Origin: Anaerolineales bacterium | GTDB taxonomy: Bacteria; Chloroflexota; Anaerolineae; Anaerolineales; UBA6668 | Direction: 5' to 3' | DNA length: 60,713 bases | Assembly: GCA_020630805.1 (NCBI GenBank) | Contig: JAHDIM010000003.1 | Coordinates: 1-60,713 of the forward strand | Part shown: piece by piece, positions 1-60,713 of the stretch | Layout: each line of letters opens with the position of its first letter | How positions within the stretch are numbered: position 1 is the first letter of the stretch | Program-made: the position numbers and the translations under genes | Notes under the pieces: model-generated | What the model was told of the DNA's origin: nothing | What the model saw: the letters and a program-made list of their open reading frames with translations, nothing else | Database searches by the model: none

Positions 1-262
1 CGCTAAGAATTAGCACGACAAAAATGTAAATTGGCTCGGTGGAAATGAGGGTAACTAAACGTTCTAAGGCGGGGATGGCAGATAAAACCGCAACATCATT
101 TGTTGAGAGTAACTGCAGCGCCAAGTAGATAAAGCTATACGTGCCCCCTTCTAAAGCCGCCGCAACAATCAACGCCAAAAGCGACGTAAGCAAAATACGT
201 TGGTTCTGTTTTACGGCTGTCAGAATGACCTGGCTGGCAGGTCTGGAGAGGGCGTTTCGCAT
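1..262 (-). CDS. ABC exporter, N-terminal fragment (cut by left edge)
   Basis: Translating back from the ATG at 262 gives 87 codons with no stop up to the window edge, so only the N-terminus is present. It has a short basic head, a hydrophobic segment at about residues 22-37 followed by Glu-Gly-Gly, and a second hydrophobic segment beginning near residue 77. This layout is typical of the first two membrane helices of PglK/MsbA-type ABC exporters, which flip lipid-linked sugars. It is the last gene of the glycan locus seen here, which suits a flippase. The ATP-binding half lies outside the window, so the family call is an inference. Confidence 0.6.
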   Translation of the reverse strand, partial: MRNALSRPASQVILTAVKQNQRILLTSLLALIVAAALEGGTYSFIYLALQLLSTNDVAVLSAIPALERLVTLISTEPIYIFVVLILS

Positions 263-359
263 GGATGAAGCGTTAGACGATTGGCGCTAGCACAAAGGCT
301 ATGTGGGCGCAGTATTCTCAGAGAAATAAGCGTAAAAAACGCAAAGGCCACTCTAAGAG

Positions 360-388
360 ATTGTAAGACTGTGAATAACTGATGCTAA
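360..388 (-). promoter_or_regulatory. Candidate sigma70-like promoter before the ABC exporter gene
   Basis: On the minus strand TTAGCA (383-388) and TACAAT (360-365) are 17 bases apart in the 201-base gap 263-463. The -10 box matches consensus at 5 of 6 positions and the -35 at 4 of 6. It would give a leader of about 90 nt before the ATG at 262. The gap also holds a tiny GCGT/ACGC hairpin around 330-342, too weak to call a terminator. Chance matches are possible in AT-rich DNA. Confidence 0.35.
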
Positions 389-463
389 TCAATAACCAGG
401 CAAAACAAAAAAGCACAAACAATGTTTGAAAAACTTGACCGCGTTTCATTAGAAAAATTTAGT

Positions 464-2461
464 CTACTCCGTCACAGCAATGTGCCAAGTTTGTGCTGTC
501 TGTTGGCAGTATGTCGTTGGGGTAACGGTACGTTCTGACTCGAGCTTTATAACCCGATAGGCATCATTTTCAAAAATGATTGTTGGTGTTAGCCAGTCAG
601 GACGTGGGTACGTACCATAGCGGTTTGCGATCTGCTTTTCGATAAAGTATTCAAAGCCGTGGCCGTACATTTTCTCCCAGCCATCGTTGAACGTTGTCCA
701 TTCTGGGTTAGAGGCCAAGCACATTAGCAAATCCTCCCGTAACCAAAAATCATAGCCGGCATGCAACAAGCGAGCACCTTCTGGCAAAGTCGCATTGATA
801 AATTCAAAGGCTTCACATTCGGCTACCGCCCGCTCATCAAATTGGCACAAATCGGCTTGCGTGTATACATTTTGCACACGGGCTAGCTCTTTATCAAAAG
901 CGCCATATCCCACAATGCCAATGAGCATCACAGCTTGTAACGCTACCCCGCCCAAGCGGAAGGGTATACGGTCAAACAGCTTATCTAGGCCAAAGGCCAA
1001 CGCCGGAATAAGCACCAGAAAGCTGGGTAACATGGTGCGAACCCCAACCTGCGGCGGGAATAAGTACACGTACAGCCCAAGCCCGACCAAAGCGCTGGTT
1101 GCGAGCCGCAGTAAATCGATATGCTTACGCCACTGCCGCGCACTAATCAGCAATAATGCCGGCACAGCGCCTAACATCAATGGCGATAAGCGTCCGACTT
1201 GAAAACGCACCATATTGTAAATAAGGAAGCGCCACCAGTTCAGAAAAATTTGGGTGTTCGAAAAGTCTGGGCTAAATACTTTCGCGCGTTCGCGATCTAC
1301 AGCACTGACAATCTCAGGATTCTCATCATCTTCACCTTGCCATTCTTCCCACTGCTGCTGGCGTAATTGCAACTGTGGATTGACCCAATCATCAGGCAAA
1401 AATGCGGGAAATCGCGTTAGTACAGGGTATGGCGCTAAGGGTAAGTCGTACCAATAATCATTTTTGATTGCATGTGGAATTAGGCAAATGATGCTCACTA
1501 GGCCTAATAAAACGCCAGAAATTGCCGTTTTGCGCACCCAATACCAACCGGTGTACGCCACGGTAAGGTTCCAAAACAAAAGCAGCCAAATTGAAAGCGT
1601 TACAAGCGGATACGAAAGCTTTGCAATAAACGTGAACGCCGCAAACGCCGCACATAACACGACTGGGGTATAACCATACTTACGATGCTTAGCCTGCAAT
1701 GCCCACCAAAATCCGGCGACAGCATAGCTTGTGCCAAACATTTCTACTTTGCCATCACTAAAGAACAAGTAAAAGCCAGAGCTAGATAACAGCATGGCCC
1801 ACATTAGGTCTTTCGCGGTTAGGCGCAATTGCAGTTGGCGCCCAAGCCGCCGGAAATAAACAAACACAGTGCCAGCCGTCAACCAAGCCAGTAAGGTTGA
1901 GGCCCGTTGCCCGGCGAACAAAAAGGCTGCCGCATAGCTCATTTCACCAATCAGCCCACGATGTGATGTCCACTCCCGGCCCATTGGTGGAAAAAGCTCC
2001 CCAGAAAGCGCAAGCACCTTAGGGGTAATCATGTAGTAGAAGAACGCATCGCCTGCGTTTAGCCGCATGGGTAATAGGATGTTGAAAATCCCAAATGTAC
2101 AGAACACTGCAACTAGCAACCAGGTAAAAACACCAAAGTCTTGCGTATGCTGTGAGATATAGTCACGGAACGAGGTGCGTTCGGAGGAGCGGGAAAGATA
2201 CCAATACAGCAGTAGCAGCGCGCCCGAAATACTAAGCACAACGGGTAAGGTAAACACACCCGCTAGGCCAATTAGCATCCACAATGATGCTAAAACGCCT
2301 TGCCCTAGTAAAAAGCGCGTTGCAATATCAAGCTGCGGTTTTGTAACAGCGCGGACGCGCCACAACAAAAGTGAGCCGCAAGCAAAGCAAACGTAGGCGT
2401 AAAAACAAACGCTAAAAAATGCGAATAGCCCTTCTAGAAGTGAGGACTGCACGACATTCAT
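464..2461 (-). CDS. Multi-pass membrane protein, GT-C-like glycosyltransferase
   Basis: A 665-residue protein with about ten to twelve hydrophobic segments over the first 530 residues and a soluble C-terminal tail of about 130 residues. An Asp within a loop after the third or fourth helix (LNAGDAFFYYM, near residue 135) resembles the acidic first-loop motif of GT-C fold enzymes that use polyprenyl-linked sugars. I do not recognise the exact family. In position it follows the dehydratase gene by 3 bases and precedes the ABC exporter. It could be a polymerase, a GT39-type transferase or an oligosaccharyl transferase; the role is inferred from topology and context. Confidence 0.7.
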   Translation of the reverse strand: MNVVQSSLLEGLFAFFSVCFYAYVCFACGSLLLWRVRAVTKPQLDIATRFLLGQGVLASLWMLIGLAGVFTLPVVLSISGALLLLYWYLSRSSERTSFRDYISQHTQDFGVFTWLLVAVFCTFGIFNILLPMRLNAGDAFFYYMITPKVLALSGELFPPMGREWTSHRGLIGEMSYAAAFLFAGQRASTLLAWLTAGTVFVYFRRLGRQLQLRLTAKDLMWAMLLSSSGFYLFFSDGKVEMFGTSYAVAGFWWALQAKHRKYGYTPVVLCAAFAAFTFIAKLSYPLVTLSIWLLLFWNLTVAYTGWYWVRKTAISGVLLGLVSIICLIPHAIKNDYWYDLPLAPYPVLTRFPAFLPDDWVNPQLQLRQQQWEEWQGEDDENPEIVSAVDRERAKVFSPDFSNTQIFLNWWRFLIYNMVRFQVGRLSPLMLGAVPALLLISARQWRKHIDLLRLATSALVGLGLYVYLFPPQVGVRTMLPSFLVLIPALAFGLDKLFDRIPFRLGGVALQAVMLIGIVGYGAFDKELARVQNVYTQADLCQFDERAVAECEAFEFINATLPEGARLLHAGYDFWLREDLLMCLASNPEWTTFNDGWEKMYGHGFEYFIEKQIANRYGTYPRPDWLTPTIIFENDAYRVIKLESERTVTPTTYCQQTAQTWHIAVTE

Positions 2462-2464
2462 CGT

Positions 2465-4321
2465 CTATATACCGTTTTCAGCACAAAAATTTGCCAGCGA
2501 CTGTTTGATATCAGAATCAGGTTGCTCTTCACAAGCCGCGGCAAAAGCCAACACCCGCGTTGCAAGTTGGGTTACATCCTCTCGGGGTGCAACCGCCGGT
2601 TTTGCAAAAAAGATTTTCTGATGCTGCGTACGCGTATGGTTTTCAGACGATGCAAACAACACTTCGGTCAGTTTCTCACCGGGACGTAAGCCAGTAAACA
2701 CAATTTTGATATCGCGGTCTACTTCAAGGCCAGAGAGCTCAATCAAATCACGCGCAAGTTGCACAATTTTTACAGGCTGCCCCATGTCTAGCACGTACAC
2801 GGCGTTATTGTCGCCAAACGTAGCTGCATGCAACACAAGCTGAACAGCCTCTGGAATGGTCATGAAATATCGTTCCATTTCAGGGTCGGTTACCGTAACC
2901 GGCCCACCGGCCGCAATCTGCTTAGTAAAGTGAGGCACAACGCTGCCACGGCTGCCTAATACGTTGCCAAAGCGAACTGCAACATACGGCTTACCTGTTC
3001 TAACAGACGCCGCCTGCACTAGGCGTTCAGCAAGCGCCTTAGACATGCCCATCACATTAACTGGATTTACAGCCTTATCTGTTGAAATAAGAACAAATCG
3101 CTCGACGTTGAGCGCTTCAGAAGATTGCAACACGTTATGGGTGCCGAGCACATTGTTAGTGACGGCTTCATGTGCATTTGCTTCCATTAGCGGCACGTGT
3201 TTGTGCGCCGCAGCATGAAAGACAATCTGCGGTTGATACAGTTCAAACATCGCTTGGATGCGGTCTGCGTCGCGCGTGTCTGCAATGACAGCAGTTAGCT
3301 GCGTATCAAGTGCAATGGTGCGGTTACGCAGCTCCATTTCCAAGGTGAAGATACTATTTTCGCCGTGCCCTAGCAACACAATGTGTTTAGGGTGCCCGAG
3401 CAGCACTTGGCGGCACAATTCAGAGCCAATCGACCCACCAGCGCCAGTCACCAATACGGTCTTGCCACTTAGCATCTGATGGACAGAATCAAGATCTGTT
3501 GAGACCGATTCACGGCGCAACAAATCTTCAATTTGCACTTTACGCAATTGACCGATTTGGAGTTTATTGTTGATGAGGTCTGCCAAGGCTGGCACAATTT
3601 GAATTTTGACCCCAAGGTCAGACGCCACCGTTTGAATCCGCCGCACAACCGCTCCGGGCGCAGATGGCAAGGCGATGATTAGGTTAGCAATATCATGCTG
3701 ATGCACTAATTTTTCAATGTCATCAATCTTACCGAGCACAGGAATGCCACCAATTTGCACGCGTTGCTTGGCATGATCATCATCTACAAACCCGATCGGC
3801 CAAATATTTAGCGCCCGATTGTTGATAATTTCACGCAGCATCATTGTGCCAGCATCGCCAGCGCCAACAATTAGGGCACGCTTCTGTAACAGGGTACGTT
3901 CAGAAATGCTGTGCTGATAAAACCACGTACGAACCCCTAAGCGCAAGCTAGAAATCCCCAGTAGTGTCACCATAAAATCGATAAACGGTACCGAGCGAGG
4001 CAACACAAAATTGAGCGGCGTGGTGATCACAATAAAGATAGAGTAGACAATTCCAAACGCGATCGTGCCGTAAACAGCAGCCAACACAATGGTGACAAGC
4101 TCACTAATGCTAGCGTAACGCCAATACCGGCGATATAACCCTACAAAATGAAACATCGGTAGTTTCAAGATCAATGCTGCCAAGACAACATAGATAATTT
4201 CGTAGCGTACAGCAACCAAACGGTATTGATCAAACCGTAAGGCATACGCCACAATTGGCGCAAGTGCTACAACAAGAATGTCAAAGATAAGAAAATGGCG
4301 ATTTCGCAAACGTCTTAACAT
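2465..4321 (-). CDS. Membrane-bound UDP-GlcNAc 4,6-dehydratase (PglF/WbpM/CapD family)
   Basis: The N-terminus has four hydrophobic helices (to about residue 130). A first Rossmann motif GAGDAG follows at 153-158, then the catalytic extended SDR domain with VTGAGGSIGS at 291-300, HAAAHKHVPLME at about 369-380, STDK at 413 and MSK at 426-428. Met in place of the SDR Tyr is the hallmark of the PglF/WbpM/FlaA1 family, which makes UDP-4-keto-6-deoxy-GlcNAc at the membrane. Length (618) is normal. The start overlaps the aminotransferase stop by 7 bases, so the two steps are co-expressed. No acetyltransferase (PglD) or sugar transferase (PglC) is adjacent. Confidence 0.93.
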   Translation of the reverse strand: MLRRLRNRHFLIFDILVVALAPIVAYALRFDQYRLVAVRYEIIYVVLAALILKLPMFHFVGLYRRYWRYASISELVTIVLAAVYGTIAFGIVYSIFIVITTPLNFVLPRSVPFIDFMVTLLGISSLRLGVRTWFYQHSISERTLLQKRALIVGAGDAGTMMLREIINNRALNIWPIGFVDDDHAKQRVQIGGIPVLGKIDDIEKLVHQHDIANLIIALPSAPGAVVRRIQTVASDLGVKIQIVPALADLINNKLQIGQLRKVQIEDLLRRESVSTDLDSVHQMLSGKTVLVTGAGGSIGSELCRQVLLGHPKHIVLLGHGENSIFTLEMELRNRTIALDTQLTAVIADTRDADRIQAMFELYQPQIVFHAAAHKHVPLMEANAHEAVTNNVLGTHNVLQSSEALNVERFVLISTDKAVNPVNVMGMSKALAERLVQAASVRTGKPYVAVRFGNVLGSRGSVVPHFTKQIAAGGPVTVTDPEMERYFMTIPEAVQLVLHAATFGDNNAVYVLDMGQPVKIVQLARDLIELSGLEVDRDIKIVFTGLRPGEKLTEVLFASSENHTRTQHQKIFFAKPAVAPREDVTQLATRVLAFAAACEEQPDSDIKQSLANFCAENGI

Positions 4322-5448
4322 GGTGGTTTAACGCTCCGAATAACAGACACGATACGGTCTAAATCTGCTGTGGTTAGTGCAGACCCAGATGGTAAACACA
4401 ACCCCGTTGCAAAGAAATGTTCAGACACCGCACCACCAAAAACCTGCGACTCGCGGAAGATAGGTTGCAAGTGCATTGGCTTCCAAATCGGGCGCGATTC
4501 AATATCCGCAGCGGCCAATGCTAGCCGCAAATCCTCATTTGATGCGCCAAACTTAGTTGGATCAATCAGCACACAGGTCAGCCAGCGATTGGCGCGGCCC
4601 CATAGCGCTTCCGGCATGAACGTCAACCCCGGCAGGTCAGACAGGGCATTTAGATAGTAGTCAAAGTTTTGCCGCCGTGCTTGTACACGCGCTTCAATAA
4701 CTTGTAGCTGCCCGCGCCCAATTGCCGCACATATACTGCTCATCCGATAGTTATAGCCAACTTCGGTGTGTTCATAATGGGGGAACGGATCACGCGCCTG
4801 CGTAGAAAGCTTGCGAGCGTGGTGAATAAGGTCTGCATTATTAGAGACAAGCATGCCGCCGCCACTCGTTGTAATAATCTTATTGCCATTGAAAGAATAA
4901 AATCCGACCTCACCAAAGCAACCGGGGGACTGTCCTTTATACGTAGCGCCGAGGGCTTCTGCAGCATCTTCAATAAGGGCTACACCGTACTGTTTGCACA
5001 GCGCCACAATCGGTGCAATATCCGCGCACTGTCCGTATAAGTGAACCAGCACAACGGCTTTTGGTAATTTGTTCTTGGCAGCGCGATCTGCCAACGCTGC
5101 TGCTAACAACGCGGGGTCCATATTCCAAGACGTTGCCTCACAGTCTATAAATGTTGGCACTGCCCCCAAATAAAGCACCGGAAACGCACTTGCAGCAAAT
5201 GTTAGCGATGATACAAACACTTCATCACCAGTCGTTACACCGAGTTCAATCAACGCCAAATGCAGCGCAGCAGAGCCAGAGCTAACAGCTAAGGCATGAT
5301 CGGCACCAACGTAAGTGGCAAACTCGGCCTCGAATGCTTCAATTTGCGGGCCGGCTGGCGCGATCCAATTTGTTGCAAACGATTCAGCAACATAGTGTTG
5401 TTCTAGCTCACCCATGTGTGGTGGAGATAGATAAATTTTTTGCGGCAT
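4315..5448 (-). CDS. DegT/DnrJ/EryC1 aminotransferase, PglE-like
   Basis: PLP-dependent sugar aminotransferase that should add the C4 amino group to the 4-keto product of the downstream dehydratase, giving a UDP-4-amino-4,6-dideoxy-GlcNAc (bacillosamine precursor). The sequence shows an SGSAALHLAL substrate/PLP loop near residue 57, IEDAAE near 159-164 and the Schiff-base lysine K190 in SFNGNKIITTSGGGM, the exact PglE/WbpE style motif. I chose the ATG at 5448 because family members begin with M-x-x-(K/R)-I-Y-L-S-P-P. A longer frame to 5529 adds 27 unsupported residues. Confidence 0.92.
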   Translation of the reverse strand: MPQKIYLSPPHMGELEQHYVAESFATNWIAPAGPQIEAFEAEFATYVGADHALAVSSGSAALHLALIELGVTTGDEVFVSSLTFAASAFPVLYLGAVPTFIDCEATSWNMDPALLAAALADRAAKNKLPKAVVLVHLYGQCADIAPIVALCKQYGVALIEDAAEALGATYKGQSPGCFGEVGFYSFNGNKIITTSGGGMLVSNNADLIHHARKLSTQARDPFPHYEHTEVGYNYRMSSICAAIGRGQLQVIEARVQARRQNFDYYLNALSDLPGLTFMPEALWGRANRWLTCVLIDPTKFGASNEDLRLALAAADIESRPIWKPMHLQPIFRESQVFGGAVSEHFFATGLCLPSGSALTTADLDRIVSVIRSVKPPC

Positions 5449-5544
5449 GTAACGATTAAATGTGTAAAAATACTCTCTATCTTGGCGAAAACTTGCCAAA
5501 GACCGAGGAATTATAAAGGGGGACGGCAACTTGTGCAGAAGCAG

Positions 5545-6723
5545 TTAAGAGTTGTAGGCATCCCAAAGTGTTTGGTATGCCTCAATCACAAGTTGATTGA
5601 CATACGTTGCGGAAAATTCCGCCTTTGCGCGGCGATAAGCCGCTGCGCCTAGCGTCTCTCTAAGGGTTGGATCTAAAACTAATTTCAACAACGCTGCATG
5701 CAGTTGATCGACAGATTTTTTATCAACCAATAGACCCGTGTCTTGGTCCAAAATCGCATCAACTAAGCCGGTCACGCGGGTGCCAACGGTTGGTACGCCC
5801 ATTGCGGCCGCTTCAATCACCACGCTGCCAAACCCTTCGCGGTAACTTGGTAGGCAAAAGATATCACTAATCGCAAGATAATCTTCCGGTTCTGTAGTAA
5901 ACCCAAGCGTCTTGATTTTTGAATGCGACTTGAAAAGCTGCTGTGTCTCAGATGGTAATTCAGACTGTAACGTTTGCATTGGACCAATAATCAGTAGCGT
6001 TACATTGGCCTGGGTTGCGCTGAGTGCTGCAAAGGCCGCCACAAGCTCATTGATCCCTTTATCTTGCACGACGCGTCCAATGAAGGTAATGACAACATCA
6101 TCAGGTGGAATTGCTAACGTTGCGCGCAATGTTTTGCCAAAGTCAGGGTCTTGCCGCTTCGCAATATCAAAACGCGCCAAATCTACGCCAGCAATAGACC
6201 CCTGCCCAATGACAGAAATCTTCGCGGGGTCAATAATTTTGTTGGCAATCAAAAACGCTTTTTGCGAGTGACTATCTGTATAGCAATGCGTGGTTAGTTT
6301 GCCAATGAGCCAATCACTACGTTTTAACAACCATCCTTGCCAGCCAGTAATTTCCACCCACGGTTGCCCAGTGTAAGTGTGAATACGAATCGGAACCCGC
6401 GCAATATAAGCGGCTAGGCTGCCAACAAGGCCGGCCTTTGGGGTACTCGTGTGCACAATGTGAAAGCCCTGCCGCCAGAAGAACCAAATCAGTTGCAATA
6501 GCCCGATGCCATCAATATGCGGAGAAAACGCACCAGATAGCGAAACCGTACGGTACGTTACGGCTTCTGGTAAATACAGCACCGCTTGGTCACTATGCCC
6601 AGAGACTGTTGTACAACGTACTGTTGTGGAAATCTGCTTGAGTTGTTCCCGCAACAAGGTATTTAGCGTAAACGGTGTTGTCACCACGCGGCACAATCGG
6701 ATAGAAGATTGATTAGAAGTCAT
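5545..6723 (-). CDS. Glycosyltransferase family 4 (PglA/CapM-like)
   Basis: GT-B fold retaining transferase of 392 residues. The N-terminal acceptor domain carries HTSTPKAGLVGSLAA, typical of PglA/WbnH-like enzymes that add HexNAc or hexose to a lipid-linked amino sugar. The C-terminal nucleotide-sugar domain starts around VITFIGRVVQDKGI and ends with the E-x7-E motif in SYREGFGSVVIEAA. It lies 96 bases upstream of the PglE-like ATG, so a second-sugar role on the bacillosamine-type lipid is plausible. Donor and acceptor cannot be read from sequence. Confidence 0.88.
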   Translation of the reverse strand: MTSNQSSIRLCRVVTTPFTLNTLLREQLKQISTTVRCTTVSGHSDQAVLYLPEAVTYRTVSLSGAFSPHIDGIGLLQLIWFFWRQGFHIVHTSTPKAGLVGSLAAYIARVPIRIHTYTGQPWVEITGWQGWLLKRSDWLIGKLTTHCYTDSHSQKAFLIANKIIDPAKISVIGQGSIAGVDLARFDIAKRQDPDFGKTLRATLAIPPDDVVITFIGRVVQDKGINELVAAFAALSATQANVTLLIIGPMQTLQSELPSETQQLFKSHSKIKTLGFTTEPEDYLAISDIFCLPSYREGFGSVVIEAAAMGVPTVGTRVTGLVDAILDQDTGLLVDKKSVDQLHAALLKLVLDPTLRETLGAAAYRRAKAEFSATYVNQLVIEAYQTLWDAYNS

Positions 6724-6735
6724 TTCACTATTCCG

Positions 6736-7599
6736 TTATGCTTGGCACTCTTCAAGGAGCTGTTCCCATGTTGTCAACTGCGCTTGGCTAGGCGTGCCTA
6801 ACCGCCGCAAAAGCGAGCGTTGTTCTAAGCCAGTAATAATAAGTATTGTATCTAGCACGCACATAGCTGAATGGAAACAGACCGTTTTAAGCGTTTGCCA
6901 ATAGCGCTTTTTCATTGGGCGACGCCCGAGAAAAATACGAATAATGCGCTTCCGCATGCGACGCGCTTTCAGGTGAAACTGATCTGCTTCACGATACCCA
7001 ATGACTAGCGTCTCGACATTAGAAAATTTACTAGTTGGATAACTACGGTTGAGAAGCTCAAAATCCTCGCACAGCCGCGCTTTTTCAAAATATCCGTGTT
7101 GCTTGAACCAAGCCGTACGTCCAAAATAAGTTGGATGAACCACTGCAATACCAACATGCGGTTTACGCGTGATATTGGCATGCGCGGTTGGCATCGCCCG
7201 AATGCCCAATGGTTCAGCTGCCATGCTCATGACAAATAGCTGCCCACCAACCAAGTGCACATCTGGGTTAGCCTGCAAGAAGGCCAACTGTGTCGCAAAT
7301 CGATCAGAAAATGAAATATCGTCTTGATCCATCCGCGCAAAAAACTCACCCGTAGCAAAGGTCAAGGCTCTATTTAGTGAGGCGGGTAGGCCTAAATTCT
7401 CTGGGTTACGATGGTATTGAATACGCGGATCAGCTAACGTTGCGATTAGCGCAGCTGCGCCATCTTCAGGGCCGTCATCAATTACAATCAGTTCCCAATT
7501 TTCATAGGTCTGCAATTGAATAGAACGAATCGCCATGCGCAATGTTTTAATGCCACGATAGATTGGCAATCCAACGGAAATTAGCGGGGAGTGTTGCAT
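6736..7599 (-). CDS. Glycosyltransferase family 2
   Basis: A 287-residue GT-A enzyme. It begins with LISVGLPIYRGIKTL and shows the nucleotide-binding VIDDGPEDGA and the metal-binding MDQDDIS (DxD) at about residue 92. The C-terminal 70 residues are basic and end in a weakly hydrophobic stretch that may touch the membrane. It sits 12 bases upstream of the GT4 start and belongs to the same transcript. Donor unknown. Confidence 0.9.
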   Translation of the reverse strand: MQHSPLISVGLPIYRGIKTLRMAIRSIQLQTYENWELIVIDDGPEDGAAALIATLADPRIQYHRNPENLGLPASLNRALTFATGEFFARMDQDDISFSDRFATQLAFLQANPDVHLVGGQLFVMSMAAEPLGIRAMPTAHANITRKPHVGIAVVHPTYFGRTAWFKQHGYFEKARLCEDFELLNRSYPTSKFSNVETLVIGYREADQFHLKARRMRKRIIRIFLGRRPMKKRYWQTLKTVCFHSAMCVLDTILIITGLEQRSLLRRLGTPSQAQLTTWEQLLEECQA

Positions 7600-7621
7600 A
7601 CGTTATAACGCCAAATGCGCG

Positions 7622-8839
7622 CTATACATCCTCATAAAAAAAGCGGTTCACCCAACTCTTTACGCTATATGCCCGCTCACCACGAATGCGCCAACTAAGT
7701 TCATATAACAATCGCCGAGCAGCTCGCCGCCCACGAACCTTTCCAAAGAGCACAGTAAAAGGCACTGTATAAAGCTTTAAGCCAAGTGCCAAGCTTTTCT
7801 GATGCCGATATTGGGCTTTGATATGCGCAAATGCATCCCAATCGATGGTAAGTTCGCGATCTTTATAGTCGTGGTGCAGTGGCAGGATTGCATCAATAAT
7901 CTGTTGAAAACGATGCTGGTAGGTGTGTTCGTTAGCTGTTCGGTGATGCCCAGCCAGCGCAATCTGATCGCGCTGGTCTGGGTGCGCCAAATAGAATTTT
8001 ATTTTTTCAACCAAGTCTGGCAAGTCTTCAAACGCGACGATTTCTTTATCGAGCACATAATGGTCTTTTAGAGTGGGATGGCTACCTGTTAGTAAGAAGC
8101 CGCCATAGCCTAATACTTCAAATGTTCGCGCTTTGATTTGACGATCTGGCATGCCTAGAGCAGACTTTGGGGTCCAGGCACCGTTGTCAAAATTCAAAGT
8201 AATGACAGAGTTGTTATACACATTGACCATCTCTTCTGTGGTGAGTGCGCCAGCTGGCCAACCATTGCCAAAGCATTGCAGTTCGATGCCAGCCGCCCGA
8301 ACAAATTCAGCCATGTCTTTGCGCTTACCGTGGGCACTGCCTACAAACGTCACCTGATATTCACAATCTGCGGCAAGCGTGGGGGCACGCAAGTTTGCGC
8401 CATTGGCCGCCCACTGCGAAAGTAGAACTGTATGCCCGTCCTGCTCATAGTTATCAACGCGGCTTGGATACGTTGTAACAAACCGATCGAAGTAGGTTGC
8501 TAAATACCTAGAAAACTGGTGATATTTCCAAGAATCATCTGCTGCCCAATTCACAAGCACAACTGCTTTGGTAGCTTGCAATAAGGCCCAAGTTTCGATC
8601 CAAGTTTCGTACCAGCGTTGCTGTACAAAAATCAGGTCGGGTTGCAGCGCTGCAACAGTCTCTAATAACTGCTGGTTTTGATCGGCGAAATTAGTATAGG
8701 CTGTCGGCGTATAGACTTCAAAAAAGCTAACGTCATGTCCTAGCTGTTCAAAAGCCGGGATGAAGTTAATATACTCGTAAGCTAAGCCACGGCCTTCTAC
8801 ACCATAGTTATATTTGTCAAAAACGCAGAGAATACGCAT
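7622..8839 (-). CDS. CgeB-like glycosyltransferase (GT-B, Glyco_trans_1_2)
   Basis: A 405-residue cytosolic GT-B protein. The N-terminal half reads RILCVFDKYNYG and has LQPDLIFVQQRW. The C-terminal half has TFVGSAHGKRKDM, a conserved CgeB-type start of the donor domain, then KARTFEVLGYGGFLLT and YLAHPDQRDQIALAGH, which match the spore-maturation CgeB family. It likely transfers a sugar in this pathway. The last 60 residues are Arg-rich and may bind the membrane face. Confidence 0.82.
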   Translation of the reverse strand: MRILCVFDKYNYGVEGRGLAYEYINFIPAFEQLGHDVSFFEVYTPTAYTNFADQNQQLLETVAALQPDLIFVQQRWYETWIETWALLQATKAVVLVNWAADDSWKYHQFSRYLATYFDRFVTTYPSRVDNYEQDGHTVLLSQWAANGANLRAPTLAADCEYQVTFVGSAHGKRKDMAEFVRAAGIELQCFGNGWPAGALTTEEMVNVYNNSVITLNFDNGAWTPKSALGMPDRQIKARTFEVLGYGGFLLTGSHPTLKDHYVLDKEIVAFEDLPDLVEKIKFYLAHPDQRDQIALAGHHRTANEHTYQHRFQQIIDAILPLHHDYKDRELTIDWDAFAHIKAQYRHQKSLALGLKLYTVPFTVLFGKVRGRRAARRLLYELSWRIRGERAYSVKSWVNRFFYEDV

Positions 8840-8878
8840 CTAGAAAGGCTCAACGTGCAACTGCAAGCAGCTACGTTT

Positions 8879-9778
8879 TTACGTTAGGGTTTGGACCCAA
8901 TTCCAAGTCTCTTGAACAGCAGTTTCAAAAGAAATTTGCGGCAGCCACCCTAACTCAGACTGGATTTTGGTGATATCAGGCACTAACTGAGGAACATCAT
9001 AGCCGCGCCCTGCAAGATAGGTAACATCCACCGTTGAAAGTGCCAGTTGATGTTGGATAACGCGCAATACGTCATTAAGTGAGCGCCCCATACCACTGCC
9101 GATATTGTAGACCCCCACCTGCTGCTGTTCGGTTGCCATAGTACAAGCTCGGATTAAGTCTTGAACGGCAAAATAGTCGCGGACAACGCTACCATCGCCC
9201 CAAATTGAAATTGGCTCAGACTGCGCGATTTTATACAGAAATGTAACAATCGCTCCCAGTCCACCCTGCGGATTTTGCCAAATCCCAAATGGATTGGCTG
9301 CGCGTAACACCGTGTAGGTCAAGCCATATTGCTGATGGTAATAATGCAGGTATTTTTCAATCGCTAATTTTACAATACCGTAAGGAGAGATTGGCTGTGT
9401 TGGATGGGTTTCATAAACCGGCGCCGCCTGCGGGATGCCATACACCGTACCAGCAGAAGAAAGAAACGTGATGTGCTGTACATCTGCCTGAACACATGTC
9501 TCAAGCAACTTCACCGTTGCAATAAGATTCTGATTGAGGTCCGCTATTGGGTCTGCAACCGAACTGGAATGGATGGTTGTGCTAGCAAAATGGTAGACCG
9601 TACGGATCTGATTTGCTTGCAGCCAAGCAGCGTCTAAAGTTGCATAGTCTTGCTTGATCCAATGTTGAGGCGTTGGAGAAAATCGAGGGGCGTAGGGATC
9701 ACAAACAATAGCGTCTGGCAACACTTGCTGTAGGTGTGCGCCAACAAACCCATTGCCGCCAGTGATAAGTGTTGGCAT
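8879..9778 (-). CDS. NAD-dependent epimerase/dehydratase (extended SDR, GalE/WcaG-like)
   Basis: Extended SDR with ITGGNGFVGAHL at the N-terminus, TFLSSAGTVYG, and the catalytic Tyr-Lys pair in SPYGIVKLAIEKY, followed by AANPFGIWQNP and VRDYFAVQDLIRA. Likely product is a C4 epimer or reduced nucleotide sugar. The ATG at 9778 shares one base with the TGA of the upstream FkbM gene (TGATG), which supports that start over a 9-residue longer frame. About 300 residues, normal for the family. Confidence 0.87.
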   Translation of the reverse strand: MPTLITGGNGFVGAHLQQVLPDAIVCDPYAPRFSPTPQHWIKQDYATLDAAWLQANQIRTVYHFASTTIHSSSVADPIADLNQNLIATVKLLETCVQADVQHITFLSSAGTVYGIPQAAPVYETHPTQPISPYGIVKLAIEKYLHYYHQQYGLTYTVLRAANPFGIWQNPQGGLGAIVTFLYKIAQSEPISIWGDGSVVRDYFAVQDLIRACTMATEQQQVGVYNIGSGMGRSLNDVLRVIQHQLALSTVDVTYLAGRGYDVPQLVPDITKIQSELGWLPQISFETAVQETWNWVQTLT

Positions 9779-10440
9779 CAGTCCTTGCGTTGCCAGTTTT
9801 CCCACACAAATTCATATTGCCACGTGAGAGTATGTGTTTGAGAGAGGCGATCTTGAATAGCGCGCATGCGGGCTAAAGCATTAGGCACAGTATCATGAAA
9901 CTGGACTTGGATATTGTTGAAGTTCCCAATAAGCCCAGCATCAAGCAAACGCTCTAAAAGTGCAAATTCACCGCCTTCAATATTGAGCTTAATTAGGTCC
10001 ACATTATCGATGGAATTGGACTCTAACCATGTCACAATATCAACAATCGAGACAGTTTCAACTTGGGCACCGGCACTAACCGTAGAGGATCGGTCGCCTA
10101 GTAATGCAATTTCAAGCGTTTCTGTTGTACCACCTAACCCAAAAGCATGGCTCAAGACTTTAGGCACAGCCACAAATCGGGCTTGGATCATTTCCGCATA
10201 GGCTTTGACTGGCTCAAAAACATACACCGTTGCCTGAAATCTCTCATAGACTTCAGCCGCCCAATCACCGTGAAACCCGCCAATATCTAGCACTACAGCA
10301 GACGGTGTTAAGGGGTAATCAAAGCGCAAGTTCACATTACCATTGTCAGCTCGCCAGCGTTTTACAGCTTTCATATACGGGGTTGGCGCTACAACCCAAC
10401 GAAAATAACGCCAAAGGCGTTGTAATAAAGTTTCTTGCAA
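9778..10440 (-). CDS. FkbM family methyltransferase
   Basis: SAM-dependent O-methyltransferase of 220 residues. Motif I is VVLDIGGFHGDWA, followed by VYVFEPVKAYAEM and the FkbM signature DLIKLNIEGGEFALLE, with LIGNFNNIQVQFHD near the C-terminus. The start is a TTG; no closer ATG would keep the N-terminal region intact. It is translationally coupled to the downstream epimerase. It probably methylates a sugar hydroxyl on the glycan or nucleotide sugar. Confidence 0.88.
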   Translation of the reverse strand: MQETLLQRLWRYFRWVVAPTPYMKAVKRWRADNGNVNLRFDYPLTPSAVVLDIGGFHGDWAAEVYERFQATVYVFEPVKAYAEMIQARFVAVPKVLSHAFGLGGTTETLEIALLGDRSSTVSAGAQVETVSIVDIVTWLESNSIDNVDLIKLNIEGGEFALLERLLDAGLIGNFNNIQVQFHDTVPNALARMRAIQDRLSQTHTLTWQYEFVWENWQRKD

Positions 10441-10453
10441 AATAAAGTTTCTC

Positions 10454-10477
10454 AGCTTGAAACCAAAACTTCAAGCT
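10454..10477 (-). repeat. Perfect 8-bp inverted repeat between two methyltransferase genes
   Basis: AGCTTGAA (10454-10461) and TTCAAGCT (10470-10477) flank an 8-base loop and overlap the stop codon of the upstream gene. No T-run follows directly, so it is more likely a message-stabilising or intercistronic hairpin than a strong terminator. Confidence 0.45.
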
Positions 10478-11379
10478 TAATAATACCTACCTAAGAATGG
10501 TAATTTTTCTTTTAATTTACGCGCTAATTTCTGGGGATTATGAAACGCTAACACCAACGCATATTGCACTTTTTGGAAGAAGCTGTAATCGTCTACAAAT
10601 TGCCGTAAAGACTTAGGTAGCGGCTGTAAACGGGCTGGATTGAATTCCATATCATGCCACGGTAGCCGCTTGTTGCCAGTAAAGAACAGCTCGCCATCAT
10701 ACCCAACATACACATAGGTAATAAACGATAAATCTTGGCGCAGCAGTCTTGGCTCGTTCGATTCAATCCCAAAGTAGTCGAAGTATTCGCGTTTTACAAA
10801 AAACGCGTTGAGTTGCATGGCGCAGACGAGTTCATACCCCTTGCTTTTGCCGAGTTTCACCAAAGATAGCAAGCTCGTGCCCTGATGCACATTAGGGTCA
10901 GCGGCCTGAACAAACTCGCACTCATTGGGGATCGTGGGATTGTATTCAATCACCAGGGCCTTAGGCTGATATTCACGCATCGCGGCCCAAACATGATAGT
11001 CATTTCCATCAATGTCGATTGATAAGAAATCAAAATCTTTGGGGATTTCCGTTTTAGCAAGGAACGTGTCTAAATTGTCTTTTTGATCAAACCCGACAAA
11101 TCCATGCATCGGATGTACATCAGCATTGGCGTTGTAATTACGTTCAAGATCTTTGAATTTCTCAATATCGGCTTCAATCAATACCGCAGAATATTGCTGG
11201 TTTTCAATTAAATTGCGCGTGTTTGTAAGGTGCAGGCCATCCCATGCACCAAACTCAACGCACCATTTATCAGATGTTGGCAACGTTTCAAGAATCTTTT
11301 CAATCACTCCGTCTTCACCAGACTGTGAATAAACAGATTTTTGATGATCTAAAAGCCAAGTTGGGGAATTATTACTCAT
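10477..11379 (-). CDS. FkbM-like methyltransferase-fold protein
   Basis: A 300-residue protein starting with QKSVYSQSGEDGVIEKIL, then WCVEFGAWDGLHLTNT (a motif I-like glycine loop), AVLIEADIEKF and DFDFLSIDIDGNDYHVW, which parallels the D-I-x-G element of FkbM enzymes. This YSQ-GEDG subgroup is common in glycan loci and usually has no assigned substrate. The C-terminal 90 residues are basic. Methyl transfer is inferred from the fold-like motifs only. Confidence 0.72.
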   Translation of the reverse strand: MSNNSPTWLLDHQKSVYSQSGEDGVIEKILETLPTSDKWCVEFGAWDGLHLTNTRNLIENQQYSAVLIEADIEKFKDLERNYNANADVHPMHGFVGFDQKDNLDTFLAKTEIPKDFDFLSIDIDGNDYHVWAAMREYQPKALVIEYNPTIPNECEFVQAADPNVHQGTSLLSLVKLGKSKGYELVCAMQLNAFFVKREYFDYFGIESNEPRLLRQDLSFITYVYVGYDGELFFTGNKRLPWHDMEFNPARLQPLPKSLRQFVDDYSFFQKVQYALVLAFHNPQKLARKLKEKLPFLGRYY

Positions 11380-11402
11380 TCAGTTATTTACCACGCAAAA
11401 CT

Positions 11403-12698
11403 TCAACTTGTCACGGCCTTGATAAGTGAGATAGTTCGGTTTTCAAACGATGCGCCAAACGTGCGTAGCAAGGTTTTGCTATACACTTCGCCCCATAGGC
11501 GGATTGGCGTTGTTTTTACAATGCGCAACTCTTGCGAAAGCTTTTTGGACATTAATCCGTATAAATATTCGCTCGCTTTATAAACGCTACCTAATGTAAT
11601 CAAGTATTGCTGGTTATAAGCGCTCTTTACTAACGTTTCGGTTGTTTCTTGTGTGTCAACCGTATTACTTCTGATCGTATCATTTACAGTGGCAGCATAC
11701 GTTGGAAATTGCGTTGCCCACGTACGCCACGCGGCCAACGCTGTTTGTAGATCAGCCTCTACCGTAACCACTTGGAACAATTCGCTAATTGCACGTGTGA
11801 TGAACGGCGTATAGTCTAGCTTAAAATCTAGCTGTGATGCAGTTGCCCGGGCGCTCTGATGCAAATAGGCATCAATCACAGCAATATATACGCCATACTG
11901 CGCTTTTACTTGCGGCAAGTCAGCATGCGTGACGTAGCCGGATTGCGCGTTAAGGTCGATAAACGATTTCTGCACCCGAGTGCCTTCTTTGATAGCGCTG
12001 TTAGCACCGTTACTCTTTGGCGAAATTCCCCAAATCCCTAACGTGCTGTTGACGCGCACATACGTGTCAATATGGTTAAGAATAGCAAACCCGCCACAAA
12101 TATCTGGCGATTGGCATAAGAACACACGCTGCCCATCAGCGCGGATGGCATCTAGCACAGCCCGATGCACAAACGAGTTGTAGAGCATGGGCAAGATCGT
12201 AAAATACTTATAGAAATGGGTAACGCTGCGCGCAACAAACCGTGAACGCAAGACTGAATAGTCAATTTTGTCGTCTAGCGGATTGTATTTCAGGCTCTCT
12301 TGGATAGTGTTGTTTTCAAACCCAGGCCACATATAGAATGCCTTTTCCATTGAAACAACTTGCGTGCCGGTCTCTTCAATAAGCGCATCTACAACCTGCA
12401 AGCAGTGCGGTAACAATGCATCATCATCACCCAACACGTTGATGTAGGTACCCGTTGCATAACCAATTGCAGTTTCCCAACTGCCAGACATCGCCAAATC
12501 CACATCCGACCGAAAGTATTTCAAGCGTGAATCTTCAAAAGACGCAACCAACCCAGCAACATCGGTCGTGCTGTTGTTGTCAAACACAACAACCTCATAG
12601 TCTGTAATGCCCCTTAACGCCAAACAGCAAGCAATAGATGCCTCTAGCGTGTCTAGCCGATTGCGGGTCGGGATAACGATACTGTACTTAGGATTCAC
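11403..12698 (-). CDS. Glycosyltransferase family 2
   Basis: Begins YSIVIPTRNRLDTLEASI and has VVVFDNNSTTD and NVLGDDDALLPHC, the GT-A nucleotide and DxD motifs. The 431-residue length is long for GT2; the extra C-terminal 180 residues carry no motif I recognise. The start is a GTG with AAGGTT a few bases upstream as a ribosome site. The donor sugar is unknown. Confidence 0.88.
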   Translation of the reverse strand: MNPKYSIVIPTRNRLDTLEASIACCLALRGITDYEVVVFDNNSTTDVAGLVASFEDSRLKYFRSDVDLAMSGSWETAIGYATGTYINVLGDDDALLPHCLQVVDALIEETGTQVVSMEKAFYMWPGFENNTIQESLKYNPLDDKIDYSVLRSRFVARSVTHFYKYFTILPMLYNSFVHRAVLDAIRADGQRVFLCQSPDICGGFAILNHIDTYVRVNSTLGIWGISPKSNGANSAIKEGTRVQKSFIDLNAQSGYVTHADLPQVKAQYGVYIAVIDAYLHQSARATASQLDFKLDYTPFITRAISELFQVVTVEADLQTALAAWRTWATQFPTYAATVNDTIRSNTVDTQETTETLVKSAYNQQYLITLGSVYKASEYLYGLMSKKLSQELRIVKTTPIRLWGEVYSKTLLRTFGASFENRTISLIKAVTS

Positions 12699-12711
12699 AG
12701 AACCTTGTCAA

Positions 12712-13812
12712 TTAGTTTGTGCCACAAAATTCGCCGTCAATTGTGGCAAACGTTGTCTGATACGGAAAACTACTCATAATTTCCGTTAGGTAATTTTTGT
12801 TTGAGACCAGCACCAAGTCTGGTTTATAGTCAATTGCTGCTGCCGCTGAGATAATTTCTTGCCCAGTGCCAGGAATAAACTTGCCTTGCTTAGACTGATC
12901 AATATCCACACCGTAGCGAATTTTGTTGGCATCCCAGCCTAAATGGGTCAGCGCAGTAATCGCGCGGCCAGAAATCCCCCAAATCACCGGGCGCTCATAA
13001 GATGCAGCCAATGTATTCAGAAAATCAATTTTCCTAGTGACATTAGAATTTGGAGCCTTAAGCTGCGCGAACACACCCAAATAATTACGGTCAAATAATT
13101 CCACCGCTTGGCGCACTTTTAGGCCATACTGCCGCAACAAGATAGAAACAGCCTGCAATGAAAAATAACGGGAACATTCATGCGACAGGCACGTAAAGTT
13201 ACCTGAACTGGTGATGTAATCCAAATTGAGCGTTTCAATATAAAGCCAGCCTGTCTCGTTAAGCGACTCGGCAATTGACTGCATCACTTGCTCAAATTCC
13301 ACAACCGACTCTAAAGCATGGCGCAGCACGATCAAATCGTATGTATCGCCCGGAATCGCCGCAAAATAGTCTTTGACGATTGCATTGTCTAGGCCATACT
13401 GATCTGCATATGCTGGATCGTAGCCAACAACAGCATCAAGACCAGCCCTTGCTTGCAGCGTTTTTAGAAAATAACCGTTGCCACAGGCAATTTCCAACAC
13501 GCGGCTTTGCGGGTGCAGTTGGCAAGTTTGTGTTAGCAAATCTGTTACCGCAGCAACATGGCGCTGGTACGTTCCAGATGCAGTCTGGTTGTTGTTATAG
13601 TCCGGATTGTATTCCAGATCATGCAGCGCAAATTCTGGGTTGTACAAAAACTCACACTCATTACAGATCCGAAACGCAACATCAACACTTGGGCTTGCCA
13701 GCGCTTGCGCATTGGTGGCATACAAGACATTTTGCAACTGTGGCAAACGATTGATTTGCACATATAGCTCAGTCTCGTGTTGGCAAAGCGGGCAAAGATG
13801 ACGAGCTGTCAT
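12712..13812 (-). CDS. Sugar C-methyltransferase (TylC3/NovU/TcaB9-type), copy 2
   Basis: Three-part architecture of sugar C-methyltransferases: an N-terminal zinc site (CPLC then CNEC), a central SAM domain (RVLEIACGNGYFLKTL) and a C-terminal substrate domain with VIWGISGRAITAL, YGVDIDQSKQGKFIPGTGQEI and VLVSNKNYLTEI. The family methylates a carbon next to a keto group on NDP-4-keto-6-deoxysugars. It is a clear paralogue of the gene at 15704-16789 along its whole length. ATG 13812 overlaps the upstream TGA (ATGA). Confidence 0.86.
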   Translation of the reverse strand: MTARHLCPLCQHETELYVQINRLPQLQNVLYATNAQALASPSVDVAFRICNECEFLYNPEFALHDLEYNPDYNNNQTASGTYQRHVAAVTDLLTQTCQLHPQSRVLEIACGNGYFLKTLQARAGLDAVVGYDPAYADQYGLDNAIVKDYFAAIPGDTYDLIVLRHALESVVEFEQVMQSIAESLNETGWLYIETLNLDYITSSGNFTCLSHECSRYFSLQAVSILLRQYGLKVRQAVELFDRNYLGVFAQLKAPNSNVTRKIDFLNTLAASYERPVIWGISGRAITALTHLGWDANKIRYGVDIDQSKQGKFIPGTGQEIISAAAAIDYKPDLVLVSNKNYLTEIMSSFPYQTTFATIDGEFCGTN

Positions 13813-14933
13813 ACGGCCTCCGCAAGTGCTTTCCACTCATCAAAATGATAGGCAATCCCTTCGCTAAGGTCTTGGGTTCGTAACATTTTCAATTGCTTAG
13901 GCAGCGTTCCGGCTAAGGCCTCAAACTCAGTGCCTGTCAGCCAGCCGCTAGTGTATACGTCTTCATACGCAGCAAGCAGCACCGGAGCCGCTTCCAAAAA
14001 GCCTGCTTCTACAAGCTTCTCTGTAATCTCTGCCGTAGATAAGTTAGCCGCAGCCCCTTGAGTGCTTAGCTGGCAACAGATCAAGAGCTCGCCATCTTTG
14101 CGTAATGAAGAATACGGCGTTACATCTGCAATGCGCGACAAAGCAAACCCTGTTTTATGGGTGTCAAACACTACAACATAGCCAAACTTTTTTTTCTTGG
14201 TTGCTTTCAAATGCAGGGTTACATGCACCCAGTCCAAGGTATCTTTACTAACCCGTAACGGCTGCGCATTGACAGTTACTGCTAAATCAGTATATTGCCC
14301 AATGACAACAAATTCTTTTGGCGCAACCACCCCATCCGCAAAACGGCACTGCACCTGATCTGATTCAGACACTGTGATCGATTTAATCGCCGTATCTAGA
14401 AACACATCCACGTTGCTAGCGCTCAGTTTGGCCCGTAGGCTGTTCATAAGGTCGCTGCAGCCGTTTTTTGGATACAAGACCTTTGCCTTACGAGAGACTT
14501 GAAACCGATTCGATAAAAACGCGGTAGGCGCGGATTCTGACCGTCGTAACAGCACGCGTTTAATCTTGCCTGCCAACCGAAAGGCCCAATTCGTAAATTG
14601 ATAGGACACAAATTGGTAACTAAGCGGCCGCCGCAACGTTGGTGCAGACGAGAAAAACAAATAGTGCGTTGGCAAGAAAGACAGTTCCAACCCCAGCCAA
14701 TCAGTTAGAAACTGGTACGACTCTTCAGAGTGATGAATGATGTGACAGCCAACTTCGACATTAGCAATGTCATCAAACGTCTTGGTACGCCACGGGCCAC
14801 CAAGTTCGCTCGCTTTTTCTACTAGCGCAACCCGATGCCCTTGTAATTCTTGATATAGCGCTTCAATAATCATCATTGGGCTAGACCCAACAACAACCAC
14901 GTCATAAGCAGTATTCAATAGCGCAACGCTCAT
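13809..14933 (-). CDS. FAD-dependent oxidoreductase, UDP-galactopyranose mutase-like
   Basis: Rossmann FAD site YDVVVVGSSPMMIIEALY, then VALVEKASELGGPWRTK and VGCHIIHHSEESY. The Gly-x-His-(I/L) element after the GG motif resembles GPHIFHT of UDP-galactopyranose mutases, but overall the protein is divergent (374 residues). It could isomerise or oxidise a sugar. It is coupled by an ATGA overlap to the C-methyltransferase downstream, an arrangement also seen at 48190/48193. No Glf-specific arginines could be placed with confidence. Confidence 0.75.
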   Translation of the reverse strand: MSVALLNTAYDVVVVGSSPMMIIEALYQELQGHRVALVEKASELGGPWRTKTFDDIANVEVGCHIIHHSEESYQFLTDWLGLELSFLPTHYLFFSSAPTLRRPLSYQFVSYQFTNWAFRLAGKIKRVLLRRSESAPTAFLSNRFQVSRKAKVLYPKNGCSDLMNSLRAKLSASNVDVFLDTAIKSITVSESDQVQCRFADGVVAPKEFVVIGQYTDLAVTVNAQPLRVSKDTLDWVHVTLHLKATKKKKFGYVVVFDTHKTGFALSRIADVTPYSSLRKDGELLICCQLSTQGAAANLSTAEITEKLVEAGFLEAAPVLLAAYEDVYTSGWLTGTEFEALAGTLPKQLKMLRTQDLSEGIAYHFDEWKALAEAV

Positions 14934-14967
14934 AGTTCAATAGTCAACAACACTAGAAAGTGCGTTG

Positions 14968-15711
14968 TTAGGTTTTTACACACCTCAAAAAGCCTTGCGG
15001 GGCGCTAGTCATCATGAGTTTATGATCGATTGAGGTATCAATTACAAAGCGATCTGTTTCCTGTAAAAATGCTTGCACTGCCGTGTGTGGGTTATTCCCT
15101 TTGCCCCACGGGCGATCCGGATACCCATTGCCTGGCAAGGTCTCAACAGACGTATCAAACACAACAAGATAGCTACCTTCGGTAACATATTTTGAATATA
15201 GGCGCAGTTCTTCTAGCACGTGATCATGCGTATGATTCGAATCTAACGACACAATGCAAACAGGGTCTGGGCGTTGCGCCACTAGCGCATCCACAGTTGC
15301 AATCGTGGTCGCATCAACAGAAGAGCCTTCCACAAGATCAATCCACTTGAAACACAAGTGCGATTCAAGCTCAGCGCGATTATGCTGCCGGATATCAATG
15401 TCAATGCCGATCACTTTTGCCGGCTTATCTAACAATGCTAGTAAAGACGCATACAAAATCAGTGAGCCGCCATGTGCAACGCCGGTTTCAATTACAAAGT
15501 CGGGTTGAATTTGCCAAATTAACTCTTGCATTGCCACCATATCGGTTGGGTACTGAATAATAGGGCGGCCAAGCCAGGAGAAGTTGTATTCATATCTTTG
15601 AACATCAGCTTCTTCCATCCATTGCTGGGTTAGGTCTTTTAGAACGTTGTTTGCGCCGTTCTGGGCGATACGTGCGGCGCGCTCTTGTTCAAATTTTTCA
15701 ATTTCATTCAT
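14968..15711 (-). CDS. CmcI/rhamnosyl O-methyltransferase family protein
   Basis: SAM-dependent O-methyltransferase of the cephalosporin hydroxylase CmcI family, which in glycan clusters methylates sugars. Seen: PIIQYPTDMVAMQELIWQ, FVIETGVAHGGSLILYA (motif I), VIGIDIDIRQHN and VSLDSNHTHDHVLEELRLY with the metal-binding Asp/His set. The ATG at 15711 is preferred; a GTG three codons earlier is possible. It overlaps the preceding C-methyltransferase by 8 bases. Confidence 0.84.
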   Translation of the reverse strand: MNEIEKFEQERAARIAQNGANNVLKDLTQQWMEEADVQRYEYNFSWLGRPIIQYPTDMVAMQELIWQIQPDFVIETGVAHGGSLILYASLLALLDKPAKVIGIDIDIRQHNRAELESHLCFKWIDLVEGSSVDATTIATVDALVAQRPDPVCIVSLDSNHTHDHVLEELRLYSKYVTEGSYLVVFDTSVETLPGNGYPDRPWGKGNNPHTAVQAFLQETDRFVIDTSIDHKLMMTSAPQGFLRCVKT

Positions 15712-16789
15712 AGTAGTCACCGTCTAAAGTTACGAATTTAACGGTGTAAGGGAATTGTTCTTGAATTTCCCGTAAATAATTTTTGTTGGCAACAATTACC
15801 AACTCTGGTTCAAAGGCAACGGCTGCCGCTGGCGAAATAATTTCTTGACCCGTCACTGGAATGTATAGCCCTTGCTTTTGTTGATCTAAATCCACCCCAT
15901 ACTGAATGGTATCTGCGCGCCAATTCATATGCGCGAGGGCTGTAATTGCGCGTCCGGCAATCCCCCAAATTACAATTTTTTGATGTGCTGCAACGCACGC
16001 CTGTACTTTGGCAATATTTTGAAACAACGGCGGTGCACTTACAACCTTTTGCGCAAGTACCCCAAAATAATTGTTGTTAAATAATGCAATATGCGTTTGC
16101 ACACGCAGCCCGTACTTACCAAGTAACACCCGTAACGCTTGAAGCGAAAAATAACGTGGGTACTCATAAGACAGCAGCGTAAAATCCCCTGCATCGAGGA
16201 TGTACGCTAGATTAGCCACCTCAATATATATCCAAGACTCAGCGGTCATAGATGCCGTTGCGGCCTGCAACACCACATCTAAGTCTAGCAGCGCCTCTAA
16301 CGCATGCCGGATGACGATCACATCAAACGTTGTGTCCGGTTGGCTTTGGAAGTACTCCTTCACCACAAACGCAGCAACATCGTTCTGGTCGGCGTAGGCT
16401 GGGTCGTAGCCAGCAATATGCGTCGATTGGGTTTGCTTGGCTAATTCCTTGAGGAAAAAGCCATTCCCGCACGCAATCTCTAATATTTTTGACGTTTCCG
16501 TCAACCCGCAACGCGCTATTAAGAACGCAACCACCTCACCGACTAAGTCAATGTAAGTTTGTGACGCGGTCTGATTATTGTTATATGCGTCTGTATAAGT
16601 GATTGTGGTGTGATCAAATGTTGGATTGAACACAAACTCACAACCAATACAAAATTCAAACTGCACATCTTGATGCGCAACTGCTAACGCGGCCGTGGGC
16701 GTTGGGTAGAGCACATTCTGCAAGCTCGGCAGCTGATGGATATGTGCAAACGGAACGCTAGCCTGCTGGCATAAAGGGCAAATTGCCAT
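15704..16789 (-). CDS. Sugar C-methyltransferase (TylC3/NovU/TcaB9-type), copy 1
   Basis: Same three-domain layout as the copy at 12712: CPLC...CIGC zinc site, SAM motif KILEIACGNGFFLKEL, and C-terminal VIWGIAGRAITAL, GVDLDQQKQGLYIPVTGQEI, VIVANKNYLREI. Both copies share HLPSLQNVLYPT/RLPQLQNVLYAT-like and DAYNNNQTAS/DYNNNQTAS stretches, so they arose by duplication. It sits directly after the CDP-sugar genes, which makes a CDP-4-keto-6-deoxyhexose the likely substrate. Confidence 0.86.
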   Translation of the reverse strand: MAICPLCQQASVPFAHIHQLPSLQNVLYPTPTAALAVAHQDVQFEFCIGCEFVFNPTFDHTTITYTDAYNNNQTASQTYIDLVGEVVAFLIARCGLTETSKILEIACGNGFFLKELAKQTQSTHIAGYDPAYADQNDVAAFVVKEYFQSQPDTTFDVIVIRHALEALLDLDVVLQAATASMTAESWIYIEVANLAYILDAGDFTLLSYEYPRYFSLQALRVLLGKYGLRVQTHIALFNNNYFGVLAQKVVSAPPLFQNIAKVQACVAAHQKIVIWGIAGRAITALAHMNWRADTIQYGVDLDQQKQGLYIPVTGQEIISPAAAVAFEPELVIVANKNYLREIQEQFPYTVKFVTLDGDYYE

Positions 16790-16812
16790 TTAGTGCGTCC
16801 TAATTACGTGCA

Positions 16813-17964
16813 TTAAGTTTGCGTTTCGGCATGAAACGCCGCAATTTGATCAACCACATACTGTACTTCCGCATCGGTAAGATCGGCATGCAATGGTAAT
16901 GTCAAAATTTCTGGCCAGACAGCTTCAGTTTGCGGCGTCTCATTGGCAAATCTCGCAAAGAGCGGGTGCATGTGCAACGGCATGTAATGAACACCGGTGG
17001 CAACGCCTTTGCTCTTCAAATATGCAACCATTGCGTCCCGGTCTGCAGTCCGGATGCCAAAGATCCAGTATGCGCTCTCGCCGCTCAGGTCATATGGAAA
17101 GATAGGCTCGACCGTAACTGCTAGCTTGCCGAGCAAGTCTAAGTACTGCCCGATCAGTTCTAAACGGCGGGCATTCATCTTTGGCAGCTTTTCTAGCTGT
17201 GCTAAGCCAATAGCCGCCATCAAGTCATTCATGTTGTACTTGTAGCCCAAGACCGCAATTTCGTAATACCAATGGCGGTCTAATACGCCAGCGTTATTGA
17301 CATAGTCCGCTTCGCGCTTCCATGTATCTTTATCGATACCAATCCAACGCATAGCGCGCAGCACCTCGTGATATTCAGGCATATTGAAGACCAGCATACC
17401 GCCATCACCGGTGGTCATGCATTTCTTTTCTTCAAAGCTGAAGCATCCAAAATGCCCCCAAGTGCCTAGTTTCTTACCTTGATAAGTGCCGCCAGCACAA
17501 TGCGCACAATCTTCAATGACCTTGAGATTATTTGCATTTGCAAACGCCATAATTTCATCCATTTTGGCTGCATGTCCGCCAAAGTGAACAACCACTAATG
17601 CACCGCAGTCGGGCGTATATTTACGCTTCAAATCCTCAACTGAAATTGAGAGCGTTTGCGGGTCAACATCAACAAAGACAATGTCTAGATCTTCATATAA
17701 GGCGGCAGTTGCGCTTGCAGCAAACGTCATAGATGGCACAAGCACCTTAGTGCCTTTCGGAAAATCCAACACCTTAACAGCCAAGTGCAAAGCCGCAGTG
17801 CCAGAGTTTACGCCAACCGCAAACCCACTGCCGATATAGTCTTTCCAAGCCGCTTCAAACTGTGTGACAAGTGGCCCTAATCCCATCCAAGCGCGTTCAA
17901 AAACGCCTTTGATGTTATCGAGTTCTTCTTGCCCAACGCTCGGTTTAAATAGTCTTACATTCAT
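16813..17964 (-). CDS. DegT/DnrJ/EryC1 sugar aminotransferase
   Basis: PLP enzyme with AVGVNSGTAALHLAV near residue 55, IEDCAHCAGG and SFEEKKCMTTGDGGML, where the second Lys sits at the Schiff-base position. The related RfbH 3-dehydratase has His there, so this is an aminotransferase rather than RfbH. It follows the RfbC-like gene by 6 bases and likely aminates a CDP- or dTDP-keto-6-deoxysugar (perosamine synthase style). 383 residues, full length. Confidence 0.88.
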   Translation of the reverse strand: MNVRLFKPSVGQEELDNIKGVFERAWMGLGPLVTQFEAAWKDYIGSGFAVGVNSGTAALHLAVKVLDFPKGTKVLVPSMTFAASATAALYEDLDIVFVDVDPQTLSISVEDLKRKYTPDCGALVVVHFGGHAAKMDEIMAFANANNLKVIEDCAHCAGGTYQGKKLGTWGHFGCFSFEEKKCMTTGDGGMLVFNMPEYHEVLRAMRWIGIDKDTWKREADYVNNAGVLDRHWYYEIAVLGYKYNMNDLMAAIGLAQLEKLPKMNARRLELIGQYLDLLGKLAVTVEPIFPYDLSGESAYWIFGIRTADRDAMVAYLKSKGVATGVHYMPLHMHPLFARFANETPQTEAVWPEILTLPLHADLTDAEVQYVVDQIAAFHAETQT

Positions 17965-17970
17965 CGCAGT

Positions 17971-18504
17971 CTATCCCTCCAGCAGCGGCCAAGCTGCATC
18001 TTTATCTGAAATTGTGAGCCCATCTGTCACGGGCCACTCAATCCCAACTTGTGGGTCATTCCAGCGCACGCCACGTTCAGCCGTTGGCGTGTAATATTCA
18101 GAAACCTGATAAAAGATCTCGCTATTAGGCGCAAGCGTTAAGTAGCCATGTGCAAAGCCATGTGGCACATACACCATCTGTCGGTTTTCGCTCGTTAGTT
18201 CAAACCCTTGCCAACCTAAATAAGTTGCCGACTCCGGACGCATATCAACGATGACATCATAAATAGCCCCGGCTGTACAGCGCACTAGCTTTGCTTCCGC
18301 ATGCGGCGCGAGTTGCATGTGCATCCCACGTAAGATGTTTGCCTCTGAATTCCACGCAACATTACACTGCACAAAATTCGAAATTAGCCTGGCGTCTGCA
18401 AATTCGTTATGACAAAACGCCCGCGCAAAAAAACCGCGCGCATCGCCAATACGATTTAGGCTAATCAGGTAAGCACCCGCTAGTTTCGTTTCTTCAAAAA
18501 TCAT
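17971..18504 (-). CDS. dTDP-4-dehydrorhamnose 3,5-epimerase-like protein (RfbC/cupin)
   Basis: A 177-residue cupin with the RfbC signature: GDARGFFARAFCHNEFAD, FVQCNVAWNSEANILRGMH (catalytic His region), VRCTAGAIYDVIVDMR and VYVPHGFAHGYLTL. In CDP-glucose clusters such proteins epimerise C3 and/or C5 of the CDP-4-keto-6-deoxyglucose. It lies 3 bases after the CDP-glucose dehydratase, which fits that use better than dTDP-rhamnose synthesis, for which RmlA/B/D are absent here. Confidence 0.9.
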   Translation of the reverse strand: MIFEETKLAGAYLISLNRIGDARGFFARAFCHNEFADARLISNFVQCNVAWNSEANILRGMHMQLAPHAEAKLVRCTAGAIYDVIVDMRPESATYLGWQGFELTSENRQMVYVPHGFAHGYLTLAPNSEIFYQVSEYYTPTAERGVRWNDPQVGIEWPVTDGLTISDKDAAWPLLEG

Positions 18505-18507
18505 GAT

Positions 18508-19587
18508 TTAGACCGCTTTTGCGGCATCCATATACATGTTAATTTGCTGCGTTGTAAGCGCGGCTAGGTCTTGCGATTGGGCGGCAGCCTTATACCAATC
18601 GGTAACCATTTCAAGCGTTTGCGGCAGGCTAAAAAGCGGCTGCCAGCCTAGCTTAGATTTTGCCTTGGCACTATCCAAACTCAATAAGTTTGCTTCATGT
18701 GGATGGAACGCAGCGTCTTGTTGCCACGGCAAGGCATTATCAAAATGCTGTAACGTTTGTTCCGCAATCCAAGAAACGGGCTTGATTGAGTCATACTCTG
18801 GTCCAAAATTCCACGCCCCAGTTAGCGCGGAGCCTTGTGTTGCCAACGCCTCGGCCAGCATTAAGTACCCACCAAGCGGCTCTAGAACGTGTTGCCACGG
18901 CCTTGTTGCTGCCGGATTACGGAGCACTAACGGCTGATTCTGCGCCACTGAAGCGATAATATCTGGCACGATGCGATGTAAAGACCAATCGCCACCGCCG
19001 ATTACATTGCCTGCCCGCGCCGTTGCGAGATGTTTCACAAACGCCTTTTCTTGTGAAAAGAAAGACCGCTGATAGGCGCTTACCACCAGTTCAGCGCACG
19101 CCTTGCTTGCGCTATAAGGGTCATGCCCACCGAGTGGATCATTTTCCCGATAGCTCCAAGCCCATTCTTGATTTTCGTAGCACTTATCACTTGTAATGAC
19201 AACAACCACAACCGGCCCTTGTAATTGGCGGCAGGCCTCTAATACATTCGTTGTGCCAAGCACATTGGTCTGGAATGTTTCTAGCGGTTCAGCATATCCG
19301 GTCTTAACAATCGGTTGGGCTGCTAAATGGAATACTACGCTTGGCCGTTGCTGTTGGATATAGTCTGCCACGCACTGCATGTCACGAATATCACCAATGT
19401 GCGAGTCCATACGTGCCGCTAGATTAGTGGCCGTATAAAAATTAGGCGTAGTATGCGGCGTCAATGCCAACCCACTGACCTTGGCACCAAGTAACGTGAG
19501 CCAATGGCTCAACCAACCGCCTTTGAAACCAGTATGCCCGGTGACTACGACATTCTGGTCTTGCCAGAATTGTTGATTTATTTCCAT
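18508..19587 (-). CDS. rfbG: CDP-glucose 4,6-dehydratase
   Basis: Extended SDR making CDP-4-keto-6-deoxyglucose. The N-terminus [20 protein letters not shown] is diagnostic of RfbG, with [20 protein letters not shown] and the catalytic YSASK in [15 protein letters not shown]. The next gene upstream is its partner cytidylyltransferase, overlapping by 10 bases. I use the ATG at 19587; a GTG at 19596 is possible. Confidence 0.95.
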
Positions 19588-20348
19588 ATTGCCCACGGTG
19601 CACGATCTGAAGTCCAGAGTTGTTCCAAATAATTTTTATCGCGCAATGTATCCATTGCATGCCAAAACCCCGGATGTTTATATGATGCCAGCTGATTTTG
19701 CCCCGCAAGCGCTGTCAACGCTGTGGTTTCCCAAGCATCGGCGTCGCTTGTAATTAGGTCAATTGCGGCAGGTTCCACCACAAAATAGCCACCATTGATC
19801 CAACTATCATCCCCGCGCGGTTTTTCTTGAAATTTCAGTACTTTGTTGTTTTCAATTTTCATTGCGCCGTAGCGGCCGGGAGGTTGCACCGCCGTCACGG
19901 TAACCAAGCTAGCTTGCTGCCGATGATGGGCGATCAGATCGATAATATTTACGTCACTGACGCCATCGCCATACGTAAATAGAAACGTTTCATCTTGTAC
20001 ATACTCTCGGATGCGGCGCAGGCGCCCGCCCGTCATTGTGTGTAACCCTGTATCGACCAGCGTTACGCTCCACGGTTCGGCGTGTTTTTGGTGCACCGTC
20101 ATTTTATTAGAACGCATATCAAACGTAACGTCTGACATGTGCAAAAAATAGTTAGCGAAGTATTCTTTGATTACATAGCCTTTATAACCACAGCAAATCA
20201 CAAAGTCATTTATCCCGTGTGCGGAATAAATCTTCATAATGTGCCATAGAATTGGCTTACCCCCAATTTCGACCATTGGTTTGGGTCTTAGATGGGTTTC
20301 TTCACTGAGCCGTGTGCCTAGGCCACCGGCAAGAATCACTGCTTTCAT
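19578..20348 (-). CDS. rfbF: Glucose-1-phosphate cytidylyltransferase
   Basis: Makes CDP-glucose from glucose-1-phosphate and CTP. The signature [18 protein letters not shown] and [17 protein letters not shown] is followed by [16 protein letters not shown] and [13 protein letters not shown], all RfbF-specific. 256 residues, normal size. First enzyme of the CDP-sugar sub-operon ending at the two C-methyltransferases. Confidence 0.97.
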
Positions 20349-20390
20349 AGATGGGCGCTAACCTTAAAATCCCGCTTCATAAGTCTTCAA

Positions 20391-21530
20391 TCAATTGTTT
20401 GGCGTGCTGTACAGCTTGAGCCAGTCACGCCTGATTTTTTGATATGCCATTTTCGAAACCAATTGTCGTTCATCTCGATCACGCAACAGCCGAAATATCA
20501 AATTAACTGGTGTTCGGATAAGCGCCGAATATAAAATCCAACCAAGTTTGGCGCGGCTAATTGTTGCTTCACGACCAAGCTCTTGATGTACAAATGCTTG
20601 CTGCTCAGGTGTAATCTCATCATTCAGGCCACTAAAAATAGCAGCACACCTGCGGACTGTATTCCCAGCTTGCAGATCTGTAACGCGGGCATGTTCTTTT
20701 ATTTGCCACTGTTGTCGCTCTGCTGCGGTTGCAAATTCCCGGTCTTCTGCGCCTAACTGGCTGATTAGCAATGGCCAATATTTATCATAGAGTTTGGTAT
20801 ACCACTCAATCGAAGCCGAGGCCGTTGTTGAATAGTTAATGGTCCGCATTGTGTAATATGCGGTTGGGCCATACACGCTAACCGGCAACCCAAAATCCGC
20901 ACAATACAGCAATGCGCTTGTCCAATCGTTGCACATTGCATATTTGAAATTGCGGGCAGTCTCGTAAAAACGCGCTACAAAATCACGGCTGGTTGCGTGC
21001 CCAAACGTTACACAGTCAATCCCGCGGGCCAATATTTTTTTGTGCACCCCTTTTTGAACATCAATATAGTGCAGGCACACGGTGACCGGTTGACGCTCCT
21101 CGGGCAACGATTTGAGATTTTCAATATAGGCCTCAAAATCAACATCAACATCTTTGATGACCATCGAATGCGAATAGAACGCAAGCGTACCTTGCTGATC
21201 TGGCGCTAATGTCACCCCTGTAAGTAGGCGGTACAACACAAACGGGCAGGGAATAAAATGACATTTAGTCTTTGAATATTGATCAAAGATGCTTTTATAA
21301 CGTTTTACATAGACCAGTGATTGGCTATAAAAGGTGCCTAAATCGCGCACGCTTGGCACATAATTTTGGCTTGTTGAATGTGTTGCCTCAACCCAAACAG
21401 GCAGCCATCTAGGGTATCTGGCATACCGGCGTAATACCTCACCAGCGCCGTACATTTCAGCCCCAAGATTTGTAAATGGCGGATACCACTCAACCGTTGT
21501 TGCCCGTGCTTCTAAGTCTTTAGCGTGCAT
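20391..21530 (-). CDS. Unrecognised GT-B-like protein, paralogue A
   Basis: I do not recognise this 379-residue family. It shares long stretches with the protein at 29829-30950: PPFTNLGAEMYGAG, LPVWVEATHS, HFIPCPFVLYRLLTGVT, VTVCLHY and SALLYCADFGLPVSVYG. The last element looks like the nucleotide-phosphate loop of GT-B transferases (a Ser-rich turn followed by a hydrophobic helix and Pro-x-x-x-Tyr-Gly). Position between a GT4 gene and RfbF suggests a transferase or a glycan-modifying role. It overlaps the GT4 stop by 11 bases. Confidence 0.7.
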   Translation of the reverse strand: MHAKDLEARATTVEWYPPFTNLGAEMYGAGEVLRRYARYPRWLPVWVEATHSTSQNYVPSVRDLGTFYSQSLVYVKRYKSIFDQYSKTKCHFIPCPFVLYRLLTGVTLAPDQQGTLAFYSHSMVIKDVDVDFEAYIENLKSLPEERQPVTVCLHYIDVQKGVHKKILARGIDCVTFGHATSRDFVARFYETARNFKYAMCNDWTSALLYCADFGLPVSVYGPTAYYTMRTINYSTTASASIEWYTKLYDKYWPLLISQLGAEDREFATAAERQQWQIKEHARVTDLQAGNTVRRCAAIFSGLNDEITPEQQAFVHQELGREATISRAKLGWILYSALIRTPVNLIFRLLRDRDERQLVSKMAYQKIRRDWLKLYSTPNN

Positions 21531-22803
21531 GGCTAGCGGCAGCGGCCTCCGTGTTTAATATATTTTGATAGACAGCCTTATACCGCTGTGCTTGTAATGA
21601 AAGTGAAAACTTTTCCACCGCGCTTGTTCGCGCATTTTCAGCGCAGGCCTGCCGGACAGCATCATCATCTAATAGATAAGTTAGCCCATTAGCAAGGTCT
21701 GTCACACTTTCTGGCTCTGCTAAGTACCCGTTGTATTTATGTGTGATCATGTCTGGCACGCCACCTACATTGAATGCAACAGTTGGAGTGCCACTGGCAA
21801 GGGCTTCTAAAATTGTGTTGGGCAGGTTATCTTGCAACGTGGGTAACACAAACACATCCGCAGCAACGTAAATCATGCTGAGCGGAATCTCATTAGAGAA
21901 GTGCCCCAAGCTCTTGATTGGATAGGGTATTTCAGGGTGGAAATCTTGAACGCCATCTTGGCCAAAAGTCAGCAGCGTAATCTCTTTATCTGGAAGTTGC
22001 TGATGCACTAAATTGAGCGCATCCAGCAATAGCTCATAGCCCTTACGCCGATCTGTGGTTCCCACAGCCCCACCAAATAGGACGTACAAGCGATTAGGAT
22101 CTAAGCCCAGAATACGCTGTACATCTGCCTTGACATATGGCCTAAATGTCTCAAGATCTAGCCCGTACGGGATCGTCAAGACTTCAGAATTAGGGAACAT
22201 CTTAGACTCTTCTACAACTGTCTTGAGCCAGCGACTTGGCGTCACAATTGAGAATGTCTTTTTCTGCCAAAGCCTGCGCTTCAGTGCTTGAGAAGTTGTT
22301 GAAACATCGGTGTTGTATTGCGAGCCAAGGATGGGACAAGCGCCGCACCGGTCAGTATATTTATTGCAGCCAAAATCGTAATGGCAGCCCCCGGTCACAC
22401 TCCACATATCATGCATGGTCCAGACAATTGGCACCTTGATTTTTGAAATTTCTAACAAAGATAGCGTGGTGGAATTGACCCAATGCAGATTAACAATATC
22501 GGGGTCTAACGCGAGGATTTTTTTCAAAATACCTGAGCCGATCCAATTGTTACTGAAAATATCAGTTTTGGAGCGTTTTTTATACCCAAGTACAGGCAGG
22601 CGATCAAGATAAGGTGTTAATGTGTAGCGAACCGTTCTATCAAAGACAGAGTCTGTTGTAACGATACTGTTTCCAGAAAAATGCTTGCGCTTAACAAACA
22701 GAATTGAATCCACACCTTGTGCTAACAGCCCTTGATGAAGTCTTAACGCAGCTTTGCCAGCCCCACCAATAATGTCATGTTCACTGACATGCACAATTCT
22801 CAT
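21520..22803 (-). CDS. Glycosyltransferase family 4
   Basis: GT-B enzyme of 427 residues. The N-terminal domain reads RIVHVSEHDIIGGAGKAALRL, a WcaC-type start, with IVWTMHDMWSVTGGCHY and a Cys cluster (CNKYTDRCGACP) common in this subgroup. The donor domain has YVLFGGAVGTTDRRKGYELL, and the E-x7-E site is represented by LPNTILEALASGTPTVAF. Donor unknown. Confidence 0.9.
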   Translation of the reverse strand: MRIVHVSEHDIIGGAGKAALRLHQGLLAQGVDSILFVKRKHFSGNSIVTTDSVFDRTVRYTLTPYLDRLPVLGYKKRSKTDIFSNNWIGSGILKKILALDPDIVNLHWVNSTTLSLLEISKIKVPIVWTMHDMWSVTGGCHYDFGCNKYTDRCGACPILGSQYNTDVSTTSQALKRRLWQKKTFSIVTPSRWLKTVVEESKMFPNSEVLTIPYGLDLETFRPYVKADVQRILGLDPNRLYVLFGGAVGTTDRRKGYELLLDALNLVHQQLPDKEITLLTFGQDGVQDFHPEIPYPIKSLGHFSNEIPLSMIYVAADVFVLPTLQDNLPNTILEALASGTPTVAFNVGGVPDMITHKYNGYLAEPESVTDLANGLTYLLDDDAVRQACAENARTSAVEKFSLSLQAQRYKAVYQNILNTEAAAASHAR

Positions 22804-22812
22804 AAATAGTAT

Positions 22813-23787
22813 CTATGATTCAGTAGCTTTGATGCCAATAGAATTTGACATCATAAACCCATATGGATAGGAGCTTACAGTTTTCTTACCGCTATTGTAA
22901 TTAAGCCCGCCTACAGGCTGGATTGAAAATTGTTTGCTTCTAAAAGATGCTGACCAGCAAAATGAAGAATTACTTTGAATAATATTATTTGACAGGTACA
23001 AGCCTAGCCAGTCCTGTGGAGCAGATCCCTGATGCAGTACGTAATTTTTGTCTTGAAAAATAGTAACAATGCGATCATGGTTATCCGAGAACAAATGATA
23101 AACAACATCACTGCCTAATTCTTGTTCGACGCGTTCAATTGCTAAATAGTAGTAACTATCAGGCAGCCGGATTGAATTAGGAAAAATATGCGGTAAATGA
23201 TCTTGATAATCAGTGTCTCTTAAATGAACAGCAACATGGTTTGGCGCGTCAATATCTGGGTAGTGCAGCCGATAGTCGCGTATGGAGTCATCTGGTATCA
23301 ATTTATGAACATCAAAAACATTATAAGTTGGCATCAGCCCATAATGCCAATTATGGCCAATAAATGTGATTGGTACAGAATACTGACTAGCGCTATCAAT
23401 AAAAGTCTTATTGCTTATATATTGGCGATGGCTATTCTTAAGCGCCTTTTCCGTTGTCTCACCGAGTAGGATAGAGGCGAGCTTACGTGGCAAATATTTG
23501 CGAATCTGTCTTAATACGTTATTTTCAATTTCGTATCCGATAGGTTCATCATAGACCAACTCACAATTACTGATATCTTGCGCATCAGCCAAAGGCAAAT
23601 TGAAAATATCATCCAACACAGACTTTTGAGGTGTGGACACCTCAAGACCATAGGTCTCTGCCAAAGCATACGCAAACAATAAATGTAGAATTTTATTGCC
23701 GTAAGAAAAGTTCCAAGAATCTAATCCAACAACTTTGTCAGACAAAATTATTTTTAGTTGTTTGGAAGTTGAATTTTGTCTATTCAT
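22813..23787 (-). CDS. GT11-like glycosyltransferase (alpha-1,2-fucosyltransferase family)
   Basis: Seen: FSYGNKILHLLFAYALAETYG (the GNxLFQYA-like start of GT11), HVAVHLRDTDYQDH (corresponding to the HxRRGDY donor site), VVYHLFSDNHDRI and IIQSNSSFCWSASF (matching SSFSWW). Some residues deviate from the fucosyltransferase consensus: Leu for the first Arg and Thr for Gly. The donor may therefore not be GDP-fucose, and no GDP-fucose genes are present. The local sequence is AT-rich. Confidence 0.72.
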   Translation of the reverse strand: MNRQNSTSKQLKIILSDKVVGLDSWNFSYGNKILHLLFAYALAETYGLEVSTPQKSVLDDIFNLPLADAQDISNCELVYDEPIGYEIENNVLRQIRKYLPRKLASILLGETTEKALKNSHRQYISNKTFIDSASQYSVPITFIGHNWHYGLMPTYNVFDVHKLIPDDSIRDYRLHYPDIDAPNHVAVHLRDTDYQDHLPHIFPNSIRLPDSYYYLAIERVEQELGSDVVYHLFSDNHDRIVTIFQDKNYVLHQGSAPQDWLGLYLSNNIIQSNSSFCWSASFRSKQFSIQPVGGLNYNSGKKTVSSYPYGFMMSNSIGIKATES

Positions 23788-23848
23788 CTACACAAGTACA
23801 AGTTCTCTTTAGAGTATTCCCAAGTTGTTAATTACTTGATTTTTTACC

Positions 23849-24613
23849 TCAGTATTGATTACGGAAGTAGTTGATAACCAGGAATACAAAAGGCGGCACG
23901 AACAAATAAGCGATTGTTTGGCGTAATCTTGTCAACCGTGATGCAGACTTAATAACTTGATCTTGAACCGAATCCGGCCTGTTTTTGCTTTTCCGCAAGA
24001 AGCCGTTGACATTCCATGTGACCGTGTATTTTTCACGACTCGAATCTATATAAAAATCGTCGTTTTCTTTTAAGAAGTCATGTACAGCTTCATAAGCACC
24101 TGGCACAGGACCAAATGGTAATCCATGCCGTAGGATAGTGTCTTCTACAATAAAAAAGGACTCTTCCGTAACTAGAGCGCCATATGCGCGTAAGACAGCA
24201 AGCGTATTATGGTAAGTATGTGAGCTATCTTCAATAACAAGCACTTTGAAGTGCGGCTGAATTAATTCAGTTACGCGGCTTAATGCTTGGATCGCGTCAT
24301 CTTCAATAAGGGTGATGCGCGGATGCTCAGTGACAACAGGTGGCACTGTTCTATGGGAAAGGTCAATCCCAATAATTTGCCCATTGTCCAGTAAGTCTAA
24401 CGTATGCGCGAGGGCTAAGGTACTCCCACCATTTTTATTGCCAATTTCAATAATGATATCGGGTCTAACTTCAAAAACAATTTCCTGATATACCCAAAAG
24501 TCTAATGGGTTCTTGAGGGTTTGGATGCCAAAATAATGCGTACTGTGCGTAAAGGCATTATGAAGTTGTGGAAGCAGTTCAGCTAAAGGTTGATTAAGTT
24601 GATTGTCTAGCAT
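23849..24613 (-). CDS. CmcI/rhamnosyl O-methyltransferase family protein
   Basis: Second CmcI-type gene in the locus. Motifs: NPLDFWVYQEIVFEV, DIIIEIGNKNGGSTLALAH (motif I), IIGIDLSHRTVPP and VLVIEDSSHTYHNTLAVLRAY, with Asp/His residues for a divalent metal. The C-terminus adds a hydrophobic segment (LFVPPFVFLVINYF), so it may be membrane-anchored, unlike the copy at 14968. Likely methylates a sugar hydroxyl. Confidence 0.82.
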   Translation of the reverse strand: MLDNQLNQPLAELLPQLHNAFTHSTHYFGIQTLKNPLDFWVYQEIVFEVRPDIIIEIGNKNGGSTLALAHTLDLLDNGQIIGIDLSHRTVPPVVTEHPRITLIEDDAIQALSRVTELIQPHFKVLVIEDSSHTYHNTLAVLRAYGALVTEESFFIVEDTILRHGLPFGPVPGAYEAVHDFLKENDDFYIDSSREKYTVTWNVNGFLRKSKNRPDSVQDQVIKSASRLTRLRQTIAYLFVPPFVFLVINYFRNQY

Positions 24614-24664
24614 TTCAAAATTAAGGTGATAAGACTGAGCGCTTTTCTCTAACTACACAAGATG

Positions 24665-25396
24665 CTAGTTGTTATACAACATATCAACCTTCTTACGATT
24701 CAAGAAGATTGCATCAACATAAACATAACGCCCAGCCGAATCAGGTATTTGAGACAAGTTGCCGGCATAAGAAAATCCATGTGAATCCAAAAACGCACAT
24801 ACGTCAGAGAATTTAGATTGATTTACATATAACGGCTGCAGGCAAATTTCCACTAAAATTGCAGTAATGTTTTCCAACATCGCTACACTGCCCTTTAAGA
24901 CTGGAATTTCATAGCCCTGAACATCTATTTTTAGAAAAATCGGCTCTATGAGTGGCGTATCTTCAAAAAAAGAATCCAAAGTCCTGACAGATACCGATAC
25001 TGATTCTTGACGTTCTGAGATAGGGTACATCTCAGTTTCTAATGAGGTAGTCTCAAGCAATGAGGAAGCTGGACTAAAATCGACGTGCTGCACCATCTCT
25101 TGACTACCATCTACATTACCAATAGCAGACTGGGTCGTGATGACTTTGCCACCTTGAGTTTTAGCCCAAGTGTCTAATTTCGCAAATGGGGCACTTAATG
25201 GCTCAAACGCATATATCTGAGCATCTGGAAAAATCTTCCGATAGACCTTTGAACTTTGTCCTTCATTTGCGCCAACATCTAATATTGTTTCAATTGGAAG
25301 CAGTTCAAGACCTGCCAGGCTATCGGAATTCACATTCAGTACAGTTGAATAGAAATTAGACAAACCTCTTTTTAGTTGTTTAATTTTATTTTGCAT
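24665..25396 (-). CDS. FkbM family methyltransferase
   Basis: SAM motif ETILDVGANEGQSSKVY, then IYAFEPLSAPFAKL and the FkbM signature IFLKIDVQGYEIPVLKG. The ATG at 25396 starts 7 residues before the conserved KRGLSNFY-type lead. A longer frame begins at a TTG (25450) with an implausible Cys-rich head and no ribosome site. Part of a run of three FkbM genes. Confidence 0.88.
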   Translation of the reverse strand: MQNKIKQLKRGLSNFYSTVLNVNSDSLAGLELLPIETILDVGANEGQSSKVYRKIFPDAQIYAFEPLSAPFAKLDTWAKTQGGKVITTQSAIGNVDGSQEMVQHVDFSPASSLLETTSLETEMYPISERQESVSVSVRTLDSFFEDTPLIEPIFLKIDVQGYEIPVLKGSVAMLENITAILVEICLQPLYVNQSKFSDVCAFLDSHGFSYAGNLSQIPDSAGRYVYVDAIFLNRKKVDMLYNN

Positions 25397-25488
25397 TCTA
25401 TATAGACCACATTTGTTACAAGCTAAGATAAATAACTCACAAGGAAACAACTATAACTTATAACAATCAGCCTTGAAAGGATTTTTCT

Positions 25489-26385
25489 CTAGTTGCTCTT
25501 TTTCGAAATCTGCAAACTGGCGGGTTCTAAAACGTTAGATGCTTTCGCAACGATCAAACCATCGTGAGAAAAGGTTTCTAATAAGTTTGCTGACGCAAGA
25601 ATGTGGTATCCATAATCTTCTAGCAATTTTATGCAGTTTGCATGCAACGCATTTGAATGTGTAGAGATAAAGACATATGTTATTTGTTGTCGCGACAGCA
25701 TCTCTGACGCGCCCCAAAGCATTTCCTCTTCATACCCTTGTATATCAGCATGAAGAATATCTAAGCTATCAATAGAATGCGTCTCACAAAACAAATCAAC
25801 AGACGTTGTCGCGTTTTTATTCGCCGGATCTGCACCAATAAACGCTTGTTCAAAATAACCTGTACGGTTATTGAGTTCAAAGTTAAAACGCCCTGTTTCC
25901 AGACATTCAAACTGGGGGTCGATCAAGAAGCATTTGGCAGCGGGCCGCTCTTGCAACAACGATAAAGAGTAAAACGCCCAGTATGAGCCGAGCTCTAGCA
26001 TTGTGCAATTACTTGGTAGTAAGGCAACAATCTCATTAAACGCTCTTTCTTCTTGAGGTTCATGAACACCATTGTTACGAATCAGTAAATTTAATATGCC
26101 TTTCCCATAATATCCGTTAGCGCAAACTCTAACGCCATTATGCATAACAATCGTATACCCATCGACCACGCCCGCATCGGCTACACGCGCAATAGCAAGA
26201 TTATCAGGCGAAGCAATCGCGTCTTGTGTTCTTTCCTCCCAATGACTATCAACATACCCTAAAGAGCGTTGAATCAGCAGTTCATTCTTTAGAAACTGTC
26301 GAATCATTAGACGACGAACAAAATTCGGAAGTATGGCTCTAATTCGATAAAAAGCCTGGATAAGGAAATGCTTGATTCTATACAT
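25489..26385 (-). CDS. FkbM family methyltransferase (extended)
   Basis: A 298-residue protein with a basic, partly hydrophobic N-terminus, SAM motif CTMLELGSYWAFYSLSLL, CFLIDPQFECLETG and the FkbM-type ILHADIQGYEEEML. The motif I loop lacks the usual second Gly (GSYWAFY), a known variation in FkbM-like proteins from polysaccharide loci. Substrate unknown. Confidence 0.8.
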   Translation of the reverse strand: MYRIKHFLIQAFYRIRAILPNFVRRLMIRQFLKNELLIQRSLGYVDSHWEERTQDAIASPDNLAIARVADAGVVDGYTIVMHNGVRVCANGYYGKGILNLLIRNNGVHEPQEERAFNEIVALLPSNCTMLELGSYWAFYSLSLLQERPAAKCFLIDPQFECLETGRFNFELNNRTGYFEQAFIGADPANKNATTSVDLFCETHSIDSLDILHADIQGYEEEMLWGASEMLSRQQITYVFISTHSNALHANCIKLLEDYGYHILASANLLETFSHDGLIVAKASNVLEPASLQISKKSN

Positions 26386-26397
26386 TCAACGTTTAAA

Positions 26398-27126
26398 TCA
26401 GTCCGTTTTAGGCTGCAACTGTTCAAATTTTTCAGACCGGATATGGCGTTCTTCCAACACACTCTCGTGTATATAAAATGTGTCGAACATATAATTTTTT
26501 ACAAAAACATACCCATTAGCAAAGAGTATTTCATTGACCCGAGCCGAGGGACGTTCAACTGTCAAACTCTTGAACATATATTTTTGAAAATCTACGCCTA
26601 ACAATACGCGTTCTTCACTGCCTTCAACGTCTAAAGAGAAATAATCAATAACTTTTGGAGCGTTATGTTTATCCAAAATATCAGTCAAGGTAGAAGCTTG
26701 TAATGTGATTAGGTTTGCTTGTGCTAGCTGTTCACCGCGCGCCTCATAATTGTTATCTGTGTCTTCGGCAACAATTCCGCCAAGTTGTCCATTATCAATT
26801 CTAAAAACAACATCTTCCTTAACGTTATTAACAACAGACGGATCTATAGTACAGGTGCGGTTTTTCTCTAGTTCTGGCAAAAATGACGGATTAGGTTCAA
26901 TACAAATCCCGGTCCATCCGAATAACTTTTCTAGTGCATAAGTATTGCTGTGTGTAACCCCATCGGCCGCAGCTAGCTCAATAAAATACCCATTGCGTTT
27001 GAATGGAAAAACCTTGAAGATAACCCAAACGTCCTGTCCACGCTGTGATTTAAACGGGACAATTTGTTTGTAATGTAATAGCAACTTACGGCGTGCTAAT
27101 TCAAAGAAGCTAAGTTTTTCTGACAT
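26398..27126 (-). CDS. FkbM family methyltransferase
   Basis: Starts with a basic region and SQRGQDVWVIFKVFPFKRN, then YFIELAAADGVTHSNTYALE (motif I equivalent), GWTGICIEPNPSF and VIDYFSLDVEGSEERVL. This SQ-GQD subgroup is frequent in glycan loci. The coding sequence is visibly AT-rich compared with genes on either side of the 22.8-31 kb stretch. Confidence 0.86.
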   Translation of the reverse strand: MSEKLSFFELARRKLLLHYKQIVPFKSQRGQDVWVIFKVFPFKRNGYFIELAAADGVTHSNTYALEKLFGWTGICIEPNPSFLPELEKNRTCTIDPSVVNNVKEDVVFRIDNGQLGGIVAEDTDNNYEARGEQLAQANLITLQASTLTDILDKHNAPKVIDYFSLDVEGSEERVLLGVDFQKYMFKSLTVERPSARVNEILFANGYVFVKNYMFDTFYIHESVLEERHIRSEKFEQLQPKTD

Positions 27127-27132
27127 ATCAAT

Positions 27133-28050
27133 TTACCTTGTTACAACTCTTTTTAGCTTTGAAAAAACACTTGTGCTAAATATTGAAAATTGCAAAAATT
27201 TGTCGTAATCTTTATTCCACTCTACTGTTGCAGGATGTGATAAATCTAGGACGTTTTGGGGTAAGTCAGACAGTTGCACATCGTAATAATCTGGAACATT
27301 CGAAGTGTGTGTTCCAGCACCACTAAAGCCAATATTTTTAACTAACGGAACGTTAGACAAAATAGCAACCCCATTATTTTTCCAACACGTAAAGACCCAC
27401 TGATAATCCCAACTTGTTATGTGATCCTCATAAGTCTTTTGAAAGACACGATACCAAGACACAACTGCTTGAAGCCCTACAACGTTATTTTTCCAAAACC
27501 GGTATTTTAAACGCTGCGTTGGCCAGTCGCGCATCTCTAGATCGTACAGTTGCCAGGCGCTTCGCCATGTAGCCCAGCCCCACACCGTTGGAAAACGAGA
27601 CACCTGATATCCGTTGGCTGCTGTTGTATATTTCCGCACACCAGACCCAACGTGCATGACGCTGTCATCGTCCTTGTAATAGTCCAGCAATTCCTGACAA
27701 AAGAAAAAGAATGCAACGCTAGGAAGACAATCATCTTCTAAAATAATAGCGGTCTCTACCTGACTAAACGCCCAAGAAATACCACTTGAAACGCGCTCTT
27801 TGCACCCTAAATTATGGTCGGCATAATTCATTTTTACATCGCAATCCCAGGTCACTTGGGAGACAATGGCACGCACTTCTTCACAATTTTCAACATCAGC
27901 AGGATGATGCGGTCTTGGTCCATCTGCAACAATCAGTAATTCCGTTGGCTTAACGCGTGCAACAGCTTGAAATATACGTCTTGTCATTTCAGGCCGATTG
28001 AAGACTAACAACACAACTGGTGTTGTTAGTGGTGGATTAGATTGTTGCAT
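27133..28050 (-). CDS. GT-A glycosyltransferase, HlpA/GNT-I-like
   Basis: Seen: TPVVLLVFNRPEMTRRIFQ, ELLIVADGPRPHH, and AIILEDDCLPSVAFF with the E-D-D metal site, then WGWATWRSAW and DYQWVFTCWKNNGVAI. Proteins like this are often labelled hemolytic protein HlpA, but the fold is that of GNT-I-type GT-A transferases. 305 residues; it probably adds a sugar to the oligosaccharide. Confidence 0.85.
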   Translation of the reverse strand: MQQSNPPLTTPVVLLVFNRPEMTRRIFQAVARVKPTELLIVADGPRPHHPADVENCEEVRAIVSQVTWDCDVKMNYADHNLGCKERVSSGISWAFSQVETAIILEDDCLPSVAFFFFCQELLDYYKDDDSVMHVGSGVRKYTTAANGYQVSRFPTVWGWATWRSAWQLYDLEMRDWPTQRLKYRFWKNNVVGLQAVVSWYRVFQKTYEDHITSWDYQWVFTCWKNNGVAILSNVPLVKNIGFSGAGTHTSNVPDYYDVQLSDLPQNVLDLSHPATVEWNKDYDKFLQFSIFSTSVFSKLKRVVTR

Positions 28051-28097
28051 CTCTTATGGAATAGTGGCGGTTTCAGTATGTGTAAGCGCTTAACTAA

Positions 28098-28874
28098 TCA
28101 ACTAGATTTTATGGCGATGCGCCCCGTGGCGTCGATCCTGTGTAGCAAAACGTTTATGTTATTGGCCTCGAAATATTCATCAACAGCTTTTTTCGCACCA
28201 GCCCAGAATCCATAATCGTCAAAAATGATGATGCCACCCGGCACAACTAATTCAAACAAATGCTCTAACTCATGCTTTGTAGACTCATACCAGTCTGTAT
28301 CTAGGCGTAAAACAGCAATTTTTTCAGGGATAGTACCTGGTATCGTATCTTCAACCTTACCAACCACATAATGGACTTGAGATTGCGGATACTCTGTTTG
28401 ACCCATCGTCTGTTTAACAAGATCTAGCTCTGCTGCACACCAAATACTAGTTGGATCAGATTTGCTTTGTGTATTCAGAAGTTGCGCTGCGCCATGCCCT
28501 TGGGTATTTACATCTTCATCTGTTGGCGCGCTCATGCCTTCGTAGGTATCATACAAATACAACTCACGCTTAGTGTCGCCAAACGCTACTAAAGATTGTG
28601 CTGCCGCAAATGAACTACCGCCGCGCCACACACCACATTCTACAAACGCCCCTTCAATACCCGTATCAACCACATACTTAATGGCCTGACAAAGGCTATG
28701 TAGACGCTCATAACTTGTCATCGTATTCTGTTTAGCTTCAGCAATGATTGGCAGAGTCCACTGGTCAAACCCATAAGATGCTAAATCATCTAACGATGGC
28801 TTTACAACAAGAGAATATCCGTACTTTTCAAGAGTAGTTTTCGCTAATCCCGCTATATATGATCTTATCTTCAT
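28098..28874 (-). CDS. TylF/MycF family O-methyltransferase
   Basis: Mg-dependent sugar O-methyltransferase family (macrocin/mycinamicin enzymes). Motifs: SYERLHSLCQAIKYVVD, GAFVECGVWRGGSSFAAA, LYLYDTYEGMSAPTDEDV, LRLDTDWYESTKHELEHL and GGIIIFDDYGFWAGAKKAV. The aspartates that bind metal (DTDW, FDDY) are intact. 258 residues, full length. Confidence 0.92.
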   Translation of the reverse strand: MKIRSYIAGLAKTTLEKYGYSLVVKPSLDDLASYGFDQWTLPIIAEAKQNTMTSYERLHSLCQAIKYVVDTGIEGAFVECGVWRGGSSFAAAQSLVAFGDTKRELYLYDTYEGMSAPTDEDVNTQGHGAAQLLNTQSKSDPTSIWCAAELDLVKQTMGQTEYPQSQVHYVVGKVEDTIPGTIPEKIAVLRLDTDWYESTKHELEHLFELVVPGGIIIFDDYGFWAGAKKAVDEYFEANNINVLLHRIDATGRIAIKSS

Positions 28875-28889
28875 AATTTTCTAGTATTA

Positions 28890-28914
28890 CCTGAAATAGC
28901 AGTGCTATAGCAGG
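28890..28914. repeat. Imperfect dyad in the gap before the TylF gene
   Basis: CCTG, ATAGCA, TGCTAT and CAGG form a 25-base imperfect palindrome about 16 bases before the TylF start. Its core (TAGCAGTGCT) recurs in the next gap at about 29789-29799. The rest of the 196-base gap 28875-29070 holds a TGTTAAAAT extended -10-like element on the minus strand at 28947-28955. It could be an operator or a small hairpin; no T-run is present. Confidence 0.35.
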
Positions 28915-28946
28915 CATCAATCTGCCAAGTAAATACTGATAAACTA

Positions 28947-28955
28947 ATTTTAACA
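28947..28955 (-). promoter_or_regulatory. Weak extended -10-like element before the TylF gene
   Basis: Minus-strand TGTTAAAAT fits TGnTATAAT with one mismatch in the hexamer. No convincing -35 lies 17 bases upstream. It would place a start site about 65 bases before the TylF ATG. Tentative. Confidence 0.22.
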
Positions 28956-29070
28956 GACGCGTATTCTACAAGAGTTTCACGATCTACAGCGATTATGCCT
29001 ATGGGTGAGCAGCATGAGTAGCTACCGCTACAATAGAACGTTTTACTACATATAGGCTTAACGATAAATA

Positions 29071-29700
29071 CTATTTCGTTGCAATTGCATATAGCGACTC
29101 AAAATCACGCGCTTTGTTATCTAATTCGGGATCAAATTCCCGGCTCATAACATCCTTAAAGCCTGCTTGCTCTAACCTACATAGAAGATTCTCTTTATCA
29201 AACATATAGTAGTGATTACCATCCATGTAAGCCATGTAGTTTATATAGTCAATAGGCGTTGTTCTATTTATGGCAGGAATATATAGCTGCTTTTCTTCAA
29301 ATGGTAGGGTGCCAGCCATATAAGCATCTATATATAAGCGTGCATTGGGGACACAAATTGAAAATTCGCCACCTGGCGATAACACACGCAAGCTCTCTTG
29401 AAGAAAACTCTGGCCATCAGTAAACGGAAGATGCTCTAAAAAGTGCGATGAATAAATACGTTTTACTGAATTTGAAGGAAAGGGGATACCATTTTTTAAG
29501 TTCCAATAGATATCACACTTACGCGTCATATCCACAGTTGTCCAGCCGTCTTCACCCTTTTTATCACCAGCGCCAATCTCTAAATAAATATCAGTAGCAT
29601 TATTATTTAATAAGCGCCTAGTATTCAGCCGTCCTTGCGTAACACGTACAACTCGGTAGCATGGGTAAATTAGTTTTTTTAGTGTTGCATTGATCTTCAT
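29071..29700 (-). CDS. Class I SAM-dependent methyltransferase
   Basis: A 209-residue protein with DIYLEIGAGDKKGEDGW, VDMTRKCDIYWNL, RIYSSHFLEHLPF and LRVLSPGGEFSICVPNARLYID, the usual Methyltransf_11 pattern for small polysaccharide-locus methyltransferases. It is flanked by two of the larger gaps in the locus (196 and 128 bases). Substrate unknown. Confidence 0.85.
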   Translation of the reverse strand: MKINATLKKLIYPCYRVVRVTQGRLNTRRLLNNNATDIYLEIGAGDKKGEDGWTTVDMTRKCDIYWNLKNGIPFPSNSVKRIYSSHFLEHLPFTDGQSFLQESLRVLSPGGEFSICVPNARLYIDAYMAGTLPFEEKQLYIPAINRTTPIDYINYMAYMDGNHYYMFDKENLLCRLEQAGFKDVMSREFDPELDNKARDFESLYAIATK

Positions 29701-29783
29701 TCGTTTTGAAAACTCAAATTTATTTTACGAAAAGAATATGGGGAAACTTCATCTTTGAAACAAAGGCCATAATGACAACGCCC

Positions 29784-29803
29784 TAATACAGCACTGCTAT
29801 CTA
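29784..29803. repeat. Imperfect dyad sharing its core with 28890-28914
   Basis: On the minus strand this reads ATAGCAGTGCTGTAT within a looser palindrome, in the 128-base gap 29701-29828. The shared core TAGCAGTGCT with the neighbouring gap suggests a common regulatory site or a remnant of a duplicated intergenic element. Confidence 0.3.
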
Positions 29804-29828
29804 ATCAGACGTAAAAATGCGTAATTAT

Positions 29829-30950
29829 TTACGCAGTATTGCGACGCTTAATCTTGTCTATAAACATTCTATAAAGCAAATAACGCTCTACTTTGTCAGT
29901 TAGCAATCGATAAACAAAGAAGAATGGCGTGGTAAGCAAGGATTGATAAAACAAGAAACTCAGCTTAATACGACTGATACTAACATCATTACCAAGTTCA
30001 ATATCTGCAATTCGTTTCTGTTCTGCTGTAATCTCTCGATTCAATCCGGTAAAAGTTTCAGAAATGTACAATAGATTATCGTCTTTATAATCTATTCGCG
30101 CCTGATGTAATGCGCTAAACCGGCGCTGTTTTCTGGTCTGAATGGGAGCATCGGCAACCTTACCAACCTTATAGACATCAACTAACCAATCCCAATGCCT
30201 TTCCATTAGGTATATGTACCAATCTAGCGTGGTGTCTTGCTTATTGATTACAGCTTTTGCGCTAGGAATTTCAAAGTCATACCGAATACCATAAACACTG
30301 GAAGGTAACCCCAAGTCCACACAATACAGCAGTGCGCTAGACCAAGAATTTGCAATTGCATATTTATGACGTTTAATAATCTCGTAAAAACGCGGAATAA
30401 ACATGTTATGAAAGCCATTGCCTGCCGTAACACAAGTAATGCCATTCTCAATTAACTTCTCATGCAATTTGTAGTTCACGTCCAGATAATGCAAACACAC
30501 AGTTACAGGCTGCATCTCTTCGGGTAACGCTTTCAATTCAGCAATATATTCTTCTAAATCAACAAGTGCAGCGCCAGAGTTAAGCGAATGCGCGTAAAAA
30601 ACAACAGTTCCTTGACAATCTTTTGTCTGCGTCACGCCAGTTAGGCGTTTATAAAGTACAAAAGGCGATGGGATGTGAAAACAGACAGATCTAGAGCGCT
30701 TGTCATAAATGTCCTTAAATCGCTTGACATATACAAATGCATTTCTATAGAAGCATTCTAATTCCCGGGTGCTTGGCATTAGATACTGATTTAGCGAATG
30801 CGTCGCTTCTATCCACAATGGCAACCATTTAGGGTAGAACCCATACCGACGCCATACATAACCAGCACCATACATTTCAGCACCCAAATTCGTAAATGGG
30901 GGGTGCCAATCAGCATCAGTTGCTAAACGCTCTAATTCTTCTGATTCCAC
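29829..30950 (-). CDS. Unrecognised GT-B-like protein, paralogue B
   Basis: A 373-residue paralogue of the protein at 20391-21530, sharing PPFTNLGAEMYGAG, LPLWIEATHS, HIPSPFVLYKRLTGVT, VTVCLHYLDVNYKLH and SALLYCVDLGLPSSVYG. The GTG start at 30950 gives the same N-terminal length as the paralogue. No family is recognised. Ser-rich turn and Gly-Leu-Pro strand suggest a nucleotide-sugar-binding GT-B half; a nonulosonate transferase is one idea, not shown. Confidence 0.7.
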   Translation of the reverse strand: MESEELERLATDADWHPPFTNLGAEMYGAGYVWRRYGFYPKWLPLWIEATHSLNQYLMPSTRELECFYRNAFVYVKRFKDIYDKRSRSVCFHIPSPFVLYKRLTGVTQTKDCQGTVVFYAHSLNSGAALVDLEEYIAELKALPEEMQPVTVCLHYLDVNYKLHEKLIENGITCVTAGNGFHNMFIPRFYEIIKRHKYAIANSWSSALLYCVDLGLPSSVYGIRYDFEIPSAKAVINKQDTTLDWYIYLMERHWDWLVDVYKVGKVADAPIQTRKQRRFSALHQARIDYKDDNLLYISETFTGLNREITAEQKRIADIELGNDVSISRIKLSFLFYQSLLTTPFFFVYRLLTDKVERYLLYRMFIDKIKRRNTA

Positions 30951-30968
30951 GTTTAAATACCTGATTCG

Positions 30969-32711
30969 TTATGCTGGACAACGATCTAAATCCTGAACCT
31001 TATATAAATAGACAACCCAAGCAGACGATTGATCTTCAAACATAGAAATAAGATTGAGTTCATTCTGCTTAGCGTTTTCTATCAAAACAGCCGATAGTAT
31101 ATAACAACCGCCCATTTCAGCGAGTGCTTGCGTATTGATTCTAAAATCTGAAATAGGAGCACTGCGTGTTTTATCAATTTGCAATGCATAGCCAGCAGTC
31201 AATTCATGAGAAAAAACATATGCCCGGCTGCCCCAAGTGTCATAGTAAGTACGCCATTTTTCACTGGCAGCTAATTCATCTTCAATAATGGTGCGGAACT
31301 GCTGCTTATACGCGAGTGGATACAAGTTCTGATAGCTATCTAAGGTATAAAACCCATTATGTTGCGCTACTGCTGGCGGAATGCCTAAACTCACCACGCG
31401 ATAGTCGGCCTGAGAATGCCCAATCGTATCTGCAATTTCTTGATATTGCTGCTCTGCAAAGTAACGTGAATACGAGAACTTATATGCCTCTTGGCTGCGA
31501 ACCCGCTGCACAAGATTGTAGCTAGTCACCACAAATTCACGATTGTTGCTGAGCGTATAGCCTAGTTGAAGCACCAGCGCGCCAATCCAGATCAACTGCA
31601 ATGGGATCGAGCGCCATTTTTTCCAGCGCGTGAATACTGTCAAGGCCACAGCCAAGACCATATTCCAGCAAATAATACGAAAATAATGAAAGCGCGACCA
31701 ATCAAACGAATTTGTGCTGCTACCGTCGCCAATAATTGAAACTAATGTCTGGTTAGCGTAGATTGCATAAATCAACGAGACGCTTAACGCGCCTAAAAAC
31801 CAAATCCAAAGCGCCTTTTGTAACGACTTTGCCGCAGTCCACCAAGCAACAATTGATGCAATCAGAAATAAAACTAATGTGGGGACATGAAAACTACCAG
31901 AATGATAAAAGTTGCCTAACACGAACCCATTTCTAATTGCATATAAAAATGCTGTGTTTAATCTAACAAATTCTTGCCGATGCACAGGCGTGTCTAGAAA
32001 AAGCTGGCTATAAATCATTGGCGCAGCAGAAATGCAATAGCCCACGCCTAAGGCGATTACCGCAAGCGCTAGTAGGCCAATCCGTCTTGTTTTGAGCGCT
32101 AAGATTGCTACAACGACGCCTGTTATAGCAATGATAAAGACGCCATTATGTGCAAGCGAAGAGTAAAAAGGGAAGGCCGCAACAATTGCAAATGAAAGCC
32201 CCAATCGGCGGTGCTCATGAATGTTCCACAGCGCCCAAGTTAGCAACGGGATGCCAGCAATGCCGATGCCAAAGCCAAACAGATACGGCAAAAAAGCGTG
32301 ATTGAGTGCAACCCCGACCATAATCCAAACGGGGAAAGGATGCTGTTGCACGCTAGAATATTTACCTAGGAATAAACGCATCCCCACGTAAGCCACGATA
32401 TGCACAACCATGCGGTCTATAAAAAATACATAGAACGCGTCTTCAAATATTGTGCTCAGTAAAAGCACAAAATCAAAGCCCATTTGAAAGTAACTGCGAG
32501 GCAGCCCGTTCATCGTCTGATAAACCGGGTTATTTAGCGACCAACCGGTCTCCCACGTACCCAGTGCCCCAAGTAGACCATTTACATCTAAACTGTCATG
32601 AATCAGGAAATAGCTATCCTTCCACATCAGCAGAAATAGACCAAGGTAACCAACTAAGCCAAGCAGGCCTACATAGTCCCAAGTAATTCGGGTCTTTATT
32701 GTATTTGTCAT
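30969..32711 (-). CDS. Multi-pass membrane protein, DUF6044/YfhO-like
   Basis: About ten to eleven hydrophobic helices in the first 400 residues and a soluble C-terminal domain of about 180 residues. The extracytoplasmic loop after helix 1 carries FLIHDSLDVNGLLGAL, an acidic first-loop motif like that in GT-C and DUF6044 membrane proteins of exopolysaccharide loci. ATG 32711 is preferred because it avoids overlap; a longer frame adds 13 residues. Could be a polymerase or a membrane glycosyltransferase. Confidence 0.68.
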   Translation of the reverse strand: MTNTIKTRITWDYVGLLGLVGYLGLFLLMWKDSYFLIHDSLDVNGLLGALGTWETGWSLNNPVYQTMNGLPRSYFQMGFDFVLLLSTIFEDAFYVFFIDRMVVHIVAYVGMRLFLGKYSSVQQHPFPVWIMVGVALNHAFLPYLFGFGIGIAGIPLLTWALWNIHEHRRLGLSFAIVAAFPFYSSLAHNGVFIIAITGVVVAILALKTRRIGLLALAVIALGVGYCISAAPMIYSQLFLDTPVHRQEFVRLNTAFLYAIRNGFVLGNFYHSGSFHVPTLVLFLIASIVAWWTAAKSLQKALWIWFLGALSVSLIYAIYANQTLVSIIGDGSSTNSFDWSRFHYFRIICWNMVLAVALTVFTRWKKWRSIPLQLIWIGALVLQLGYTLSNNREFVVTSYNLVQRVRSQEAYKFSYSRYFAEQQYQEIADTIGHSQADYRVVSLGIPPAVAQHNGFYTLDSYQNLYPLAYKQQFRTIIEDELAASEKWRTYYDTWGSRAYVFSHELTAGYALQIDKTRSAPISDFRINTQALAEMGGCYILSAVLIENAKQNELNLISMFEDQSSAWVVYLYKVQDLDRCPA

Positions 32712-32727
32712 ATGACAACAGTGAGGA

Positions 32728-33573
32728 TTAGCGTAATTCGCAAAATGCAAACAGCGTGTATTTTTTACTTGGGTCTTGTAAACGTTTCAGTTCTGAGATG
32801 GTGTAACCCGCGCTTCTAATTGTGAGCGCAAATGAAACGGCTCCAAAAACATGCCCATGATCAATAAAGAATTCTTGCCGCTCGATGCCGTCATACGCCG
32901 CAATTTCGCCGTCTGGCACTTCAAGATATACAAAGCCACCTGGCTTTAGAAAGCGTTTTGTATGCGCTAAAAAGTCAATTGGAGCCGGCACATGTTCTAA
33001 AACTTTGTTGAGACTGATCACGTCAAAGCGTGCTTCCGTTTCAAACTTAGCAAAGTCAGCATGATATGCAGTGACGCCCACGTAGTCTCGGGCGTGCGCC
33101 ACATTCCGTGGATCTGGGTCTACGCATGACACTTGCCAACCGCCGCGCTTCATAGCCGCCGGAAATACAGCCAACCCACTCCCAACATCTAATACACTGT
33201 GTTGGCTGAAATCAGTTGTGCCAAATTCTTGGGCAGCATAGTCCGCAATCCGCTTTACTCGGCCAGCGTTATCAGACGCTGAGGCCGGTAACGCCATAAT
33301 GCGTTCAAATGTGGCCTCTACCCCTTTCTGCCCCGCATAGGTCGCCGTAACGTAGTCAGCGTCATAGTGCACTTCACTGCCCATCGTATGGTGCGAAACA
33401 AAATGCCCACACACCTGACACTGATCTACCGTCCGCCGATAAGGTTTATTTTGTGTAAAGGAGAAACGCGTTTCACGCGCTGGGGCTTCGCTATATTTAA
33501 AAACATTTTTCCAGCTAGTTTGGCTGCAAATTAGGCAAGGTTGCGTGTAAAGCGGGAACTCTTCAGTAGGCAT
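32728..33573 (-). CDS. Class I SAM-dependent methyltransferase with Cys-rich N-terminus
   Basis: The N-terminal CLICSQTSW and CQVCGHFVSHH form a zinc-ribbon-like pair. The SAM core is SVLDVGSGLAVFPAAM, VSCVDPDPRNVAHA, VISLNKVLEHVPAP and FLKPGGFVYLEVPDGE. 281 residues. Unlike the two C-methyltransferases there is no C-terminal substrate domain. The 104 bases upstream (33574-33677) show no convincing promoter or terminator. Confidence 0.84.
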   Translation of the reverse strand: MPTEEFPLYTQPCLICSQTSWKNVFKYSEAPARETRFSFTQNKPYRRTVDQCQVCGHFVSHHTMGSEVHYDADYVTATYAGQKGVEATFERIMALPASASDNAGRVKRIADYAAQEFGTTDFSQHSVLDVGSGLAVFPAAMKRGGWQVSCVDPDPRNVAHARDYVGVTAYHADFAKFETEARFDVISLNKVLEHVPAPIDFLAHTKRFLKPGGFVYLEVPDGEIAAYDGIERQEFFIDHGHVFGAVSFALTIRSAGYTISELKRLQDPSKKYTLFAFCELR

Positions 33574-33677
33574 GTACTATACGTCTCGATTTTGATTGCC
33601 GTATTGATGGGCTGGGCACTGGTGGACAGTTTGGTTAGCGGCACAGCAAAACACTATGCTGAAGGAGCCACTCAGGC

Positions 33678-35510
33678 TTATGCCCACTGCTCCATAAACA
33701 TTTTGGTGCTAAGGAAGTAAAACAAGAATTTACTTTCACTATTCGGCAGTTGGTCTTTTTGAATAATCTGCGCTATTTTATCGCGTTTGACATAGTCAAA
33801 AATTGGGCTGTTGTCCAGCAAATAGGCTTTTGTAGCGGGGTCGGACAGCTCTAGAAAATCAAAAATTGGCGCATTGAAACCAACCTTACGGCGATTATCT
33901 AGAATTTTATCTGGCACAATACCGCGCATCGCTTCCCGCAAAACAGACTTCGCTGCGCCGTCTCTAATCAGGTGCCGTGACGGAATTTGATAGCAATGTT
34001 CATACAAGGCGCGGTCTAAAAATGGAGAGCGGTTCTCGATAGAGAAGTACATTGCATTGAGGTCTTCCTCATGTAGCACCTGACGCGTGGCTTCATGGAA
34101 GAGTTCATTCATCATCCGATTACGTAACACGCCTGGCACGTAGCGTTCTTCGGCAAAGGGCTCTGGCGTGTAATTGTGCAAAAATTGCGCAAACTCAACG
34201 TTCCCAAGATAAATATGCCCTCTAAATTCAGGATCTTTGACATACAAATCGGGCTGTTTCAAATACGGGTTGCGCACGATCGGCGCAATGTGTTTTTGCC
34301 AATTACGTAACGCTTGCGCGTGTTCTACAGGGTCATTGCTAACCTCGTATAGATAGGCGTTGTGATGGTCATAGTAGCCAGTAAACAGTTCATCTGCCGC
34401 AATGCCACTAATCGAGATTTTGTAACCATGTTGCGCAACCTGCGACATCAACAACCAATGTGCATAATACGTAATGGTTAGTACAGGTGCGTCGTGTTGC
34501 GCGACCAGCGTCTTGAGATTTGGTAGAAAATCGCTAGTGCTGATAGGCAATGCTGTGTGTTTCAGCCCTTGTTGTGTCACGGCGTGATCGATATAGTCTT
34601 GCTCTTCATAGCGGGCATCGGTATTCACAATGGTGAAGCCGTGCACGTCATAATCAAACACATTCTTAGCGATGCTAATTAACGAATTAGAATCAATGCC
34701 ACCACTCATCGCAAAAGCTAACGGCACATCAGCCCGCAAGCGCAATTCAACCGACCGAATAAGGCGCGCGCGCGCCTCAGCAACCGCCTCGGCATAGCTC
34801 ATATCTGGCTGTTGCGCCACAATTGGGTCCCAATAGCGGAAGCTAGAAATAGTACGCGCCGCGTCTAACTGCACCACAGCGCCTACTTCTAGGTAATAAA
34901 CCCCTTCAAAATAGGTTTCATCAGATTTACTTAGCGACTTATAGCCATTTACCAAATAACGCTGTACATAAGGGATATTGATCGGCAATTTATGCCCCAA
35001 TAAAGCAAAAATGAATTTGATCTCAGACCCAAAGTAAACGCCATTATGCGCGCGGTATAGGTACAGCGGTTTTTCACCAAAGCGATCACGTGACAGGCTA
35101 AGTTGCTCTTTGGCACTGTCATAGTAAGCAAACGCCCACATTCCTTCACAACGGTCTAGAAATTCTAAGCCATCACAGCGTAAACCTTGCAGCATCACCT
35201 CAGTATCAGACTCAGTTTCAAATTCAACCTGATGCGACTTGCTTAAAGCCGCCCGCAATTCAAGGTAGTTGTAAATTTCACCATTGATTGCGAGAGATTG
35301 CTGTCCACGGCCCATTGGCTGATTAGCGCGAGCGTCTAAATCAATAATACTTAGGCGTGAATGTAATAAATGTACATGTTGCCCCTTAGATGTCTGCCAA
35401 GACTGTACAGCTCGATGATCTGGTCCGCGACGGCCCATCTTTGCTAAACAAGCGTCTAGCAATTTATCCTCAAGCGGTGCGTCACCTATATAGCCAGCGA
35501 TACCACACAT
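33678..35510 (-). CDS. AsnB-like glutamine-dependent amidotransferase
   Basis: Class II glutamine amidotransferase domain with the nucleophile Cys2 (MCGIAGYIGD) and RGPD near 28, NGEIYNY near 76, then the ATP-pyrophosphatase domain with SGGIDS at 269-274 and IENRSPFLDRALY downstream. All catalytic parts are present. In a sugar locus next to a nonulosonate synthase such enzymes amidate a sugar carboxylate or provide nitrogen for an acetamidino group rather than making asparagine. Length 610, normal. Confidence 0.9.
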   Translation of the reverse strand: MCGIAGYIGDAPLEDKLLDACLAKMGRRGPDHRAVQSWQTSKGQHVHLLHSRLSIIDLDARANQPMGRGQQSLAINGEIYNYLELRAALSKSHQVEFETESDTEVMLQGLRCDGLEFLDRCEGMWAFAYYDSAKEQLSLSRDRFGEKPLYLYRAHNGVYFGSEIKFIFALLGHKLPINIPYVQRYLVNGYKSLSKSDETYFEGVYYLEVGAVVQLDAARTISSFRYWDPIVAQQPDMSYAEAVAEARARLIRSVELRLRADVPLAFAMSGGIDSNSLISIAKNVFDYDVHGFTIVNTDARYEEQDYIDHAVTQQGLKHTALPISTSDFLPNLKTLVAQHDAPVLTITYYAHWLLMSQVAQHGYKISISGIAADELFTGYYDHHNAYLYEVSNDPVEHAQALRNWQKHIAPIVRNPYLKQPDLYVKDPEFRGHIYLGNVEFAQFLHNYTPEPFAEERYVPGVLRNRMMNELFHEATRQVLHEEDLNAMYFSIENRSPFLDRALYEHCYQIPSRHLIRDGAAKSVLREAMRGIVPDKILDNRRKVGFNAPIFDFLELSDPATKAYLLDNSPIFDYVKRDKIAQIIQKDQLPNSESKFLFYFLSTKMFMEQWA

Positions 35511-35515
35511 AAGGG

Positions 35516-36514
35516 CTAGCGCACCGCGTCCAAAGCGAACTGTTCACCGGCAACCATTGCGTCATTTAGCGTTTTACCGATTAGTAGCGCTTCTTCACCT
35601 GGCGCAATACCAGTTCCCGGGCGCGTCCAGGTGAGGTCTGCTGCGGTCAGCACGTGCCCAGCAGCTAAATCATGGGCAGCCACAATCGATCTTCGGTAAG
35701 CTGAAACGCCCTGTTGTTCTGGCGCTTGAACAATTTTTTCGACGTTGCCGAGCATGTTCTCTACACGCCGCACCGCGGTCACTAAGGCCTGCAACTCAGC
35801 CGGATCTGCGGAGAGCTGATGGTCACGGAAATCAGAATAGTTTTTATCTAACGTAAAGTGTTTTTCAAGAATAGTGGCCCCAAGCGCAACCGCAGCAATA
35901 CAAGCATCAATGCCAAGGGTGTGGTCAGAATATCCCACAGCAATATCCGGATATTGCGCCTTGAGGAATTTGATTGTGTTCAACCCCGCATCTTGATCCA
36001 ACGTTGGATAGCTGCTAACACAATGTAAAAGCGCGAGTTCATTCTGGGTGTGAGCATGGGCCCGATAAACCTTGACCAAGGTGTCAATTTCAGCACCAGT
36101 ACACAATCCTGTTGAAATAATTGTTGGGTTTGGCAAGGCCGCTGTCGCGCTAATCAATGGAAAAAACTGGTTATCACCCGAGGAAATCTTCACAAAATCC
36201 ACTGCATTGCCAACAAACGCAACGCTGGGAACATCAAACACGCTGGCCGATGTTTTCACGTTGAGCGTGTGTGCCAAGGCAAACAGCTCTTGAAATTGGT
36301 CGTCTGTCAGTTCGTAAGACTTCAACTGCGCTAAGCGTTTATTTTTCTCTGGCCCAACCAAACGTTCAGGACGAATCACCTGAAATTTAACAACATCTGC
36401 ACCACTTTCTGCGGCAGCATGCACCATTTCTTTGGCAACAGTAAAGTTGCCTTCATGATTATTACCAATTTCGGCAATAACCAATACGGGTCCGTTTGAT
36501 AAAGAATTACTCAA
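35516..36514 (-). CDS. NeuB-family nonulosonate synthase (SpsE/LegI-like)
   Basis: Condenses a 6-carbon amino sugar with PEP to a 9-carbon nonulosonic acid. Seen: VIAEIGNNHEGNFTVAKEM, GADVVKFQVIRPERL, IISTGLCTGAEIDTL, GYSDHTLGIDA, EKHFTLDKNYSDFRDH, and a C-terminal antifreeze-like SAF domain. The DFRDH segment differs from the PGPDH of the copy at 49542 and the PTADR of the copy at 41188, so substrate choice probably differs. Start is a TTG with AGAGG just upstream. Confidence 0.92.
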   Translation of the reverse strand: MSNSLSNGPVLVIAEIGNNHEGNFTVAKEMVHAAAESGADVVKFQVIRPERLVGPEKNKRLAQLKSYELTDDQFQELFALAHTLNVKTSASVFDVPSVAFVGNAVDFVKISSGDNQFFPLISATAALPNPTIISTGLCTGAEIDTLVKVYRAHAHTQNELALLHCVSSYPTLDQDAGLNTIKFLKAQYPDIAVGYSDHTLGIDACIAAVALGATILEKHFTLDKNYSDFRDHQLSADPAELQALVTAVRRVENMLGNVEKIVQAPEQQGVSAYRRSIVAAHDLAAGHVLTAADLTWTRPGTGIAPGEEALLIGKTLNDAMVAGEQFALDAVR

Positions 36515-36541
36515 ATTAGCCTCTGTCTAGATAAACGCCAT

Positions 36542-37273
36542 TTAGAAGGCTGCATCTACATAGTGCAGCACATATTTTGTAGACTCGATTGAAAAGCCTA
36601 GCTTCTCATAAAACCGCATTGAAGGAATGTTAGACACCTGCGTGCCCACCCGCCAACGGTCAATATTTGGAATTGATTGCTGCGCAAAAGCGACCAGTTG
36701 CATTGCAATGCCCTGCTTCTGAAATGCCTGATCGACGGCAATCAAATCGATCGTAAGTGTGGCTTCTCGCTTGATAAGCAGTAAAAAGCCCACAATTTTC
36801 CCCTGATGTTCTGCAACAACTAAGTCTGTGCCACGTGTTCCTAAAAAATAATTACCCACCCATGCAGACCGCGTTTTTAAACCAGCTGCTGGCGGCACCT
36901 TAGGATCAATCAAAAAACGATTATAAACAAAACTCGCGCGCGCCATTGTTTTCACAGGCGTTGCGTCAGAGGGGGTGGCAAATCTATATGTGATCTGCGT
37001 TGAAGCGCTGGTAGAAGAAACATCGGGCGTAACCGCTGGTGTTACAAACACGATGTTGGTATCAATAAGCCGAAACTGCTGCTGCTGATAAGCGGCAACC
37101 CACTCAACGGCCACAGTTGGGAGCTTGACATCTACAAAAACGCCACGCTCCCGCTTGTTATGTGATTTGAGTTCAGCCCACGTTGGGCTCGCTAACGCTT
37201 GAGCATAGTCTGTAACTGTATAAGCATCTAAGGCCCATAAGTCAGATAGCCAAGCATTTTTGACAATTGTCAT
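36542..37273 (-). CDS. GNAT N-acetyltransferase (WecD-like)
   Basis: The C-terminal GNAT domain has LVVAEHQGKIVGFLLLI, IDLIAVDQAFQKQGIAMQLV (acetyl-CoA loop) and VSNIPSMRFYEKLGFS. The N-terminal 100 residues and FLIDPKVPP resemble the dTDP-fucosamine acetyltransferase WecD. It likely acetylates the C4 amino group added by the aminotransferase two genes upstream. 243 residues. Confidence 0.85.
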   Translation of the reverse strand: MTIVKNAWLSDLWALDAYTVTDYAQALASPTWAELKSHNKRERGVFVDVKLPTVAVEWVAAYQQQQFRLIDTNIVFVTPAVTPDVSSTSASTQITYRFATPSDATPVKTMARASFVYNRFLIDPKVPPAAGLKTRSAWVGNYFLGTRGTDLVVAEHQGKIVGFLLLIKREATLTIDLIAVDQAFQKQGIAMQLVAFAQQSIPNIDRWRVGTQVSNIPSMRFYEKLGFSIESTKYVLHYVDAAF

Positions 37274-37281
37274 TTGCCTAA

Positions 37282-38298
37282 TTAGGCATTTTCAAGTGAT
37301 TGATACCACTCAATATATTCACGAAAACCAGTATCGATTGGATATTGGGGATCATATCCAATTAGCCGACGCGCCTTATCTACACTGAGAGTACCCCGGA
37401 TTGGCAAGGCCGTGTCACGCTCTGATTCTTCGAGTTGAATATCAGGAAAGTATTCCCGCGTAATTGTCGCCAGATCAGCAATAGAGCGGGCGCTACCGTA
37501 GGTCATATTGAAAATTTCATTATAGGAATTTGTATTTTCAATACAATTTACAATCCCACCGACCAAGTCGTTGATGTAGGTAAAGTCTAGCTTTTCTGCC
37601 CCACCACCGTTCAGGCGCAATTTATGACCTTGTAGGGCATTTTCAATAAAGATTTGACCGACACGACGGCTAACACAACGTTGACCGTACAATGCTGAAG
37701 GCCGAATGATGGTATACGGCAAGTCAAACACGTGGTTGTATGCCATCACCATTTTTTCACCGGCAAACTTCAATGACGCGTACATGCCAAACGGTTCGCA
37801 GTGGGTTTCCTCATCAACTGAAGCCGTTTTGAAGTGGCCGTATACCGTACTTGAAGAGAAATAAATAAACTGCTCAACATGCCCACGTGCATAATCTAGC
37901 GCATTTTCTAGCGTGCGTAGGCTATGGTCAAACGTGCTGTATGGGTTCTTATTAGACTTACCAGCATGTGAAATTGCAGCTAAATGCACAATCACCTGCG
38001 GATTGATCTCACGTAGTGTTTTAGAAAGACCACCATAGTCACGCGCATCTTGCACATGCAACGGAACCTCTGCGGCGCGCAACAGATCTAACCGTTCATT
38101 CAAAATACGTAAGTACAAGTCACGGTTCCGCACGGGCTGCGCAGTGGTGGAATATTCCAACAAGTTGTTGACTTGCAAACTATCAACGACATGGATATCT
38201 GCCCCTAATTCTTTTAGAGTAAGTGCCATGTGGTGCCCAATAAAGCCAGCCCCGCCAATGATGGCAATGCGGCGGTCTTTGATTTCTAGTATGCTCAT
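37282..38298 (-). CDS. NAD-dependent epimerase/dehydratase (SDR)
   Basis: Extended SDR: RIAIIGGAGFIGHHMALTL, VHLAAISHAGKSNKNP, YFSSSTVYG and the catalytic YASLK in GMYASLKFAGEKMV, plus KLDFTYINDLVGGI. Not PglF-type, since the Tyr is present. It is coupled by an ATGA overlap to the DegT gene, so a LegB/LegC-style dehydratase-aminotransferase pair is plausible; an epimerase role is the alternative. Confidence 0.87.
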   Translation of the reverse strand: MSILEIKDRRIAIIGGAGFIGHHMALTLKELGADIHVVDSLQVNNLLEYSTTAQPVRNRDLYLRILNERLDLLRAAEVPLHVQDARDYGGLSKTLREINPQVIVHLAAISHAGKSNKNPYSTFDHSLRTLENALDYARGHVEQFIYFSSSTVYGHFKTASVDEETHCEPFGMYASLKFAGEKMVMAYNHVFDLPYTIIRPSALYGQRCVSRRVGQIFIENALQGHKLRLNGGGAEKLDFTYINDLVGGIVNCIENTNSYNEIFNMTYGSARSIADLATITREYFPDIQLEESERDTALPIRGTLSVDKARRLIGYDPQYPIDTGFREYIEWYQSLENA

Positions 38299-39443
38299 TT
38301 TGTCACCTCGATTAAGGCGTCTTTCAGCGTTGCCACGATGTAAGCCATATCGTCTTGGTCTAAGTGTGGGCCAACCGGCAGCGCAATAGATTGTTCACTA
38401 ATGCGGGTTGCATTTGGATAGTCTGACTCTTGGTAGCCATACTTTTCACGGTAATACGTCAATTTTGGGACTGCTTTAGGATAGTACACGCTTGTACCAA
38501 CACCATGTGCTTTCAAATAGTTCACAATCTCAAAACGCAGTGGCGCAATGTCATCTTTCAACACAACTGAGAGACAGTAATAGCTGCTTTGAATACGGTC
38601 TGTAGAAGACTCAAACAAATCAATTTCAGCAATGTCTTGTAACCCAGCCTGCAACGCTTCATAGTTAGCTTTACGGGCCGTCAGGAAGCCGGGCATGCGT
38701 TTAACTTGCTCAATGCCAATGGCAGAGGCAATTTCATTGAGCCGATAGTTGAACCCCAGCATATTGACATCGTAAACGCCAGGCACTTTGCGTTCACCAA
38801 CGTGACGATCCACCCCAAAGGCCCGCTGGCGCGTAATCTTTGTGGCAATATCCTCATGCTTAGTGGTCAGCATGCCACCTTCAGCTGTTGTCATATGTTT
38901 GACCGGGTAAAACGAATACGCCCCAACATCACCAAACAACCCAACGTGTTTGCCATCTACGTAGCCACCAATTGCCAAGGCGCAATCTTCAACAACAAAC
39001 AAATTATGTTTATTCGCGATTGTCATCAGTTTTGGCATGTCTACCGGTAAACCGAGGTAGTGCACAAGCGAAATTGCTTTTGTGTTGGGTGTGATTGCAG
39101 CTTCAAGCTGATCCAAATCCATATTACCGGTACGTAATTCGGCATCAACAAACACCGGTTTAGCACCGGTCAGTTCAACCGCATGTGCGGTAGCATTATG
39201 GGTTTGCGCTGGCACAATAACTTCATCACCGGGGCCAGTGCCCAAATAGAAGTAACTCAGGTGCAACGCGGCTGTACAAGAGGAGACAGACACCGCATAA
39301 GGCGAACCAGTGAATGTAGCAAAGTCCGCTTCAAATTGCTTTGCACGCGGCCCATGCACAAGAATATGGCCTTCTAAAACTTCGGCGACAGCTGCTTTTT
39401 CTTCAGCACCAATAATTGGTCGCCCAAAAGGTACGTTTCTCAC
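38295..39443 (-). CDS. DegT/DnrJ/EryC1 sugar aminotransferase
   Basis: PLP enzyme with VSVSSCTAALHLSYF, VVEDCALAIGG and the Schiff-base Lys in SFYPVKHMTTAEGGML. The GTG at 39443 (N-terminus RNVPFGRPIIG) has AAGGA about ten bases upstream and matches family starts; the frame can extend to a TTG at 39470. Acts with the SDR and GNAT genes downstream in one nonulosonate precursor module. Confidence 0.9.
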   Translation of the reverse strand: MRNVPFGRPIIGAEEKAAVAEVLEGHILVHGPRAKQFEADFATFTGSPYAVSVSSCTAALHLSYFYLGTGPGDEVIVPAQTHNATAHAVELTGAKPVFVDAELRTGNMDLDQLEAAITPNTKAISLVHYLGLPVDMPKLMTIANKHNLFVVEDCALAIGGYVDGKHVGLFGDVGAYSFYPVKHMTTAEGGMLTTKHEDIATKITRQRAFGVDRHVGERKVPGVYDVNMLGFNYRLNEIASAIGIEQVKRMPGFLTARKANYEALQAGLQDIAEIDLFESSTDRIQSSYYCLSVVLKDDIAPLRFEIVNYLKAHGVGTSVYYPKAVPKLTYYREKYGYQESDYPNATRISEQSIALPVGPHLDQDDMAYIVATLKDALIEVTK

Positions 39444-39470
39444 TATTAAAAAATCCTTATCTATTCGCAA

Positions 39471-40463
39471 TCAATCTAACGTAATTTCAGTTCCCGTTCG
39501 GATTGACTCTTCAATTGCTAAACACACGCGCATCACATGGAAGACATCAGCCTTCAACACATAGGGATTACGATCGTCACGAATTGCATCCACAAAATCA
39601 CGCACTAGTTCGCCTTTATCAACAGCGGGGTAGGCCTGATCGGTAATCATCGGGCTATCCTGATGTGCCCGCGACGTATAGTATTTGCCGCCCTCTAAGG
39701 TGTTCTCAAATGTCTTTTTCGCGCCGTATACGCTCATCCGATGGAAATGCGGGTAGACACAGCCAAAGTTTGCCGAAACCTTACCAACCACCCCATTTGC
39801 AAATTTGAGTAAGCAAACTGTGAAGTCATTATAGGCAAATGTTGTATCTGCTGAGACAATTTTATTTCCCATCGCAGAGACGGACGTCACTTTACTATCC
39901 ACTAGCCAGTACAGCAAGTCAATTACATGAATCGCTCCGCCAAAAGTCACTGAATAATAAGGGATCTGTCCGCGCCAGCCTGCAACAATTTTATGCAAGC
40001 GCCCATAATTGTAATCGCCTTCCACAAAATAGAGGTCACCGAATTCCCCAGCGTTAACCTGCTGTCTGAGATCTTGAAATCGCGGCGCTTGGCGCAAGAT
40101 CAAATTAGACGAGAGTTTTAGGTGCTTATGCTGAGCCGCTAACGCTTCAATTGCAGTCAGTTCTGCGGCGGTAAGGCAGATAGGTTTTTCAACAAAGACG
40201 TGCTTACCAGACGTCAGGGCTGCTTCAATTTGTTCAAAATGATGATTGTCATAAGACGCAATGACGACCGCATCAATTTGCGGATCGGCCAAGATAGCCG
40301 CTGCATCAGTATGCGAACGTGCCAAAGGAAATTGCGCGTGGACGGCGGCCAGCTTATCGGTATCAAAATCGGCAATCGCGAGCAATCTTGCATCTGGATG
40401 ACTTGCAATAGCATGGGCGTGCCGTTCGCCAACCCCAAGCCCAATAACGCCAAAGTTAATCAT
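39471..40463 (-). CDS. Gfo/Idh/MocA family oxidoreductase
   Basis: N-terminal Rossmann motif FGVIGLGVGERHAHAI, AVVIASYDNHHFEQI, and the family signature GKHVFVEKPICLT with the catalytic Lys. The C-terminal sheet domain has FGGAIHVIDLLYWLV. Oxidises or reduces a sugar hydroxyl/keto group with NAD(P). Such genes accompany NeuB and SpsF genes in many flagellar or spore-coat glycan loci, but no exact step is proven. It overlaps the cytidylyltransferase stop by 8 bases. Confidence 0.9.
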   Translation of the reverse strand: MINFGVIGLGVGERHAHAIASHPDARLLAIADFDTDKLAAVHAQFPLARSHTDAAAILADPQIDAVVIASYDNHHFEQIEAALTSGKHVFVEKPICLTAAELTAIEALAAQHKHLKLSSNLILRQAPRFQDLRQQVNAGEFGDLYFVEGDYNYGRLHKIVAGWRGQIPYYSVTFGGAIHVIDLLYWLVDSKVTSVSAMGNKIVSADTTFAYNDFTVCLLKFANGVVGKVSANFGCVYPHFHRMSVYGAKKTFENTLEGGKYYTSRAHQDSPMITDQAYPAVDKGELVRDFVDAIRDDRNPYVLKADVFHVMRVCLAIEESIRTGTEITLD

Positions 40464-41151
40464 GATAAGTCTCTAAAAAAGCTTGATAACGTGCAACAAG
40501 GTCAGTTACATCTAACCGGCCAACGGGGTCAGCTATGGTTGCTAGGAAGGCATTCAAAATGTTGTAATCCTGCTGGGTGTCAACAGAAAGTTGTAAGTCA
40601 CCAGCGGCGAGACCACTAGTGAAGTTTTCAATGTTAAACGCCGCTGAATTACGGTAGAAGTAACGTGTGACATGCTCTTGATCTTGCGCATCAAAGGCTG
40701 CGATGTTGGCCTGAAATAAATCAGCCGTAACAACTTCAACAGACAACCCTTTCGGGTACGACCGCTCCAGCGTGTTGGTGACAATGTCACTCGTGCCGTG
40801 TTGATGCAGCTGAATTGCGCGTTCTACAATCGAGATATTTACAAGCGGGCTATCGCCACAAATGCGAACAAATGCTGCCGCCGGATATTGCGCAAGCACC
40901 GTCTGATAGCGCTGCGCAACATTTGCCAAAGCGCCCCGAACACAAGCAATATCATGCGTCGCACAATACGCCGCAATCGAGTCGTCTGACGGTTCGCTAG
41001 ACGTTGCAATCACAAAGCGATTGGCTAAAACTGACTGGTCTAAGGCGTCCGCCAAATGTTGTAACAACGGCTTACCCGCTAGCGGTAGCAACACCTTCCC
41101 CGGTAATCGGGTAGAAGACATTCGTGACTGAATAATGCCAATATAAGTCAT
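40456..41151 (-). CDS. SpsF-type cytidylyltransferase (CMP-nonulosonate synthetase-like)
   Basis: Starts TYIGIIQSRMSSTRLPGKVL, the nucleotide-binding loop of SpsF/KdsB-like enzymes, with VIATSSEPSDD, VRICGDSPLVNI (metal Asp) and HVTRYFYRN. Activates a nonulosonic acid with CTP. The ATG at 41151 is one codon inside a TTG-started frame. A second such domain is fused in the gene at 51646-53736. Confidence 0.88.
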   Translation of the reverse strand: MTYIGIIQSRMSSTRLPGKVLLPLAGKPLLQHLADALDQSVLANRFVIATSSEPSDDSIAAYCATHDIACVRGALANVAQRYQTVLAQYPAAAFVRICGDSPLVNISIVERAIQLHQHGTSDIVTNTLERSYPKGLSVEVVTADLFQANIAAFDAQDQEHVTRYFYRNSAAFNIENFTSGLAAGDLQLSVDTQQDYNILNAFLATIADPVGRLDVTDLVARYQAFLETYHD

Positions 41152-41187
41152 CAAAAAGTTACCCGCTATAGCAGCAGGTGCGCCCGG

Positions 41188-42237
41188 CTAAGACGCAATC
41201 AGCTCCCAAGAAAGCGGTGTACCAGCAGCAACATCTGCTAGGCACTTACGCCCAATAACTGCCTCATAATTGCGCGTGTGTAACCCATGTGCTGGCCGCA
41301 CGGAGCGCACATTCTCAGCCGTAAACACCTCGCCAGCTTTAATGTCTTTGGAAACAAATAAAGACCGTCTAAACTTGATCGTCGCTTTCTCTTTATCTGT
41401 GCGTTGATACTTGATTTCACCCAAGGCTTTTTCTGTGGTTCTAATGGCCGTCACCATTGCTTTAAATTCGGCCGGTTCCATTGAAAACGCACGGTCAGCC
41501 GTCGGCATCTCACGTGATAATGTGAAGTGCTTTTCTACAATACAGGCGCCTAATGCCACCGCTGCTACAGGGATCGTTGCCCCCATCGTATGGTCAGACA
41601 AGCCACTGGGCACATTAAATGTTTTCGCCAAATGTGGAATTGTAGACAAGTTCATTTCTTCAGGAATAGCTGGATAGGAGCTCGTGCATTTCAACAATGC
41701 CAATTGTTCACACCCTGCCGCACGGGCAGCGGTAACGGCTTCGTCAATTTCCGCTAAGGTTGCCATGCCGGTTGACATAATAATCGGCTTGCCCGTTTGT
41801 GCCACGTACTTAATAAGCTGTACGTCTACATTTTCGAAAGACGCAATCTTGAAGACCGGCACATCCATCTCATTTAGAAAGTCAACAGCGGTCAGGTCAA
41901 ACGGCGATGAAAAACAATGAAGCCCTAAGTCTTCTGCAATTGCTTTCAGCTTAGGTTGCCATTCCCAAGGTGTGTATGCAGTTTGGTACAAATCGTAAAG
42001 GTGTTGACCTTCCCAAATTGTGCCGCTTTGCAAAAATAAATCACTATGACAATTAAGCGTAATCGTATCTGGAGTGTAGGTTTGTAATTTGATAGCATCT
42101 GCACCAGCGGCCTTAGCAGCTTCAACAATTCGGACGGCTACGTCAAAATCTTGCATATGGTTGGCAGACATTTCAGCAATTACATACGTGGGATGACCGG
42201 GGCCGATTTTACGGCCAGCAATTTCAATAAAATTCAT
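41188..42237 (-). CDS. pseI: Pseudaminic acid synthase
   Basis: NeuB-family TIM barrel with clear PseI hallmarks: IAEMSANHMQDFDVAVRI, IKLQTYTPDTITLNCH, GTIWEGQHLYDLYQTAYTPW, SDHTMGATIPV and EKHFTLSREMPTADRAFSM, plus a C-terminal SAF domain. It condenses 6-deoxy-AltdiNAc with PEP to give Pse. 349 residues. The matching PseG is 8.3 kb upstream in the same transcript; PseB and a definite PseC are not in the window. Confidence 0.95.
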   Translation of the reverse strand: MNFIEIAGRKIGPGHPTYVIAEMSANHMQDFDVAVRIVEAAKAAGADAIKLQTYTPDTITLNCHSDLFLQSGTIWEGQHLYDLYQTAYTPWEWQPKLKAIAEDLGLHCFSSPFDLTAVDFLNEMDVPVFKIASFENVDVQLIKYVAQTGKPIIMSTGMATLAEIDEAVTAARAAGCEQLALLKCTSSYPAIPEEMNLSTIPHLAKTFNVPSGLSDHTMGATIPVAAVALGACIVEKHFTLSREMPTADRAFSMEPAEFKAMVTAIRTTEKALGEIKYQRTDKEKATIKFRRSLFVSKDIKAGEVFTAENVRSVRPAHGLHTRNYEAVIGRKCLADVAAGTPLSWELIAS

Positions 42238-42246
42238 AGGGATGCG

Positions 42247-42945
42247 TTAAAGCGTTAACAAAGCCGCAAGTGTAGGAACCTGCGTTGCAGCTTGATAGAG
42301 CGGGTCAGTTGGTATGGGTGTTGTTGCTGGGAAGCCTACTCTCACAGGTCCAGAACGCGTAATGTGCACGCTAAGCATTTGTAACTGATTAGGCGCAAGA
42401 AAGTCTTTGGCGGGGTTGTCTCCGACGTACATAGCCCTTTGCGGCGCACAATTTAGGGTTTGCAAGGCGTATCGGTAAGGCACGTCAGAGGGTTTCCAAC
42501 AAGATTTGCCGAGATCATCAGTACAGATGACCATATCAACATATGGTTCAACGGCCAAGGCCTGAATCTTACGCCATTGCACAGAGGCTTTCCCATCGGT
42601 AATGATGCCGAGTTTATGGCCGCGTTTACGAGCAGTGACGAGGAAGTCTACGGTATCAGGATAAAACGAAAGTGCAGGCGTGTGCGTGCGGTACAGATAA
42701 ATAAGCGCCCGCACATTTAGAGGTGTTTCGAGGTTGTAACGGCGTAAGATAGCGTTGAAAATCTTACCGCGTCCGTCTTGTTCTAGATATTCAACAAGCT
42801 GCGCATAGAGCTGCGCTTCGGTCTCGTCTACTTTTGCAGCAAGGTACTGCGCAACAGCCCGTAAACCGCTGTAAACAAACGCAACTTCCGGGTAAAGGGT
42901 GTCATCAAGATCGAGTAAGATGCAATCATACTCATTTAATAACAT
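42247..42945 (-). CDS. HAD-family hydrolase
   Basis: HAD phosphatase with motif I LLDLDDTLYP, motif II GIITDGKAS, motif III Lys near SCWKPSD and motif IV YVGDNPAKDF. A helical cap lies between motifs I and II. The start overlaps the ATP-grasp stop by 14 bases, a HAD/ATP-grasp pairing seen in many glycan loci. A phosphosugar or phosphonulosonate substrate is likely but not proven. Confidence 0.9.
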   Translation of the reverse strand: MLLNEYDCILLDLDDTLYPEVAFVYSGLRAVAQYLAAKVDETEAQLYAQLVEYLEQDGRGKIFNAILRRYNLETPLNVRALIYLYRTHTPALSFYPDTVDFLVTARKRGHKLGIITDGKASVQWRKIQALAVEPYVDMVICTDDLGKSCWKPSDVPYRYALQTLNCAPQRAMYVGDNPAKDFLAPNQLQMLSVHITRSGPVRVGFPATTPIPTDPLYQAATQVPTLAALLTL

Positions 42946-43900
42946 CGCCTTTCCTTACAAACACATCTTGTGTATAGCGGATCATCACTAAGTCGCGTTC
43001 AAACTCACCAATAATTGGCGTTACAGTTTGCCCTTGCAACAGTTGCAACAGCATTAGCGGTGAATTTGCGCCAGCCGCAAAGCTTAGGCTAGAGCCACCG
43101 CCATAGCGCGGATTGACCTCGATGAACAATACATTTTCGCCATCAAAAAAGCATTGGAAGGCGTTGTGCCCAATTAGGCCCATGCTAGCCGCCAAGCGGG
43201 CAGATTCTTGGATCAGGATCTCATTGTAGAAGGTCTGCCCAATAAATGATTCCCCACCAAACACAGACAACCGCCGGCGTGGCACAACAGAAAGAACATT
43301 TCCATCTAGGTCTGAAAACAGATCAATTGTAAATTCAGGCACATCAATATATTCCTGAATAACAGAGTCTTCGCCAAATTGTTCTAGCAGGTGGCGTAGT
43401 GCTTCGGGCGAATCGGCTTTGGCAGCAAAACGGCTGCTTTTGCTCTTGCGTGCCCGCACAAAGACCGGGTACTTTTGCCCTTCAGCAAAAGGCGTATCGA
43501 CAACTTCAGCAACCTTAAATCCGTTAGAAATACAGAATTGAACAAACTTATATTTATCTTGGCAGGCATCTACTACGTCCAGGTCTGGCACGAGAGTCGT
43601 GATCCCTAACTTGGCGTAATAGTCGCTATACGTCGCGAAATGCGGTAAGTCTTCATCCCGGGTGGGGATGATAAGCGTAACATTCTCGGCCTTACAGATT
43701 TCAACAATAGCATCGTTAAATCCCGGCGCTTCAGACTTTGGAACAACATGCGAATTATCAGAAAAGTACAAGGATGCAGAAAGCGGCTTGCTGTCAACGA
43801 CAACGAGCTTACCTGCTCCATTTGTAACTTCTGATAGCGCCTCTTGGAAACTTTTTACCAAAGAAACCTTTCTAGACGCACTAGTGATCAAAACATTCAT
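42932..43900 (-). CDS. ATP-grasp ligase-like protein
   Basis: The N-terminal domain begins NVLITSASRKVSLVKSF. The ATP-grasp core follows, with VFVRARKSKSSRF (nucleotide-binding Lys), IQEYIDVPEFTIDLF and the metal site VLFIEVNPRYGGG. It probably joins a carboxylate to an amine or phosphate, for example an amino acid on a sugar amine. Gap 43901-43995 upstream shows no clear promoter. Confidence 0.88.
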   Translation of the reverse strand: MNVLITSASRKVSLVKSFQEALSEVTNGAGKLVVVDSKPLSASLYFSDNSHVVPKSEAPGFNDAIVEICKAENVTLIIPTRDEDLPHFATYSDYYAKLGITTLVPDLDVVDACQDKYKFVQFCISNGFKVAEVVDTPFAEGQKYPVFVRARKSKSSRFAAKADSPEALRHLLEQFGEDSVIQEYIDVPEFTIDLFSDLDGNVLSVVPRRRLSVFGGESFIGQTFYNEILIQESARLAASMGLIGHNAFQCFFDGENVLFIEVNPRYGGGSSLSFAAGANSPLMLLQLLQGQTVTPIIGEFERDLVMIRYTQDVFVRKGDVIK

Positions 43901-43995
43901 TGAGTATTACAACGCACTGTCTGAAAAATCACGCTTGGCCTCAACAACGCTAAACACACTTACTTTTGAGATGAACGTGAAAAAAACAACCACAA

Positions 43996-44682
43996 CTACA
44001 GTGAAACAACCTGCCGAATAATGCAAAATGCTTCAGCAAAATCGAGACCCGTCATAGACCCGAAGTAGCGTGCTTGGCTACGCAACGCTTCTGGAGATCT
44101 CGGATGTGGGAAGGCCCGCACCTCACTTTCATACATCTGAATGCCGTGAATTTTGTCTTCAATCGTATTTGAAATATCGACAAATAAGTTAGGTTCGAAT
44201 TTGGGTGCAAATTGCTGGAACGCCCACTCAGTAGAAGATGCAACTTGGTATGAGTACACATTCTTGATTGAGGACCCTTTCATTGGGCGGGTTGCAGTTA
44301 GAACAGAGCGGTATGTCTGCACGTGGTCAATATTCAGATCGCCCCCGTGTTGGGTAAACACTGTGGTGGGTTGCAGTTTTTCAACCAGTGTTTCTACAAT
44401 TTTCACGATATCAAGCAGCGGCACCATGTCAAAGCGATTGTCTGGCAGGCCGTACATGAATAGGTCTTTGGCACCTAAATACTCAGCAACCGCCTTGCTG
44501 TTGGCGTTCAATGCGTCAATCAAGGATTGGTCGGCAATTTCGCGGTCGTTGTAGCGTGAAGTAATCCCTTCACCTAAGATCGCAATATAAACATCTTCAC
44601 CTTCAGATGTTAACCGTTTGATTGTCCCGCCACATCCTAGAACTTCATCATCAGGATGGGCTGCAATTACGAGTGTTGTCAT
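43996..44682 (-). CDS. PIG-L/LmbE family deacetylase
   Basis: N-terminal VIAAHPDDEVLGCGGTIKRL carries the zinc-binding H-P-D-D motif, and GDLNIDHVQTYRSV the second zinc His. It removes an N-acetyl group from a GlcNAc-like sugar, exposing an amine. 228 residues, typical. It is followed by the ATP-grasp gene and preceded 4 bases away by WbqC. Confidence 0.92.
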   Translation of the reverse strand: MTTLVIAAHPDDEVLGCGGTIKRLTSEGEDVYIAILGEGITSRYNDREIADQSLIDALNANSKAVAEYLGAKDLFMYGLPDNRFDMVPLLDIVKIVETLVEKLQPTTVFTQHGGDLNIDHVQTYRSVLTATRPMKGSSIKNVYSYQVASSTEWAFQQFAPKFEPNLFVDISNTIEDKIHGIQMYESEVRAFPHPRSPEALRSQARYFGSMTGLDFAEAFCIIRQVVSL

Positions 44683-44686
44683 GAAA

Positions 44687-45382
44687 TCAGTTTCCGGTCA
44701 GTAAAATAGGTCGGCTCTCTGGGCCGTGATTTACAAGTAAATCAATCAAAGACATATAAGGCATAAAATCCTGATGTGTCAATTGAGTATAAACTGGGTG
44801 ATTATAATCTTGATAAGACACCTGAACACCCTCAGTTTCAAATTTGCTCTGATCTAGATAGTCGCGCCCTAATGCTCCGGAGAGATAGTGTTCGGCACCG
44901 ACTGCTTTGCAGATGTCTAATATCAAATCACTTTTAGTTGACGTAAGATCGAGTTGCGAACTATACACAAGATGTGTATTGATTTGCAATGTTTCTAAAA
45001 AATACGTATCAAATGCGCGGCATAGGCGTGCAAGAGACCGCCAATCTTGCGCATATAAGTGTTCTAAAAACGGCGCATGGTCTGCCCAAAACGGCGCTTT
45101 TTGGTAATTTTGCTGGAGCGTTGCCCAGTGTTTACGACGCCACTTTGTTTGGTTGGCGTCAATTTCTAAGGTGTTTATGGGCAAAGCCCCAAACTTGCCA
45201 CGTGTTTTCACCGGAACGGTAAGCCAAGTGGCTGTTTTACCTGTACGCACCTTATTACGGTTGATAAAACTATTTTTTTCAAACTGCACATGGTCAAGTA
45301 CAACGTGTACATCACTTGTTGCAATCCGGGCAAAATACCCAAGCCAAGGCAAATACGCTGGCTGGTTGATGGAAACAAGCAT
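44687..45382 (-). CDS. WbqC family protein
   Basis: Matches the WbqC family (PF08889 type): VSINQPAYLPWLGYFARI, VVLDHVQFEKNSFINRNKV, WLTVPVKTRGKF and YLSGALGRDYLD. The family is linked to O-antigen loci but its reaction is not settled. 231 residues, full length. Sits between a methyltransferase and PIG-L, so a role in modifying an amino sugar is possible. Confidence 0.9.
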   Translation of the reverse strand: MLVSINQPAYLPWLGYFARIATSDVHVVLDHVQFEKNSFINRNKVRTGKTATWLTVPVKTRGKFGALPINTLEIDANQTKWRRKHWATLQQNYQKAPFWADHAPFLEHLYAQDWRSLARLCRAFDTYFLETLQINTHLVYSSQLDLTSTKSDLILDICKAVGAEHYLSGALGRDYLDQSKFETEGVQVSYQDYNHPVYTQLTHQDFMPYMSLIDLLVNHGPESRPILLTGN

Positions 45383-45388
45383 CGGTGA

Positions 45389-46006
45389 CTAGCGGTACAT
45401 GTACACAGTAAAGTCATGACCCAAATAATCATGACGCAGGATAACGTTGCGTGTCAATGTCTGGCAGAAAGCCAACACGCGGCTGGGATCTGCGTAAAAC
45501 TCACCAGGCTCCAACGTATCTGCTAGGCTGCTTAGAGAGTTGAAGATCAGCCCCTTTTTAGAAAGCGCAAACATCCGTGCAACAAGCGTTTGCATATAGT
45601 CTTCTGCGGCTTCCCCTAGCAAATAAAAGATACCGTTGGCGGTAACGTAATCAAATGTAACATCAAACTCCAATTCGCAGATATCACCGCGATAGAAGGT
45701 CAACGCTGGGTGCAGTTCACGGGCGTTGTCGATCATTTGTTGAGAAAGATCTAACCCATAGTAACTAATATTTGATTGTCCATTTGCCTGTAAGTAATCG
45801 GCATAGTCTGCAAACCCACAGCCAACATCTAATAAGTTGAGCGCGCTGGTTTCTCTGATGCCTGCACTGATTACTTCAAACTTAGCCAATTGGGAGCTTG
45901 CACGCCCATAATCACATGCGCGCGGATCATGCCCGTATTGGTTAATAAGCGCGCTATAGTAATTTTCAATATCAGATTGCTTGGCTTTCCAGTCTTGACT
46001 ATTCAT
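45389..46006 (-). CDS. Class I SAM-dependent methyltransferase
   Basis: A 205-residue enzyme with LNLLDVGCGFADYADYL (motif I), YYGLDLSQQMIDNA and FDYVTANGIFYLLG. Start ATG 46006 overlaps the upstream aminotransferase stop by 8 bases. The lead HDPRACDYG resembles small methyltransferases of nonulosonate loci. Substrate unknown. Confidence 0.86.
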   Translation of the reverse strand: MNSQDWKAKQSDIENYYSALINQYGHDPRACDYGRASSQLAKFEVISAGIRETSALNLLDVGCGFADYADYLQANGQSNISYYGLDLSQQMIDNARELHPALTFYRGDICELEFDVTFDYVTANGIFYLLGEAAEDYMQTLVARMFALSKKGLIFNSLSSLADTLEPGEFYADPSRVLAFCQTLTRNVILRHDYLGHDFTVYMYR

Positions 46007-47045
46007 TTGAGTACGAAACGATCACTTCTTGCAGGTTACTTACAACATACGCCAATTCTGTATCTGTTAGCGTTGGATACAAAGGAATTGAGAGCACCTG
46101 ATTATAGGCGCTTTTCGCGTTATGTGTATGGGCAAGCGGATAAAGGTCTGTACTCCAATCTTCAATGGGCGGGTAGGTAGTAATACCCCGGTCAGATAAA
46201 GCGGATTGGATCTCTAAAAAAGGCAATTCAGCGAGGTCAATTACGAAACGGTACCAAACGCGATTTGGGGTAGCAGGCGGCAGGCTAATCACCGGCAGCG
46301 CCGCAAAGCTGGCTAAGTAGCAATCCGCAAGCCGTTGCCGCTGCGTAACAAACTCTTGATATTTTTGTAATTGCACCGTGGTAACGGCCGCTTCAAGGTC
46401 AGACATTTTGTCATTCAGGCGCTGCGGGTGCGGCTTTTTATCGGTGTAATCCCGCCAGTCCAGTACAAAGTCGTAAAGCGCCTTTGTATTTGTAAGTACG
46501 GCCCCACCTTCGCCACCACCAATCATTTTTGTTGCATAGAAAGACGTAATGCGGATATCTGCCGTAACGTTTTGCAACGGAAACCCATGGGCGCAGTCTT
46601 CAATAATTGGCATACCAAGCAGTGCTAAGCGGGCAATATCTGCCGGATAGCCAAAGGTATTGACGGCGATAATTGCCTGCGTCTTAGCAGTAATTGCAGC
46701 CGCCGCTAACGCTGGATCGATGCACAATGTATCGTGCTCCACGTCTACGGCAATCGGCACAGCCCCAACAGCAAGCACAGCATTGATAATCGCAACACAG
46801 CTGTACCCCGGCACAATCACTTCCCCCTCAGCAGTCACGCCCAGTGCTAGCAGTGCTAAGCGTAATGCAGAAACGCCAGACGCAACGGCAACAGCAAAAT
46901 TCATACCGCCTAACGTTGCAACAGAGGTTTCGACTGCAAGTACCGCATCACCGCCCGCCCAGTAACCAGACGCCGCAGTGCGTTCAGCAGCCGCGACCTC
47001 GCGCTGATCAAAAGTAAGCCGGTTGTGTGGAATATGTAATGCCAT
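45999..47045 (-). CDS. DegT/DnrJ/EryC1 sugar aminotransferase
   Basis: PLP enzyme with VAVASGVSALRLALLA, PIIEDCAHGFPL and the Schiff-base Lys in SFYATKMIGGGEGGAV. The C-terminal part carries RLNDKMSDLEAAVTTVQL. It is the best in-window candidate for a PseC-like step, next to a PseH-like GNAT, though its SFYATKM motif differs from classical PseC. 348 residues, slightly short for the family. Confidence 0.88.
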   Translation of the reverse strand: MALHIPHNRLTFDQREVAAAERTAASGYWAGGDAVLAVETSVATLGGMNFAVAVASGVSALRLALLALGVTAEGEVIVPGYSCVAIINAVLAVGAVPIAVDVEHDTLCIDPALAAAAITAKTQAIIAVNTFGYPADIARLALLGMPIIEDCAHGFPLQNVTADIRITSFYATKMIGGGEGGAVLTNTKALYDFVLDWRDYTDKKPHPQRLNDKMSDLEAAVTTVQLQKYQEFVTQRQRLADCYLASFAALPVISLPPATPNRVWYRFVIDLAELPFLEIQSALSDRGITTYPPIEDWSTDLYPLAHTHNAKSAYNQVLSIPLYPTLTDTELAYVVSNLQEVIVSYSNE

Positions 47046-47055
47046 GCGGGCCTAA

Positions 47056-47514
47056 TTATGTACGGGGTAGCACATAATGCAAAATATCAGCGTCTGTTTT
47101 AGTGGGATTTGGCACAAACCCAACTTTAGAGAAAGACGCAACAGATGCCTGATTAGTGGGAAGAATTTCGGCATCAATTTGCGCAATTGGCCATGCCGCA
47201 AACGCCATTTCACAGCCAAGCCGCAAAGCACGCGTCCCTAAACCCTGGCCAATATAGTCCCGCTGCAAATAAATAGAGACTTCAGCAGCAGCTAACGTGC
47301 GTGCAAAGCGCACTGTTCCAATTGGCACATCTCCAGCGGACGTGGTGAGGGTCGGGATATAAAATAGCCAGTCTGGGCTAGCAACAACGCGGGTAAACCA
47401 AGCAGTATGTTCTGCCAAGGTAACTTTACGGTTCAACGTTCCTAAAGAAACAATCCAATCGCTATTACGCCATGCAAACACTAGCGGCAAATCCGCCGCT
47501 GTTGCTAGGCGCAT
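47056..47514 (-). CDS. GNAT N-acetyltransferase (RimL/PseH-like)
   Basis: The GNAT domain begins RLATAADLPLVFAWRN, with EVSIYLQRDYIGQGLGTRAL (acetyl-CoA loop) and QASVASFSKVGFV. Together with the DegT gene it fits PseH, which acetylates the 4-amino group in Pse synthesis. I chose ATG 47514, at the edge of the domain and 13 bases clear of the upstream stop; frames from 47562 or 47634 overlap that gene and add residues of no known domain. Confidence 0.82.
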   Translation of the reverse strand: MRLATAADLPLVFAWRNSDWIVSLGTLNRKVTLAEHTAWFTRVVASPDWLFYIPTLTTSAGDVPIGTVRFARTLAAAEVSIYLQRDYIGQGLGTRALRLGCEMAFAAWPIAQIDAEILPTNQASVASFSKVGFVPNPTKTDADILHYVLPRT

Positions 47515-47527
47515 ACGCAATGTAGGC

Positions 47528-48193
47528 TCACTTCTTTTCAACAACGACTCTCCATTCAGCATGTTGGCTATTGTCAGCACCAACCTGATTATTCCAGAGC
47601 GTTTCTTCACAAGTGTGCATGTGCCAATTGGCAACCGGGAACATCTCCATAATCATAGCTTGAGTATAAAAACAAATTGCGCCAACACCGGTTAGGTTGC
47701 CTTGCGTAATTTCTGTATTCAGCCCGCTTTTGCCAGCTGCACTCGTATGACTAACAGAATACACATTAAAAAAGAATTTACCGCCAGCTTTTAGTGTTCT
47801 ATGCACTTCAGCGACAGCTTGTTGCGCTTGCGCGTAAGCACAGCAGGTAATCCCAGCACGGTCAATCGCCAGATGAAATACGGCATCCTCAAAAGGAAGG
47901 CTTGTAAAGTCGGCGACACGCAAATCTGCGGTGAGACCTTCTTCTACAAAGCGCTGTTTTGCATACTCGATTGCGGTTGTGCTGCCATCAATGCCAGAGA
48001 CAGAAAACCCTTCGCGGGCCGCAAACCAAAGATTACCTGCCGTTCCACAGGCAACTTCTAAAATTTCAACCTGATTGCGTTCAATGTCGCGCGGGGCATT
48101 CCGGAAAACAAATGACACAACCGCATCCCATGGATAGCGATTCCTATGCCCTTGTGAATAGAGCTCATTCCAGATTGGGTCAAATGCGGTCAT
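47528..48193 (-). CDS. Class I SAM-dependent methyltransferase
   Basis: Motif I VEILEVACGTAGNLWFAA, SGIDGSTTAIEYAKQRF and FHLAIDRAGITCC, with KAGGKFFFNVYSVSH. ATG 48193 overlaps the flavoprotein TGA (ATGA), which favours it over a 21-residue longer frame. The family resembles small methyltransferases in nonulosonate loci. About 220 residues. Confidence 0.87.
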   Translation of the reverse strand: MTAFDPIWNELYSQGHRNRYPWDAVVSFVFRNAPRDIERNQVEILEVACGTAGNLWFAAREGFSVSGIDGSTTAIEYAKQRFVEEGLTADLRVADFTSLPFEDAVFHLAIDRAGITCCAYAQAQQAVAEVHRTLKAGGKFFFNVYSVSHTSAAGKSGLNTEITQGNLTGVGAICFYTQAMIMEMFPVANWHMHTCEETLWNNQVGADNSQHAEWRVVVEKK

Positions 48194-49539
48194 AAAAGGC
48201 AACCTTGTAATTCTGTGTAAATGGTTGATTTGCCAACTTGCTCTGTATCCAGCCAAACGAACGGAGCATATTGCGCAAGCTCTTGTTTGAGCTGCTCTAA
48301 TTCGGCTAGATAACCCGGTTTAGCGAGACTATATGTTTTGGGCACCCGATAGTGCACAGAATCTACATAGGTAGCCGTTGGCGTCACAATCTCACTTTGG
48401 ATAACTTCTTGCCAAAGCTGATCACGATACTGCGCAATATCTTGCCAATACGCAGATCCAACTGGCGTGACCACTTCGCAGCAAATATAAGAGTATCCCG
48501 GCGGTGCAGTGTTCAAATTATCGATGTAACTACCCGGTGTAGAAATGCGATACGCAATTTCTGCAGCATCATAGTTGTGTATGTATGTGATGTCCGTCAC
48601 ATCGGTAGACTTTACCGCGAAATACATCAGCACCATCGGCACCGCTTCAGTCAATGTATCAAGCTTATAACGACCCGCACAAAAGGGCGTAAACGTTGCT
48701 TTTGGTAACGTCCAAAACAAGCGATCCGCTTCAAAAGACTGTCCGTCTGCGGTGCTGACACGGGCATCGTTTGGCGTTAGCAGCACATCATTAACTGCGG
48801 CGCCTAGATGCAAAGAAACCCCACTACTTCTCAAATTAGATGTCGCAATGTCCAAAAAGTCATCAAACCCACGCAATGTCGGGTAGAAATTACGAAAGTC
48901 GCGCTGCTGCACTTTGTCTCGATAAAACTCCAATGGATCCGCCGCAGAAGACACGCCAAGCCGATCATCAAGATATGGGGCTTGTTTGAACAACAAAGAC
49001 GTCTGTCGATCAAAGAGTTGAATCCGCTGAAACATTGTTTGAGGCAATGCGTTGGCTGAAATCGCTTCTGGCCGGACGCTATACGCTTTTAGGAAGGCTG
49101 CCGCAACATGCGGATATAACGTCGGGCCAAACCGCTGTACAAGTGCCTCGGCTAAACTGTGATTAACGCCGTCACTACTAGCATGGCTAGCCTGAGCAAT
49201 TTCTAGCAAACTAACGGCACTTGTAGCCTGCGGCAAATGCAAAAAGGTTGGAATTGCTAATCCATTAACAGTTTGCCCGCCGCTAATAGATGCATAATTT
49301 ACAGTGAGCGGCGCAAAATTACCATTGCCCAACTCCCAAATAAAATCAGTAAAAGAATCGCTACTGTTGTCAAAGAGATGGCAGCCTTTATCAAGCAGAT
49401 AAGCCCCCCACTTAATTGGGCGTAACACCCCACCAAGCTTTGGGGCAGCATCAATCAAAGTTACATCTTGGCCTTTTTTTGCCAACAGGTAAGCTGTAGC
49501 AATGCCTCTAAATCCCCCGCCTACAACAATATTTCGCAT
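48190..49539 (-). CDS. FAD-dependent oxidoreductase, UDP-galactopyranose mutase-like
   Basis: The N-terminus NIVVGGGFRGIATAYLLAK binds FAD, followed by VTLIDAAPKLGGVLRP and LDKGCHLFDNSSD, where the Gly-x-His-(L)-Phe element parallels GPHIFHT of UGM. A second FAD-contact region is near FEADRLFWTLPKATF. 449 residues, longer than the copy at 13809. It may oxidise or isomerise a nonulosonate precursor. Coupled by ATGA to a methyltransferase, as at 13809/13812. Confidence 0.78.
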   Translation of the reverse strand: MRNIVVGGGFRGIATAYLLAKKGQDVTLIDAAPKLGGVLRPIKWGAYLLDKGCHLFDNSSDSFTDFIWELGNGNFAPLTVNYASISGGQTVNGLAIPTFLHLPQATSAVSLLEIAQASHASSDGVNHSLAEALVQRFGPTLYPHVAAAFLKAYSVRPEAISANALPQTMFQRIQLFDRQTSLLFKQAPYLDDRLGVSSAADPLEFYRDKVQQRDFRNFYPTLRGFDDFLDIATSNLRSSGVSLHLGAAVNDVLLTPNDARVSTADGQSFEADRLFWTLPKATFTPFCAGRYKLDTLTEAVPMVLMYFAVKSTDVTDITYIHNYDAAEIAYRISTPGSYIDNLNTAPPGYSYICCEVVTPVGSAYWQDIAQYRDQLWQEVIQSEIVTPTATYVDSVHYRVPKTYSLAKPGYLAELEQLKQELAQYAPFVWLDTEQVGKSTIYTELQGCLL

Positions 49540-49541
49540 AC

Positions 49542-50597
49542 TTATTTTTGCAAATCTGTTTTAGAAAACATATACCCAATCGCAACATCATGCGGCAGCG
49601 TATACCCAATTAGGTAGTCCATTTGGGCTGGCGGTAAGCCACTGCCCGGACGCCGAAAGGCGATGTCATCTTTAGACAGAGTGTGCCCCTTTGGCAACGC
49701 CCGCGCCGCAACGCAAGACAAGCGATAAGCCTCACGGTTTTCATTTTCTACACCGCTTAGTCCCAGCGCCGAAACGCCAAGATTCGCTTCAATCTTACGA
49801 ACCCCTTGCACAAGCTGCGTAAATTCAGCCGGGTCTGAAGAAAATCGATGATCTGGGCCAGGCAAATTGCGATCTAACGTGAAATGTTTCTCAATGAAGC
49901 AAGCCCCTAATACCACTGCGCCAATCGCCGCCTCAATACCTTCTGTGTGATCACTAAAACCCACTGGCACCCCAAAGGTCTGTTGTAAAGATGGAATCTT
50001 GCGCAAATTCACCTCATCTGAGGGACACGGATAAGCAGACGTACAATGCAAAAGCACTAAATTCTGATTGCCTGTGGCCTTAAATGCCCGCACAGACTCG
50101 TCAATATCAGCAACGGTTGCCATGCCAGTAGATAGAACGGTGGCAACGCCACTTTGCCCCATATAAGCAACCAGCGGCAGGTTAGACAAATAGTCTGAGC
50201 CATTCTTAACAATTGGGGACCCTAGCGCCACTAGCGCATCAACACCATTTTTGTTAGTAGGCGTGCTATGAAAGATAATGCCAACTTCATCACAATACGC
50301 CTTCAACATGCCCAACTGAGCATTGCTAAGTTCATACCGCTTGAACATATCAAACTGAGGCTCGCACACGGGTTCACCCTGTGAGATATAGTCATACATC
50401 AGTGAGCGATCAGATAGAAAATCTTCGGTGACATAGTTCTGAAACTTGACAGAATCAGCACCAGCTTCCTTAGCAGCATCAATCATTTGCTTTGCTAAAT
50501 CCATATCACCGTTATGGTTGATACCAATTTCTGCAACAATAAAGCACGGTTCACCCGCACCAAGCGCACGGTCTCCAATTGTAATTTTAGTGTTCAT
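49542..50597 (-). CDS. NeuB-family nonulosonate synthase (NeuB/LegI-like)
   Basis: Seen: FIVAEIGINHNGDMDLAKQM, ADSVKFQNYVTEDF, TVLSTGMATVADID, GFSDHTEGIEAAIGAVVLGA, EKHFTLDRNLPGPDHRFSS, and a C-terminal SAF domain. The PGPDH segment is the Neu5Ac/Leg-type version. The ATG at 50597 overlaps the upstream PseG stop by 11 bases; a frame to 50642 adds 15 residues. 351 residues. Confidence 0.94.
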   Translation of the reverse strand: MNTKITIGDRALGAGEPCFIVAEIGINHNGDMDLAKQMIDAAKEAGADSVKFQNYVTEDFLSDRSLMYDYISQGEPVCEPQFDMFKRYELSNAQLGMLKAYCDEVGIIFHSTPTNKNGVDALVALGSPIVKNGSDYLSNLPLVAYMGQSGVATVLSTGMATVADIDESVRAFKATGNQNLVLLHCTSAYPCPSDEVNLRKIPSLQQTFGVPVGFSDHTEGIEAAIGAVVLGACFIEKHFTLDRNLPGPDHRFSSDPAEFTQLVQGVRKIEANLGVSALGLSGVENENREAYRLSCVAARALPKGHTLSKDDIAFRRPGSGLPPAQMDYLIGYTLPHDVAIGYMFSKTDLQK

Positions 50598-51636
50598 AAG
50601 ACAACATCGCCTCAACGACGCGGCTGGCACCTTTGCCATCAATTATGGTGGCCGCACGCTGGCCTAACTGTTTACGTAATGCTGGCGCAGTTAAGAAATG
50701 CGCTAAGCGTTTTTGGACAGCAGCCGTTGACTCTGGCGTAATCACCCGTAAATCAACCTGCAATGCTGCCGCCGCATTTGCTAAATATAATGCGTTGGCA
50801 TTCTGGTTATCTGCAAGCACGCAAATAAACATTGGCAACGCAAAAAATGCGATCTCCCAACACGTAGAACCACCGGCACAGATAACCGCATCAAACGTCG
50901 GAATAAATGTTGCCATATTTTCTACATAGTGTATTAGCGTCACATCATGTGGCAGCGTTTGCACCAACTGCTTCAATTCCGCAACATGCTCATTTTGGGG
51001 ACCGGTAATCACGGTCAGGGAAAGCGGCTTTGCTTGGAACGTAGCCAATGCTTGCAAAATACGCTGCGTGACGTTATCAGGATCGCTGCCGCCCATCGTA
51101 ATCAGGACAGAAAGTTGCGCATTAGTCGGTTTAGGCAACTGCGAAGCCGTAATAAATTCAGACCGTAACAGTGTATATTGCGTACCAAGCAGTAAACGCG
51201 CCTGTGGGCTACTGTCCTGATAGGGATAGTCTGCCGCTGTAATGTTTTGATTGAGGATCAGGTCTGCCTGATAAGTAGGGAGATGATGATAGTCGTCTAA
51301 GACGAGCAGTTGCCAACCCGCCATTTTAATCTGTTCTTGATAGGCAAGATCAAAGTGATAGCCATCTAATACCACCCAGTCGGGTTGGACCCGTTGAATG
51401 TCACCTAAAAGCGCTGCCAATTGCTTTGCCGGCGGCGCTGAAGGTGAGACAGGCAGAATCTGCGCAGACAATAGCAAGAACTTCGCCAGCAAATCTGGCG
51501 CGGTGCAGTCTGTCACAACAACAAGCTGACCGCCTGTGGCATGCCAAGCCTGACCCAAAGCGAGGCAGCGCATAAAATGCCCTACCCCAATCTTTGGATT
51601 CGCATCTATTCGTAATAAAAGAGTTTTTTCTGGCAA
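50587..51636 (-). CDS. pseG: UDP-2,4-diacetamido-2,4,6-trideoxy-altropyranose hydrolase
   Basis: Releases UDP from the Pse precursor. The N-terminus has RIDANPKIGVGHFMRCLALG with the catalytic His at about residue 20, then VLDDYHHLP, SVLITMGGSDPDNVTQRIL and DAVICAGGSTCWEIAFF of the GT-B type. Related to SpsG. The start is a TTG; no ATG precedes the conserved R-I-D-A. Overlaps the NeuB-type gene by 11 bases. Confidence 0.93.
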   Translation of the reverse strand: MPEKTLLLRIDANPKIGVGHFMRCLALGQAWHATGGQLVVVTDCTAPDLLAKFLLLSAQILPVSPSAPPAKQLAALLGDIQRVQPDWVVLDGYHFDLAYQEQIKMAGWQLLVLDDYHHLPTYQADLILNQNITAADYPYQDSSPQARLLLGTQYTLLRSEFITASQLPKPTNAQLSVLITMGGSDPDNVTQRILQALATFQAKPLSLTVITGPQNEHVAELKQLVQTLPHDVTLIHYVENMATFIPTFDAVICAGGSTCWEIAFFALPMFICVLADNQNANALYLANAAAALQVDLRVITPESTAAVQKRLAHFLTAPALRKQLGQRAATIIDGKGASRVVEAMLSYEH

Positions 51637-51645
51637 GGGTAGCCG

Positions 51646-53736
51646 CTAGCTAACTAAGCGTTTGAACCGCGAGTGCGCTTCAGGACCAATCAGCGCGTCT
51701 TGAATAGTGTCCGTTTCGATATGATCTTTGAGAATACGGAAGACTTTCTCTACAGAGACCAAATACTCGGCGACGATTTCGGCGCTGTGCGCGTTTGTGA
51801 AATACACGCCACCGGTTGCCAAATAGCCCTCAGAAAGCATGTATTGGGTAAACAATGTGCGTAATGCGTTGGCTTGCGGGTGGTCAAAGCCAAAATGGCT
51901 TAATGCCGGCAGCCCGTCAACATGTACAGCAATCCCTACAGTCTCGGCAGCAGCCCGCCAGCCTTCTTGCACCTGATGGCCAAGTGCATTCAATTTCTCG
52001 GCAACATTCGCCGCCTGATATTTACGGATTGTTGCAATCGCGGCAGCTGGCCCAATTCGTTCAGTCCAGTAAGAGCTACTGATAAACGTTTCTTGCGCCG
52101 CGCTCATTACGCCTTCAGTCCCAATAATTGCGGCCATGGCATATCCGTTGCTCACCGCTTTGGCAAACATTGCGATATCTGGATTCACATCATAAAGCAA
52201 GTGCGCTCCGCCAGCATTTTGCCTAAATGCCGCTGTGCACTCGTCAAATACTAGTACAGCGCCAATTTCATCCGCAATTGCGCGTACAGCCGCTAAATAT
52301 CCCGGCTCAGGCTGAACAGTCCGGATCGGCTCCATAACGATTGCCGCCACTTCGCCAGCGTGCGTGCTGACAAGGTCGCGCAAATTTTCAATATTATTGA
52401 ACTCAAATGGGAAGGTCGTGCCAACTAATCCGCGCGGCACACCCTTTGGCGCTAAGCCTGGAATTAGATGGCCGTCTAAGCCAGCATCATCTGCCAAATT
52501 TGTAGACAGATACCAGTTATGCCAACCATGATACCCACAAAATAAGACTTTATCTTTACCCGTGGCGGCGCGTGCAATCCGGACAGAAATTGCCATTGCT
52601 TCGCCACCAGTGCGGGCATAGCGCACCATATCAGCCCAAGGATGCAGTTCACACAACAGTTCGGCCAACTCTACTTCTTCTGGACAGTTCAGCGTAGACA
52701 TCACGCCATTTTGAAAGGCCTCAAGCACGGCCGCATCCACATCCGGATCCTTAGCACCCAGAATGCAAGTGCCAATGCCATTGTGTGCCATATCAATATA
52801 AGCATTACCATCCAGATCCCAAACGGTTACCCCTTCAACTTTGCTGTAATAAGAAGGCCAAAGATCGGGCAACATCATTTCTGGCCGCTTGGATAACAGT
52901 TGGGTGCCACCTGGAATTAGGCTTTTGGCATGTTCGTATAGTTTCTGACCAGTTCCGTTTTGAAAGTTGTTATCTGTCATGAGTCCACGCTCTGCTGCTA
53001 GGGATTTTGCATACCCTTCATTGCGTTCATACATTGTGTTGTATGTCATCAAATGTGGGTTTGCTTTTACATATGCCAATGTTTCTGCGTAAGTAAACGC
53101 AGGATTATTAGCGTACAAGGCTTGATAAATAATATCGATTAGTTCGAAATCTTCTGGTTCATCTACGGTCCAACGTAAGTGCGACCAGTTTTCTGCAGCG
53201 CCTAAGTGTCCAATTTTGAACAATTCAGGCTGCCGATTGATGTAAGGGGTAACGTGTTCACGCTGTGAGGGGAGCTCAGCGTTTTGCCACGCTTCTTTCA
53301 GAGCGTCTAGGCTAAAGACTTCAACATCTAACCCGTCTGGAAAAACAGGGTTGAGCGCATTGGTTGCATAATCAAAGTCGTTATTCAAATAGAGGTCAAT
53401 CACCTCATCAATAATCTCTGGATCAATAACGGGGCAATCCCCTGTCAGGCGTACCACGGTGTCAATGTCAGGATATTGCAGTGCGGCCTGATAAAACCGA
53501 TCCAGCACATCGTTCAAATCGCCAGCGAACGCATCCACCTGATGCGCCGCGCACAGGTCAAGAATTTGCGTGTCACTGCTATCGTTACTGGTTGCAACAA
53601 CAAGTTTGTCAATTCGCTTAGAGCGCTGTACGCGCCGAACCTGCTGGATAAGCATTGGCGCGCCCGCTAAGTTTTTCATGACTTTACCGGGCAATCTTGT
53701 AGAAGAAAAGCGAGCTTGAAGAATTGCAAGAATCAT
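51646..53736 (-). CDS. SpsF cytidylyltransferase fused to class III aminotransferase
   Basis: One 696-residue frame with two enzymes. Residues 1-235: SpsF-type transferase with LAILQARFSSTRLPGKVM, VRLTGDCPVIDPEI and SQREHVTPYI. Residues from about 256: class III, glutamate-1-semialdehyde-type aminotransferase with IPGGTQLLSKRPEMML, VIFDECTAAF-like VLVFDECTAAFRQ, and the PLP Lys in MFAKAVSNGYAM. Both active sites appear intact. Joining CMP activation to an amination suggests an aminated CMP-nonulosonate or precursor. ATG overlaps the aldo/keto reductase stop. Confidence 0.9.
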   Translation of the reverse strand: MILAILQARFSSTRLPGKVMKNLAGAPMLIQQVRRVQRSKRIDKLVVATSNDSSDTQILDLCAAHQVDAFAGDLNDVLDRFYQAALQYPDIDTVVRLTGDCPVIDPEIIDEVIDLYLNNDFDYATNALNPVFPDGLDVEVFSLDALKEAWQNAELPSQREHVTPYINRQPELFKIGHLGAAENWSHLRWTVDEPEDFELIDIIYQALYANNPAFTYAETLAYVKANPHLMTYNTMYERNEGYAKSLAAERGLMTDNNFQNGTGQKLYEHAKSLIPGGTQLLSKRPEMMLPDLWPSYYSKVEGVTVWDLDGNAYIDMAHNGIGTCILGAKDPDVDAAVLEAFQNGVMSTLNCPEEVELAELLCELHPWADMVRYARTGGEAMAISVRIARAATGKDKVLFCGYHGWHNWYLSTNLADDAGLDGHLIPGLAPKGVPRGLVGTTFPFEFNNIENLRDLVSTHAGEVAAIVMEPIRTVQPEPGYLAAVRAIADEIGAVLVFDECTAAFRQNAGGAHLLYDVNPDIAMFAKAVSNGYAMAAIIGTEGVMSAAQETFISSSYWTERIGPAAAIATIRKYQAANVAEKLNALGHQVQEGWRAAAETVGIAVHVDGLPALSHFGFDHPQANALRTLFTQYMLSEGYLATGGVYFTNAHSAEIVAEYLVSVEKVFRILKDHIETDTIQDALIGPEAHSRFKRLVS

Positions 53737-54638
53737 TTATTTACCTGCCATAACCCTGGGTTGAGATAGTGCGAATCACCTTGAAAACTAAACTTTTGAT
53801 ACTCAGCCTGTGTCAATGCGGCTGGCGCTTGCCACAAAGTATTCAATTGCCTAAGTTGGGCTTCTGAATTGACACCAACCACAGCAACATCAATAGCTGG
53901 ATGCGTTTTCACATAATCCAACGCTAATTGTAATTTTGAAATATTACGCGGCTCAGTTTGGGCAAACACGGCATTCAGATGCGCAACAAGCGGCGCAAAG
54001 TAAGGATCGAGATTGCCTAAATCCATCACAAGTAAGCCCTGCAAAAATACAGACCGCGCATGAATTTCTACGCCCCGCGATTTTAGCGTATTTAGAAATG
54101 TGTGCCCTGCTGTCGTAGGGTCTAAATAATTGACAGGGATCTGCAACACATCAAATTCAAATTTCGAAAAAAGTTGCTCTGCTTCTGCAACTGAGTAAAC
54201 AGAAACGCCAATTTTTTCAACCAGCCCTTGCTGTTTGAAGCGTCGCAAAAGTGCATAAAAATCCGCTGCCCCAGCCACGTGTAGGTTATTTGCCGCGTGA
54301 ACTAATACCGCATAAATCTTTTCAAGTTGTAAATTTTGTAGCGATTGGTCAAATTCTTGTTGCAACTGTGCAATTTCAGCGGGACCAATATTTGTATACG
54401 GCTGTGCGCCAATTTTAGTAATGACCTGTGCCGTTTTTGTCTGTGCAGTAAAGTTACCCAGTACACGCTCACTATCGCCATAGGCTGCGGCGGTATCTAA
54501 ATACGTCACGTTTGCGCTAGCGGCGTAGTTCAAAATCGTTTCAACTTCAGCTAAACTCGTTTTGCCAGCCGCATTGGAAATGCCATAGTCAAGGCCAAAT
54601 TGAACCGTTCCAAGCCCAAGGGCACTGGTTGTCATCAT
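53733..54638 (-). CDS. Aldo/keto reductase
   Basis: TIM-barrel NADPH reductase: LGTVQFGLDYGIS, the tetrad in LDTAAAYGDSE (Asp, Tyr), VITKIGAQ (Lys) and YAVLVHAANNL (His). The C-terminal AVVGVNSEAQLRQL binds the cofactor. Frequent in nonulosonate loci next to PseG/SpsF genes, where it may reduce a keto sugar. 301 residues; ATG 54638 is followed by another ATG. Confidence 0.9.
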   Translation of the reverse strand: MMTTSALGLGTVQFGLDYGISNAAGKTSLAEVETILNYAASANVTYLDTAAAYGDSERVLGNFTAQTKTAQVITKIGAQPYTNIGPAEIAQLQQEFDQSLQNLQLEKIYAVLVHAANNLHVAGAADFYALLRRFKQQGLVEKIGVSVYSVAEAEQLFSKFEFDVLQIPVNYLDPTTAGHTFLNTLKSRGVEIHARSVFLQGLLVMDLGNLDPYFAPLVAHLNAVFAQTEPRNISKLQLALDYVKTHPAIDVAVVGVNSEAQLRQLNTLWQAPAALTQAEYQKFSFQGDSHYLNPGLWQVNK

Positions 54639-54644
54639 GCTACT

Positions 54645-55652
54645 TTATTCTCCGTTGGAGCGTTTTACATCCATAAAAACTGACATTTTTATCGCGCCGC
54701 CAAAGCCACTTTTGAATTTTGCAATATTCTGCATTTTAGGTGTCATCGGCGCAGAAGAATCTGCATAGGTCTGCCCCATATGAAAGCTAGGGATGCCAAG
54801 CTTAATACATTGTTGCAATGCCAACCACATAATTCCGTGATTCACAGGTTGACCAAATAACTCGCGTTTAGCAACAGAAGAACTATACTGACAAACACCA
54901 GTGTGCATCCCAGAAAACAAGGACGCCCCAACCAATTCGCCAGCCTCATCACGCGCCTCAACAACAAAAGAAGCACCTGCCACAATTGCATCCCATTGCA
55001 GGTCCCATGTTGCTTGGCTCCGCGTCTGTTTACCAGCTAAGGAAAAATGCAAAGCCTGAAACGCATCAAAGTCTGCACGCTTAGCACTCGGTCCAGAATA
55101 CAGATTGTGCGTCCATTTAGTTAGCGCACTCTTGATCAGCGGGCGATAACTCTTGCGGATATTCTGCCAAACGCTAGCATCATCTGAAAGCACGATGACA
55201 CTTTCATAGAAATTAGAAACTGCTACCTGCCACTGCAGATCTTGTAAAAAATAAGCCGCAAAAGCAGACAAACTGCCATCGATTAGCACGTCCTGCAATC
55301 TAAACTGATTAATACCGTGTGCAGCCAACAATTTCAAAAAATGCGCCGTTACGGAACGCCGCACGATGCCATCATTTTTAGCAATAACCAACACCTCATC
55401 GCCCCAGTTATTAAGAACAGTTGGGGCATCTTCAGCGGCAGCAGATGCAATTGTACAGAATACAGCAATGCCTGAATTAGCATCAGAGAAACGGCCAAAG
55501 GAGACATCTTCAAATTGCTGAGCCGTATAGTACTCAGCTTGGTATTGGTAGTGCCGCGTATTCTGCAAGCGCAAGGTATACGCGTTAGGCTCTGCTAGCG
55601 TTAGCGCATGTGGGTGGAGATTTGAGGCAGTTTGAATAATATGGTGTGACAT
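54645..55652 (-). CDS. FemAB-like GNAT acyltransferase
   Basis: A 335-residue protein of the FemAB/GNAT_6 kind: WQNIRKSYRPLIKSAL, FVVEARDEAGELVGASLF, VNHGIMWLALQQCI and FHMGQTYADSSAPMTPK. FemAB-type proteins move an acyl or aminoacyl group to an amine. First gene of the glycan transcript, so its promoter should lie in 55653-55826. The donor is unknown. Confidence 0.82.
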   Translation of the reverse strand: MSHHIIQTASNLHPHALTLAEPNAYTLRLQNTRHYQYQAEYYTAQQFEDVSFGRFSDANSGIAVFCTIASAAAEDAPTVLNNWGDEVLVIAKNDGIVRRSVTAHFLKLLAAHGINQFRLQDVLIDGSLSAFAAYFLQDLQWQVAVSNFYESVIVLSDDASVWQNIRKSYRPLIKSALTKWTHNLYSGPSAKRADFDAFQALHFSLAGKQTRSQATWDLQWDAIVAGASFVVEARDEAGELVGASLFSGMHTGVCQYSSSVAKRELFGQPVNHGIMWLALQQCIKLGIPSFHMGQTYADSSAPMTPKMQNIAKFKSGFGGAIKMSVFMDVKRSNGE

Positions 55653-55703
55653 TTAATATTCACGCAAAGTTAGCAAAACGGCAGGTCGCCTTAGAGTCAA
55701 AAG

Positions 55704-55738
55704 AGCCGTGATATCACTAATGTAGCAATGTCACGGCT
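55704..55738 (-). terminator. Hairpin followed by CTTTTG (terminator or attenuator)
   Basis: AGCCGTGA (55704-55711) and TCACGGCT (55731-55738) form an 8-bp stem with a 19-base loop; on the minus strand CTTTTG follows. It can end RNase J transcription. It also lies downstream of a promoter-like pair at 55758-55786 and before the first glycan gene at 55652, so it could attenuate the glycan operon. Confidence 0.5.
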
Positions 55739-55757
55739 TCTAGTTTTGATTTCGCTA

Positions 55758-55786
55758 ATTCTAAAGGGAATTGAAACTGAGTGCAA
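55758..55786 (-). promoter_or_regulatory. Candidate promoter of the glycan operon
   Basis: Minus-strand TTGCAC (55781-55786), a 17-base spacer and TAGAAT (55758-55763). The -10 matches 5 of 6, the -35 only 3 of 6. It lies between RNase J and the first glycan gene, the only gap there. Confidence 0.35.
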
Positions 55787-55826
55787 AAGGCAACCTACCA
55801 TTGCAACTACAGTTCATGCTGCGCAT

Positions 55827-57464
55827 TTAGACCTGATTGATTAGGGCAAACACCAATGGGCGACGGCGCATTTCACCATAGAAGAAATCGCTAACAGTTT
55901 GCTCCACGCGTTTGCGCAAGCTACCATTACCGCCACTTTCTACTTCACGTACAATCCGGCTTTTGGCATCATTGAACAAGCCCTTTGAATCACGTACAAA
56001 CACAAACCCGCGTGAGATCAATTCTGGATCTTCAATCAATTCACCGGTATCCATGTCTACCAACATATTTACAATCACAAAGCCGTCTTCACCAAGCCGG
56101 TTGCGTTCGCGCAATACTGCTGGACCAATGTCCCCAATCCCAGTTCCATCTACATAAATGTAGCGGCCCGGCACGCGTTCGCCAATGTGCATTGAATTTT
56201 GGGTAAATTCCAAAACACGACCGTTTTCTACGGTCGCAATATTTTCTGGCTTAATACCCACTTGTTGGGCCAACCCAGCGTGCGCATGTAGGTGGCGTAG
56301 CTCACCATGTACTGGCACAAAATATTTTGGGCGGAGGATGTTTAGCAGTTGCTTTTGCTCTTCACTATGCGCGTGCCCAGACACGTGCACAGGCAAAATC
56401 GGATCATAAATAACCCGCGCCCCACGTTGGATCAAGCTGTTGATCGTGCGGCTAACTTGTTCTTCATTCCCTGGGATTGCATGCGCAGACACAACAATCG
56501 TGTCGCCTTCCATTGCATCAAAGTCACGGTTTTGCCCACGAGACAACCGCCCCAAAATAGAGCTGCGTTCCCCTTGAGACCCAGTTGACATAATAACAAG
56601 CTTATCTTTAGGAAGTTTTAGCCCTTCAGACAGTGGAATAATTACGCCTTCAGGATCTTTCAAGTGCCCAAGCTTCAAGGCAAGCTTGCTGTTTTCCACC
56701 ATTGAGGTACCAACAAGTGAAACGCGCCGCCCAAACTGAGCCGCCGCATTAATAACCTGTTGCACCCGTGAAACAAGTGAAGAGAAAGACGCCACAATAA
56801 TCCGCCCTTCTGCATCTGAGAAGACGGTACGTAACGCGCCATCGATAATTGCTTCTGATGGGGTGTACCCTGGGCGATCTGCATTCGTAGAATCAGAAAG
56901 CAACGCCAAAACGCCACGGCTTGCAAACTCAGAGAGCTTGCCCATATCGGTTGGAATACCAAGCGTTGGTGTGTTATCTAATTTGAAGTCGCCAGTGTGG
57001 ACAATAAGGCCAGCTGGGGTTGTAATGCCAAGCCCACTTGCATCAGGGACGCTGTGACATACATTGAAGAATTCAACATCAAATGGGCCTAAGCTAATTT
57101 TACCGCCAGGCTCTACAACGTTGATACGTGACTTTGATTTTGCGCCTTTTAGCTTGCGCTCAACCACACCCATCGTAAATGGAGTGCCGTAAAGCGGGAC
57201 ATCTAAATAGTCCATCATGTAGCGAATTGCACCAACATGGTCTTCATGACCATGCGTAAAGACAATTCCTACAACGCGCTCTTTTTTATCGTCCAAATAT
57301 CCCCAGTCTGGGATGATGTGGTCGATACCAGGCATGTCGAATTCCGGAAACATAATCCCTACATCAACAATAAGGATGTTCTTTCCGTACTCAACTACGG
57401 TCATATTCTTCCCAATCTCGCCTAAGCCGCCGATTGGAATAATGCGCAGTTTCTTTTCTGCCAT
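55827..57464 (-). CDS. rnj: Ribonuclease J
   Basis: Metallo-beta-lactamase/beta-CASP ribonuclease. Zinc motif THGHEDHVGA at 70-79 (H-x-H-x-D-H), N-terminal KLRIIPIGGLGEIGKN, HTGDF near 165, SDSTNA-type LLSDSTNADRPGY, beta-CASP HVSGHAHSEEQ and FVPVHGE, and a C-terminal domain ending FALINQV. 545 residues, normal. ATG 57464 has AAAAGGA about ten bases upstream; a frame to 57536 adds 24 residues of no known domain. Confidence 0.97.
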   Translation of the reverse strand: MAEKKLRIIPIGGLGEIGKNMTVVEYGKNILIVDVGIMFPEFDMPGIDHIIPDWGYLDDKKERVVGIVFTHGHEDHVGAIRYMMDYLDVPLYGTPFTMGVVERKLKGAKSKSRINVVEPGGKISLGPFDVEFFNVCHSVPDASGLGITTPAGLIVHTGDFKLDNTPTLGIPTDMGKLSEFASRGVLALLSDSTNADRPGYTPSEAIIDGALRTVFSDAEGRIIVASFSSLVSRVQQVINAAAQFGRRVSLVGTSMVENSKLALKLGHLKDPEGVIIPLSEGLKLPKDKLVIMSTGSQGERSSILGRLSRGQNRDFDAMEGDTIVVSAHAIPGNEEQVSRTINSLIQRGARVIYDPILPVHVSGHAHSEEQKQLLNILRPKYFVPVHGELRHLHAHAGLAQQVGIKPENIATVENGRVLEFTQNSMHIGERVPGRYIYVDGTGIGDIGPAVLRERNRLGEDGFVIVNMLVDMDTGELIEDPELISRGFVFVRDSKGLFNDAKSRIVREVESGGNGSLRKRVEQTVSDFFYGEMRRRPLVFALINQV

Positions 57465-57764
57465 ATTCAATTTTCCTTTTTTACTAAACGTTCTAATGGC
57501 TTCCAGAACGTAAATTTCTTTTATTGTGGCAGACAAAACTCAACTAAATTGAGGGCACTGTCTGCGCTGTCTCTCTTCTTGAATCGGATCTTTTTAAGGC
57601 GTGCAAAATTACAGCAACGAGTGCTGTAAAGCGAAACGGCTTTGAAATTTCCGGAAACTCAAATGCTGTGCCACAAATGATTAGGCTCGAACGATTTTGA
57701 GGATGAAGAGGATAACTATCTATGCGATAGGCACGAATCAAACGCTTAAGTTGTGATTCGCTAG
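57465..57764 (-). promoter_or_regulatory. Structured 5' leader of RNase J
   Basis: About 300 bases between the promoter and the RNase J ATG. Perfect stems in it: CGAATCA/TGATTCG (57734-57760), CTATC/GATAG (57716-57730), TTACAGCA/TGCTGTAA with a 5-base loop then TTTTG (57609-57629), GCAGACA/TGTCTGC enclosing CTCAA/TTGAG (57529-57565) and ACGTTCT/AGAACGT (57488-57511) just before the ribosome site. A 65-codon TTG frame crosses it but has no support. Likely a regulatory leader, possibly for feedback by RNase J. Confidence 0.5.
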
Positions 57765-57768
57765 ATGC

Positions 57769-57797
57769 ATCGTAACATAATCAAAATAGGCTGTCAA
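57769..57797 (-). promoter_or_regulatory. Promoter of RNase J (sigma70-type)
   Basis: On the minus strand a perfect TTGACA (57792-57797), a 17-base spacer and TACGAT (57769-57774). It is the best promoter match seen in the window. A transcript would begin near 57762 and carry the structured leader. Confidence 0.72.
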
Positions 57798-57849
57798 AAC
57801 ACCAAAACACATGTGCGTGCCTGCCCAATGCGCAATATTTTTGTATCAA

Positions 57850-57888
57850 CTTAAAGAAAAACAGGCAGCTCAAATTGAGCCGCCTGTT
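57850..57888 (-). terminator. Rho-independent terminator of the NYN gene
   Basis: Arms at 57860-57873 and 57875-57888 (AACAGGC..GCTCAA with its complement, one mismatch) are followed on the minus strand by TTTCTTTAA. It begins 28 bases after the NYN-gene stop. Confidence 0.85.
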
Positions 57889-57915
57889 AGGGTCAAGACA
57901 ATAACAGGGCGCGTC

Positions 57916-60713
57916 TTACTTGCCGCGTTCTAAATACGCTGCAACGGTGTCTTTTGTGATGTTGAGATTGTACAACGCAGGCGTGTCACTTGATGGTTCC
58001 ATTTGCAAAATGCCAGCCATAACTGCATCCAATACAAGCTGACTAACTTGGAAATCACTTACAGATTGCTTTGCTTCATCACGCAGCATCTGGCAGTGTA
58101 ACTTCAGATCATCAATCGTTGCTGGGAAATTGTTGTAACCGTTCATCCACATTACAACTTGGCGCTTGACTTCTTCATCTGCCAGCAACTCGCGTGTTTC
58201 TTCAACAACCTTGTCACTAATAGCGGAGTCTACTGGCACGGCCAAATCATCCTGCAGGTTGAGCGTTGTTTCAATCAAGGCTGAGTCTGGCTCATCATTG
58301 ACTTGCATAATCGCTTCAATTTCTTCAACAGTTAGCTCTTGGCTTTCTTCAACGCCTTCAAAGATATCTGGCAATTCTTCTTCAGGTGCTGGTGTTGCGG
58401 CAAATTTCTCTGTAATTGAAGAAAGTCCGTCTGTAATTGAAGAAAGTCCGGTTGAAATTGTATCTGCTGCACCCTCACCTAATGGAGAGAGTAAGCCCGC
58501 TGCTGCGGCTGTTCCGGCTGCTGCAATTCCAGTGGCGGCGCTCGTCGCACTGTCCACAGCCGTATCCACAGTGTCGGTTACAGGCGCATCAGCATTTTCC
58601 AAGGCTTGAGTTGTAATCGAGCTACCTAATTCGTTTTCAATCGCCTTGATCTTTTCTCGCAGTTGGAACTGTTGCGTTACTGCACCCGGCAGTTGAATAT
58701 CGTCCTCTGCCACCTCGTCTTCTACAACACTGTCTGCTTCATCAGCAGTCGGCATCTCTACGGCGTCTGCCGCTGGCGTTTCAACAACTGTGTCCTCAAT
58801 CGGGGCAACTTGCTCTTTATCGACTAGGAATGGAGGCAAATCAGGCGTCACGACTGGCTCATCAGCCTCGTCAAGCACAACAACCTCATTTACTGGTGGG
58901 ATTGCAAGCGTTTCAGCCGCTGCTTCAAGGTCTTCTTCAACCGCGGTGGCAGCGTCTTCTATAACTTCAGCAACTTCTGGCATGTCAGCGGTTTCTACCG
59001 CTTCAACTTCAGGCGTTTCTGCAATTTCAGGATCAACACTAGCGTCTGCAGTTGGCGCGTCTTCGGTTGACACATACTCAATGCTTAAATCATCAGTTGC
59101 ATGAATTGGCGCGCTAGAATCTTCCGTTTCGATGACGGCCACAACTTCAGGGACATCATCTGTATCTTCCACCTCAGGCGCTTCAACAGCTTCAGCTGCG
59201 GCAACAGTTTCAGTCTCTGGTTCTACAGCGGGCGCTACGTCCGCATCCATAGACGCTTCAACGGCATCTGCTGCGGGCAAGTCCTGTGGTTCTTCAGCTT
59301 CAACCGCAGCAACCGTCAGTGCTGCAACCGTCGCTTCAACCGGTCCAGGGTCAGGTTCAACATCTACTTCCGCTTCGGCGGTAGGCTCTGGAGTGTTTAC
59401 TTCGCCTGTATTTTCTGGCAAGTACACTTCACGATAGACCCCTTCACCCTCTAGCCGTACCAATCCTGACTTTTCAGCATCAAGCAAGAATTGGTCAAAT
59501 TTTGCAAAGCGTTGCCCTTCACTATTCCGGAAGTCTTTTTCACTGAAATCGCTGTTCAGGCGGCGCATTGTCAACTTCACAATGGAAGCACGCGGGTTGC
59601 GGCCTTCAGCGGCAAGCTTAGTAACGGCCTCTAGCAATAACGCTTGGGCAGATTCAATTGTTAGTTTGTCAGTGGCCTCTTCTACAACAGGATCAGCAGC
59701 TTTAGGGGCAACTGGCGTAGGATCAGGCAATGCGGCCGCAGGTGCTGGTGTTTCAATAGCTGGGGCAACAACCTCTGCCACGGCTTCAACCACTGGGCTT
59801 TCTTTTTCAACCGGTGCAGCTTCAGCCTCAACTTCAGCAGCGGGCGTGACGTCTTCAGCCTCTGTTTTTTGCGGGGCTGGTTTCTTGCTATGCGATTTGT
59901 TACCCTTACGGCGCTTATGATCACGGTCACCCTGACCCTTGCGGCCTTTACTTTTGGGCTTTTCTTTTTCGCTATCTTTACTTTTTTCTGGCTCTTGCGC
60001 GTCATCCTTGAGCAGATGTTCACTGTCTGGCGAAAGTAAAAACTCTTGGTTCTTCTTTTTGCGGATTTGGTAGCCTTTAGGGCCAAGGCGATGCATCAAA
60101 TACGCACGCAGGTCCCGATAGTACCAGTTCTCAGAATTGATCAGGCGGCGATCATCAAACCCTTCAATGGAGGTTTTTAACCATTCAGAAAGTTCATGCA
60201 AGCTAGGCATGTCATGCCCTTGCGCGCGCATTGTTTTTACAATTTCAACTACGCGGTTATCAAGATCAATATCATCAACATCAATCAAACCGATAGAGGC
60301 CGGTGAAATTTGACTGTAAGCCAAAAACTCATCAACAGCAGATTCAAGATTGTCTGACCAGCAGCGGTCTACGCCAACAGCGACAACTTTCTTGCCAGCG
60401 CGCTTGATCGCATTCACCAACGGGATAAAGTCGCCATCGCCAGTGAGCAAGACGAACGTACTGATGCTTTCGTCTTCAGCAAGAACGCGCATCGCATCTA
60501 CCGTCATATAAATATCGACGATATTAGGCTTAGATTTATTGGTGTAGCCGTTGGCTTTGTGCGCTGAAGCAGGCACATGCATGAGGTCAAAACCGCAGTT
60601 ATTTAACCACTGGATTTCGCGAACAAGAAATTTTTCATCCCACTGCCCATAAGCACGCGCAATTTTTACACGTCCATAATCACGACAGCGAGCCATAATA
60701 TCGTTGAAGTTAA
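57916..60713 (-). CDS. NYN-domain (LabA/DUF88) protein with LOTUS-like domains, N-terminus cut by edge
   Basis: The frame is open at the right edge; residues N-F-N-D-I-M precede the ATG at 60696. That ATG is internal, because the first beta strand (the usual LLIDFENL-type acidic motif) is missing. Seen: PNIVDIYMTVDAM and LLTGDGDFIPLVNAIKRAGKKVVAVG of the NYN nuclease core; a basic K/R-rich stretch; a winged-helix LOTUS/OST-HTH-like region (LLLEAVTKLAAEGRNPRASI to LVRLEGEGVYREV); a 380-residue Glu/Ala/Val/Asp/Pro linker; and a C-terminal helical domain. Likely an RNA-binding PIN-like nuclease. Confidence 0.85.
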   Translation of the reverse strand, partial: NFNDIMARCRDYGRVKIARAYGQWDEKFLVREIQWLNNCGFDLMHVPASAHKANGYTNKSKPNIVDIYMTVDAMRVLAEDESISTFVLLTGDGDFIPLVNAIKRAGKKVVAVGVDRCWSDNLESAVDEFLAYSQISPASIGLIDVDDIDLDNRVVEIVKTMRAQGHDMPSLHELSEWLKTSIEGFDDRRLINSENWYYRDLRAYLMHRLGPKGYQIRKKKNQEFLLSPDSEHLLKDDAQEPEKSKDSEKEKPKSKGRKGQGDRDHKRRKGNKSHSKKPAPQKTEAEDVTPAAEVEAEAAPVEKESPVVEAVAEVVAPAIETPAPAAALPDPTPVAPKAADPVVEEATDKLTIESAQALLLEAVTKLAAEGRNPRASIVKLTMRRLNSDFSEKDFRNSEGQRFAKFDQFLLDAEKSGLVRLEGEGVYREVYLPENTGEVNTPEPTAEAEVDVEPDPGPVEATVAALTVAAVEAEEPQDLPAADAVEASMDADVAPAVEPETETVAAAEAVEAPEVEDTDDVPEVVAVIETEDSSAPIHATDDLSIEYVSTEDAPTADASVDPEIAETPEVEAVETADMPEVAEVIEDAATAVEEDLEAAAETLAIPPVNEVVVLDEADEPVVTPDLPPFLVDKEQVAPIEDTVVETPAADAVEMPTADEADSVVEDEVAEDDIQLPGAVTQQFQLREKIKAIENELGSSITTQALENADAPVTDTVDTAVDSATSAATGIAAAGTAAAAGLLSPLGEGAADTISTGLSSITDGLSSITEKFAATPAPEEELPDIFEGVEESQELTVEEIEAIMQVNDEPDSALIETTLNLQDDLAVPVDSAISDKVVEETRELLADEEVKRQVVMWMNGYNNFPATIDDLKLHCQMLRDEAKQSVSDFQVSQLVLDAVMAGILQMEPSSDTPALYNLNITKDTVAAYLERGK
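58409..58450. repeat. Perfect 21-bp tandem duplication in the NYN gene
   Basis: Two adjacent identical 21-base copies (58409-58429 and 58430-58450) encode repeated SSITDGL/SSITEK-type heptads in the acidic linker. The length is a multiple of three, so the frame is kept. Such a site can expand or contract by slippage. Confidence 0.9.

Follow-up and report, generated by a model that had tools for sequence, protein, structure and literature searches.

Three NeuB-family synthases in an Anaerolineales genome: a probable mosaic of nonulosonic acid modules

The region analysed lies in a window of 60,713 nucleotides (the whole stretch of DNA studied, contig JAHDIM010000003.1 of the Anaerolineales metagenome-assembled genome GCA_020630805.1) and probably combines, as a mosaic, three modules for nonulosonic acids, one for pseudaminic acid and one around each of the synthases NeuB3 and NeuB1. 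Gene content, gene order, family and clade were determined for all three modules (Table 1; genes are denoted by their first coordinate), whereas every product, as well as the order of steps in the NeuB1 module, is predicted.

Three intact and clearly different synthases, 35516, 41188 and 49542, are carried by the contig. The PF03102 NeuB and SAF domains were detected by Pfam in each of them, and residues E25, K53, Q55, K129, S132, S154, Y186, S213, H215, H236, D247 and R314 (NmNeuB numbering), which we take to be catalytic, are identical in all three. In a six-frame search of the contig, the sole PF02348 matches were 40456 and the N-terminal third of the 51646 protein. These results are in agreement with a sequence-only reading that had listed three distinct synthases at these places, two CMP-activating domains and the motifs DFRDH (35516), PTADR (41188) and PGPDH (49542).

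For phylogeny, 123 candidate NeuB proteins of 270-460 residues were taken, longer and shorter ones being omitted. From the quick tree, 21 near-duplicates or same-family rows and the synthase of contig C66 were left out; the careful tree held 17 of the 42 cassette rows and 41 others, and the four solved references were partial chains. The three synthases occupy separate parts of both trees, which rules out recent paralogues. As proposed in the sequence-only reading, 41188 is of the PseI type, by its score and by its clade. Neither the NeuB/NnaB (TIGR03569) nor the PseI (TIGR03586) cut-off was reached by 35516 (277.9 and 217 bits) or by 49542.

Table 1. Genes of the window considered in the analysis
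Feature	Positions	Strand	Evidence
PglF-like membrane 4,6-dehydratase (named by likeness) and LegC-family aminotransferase	2465..5529	-	PF02719 388 bits; TIGR03589 183.7 (<407.75); TIGR04181 367.3 (<420)
Methyltransferase, often 3' of cassette	32728..33573	-	PF13489; homologues in 24/45 loci
AsnB-type glutamine amidotransferase, last cassette gene	33678..35510	-	TIGR01536 354.8 over 267.1 bits; homologues in 38/45 loci
NeuB1 nonulosonic acid synthase, FRDH subfamily	35516..36514	-	PF03102 + SAF; below both NCBIfam cut-offs
WecD-like GNAT N-acyltransferase	36542..37273	-	NF008212 86 bits, below cut-off 219; homologues in 25/45 loci
NAD-dependent SDR, epimerase-like	37282..38298	-	motif SSSTVYG, no TDE dehydratase motif
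DegT/ArnB-like aminotransferase	38295..39470	-	PF01041; ArnB closest solved relative in sequence, 198 bits
Gfo/Idh/MocA oxidoreductase	39471..40463	-	PF01408/PF22725; homologues in 30/45 loci
SpsF-type cytidylyltransferase, first cassette gene	40456..41154	-	PF02348 95.6 bits; same position in other cassette loci
PseI pseudaminic acid synthase	41188..42237	-	TIGR03586 499.2 over 340.25; 100/100 with C. jejuni PseI
Probable tailoring genes: HAD hydrolase, PylC-like ATP-grasp, PIG-L deacetylase, WbqC, methyltransferase, DegT	42247..47045	-	Pfam (methyltransferase 45389 named by eye)
GNAT acetyltransferase, PseH candidate	47056..47634	-	29-32% to C-terminal part of PseG fusion in G189, G023
NeuB3 synthase, PGPDH type	49542..50642	-	TIGR03569 350.3 (<399.65); TIGR03586 262.4 (<340.25)
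PseG/SpsG-type UDP-sugar hydrolase	50587..51636	-	TIGR03590 218.9 over 153.55; motif GVGHFMR
Fusion of SpsF-type cytidylyltransferase (N-terminal) and class III GSA-like aminotransferase	51646..53736	-	PF02348 115.3, PF00202 125.3 bits
Aldo/keto reductase	53733..54638	-	PF00248
FemAB-like protein	54645..55652	-	TIGR04421 104.6, below 250

The NeuB1 cassette and its distribution

Of the 33 loci that extend at least 5.3 kb upstream of the synthase and at least 2 kb downstream of it, 18, in seven named phyla, show the exact order SpsF-Gfo/Idh-DegT-SDR-GNAT-NeuB-AsnB, the phylum names being those of record titles, mostly of MAGs; in the other 15 loci the cassette was rearranged, partial or absent. 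An inserted F-R-D-H at the catalytic Asp is present in 41 of 42 NeuB1 relatives and in none of the 66 other rows of the alignment, from which L148 was left out (ORF too long). L176, of cassette type by the similarity rule, has another place in the tree and was removed manually from the motif, order and hydrolase counts. The Actinomycetota locus L128 has FRDH, SpsF, Gfo/Idh, DegT, SDR, synthase and AsnB, with a 308-residue ORF without match at the GNAT position; it stands outside the main counts, which become 42/43 (FRDH) and 18/34 (exact order) when it is added. In L133 and L137 the synthase has no surrounding cassette, and the motif of L137 is FPDH.

With 100/100 support, one branch holds 18 cassette rows, 35516 included, and L193 apart from 39 others, and the NeuB1 clade is set apart from all four solved references with the same support. 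L184_9980 was placed inside the cassette clade by the quick tree and outside it by the careful one. L193 (Pelagibacteraceae), in the wider clade, has no FRDH, and at a distance of two genes stands a divergent PseG-like gene (21%, 58 bits) for which no NCBIfam match was obtained at 1e-20. A fold search with the AlphaFold model of 35516 placed it with NeuB, PseI and SpsE. Its substrate-side loop has 44 residues, versus 53-57 in NmNeuB, PseI and SpsE and 43 in a Leptospira synthase.

In its own phylum the NeuB1 synthase is rare, a relative above 40% identity being found in G013 alone of 300 other genomes. This rarity, the rearranged, partial or absent cassettes, and L133, L137 and L193 weigh against the reading proposed for this module. 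The cassette is probably a mobile unit and occurs in many phyla. The trio Gfo/Idh, DegT and acyltransferase recalls the Wbp/Wlb-type diamino sugar pathway, as does a WbuX-type amidotransferase cluster (one member tested) in 25/45 cassette loci. Unlike in that pathway, NeuB and CMP transferase genes are attached to the trio, only 9/45 loci have a nucleotide-sugar dehydrogenase cluster, and no WbuX was found in the window's own genome at 1e-3.

Possible routes to the NeuB1 product

Together with 40456, the CMP transferase of its cassette, and the Gfo/Idh, DegT, SDR, GNAT and AsnB proteins, 35516 would yield an N-acylated nonulosonic acid of a distinct kind, PseG and NeuC/LegG taking no part in the route. 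No PseG or NeuC above 40 bits was found near the cassette at any of 43 loci outside the window, nor any match to either in the L128 locus. Among eight chosen cassette genomes, PseG was found in none, and NeuC exceeded its cut-off in four, where it lies 0.2-1.1 kb from another NeuB and away from the cassette NeuB. In three of the eight (G450, G452 and G456), one NeuB was detected at 1e-20, with PseG and NeuC below cut-off. The earlier claim that at least one precursor route is unaccounted for thus applies to 35516, whose widespread cassette comes with no hydrolase that could be found.

The SDR was analyzed for its motif. Asp-Glu in a T-D-E-x-YG motif marks 4,6-dehydratases of the RmlB/LegB type, and SSS[MT] stands before VYG/AYG in all 35 cassette homologues, so that 37282 was rejected as such an enzyme and the cassette shows no 4,6-dehydratase. 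A decarboxylase of the ArnA/UXS type, in which a Glu of the motif has a role, was rejected because this Glu is missing. The best fold matches of the AlphaFold model are UDP-sugar 4-epimerases (Z 40), with 4,6-dehydratases at 37, values so close that the fold search does not decide on the function.

In the first route, to which we give about an even chance, the Gfo/Idh, DegT, SDR and GNAT proteins would have a nucleotide-linked hexose as their substrate, like the enzymes of pseudaminic and legionaminic acid synthesis, and the free sugar would be released by a housekeeping pyrophosphatase and phosphatase, or by a hydrolase outside TIGR03590/TIGR03568, before 35516 joins it to PEP. This is compatible with ArnB, a nucleotide-sugar enzyme, as nearest solved relative of DegT, with the epimerase-like predicted fold of the SDR, with a WecD-like GNAT, and with a formyltransferase at L123 resembling ArnA-type sugar N-formylation (174.9 bits); in five loci outside the 25 with GNAT homologues a formyltransferase cluster takes the place of GNAT. 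Against it stand the missing TDE motif and the gene clusters counted at cassette loci, which include no further recurrent family of hydrolase type, though a 130-residue unknown protein was found in 15/45. Furthermore, the nucleotide-sugar enzymes of the Gfo/Idh family that are known to us oxidize C3, and a 3-amino hexose would keep the product from forming its usual pyranose ring.

A second and more tentative route places amination late. Here 35516 would join PEP to a plain free or phosphorylated sugar, Kdn-like, and the C9 acid, free or CMP-linked by 40456, would then be oxidized by Gfo/Idh, aminated by DegT, acylated by the GNAT or formyltransferase and amidated by AsnB. Kdo8N synthesis by KdnA/KdnB is the sole precedent known to us for amination at the ulosonic-acid stage, which both systems would share; the cassette oxidoreductase is of another family, and DegT is weakly like the KdnA structure. 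Such a route would fit a cassette without hydrolase or dehydratase, the three genomes whose sole strong NeuB is of cassette type, and the altered substrate side of the synthase (one residue inserted, FR directly preceding the catalytic Asp, and the shortened loop). Against it, DegT is nearer to ArnB than to the Kdo8N transaminase (140 bits), the Leptospira synthase has a short loop too, and we know of no enzyme of the cassette families acting on CMP-nonulosonates. In the scheme of PMC8053191, Kdn alone does not branch from UDP-GlcNAc, which also favours late amination. If the amino group is added after the nine-carbon acid, a nucleotide-sugar hydrolase becomes unnecessary; that the cassette defines such a new class of amino-nonulosonic acids in many phyla, FRDH marking a different acceptor sugar, seems rather unlikely.

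Synthase phylogeny serves to predict the sialic-acid-like sugar of a bacterium (method of Lewis et al. 2009, per PMC8053191, where divergent Accumulibacter synthases were left out as possibly of other specificity). No mention of Chloroflexi occurs in the available sections of PMC10483923, and a keyword search of the open-access literature gave no relevant description of the cassette gene set. With the FRDH clade, one class of synthase without assigned product acquires a signature motif, a set of conserved genes and strains known by name. In Leptolyngbya PCC 6406 and Methylocystis B8 the FRDH-type enzyme is the only strong synthase found, so that the product and the missing hydrolase step are directly testable there.

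The pseudaminic acid module and NeuB3

PseB had been described as not visible, which holds for positions 33,678 to 55,652 but not for the genome: contig C152 carries PseB (498.3 bits, cut-off 407.75) and, adjoining it, PseC (453.7, cut-off 423.5). Because the MAG has 500 contigs, a completeness of 84% and a contamination of 6.8%, C152 may be misbinned and absences are soft. PseG, also noticed previously, is confirmed by 50587, the single match found in the genome. PseB, PseC, PseG 50587, PseI 41188 and the SpsF domain of 51646 would lead to CMP-pseudaminic acid, with GNAT 47056 perhaps acting as PseH, and the aldo/keto reductase, the class III aminotransferase and the genes at 42-47 kb would be devoted to tailoring. 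Judged from these genes, the pseudaminic route appears nearly complete; the PseH candidate is weak, 47056 giving no NCBIfam match at 1e-8.

This assignment is consistent with related loci. A homologue of 54645 (42%) comes after PseB-PseC on C152. The operons of G189 and G023 contain PseI (63-65%), a PseG-GNAT fusion and an SpsF that shares 43-44% identity with the domain in 51646; PseB and PseC are also present in G189, and the 6.4-kb contig of G023 shows neither. On an Uhrbacteria contig the order is PseB, PseC, GSAT (52%), AKR (28%), SpsF (47%), synthase and a PseG-like gene (26%) without NCBIfam match at 1e-20.

The aminotransferase part of 51646 begins at about residue 262 (NCBIfam stretch 262-694). 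Among the matches listed for 400 phylum genomes (E<=1e-40, at most two candidates scored per genome), none covers both domains. A Chloroflexota-wide nonulosonic acid role for the class III aminotransferase was rejected: standalone homologues occur in 8/20 regions (L101-L107 and L116), and window-like nonulosonic acid genes, judged by likeness to proteins of the window, C152, C103 and C66, lie near L116 alone.

As in canonical PseBCHGIF, PseB, PseC, PseG and PseI are over cut-off; the differences are the weak PseH candidate, genes spread over two contigs and SpsF-like CMP transferases. For PseF (TIGR03584), 40456 scored 20.5 of 205.7 bits, and the family is not among the best 25 of 74 families for 51646. 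According to PMC7874193, group I flagellar glycosylation islands of Aeromonas carry, with pse genes, an AKR, class III aminotransferase, HAD-IA, deacetylase, methyltransferase and glucuronic acid dehydrogenase, and group III a Gfo/Idh/MocA gene. A similar set, with a sugar dehydrogenase, accompanies the pse genes here, with the difference that SpsF and the class III aminotransferase are fused and two further synthases lie in the locus.

The placement of 49542 was not resolved by the tree, which does not group it with SpsE, its nearest solved relative. It would probably form a legionaminic-type sugar from UDP-linked precursors through the shared PseG/SpsG-type hydrolase, as in Bacillus subtilis, where the SpsM-C-D-G-E-F route uses UDP-linked precursors, SpsG and SpsF (PMC7439481). 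The dehydratase and aminotransferase at 2465-5529 could feed NeuB3 in this manner. Each B. subtilis-type step (SpsM-like dehydratase, LegC-like aminotransferase, acetyltransferase, SpsG, SpsE, SpsF) has a candidate, LegC and the synthase being sub-threshold; unlike in that route, the PglF-like and LegC-like genes are found at a distance of 44 kb. The legionaminic assignment, probable as it is, draws on sub-threshold matches and one precedent. The hydrolysing 2-epimerase LegG/NeuC, previously reported as not visible, did not exceed its cut-off in the genome either (best match 76.4 versus 235.9 bits). Against the legionaminic assignment, relatives of 49542 at 41% (L108) adjoin a NeuC of 454 bits, and no such NeuC was found in this genome.

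CMP partners and distinctness of the synthases

The sequence-only reading had stressed a shortage of CMP-activating domains. The count of two on the contig stands, but the argument has lost its force because 40456 goes with 35516, the SpsF domain of 51646 resembles the SpsF of relatives' Pse operons, and a further PF02348 gene (NeuA-like, named by likeness) lies on C103 of the same MAG; a third synthase without CMP partner was rejected on the first two of these grounds. If the three synthases all served one sugar, as copies that are redundant or in part inactive, this would suit one PseG and two CMP domains on the contig, but such a reading is very improbable in view of their separate clades, intact catalytic residues and different conserved neighbours. 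The synthases point to different products, as the sequence-only reading had proposed. A fourth synthase of the MAG, on contig C66, is broken by an N gap. More than one NeuB per genome is usual within the order to which this MAG belongs.

The three synthases and a probable pseudaminic acid route

The window is the entire contig C46 (60,713 bases) of a MAG of 4.67 Mb in 500 contigs, 84% complete and 6.8% contaminated, and every annotated ORF from 33678 to 55652 is on the minus strand. G026 is of the same order as this MAG, and both of its NeuB proteins match exactly those of an Anaerolineales MAG (L183), which points to Chloroflexota. NeuB and SAF domains were found in 35516, 41188 and 49542, and alignment revealed that the catalytic residues are kept in all three. 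The sequence-only reading had proposed three distinct synthases, with 41188 of the PseI type. This was borne out: they fall in separate parts of a quick tree (109 rows) and a careful tree (58 rows), and 41188 scores 499.2 bits against the NCBIfam PseI cut-off of 340.25 and groups with C. jejuni PseI in the careful tree (100/100) as in the quick one. Neither the PseI nor the NeuB NCBIfam cut-off was reached by 35516 or 49542. In the careful tree, a 100/100 branch parts 35516 and the cassette-type synthases from 39 other rows, all four solved references among them, and no starred branch smaller than half of the tree includes 49542.

Our preferred reading of the region is modular, with one nonulosonic acid (NulO) module for pseudaminic acid (Pse), one around 49542 and one formed by 35516 and its cassette. 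PF03102 matches, many of them weak, were obtained in 57 of the 61 genomes searched (own and relatives), and four matches above 130 bits were listed for each of G010, G023, G026 and G050, so that several synthases per genome are normal here; the unusual item is the 35516 cassette rather than the number of synthases. A fourth synthase of the own genome, on contig C66, is of a type present at 57-63% identity in many relatives, with a 94% counterpart in a congeneric genome. The end of contig C103 cuts a NeuA-like gene whose last residues are read again at the start of C66 (C103 start and C66 start; L019, L023); after these shared residues, C66 carries a HAD-like ORF and then the fourth NeuB with an N gap inside.

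PseB, not visible in the sequence-only reading, was found in the rest of the genome on contig C152 (498.3 bits), with PseC (453.7 bits) immediately after it; next comes a FemAB-like gene that shares 42% identity with 54645 of the window. The FemAB-like proteins are possible acyl or amino-acyl transferases for nonulosonic acids. In two relatives, G189 and G023, a PseI sharing 63-65% identity with 41188 stands in one operon with a PseG-GNAT fusion and with an SpsF that matches the N-terminal domain of 51646 at 43-44% identity. PseB and PseC lie within this stretch in G189; neither is on the 6.4 kb contig of G023. The C152 genes and these operons point to a Pse route that would run through PseB, PseC, PseG 50587, PseI 41188 and the SpsF part of 51646; for PseH, 47056 is a weak candidate.

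On an Uhrbacteria contig the order is PseB, PseC, GSAT (52% identical to that of the window), AKR, SpsF, synthase and a PseG-like gene. Precedents for extra genes beside the Pse genes are described for Aeromonas pse islands (aldo/keto reductase, class III aminotransferase, glucuronic acid dehydrogenase, HAD-IA hydrolase, deacetylase and methyltransferase; PMC7874193) and for a Vibrio pse cluster (SpsF-like/aldo-keto reductase fusion; PMC7371886). Among the matches listed from 400 genomes of the phylum, no other protein spans both parts of the 51646 fusion.

Coordinates of features in the window and at related loci
Location	Coordinates	Feature	Observation
Window	54645-55652	FemAB-like	
C152	3220-4167	FemAB-like	directly after PseB-PseC
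Window	51646-53736	SpsF-type cytidylyltransferase + class III aminotransferase	one protein
L116 (G422)	6861-13530	locus with standalone class III aminotransferase, 32% to that of window	also C66-type NeuB, phosphatase-like ORF, SpsF 40% identical to that of window
Window	48190-49539	FAD/amine-oxidase-like	near NulO genes; 24% identical to C152 protein
C152	5726-7108	FAD/amine-oxidase-like	near NulO genes
Window	41154-33678	35516 cassette	
L099	6663-7016	~130-residue protein	
Window	30969-32750	DUF6044 membrane protein, full length (423.8 bits)	just downstream of cassette
Window	17971-20348	CDP-glucose 4,6-dehydratase (477.4 bits, cut-off 278.45), RmlC-like, nucleotidyltransferase	
Window	12712; 15704	C-methyltransferase-domain genes	near 17971-20348

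A possible route for synthase 49542

With phmmer, the closest solved relative of 49542 was B. subtilis SpsE (191 bits), followed by NeuB (175) and PseI (168), and SpsE did not group with it in the careful tree. According to PMC7439481, legionaminic acid (Leg) in B. subtilis depends on spsC, D, E, G and M, and its transfer on spsF; the precursors are UDP-linked. Since the left end of the window carries a PglF-like membrane dehydratase and a LegC-family aminotransferase (367.3 bits, below the cut-off of 420), a UDP-linked Leg-type route, served by the single PseG found in the genome, is possible for 49542 in the light of this precedent. Against it, a 41% relative of 49542 in G010 (L108) adjoins a full NeuC (454 bits), an enzyme for which the own, 84%-complete genome has no match above the cut-off (best 76.4 bits, cut-off 235.9), in agreement with the initial remark that no LegG/NeuC is visible. 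The genes at 17971-20348, 12712 and 15704 could form a CDP-linked deoxysugar route, possibly branched.

Occurrence and gene content of the 35516 cassette

The block SpsF, Gfo/Idh, DegT, SDR, GNAT, NeuB and AsnB was recovered in the gene order of 41154-33678 of the window in G013. This genome, 99% complete in a single contig, is from the same order as the MAG and is the only one among 300 other genomes of the phylum with a relative of 35516 above 40% identity; the cassette is rare in the phylum. A scan of 84,980 species (one genome each) gave 321 relatives, the best 80 of which were used. By a similarity rule 43 of these were cassette-type, a set that takes in L176, placed elsewhere in the tree, and leaves out L128, which belongs to it and was missed in ORF selection. 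With G013 and the window, 45 loci were available, in which homologue clusters were counted for AsnB (38), SDR (37), DegT (33), Gfo/Idh (30), SpsF (29), a WbuX-type amidotransferase (25), GNAT (25), a methyltransferase (24) and a 130-residue protein (15), many contigs being short and the SDR, DegT and AsnB clusters holding a few paralogues. The WbuX-type label comes from one member (342.7 bits, cut-off 203.2). The 130-residue protein adjoins the WbuX-type amidotransferase in G013, where it matches neither Pfam nor NCBIfam.

Among the 33 loci with enough flank, the exact seven-gene order was observed in 18, and the cassette was rearranged, partial or absent in 15. By record title, exact-order loci span Pseudomonadota, Cyanobacteriota, Chloroflexota, Verrucomicrobiota, Bdellovibrionota, Actinomycetota and Ca. 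Handelsmanbacteria, and one belongs to a further bacterium. Five loci (L123, L136, L147, L155, L157) have a formyltransferase cluster (one member scored) and no GNAT, the formyltransferase lying between SDR and synthase in three. The SGGxDS loop was present in all 33 AsnB proteins checked and the N-terminal MCG in 30.

Release of the hexose and the FRDH signature

The known routes to Pse, Leg and bacterial Neu release their hexose by PseG/SpsG or NeuC/LegG, Kdn being the exception. Kdn does not branch from UDP-GlcNAc, as stated in a figure legend of PMC8053191. In the ORFs of 44 loci, PseG was detected in the window only, the remaining PseG and NeuC matches being short and below 40 bits. Of eight chosen cassette genomes, none had PseG at 1e-8 and four had NeuC over the cut-off, located 0.2-1.1 kb from another NeuB; the cassette NeuB is on a separate contig or no nearer than 17 kb. 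No NeuB other than the cassette synthase was obtained at E<=1e-20 in Leptolyngbya PCC 6406 (G450), Methylocystis B8 (G452) and an Afipia MAG (G456); in these genomes, of unstated completeness, NeuC was absent at 1e-8 from the last two and reached only 79.5 bits in the first. G013, with two further NeuBs, had neither PseG nor NeuC over the cut-off. Furthermore, all 35 SDRs compared carry SSS[MT] at the T-D-E position of 4,6-dehydratases; the cassette is therefore also without a visible dehydratase.

Because DegT, SDR and GNAT resemble nucleotide-sugar enzymes, we somewhat favour for the cassette an early route, with an unrecognised release step, over a late one in which the amino group is added once condensation has taken place. 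The late route would account for the missing hydrolase and the missing dehydratase together.

The DFRDH motif noticed in 35516 was confirmed and is more than a curiosity of a single protein: FRDH, in which an extra residue precedes the catalytic Asp, occurs in 41 of the 42 cassette synthases (FPDH in the remaining one) and in none of 66 other rows, 35516 itself excepted. An acid-binding role for the inserted Arg would be a guess. L193 (Pelagibacteraceae), in the wider 35516 clade, has neither FRDH nor cassette and carries a divergent PseG-like gene nearby. This fits a link between FRDH and independence from PseG, in a single case on a long branch. The divergent Accumulibacter synthases set aside in PMC8053191 might be members of this class. 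The stretch after Q55 measures 44 residues in 35516 and two relatives compared and 53-57 in NmNeuB, PseI and SpsE; it is also short, 43 residues, in a Leptospira synthase.

Follow-up and report, generated by a model that had tools for sequence, protein, structure and literature searches.

Pseudaminates occur as surface sugars on flagella, in capsules and in O-antigens, and they matter for phage and immune recognition. Within their pathway PseB acts as a 4,6-dehydratase, hence the product is 9-deoxy and, past the PseI step, its sole free exocyclic hydroxyl is at C8. In the Kdo8N pathway of Shewanella, position C8 of a 2-keto-3-deoxy sugar acid receives an amine: KdnA and KdnB, a dehydrogenase and PLP transaminase pair, act on Kdo at the primary alcohol through enzyme families other than those considered below. 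The Kdo8N sugar itself is documented (PMC3210612), as is the O-polysaccharide of Flexibacter (Tenacibaculum) maritimus, which contains 8-amino-3,5,7,8,9-pentadeoxynonulosonic acid (PMC3210612); no genes or synthesis assigned to this T. maritimum 8-amino nonulosonate were found in the searchable literature. Tailoring of pseudaminate has been demonstrated by NMR in Acinetobacter baumannii prophages, where EpaA, a fusion of an SpsF-type cytidylyltransferase with an aldo/keto reductase (AKR), and EpaB, an SDR, turn Pse5Ac7Ac into its 8-epimer (PMC12053666). A bifunctional SpsF-AKR enzyme in a Pse cluster of Vibrio B9-25K2 likewise joins an SpsF-type domain to a tailoring enzyme (PMC7371886). Finally, the Aeromonas group I flagellin glycosylation islands (PMC7874193) and the Legionella pneumophila Sg6/12 O-antigen cluster (PMC3694923) have been drawn with a reductase or aryl-alcohol-dehydrogenase-like gene, a cytidylyltransferase, a class III or glutamate-1-semialdehyde (GSA)-type aminotransferase and pseG, with no function assigned to either the reductase or the aminotransferase.

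The window, a stretch of 60,713 nucleotides from an Anaerolineales bacterium (contig JAHDIM010000003.1), contains a locus with the same kinds of enzymes in a different arrangement (Table 1). Its AKR is a separate gene and its SpsF-type domain is fused to a GSA-type class III aminotransferase (GSAT), whereas the AKR is the fusion partner in EpaA and in the Vibrio enzyme, and the Aeromonas and Legionella genes are unfused. The fused ORF begins with ATG and has no internal stop. CTP_transf_3 scored 115.3 bits (Pfam cut-off 22.6) and Aminotran_3 125.3 bits (cut-off 30.5), and an alignment of 22 fusions shows Q7, A8, R9, R14, K18, R96, T98 and D100 of the cytidylyltransferase domain as well as the PLP lysine K526 and D498 of the aminotransferase domain to be invariant. 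Judged by score and motifs, the former is an SpsF/PseF-type CMP-sugar synthetase domain, predicted to transfer CMP to a nonulosonate, and the latter, by its Aminotran_3 score and the lysine and aspartate, is a class III aminotransferase. The AlphaFold2 model, for which 21 aligned fusions served as input, has a mean pLDDT of 86.9 and shows two folded domains, which are connected through residues 251-259, a linker modelled with low confidence. Foldseek searches with the aminotransferase domain led to structures of glutamate-1-semialdehyde aminomutase (GSAM) and of the aminopentol transaminase FumI (PDB 6hbs); the latter has a GSA-type fold (TM 0.88 by target length) but is a catabolic and not a sugar enzyme, at 24% identity. 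The initial annotation had described one frame joining a CTP-transferase and a PLP enzyme, both with intact motifs, with PseG and a NeuB homologue as neighbours, and all of this is borne out: neither active site is lost as far as the sequence tells, PseG exceeds its curated cut-off, and the NeuB homologue is confirmed, albeit under both synthase equivalog cut-offs. Two separate genes merged by a frame error are unlikely because the same single-frame fusion is present at 21 further loci fetched from plasmids and genomes, and mis-assembly was rejected on the same ground.

Table 1. Features of the nonulosonate locus in the window
Feature	Position	Strand	Basis
Fused SpsF/PseF-type cytidylyltransferase and GSA-type class III aminotransferase, 696 aa	51646..53736	minus	single ORF, Pfam, 21 other fusions aligned, model
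Cytidylyltransferase domain, residues 4-201	53134..53727	minus	CTP_transf_3 E 4.5e-33; motif residues invariant; nearest solved sequence 6oew
Predicted flexible linker, residues 251-259	52960..52986	minus	pLDDT below 50
Class III aminotransferase domain, residues 296-622	51871..52851	minus	Aminotran_3 E 3.3e-36; Foldseek to GSAM and FumI structures
Codon of PLP-binding lysine K526	52159..52161	minus	invariant in 22 fusions; sequence
Aldo/keto reductase (AKR), proposed C8 oxidoreductase	53733..54638	minus	Aldo_ket_red E 3.6e-31; tetrad; association with GSAT
PseG-type UDP-sugar hydrolase	50587..51636	minus	TIGR03590 218.9 bits, cut-off 153.55
NeuB-family nonulosonate synthase, start codon uncertain	49542..50642	minus	NeuB Pfam E 5.4e-82; NnaB 350.3 and PseI 262.4 bits, both under cut-off
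Candidate N-acyltransferase (GNAT acetyltransferase with weak likeness to PseH)	47056..47634	minus	TIGR03585 33.2 bits, cut-off 93.1
DegT-family sugar aminotransferase, same locus	45999..47045	minus	DegT_DnrJ_EryC1 E 3.9e-64; PseC 152 bits, under cut-off
Pseudaminic acid synthase PseI, same locus	41188..42237	minus	TIGR03586 499.2 bits, cut-off 340.25
Second, unfused SpsF-type cytidylyltransferase	40456..41154	minus	CTP_transf_3 E 4.8e-27

The likeness of the aminotransferase domain to GSAM (HemL) in sequence, fold and PLP lysine would fit a housekeeping enzyme of the heme pathway that was fused with SpsF accidentally or through mis-assembly. This explanation is vanishingly improbable and was rejected: the fusion scored 177.9 bits against a HemL equivalog cut-off of 527.3, a separate GSAM-like protein with the GSAM motif SPVRAF is encoded on contig C223 of the same genome, and the fusion is seen again in many genomes. 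The fusion also falls under the NCBIfam PRK06209 equivalog cut-off (236.7 vs 486 bits), belongs to a different operon and lacks the substrate-side motif SPVRAF, in place of which S282 and K283 are invariant in the fusions.

The 21 other single-frame fusions, from plasmids and genomes, are 32-51% identical, and in many genomes SpsF and GSAT are neighbouring separate genes. Searches of plasmids with tblastn returned a full-length fusion from Pseudosulfitobacter and an adjacent two-gene version from the archaeon Halorussus, and a scan of genomes added a Prochlorococcus fusion and, from a Spirochaetia MAG, another two-gene version. Full-length open-frame matches occurred in 8 of 369 sampled genomes from the class of Aliiglaciecola, 4 of 299 from its phylum (one genome falls in both samples), 2 of 244 from the phylum of Prochlorococcus, 7 of 148 from the phylum of a Desulfarculales MAG and none of 149 from the phylum of the Spirochaetia MAG; at the threshold used, the window was the sole case among 301 genomes of its phylum. 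When named phage genomes were queried, no record covered 80% of the fusion and none matched the window AKR. A quick tree of the aminotransferase domain, with long branches and unable to distinguish gains from losses, mixes fused with split forms within two large groups and requires at least seven changes of state; a single clade of all fused forms, and with it a single origin, was rejected (p-AU 2.7e-30). The best reading of the fusion is repeated joining or splitting of two enzymes working in sequence. The fusion itself is not the novelty, as split and fused forms alternate.

Just upstream of the fusion lies the AKR gene, whose stop overlaps the fusion start as ATGA, and PseG begins 9 bases past the fusion stop, so the three look like one operon. 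The catalytic tetrad D48, Y53, K75 and H114 is invariant in 21 cluster AKRs, and by this Asp-Tyr-Lys-His signature the window protein is an aldo/keto reductase. It went unmentioned in the initial annotation and would supply the ketone needed by the transaminase. Loci annotated with profiles made here follow a recurring order across phyla, pseB-pseC-(AKR)-SpsF-GSAT-pseG-pseI, with SpsF and GSAT fused or not. Since a choice of loci by GSAT was to be avoided, the association was scored in the 7-kb neighbourhood of 51 PseG-selected loci, which stem from two phyla and are to some extent related by descent. All 13 GSAT-containing loci carry an AKR (8) or a Gfo/Idh/MocA protein (5), two unrelated oxidoreductase families filling the same place, as opposed to none of the 38 loci without GSAT (Fisher p 2e-12); within the SpsF-containing loci the figures are 13/13 with GSAT and 0/10 without (p 9e-7). 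A class III aminotransferase had been considered unexpected in this setting, a view that needs adjusting: it is recurrent in a subset of pseudaminate clusters, 13 of the 51, and had already been drawn without a function in the Aeromonas and Legionella clusters. The trio of oxidoreductase, SpsF and GSAT is a strong rule of pseudaminate clusters. It is not absolute, because an oxidoreductase was detected in 35 of 71 viral loci with GSAT and went undetected in a few bacterial ones; the GSAT loci without a detected oxidoreductase include L076, L077, L079, L090 and L096. The Gfo/Idh/MocA family also occupies the place of the AKR next to GSAT in other genomes, and at 39471-41154 of the window a Gfo/Idh/MocA oxidoreductase lies beside the second SpsF and the true PseI.

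This pairing bears on the idea that GSAT makes an amino acid or other amine which is then attached as a substituent, the nonulosonate itself not being its substrate. Class III relatives do act on amino acids, yet the constant company of a sugar-type oxidoreductase and the repeated joining to a CMP-sugar synthetase would go unexplained, and we consider the idea very unlikely. Some mass data speak to both possibilities. The polar flagellin sugar of A. hydrophila AH-1 has a mass of 403 Da (oxonium ion m/z 404), its fragments differ by one unit from those of a Pse derivative, and its formula as published is without nitrogen (PMC4691044). With a mass of 403, the nitrogen rule makes an odd number of nitrogens fit this sugar. 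According to our composition calculation, 403 Da is matched by 8-amine compositions and also by acetamidino or amino-acyl Pse derivatives, the last of which would suit an attached substituent, so that the AH-1 sugar is suggestive only as a pointer to an 8-amine.

PseB (498.5 bits) and PseC (453.7 bits), both over their curated cut-offs, are located on contig C152 and not on the window contig, in a draft assembly that is 84% complete with 6.8% contamination, and PseB, PseC, PseG and PseI equivalogs, the set that marks a pseudaminate pathway, are all over cut-off in this genome. The pse genes on C152 adjoin FemAB, methyltransferase and FAD genes, the same kinds as around the fusion; an FAD/amine-oxidase-like protein is found near pse genes both at 48190-49539 of the window and on C152. 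The synthase adjoining the fusion scored 262.4 bits with the PseI model, under the cut-off of 340.25, and therefore the substrate may be another nonulosonate isomer. Three NeuB-family synthases are present in one glycan locus (35516-36514, 41188-42237 and 49542-50642), only one of them over the PseI cut-off, and this genome might produce several nonulosonates.

A PseC homologue is present in 32 of the 47 SpsF+GSAT loci, therefore GSAT would usually add a second amination. PseC was undetected in the other 15, and some PseC-less loci have pseB directly before the AKR or the fusion, which might indicate that GSAT aminates elsewhere, e.g. at hexose C4 (the future C7) in place of PseC or at another ring carbon, with the AKR carrying out a separate reduction. 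We regard this as unlikely in view of the PseC retained in most of these loci and the true PseC of the window genome. Furthermore, the fusion to a CMP-synthetase recurs, which points to a GSAT step past PseI.

Our preferred interpretation, which we hold to be probable though well short of secure, is that the fusion and the upstream AKR form a module that aminates C8 and activates the sugar with CMP in a pseudaminic-acid-type pathway, apparently a variant that previously had no assigned function. It builds on what was observed directly, i.e. the fusion with both active sites, the AKR tetrad, the gene order, the association of oxidoreductase and GSAT, and PseB and PseC of the genome. PseB, PseC, an acetyltransferase, PseG and a NeuB/PseI synthase would provide a 5,7-diamino-9-deoxy nonulosonate, whose C8 hydroxyl the AKR would oxidise to an 8-ketone, a methyl ketone. 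The PLP domain would transaminate this ketone to the 8-amine, with glutamate as the probable donor, and the SpsF domain would couple the sugar to CMP either before or after amination, so that the predicted product is CMP-5,7,8-triamino-3,5,7,8,9-pentadeoxynonulosonate for surface glycans. Methyl ketones, to which 8-keto-pseudaminate belongs, are a common type of substrate for class III transaminases; the target of FumI is a CH3-CH(NH2)- group. The putative scheme would share with KdnA/KdnB the logic of a dehydrogenase and a PLP transaminase placing an amine at C8, although those enzymes differ in substrate, in the type of alcohol and in family. Amination of C9 or another chain position had been proposed in the initial annotation; a chain position is still the best reading of the sequences, while C9 is disfavoured because PseB renders pseudaminate 9-deoxy and C8 is left as the only free exocyclic hydroxyl.

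The module resembles EpaA/EpaB in linking an SpsF-type cytidylyltransferase to an AKR and, presumably, in acting at C8 of a pseudaminate. It differs in its partner enzyme, as the window contains no match to the SDRs of Marinovum or Priestia. Layouts closer to EpaA/EpaB were found on plasmids of Marinovum (SDR and SpsF-AKR, not far from a gene for pseudaminic acid synthase), Maritalea (SDR and SpsF-AKR) and Priestia (AKR and SDR adjoining pseG-pseH-pseI), and the AKR domain of the Marinovum fusion is 33% identical to the window AKR. On the Maritalea plasmid (L268:3298-6045) the SpsF-AKR fusion beside the SDR also includes a BNR repeat-like region. A search for SpsF-AKR fusions in 143 genomes from the class of Aliiglaciecola (G307) yielded only AKRs, none shown to be fused. 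Because EpaA/EpaB epimerises C8 and related AKR layouts exist in plasmids, we infer a shared C8 oxidoreductase with two outcomes, where re-reduction by an SDR leads to the 8-epimer and transamination by GSAT would lead to the 8-amine. The same relationship could instead be taken to mean that AKR and GSAT isomerise the chain without a third nitrogen, by C7/C8 epimerisation or as a 7,8-aminomutase comparable to the mutase chemistry of GSAM: the nearest relative by fold and sequence is an aminomutase, and the related AKR and SDR module does yield an 8-epimer (PMC12053666). Such isomerisation is very unlikely, however, as epimerisation is already served by AKR and SDR, an 8-amino sugar occurs in nature (PMC3210612) and the SPVRAF of GSAM is replaced by an invariant SK.

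Genes of this kind were also observed in viral contigs. Near-complete nonulosonate pathways with an oxidoreductase and an SpsF-GSAT fusion are present in L177, L183, L184, L188, L217, L226 and L228, several of which hold Gfo, SpsF+GSAT, PseB, PseC and PseI; L217 and L228 also carry an adjacent gene for a terminase large subunit. On viral contig L187, homologues of PseI, PseB, AKR, GSAT, FemAB and SpsF stand in a row, followed by a match to a virion structural protein. A GSAT subgroup in L113, L120 and L121 is accompanied by SpsF and a NeuB homologue, with a transketolase-like gene beside this set in L113 and an SDR after GSAT or fused to it in L120 and L121; it possibly represents another amino-nonulosonate route. 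A further pathway fusion is the 1153-residue open frame at L148:2965-6426, which has SpsF and PseG domains and is followed by PseI.

On a broader scale, we see roughly even chances for a widespread nonulosonate branch that makes 8-amino (triamino) pseudaminates in bacteria, on a haloarchaeal plasmid and in phages, where a C8 oxidoreductase feeds either an SDR or GSAT and these enzymes have repeatedly been fused to the CMP-sugar synthetase. For a rare sugar with an 8-amine, the module offers a first set of genes that can be tested. If the proposal is true, the combination of oxidoreductase, SpsF and GSAT would act as a simple genomic rule predicting an additional amine on the surface sugars of several phyla and in phages, and the common label of 'glutamate-1-semialdehyde aminomutase' would be corrected.
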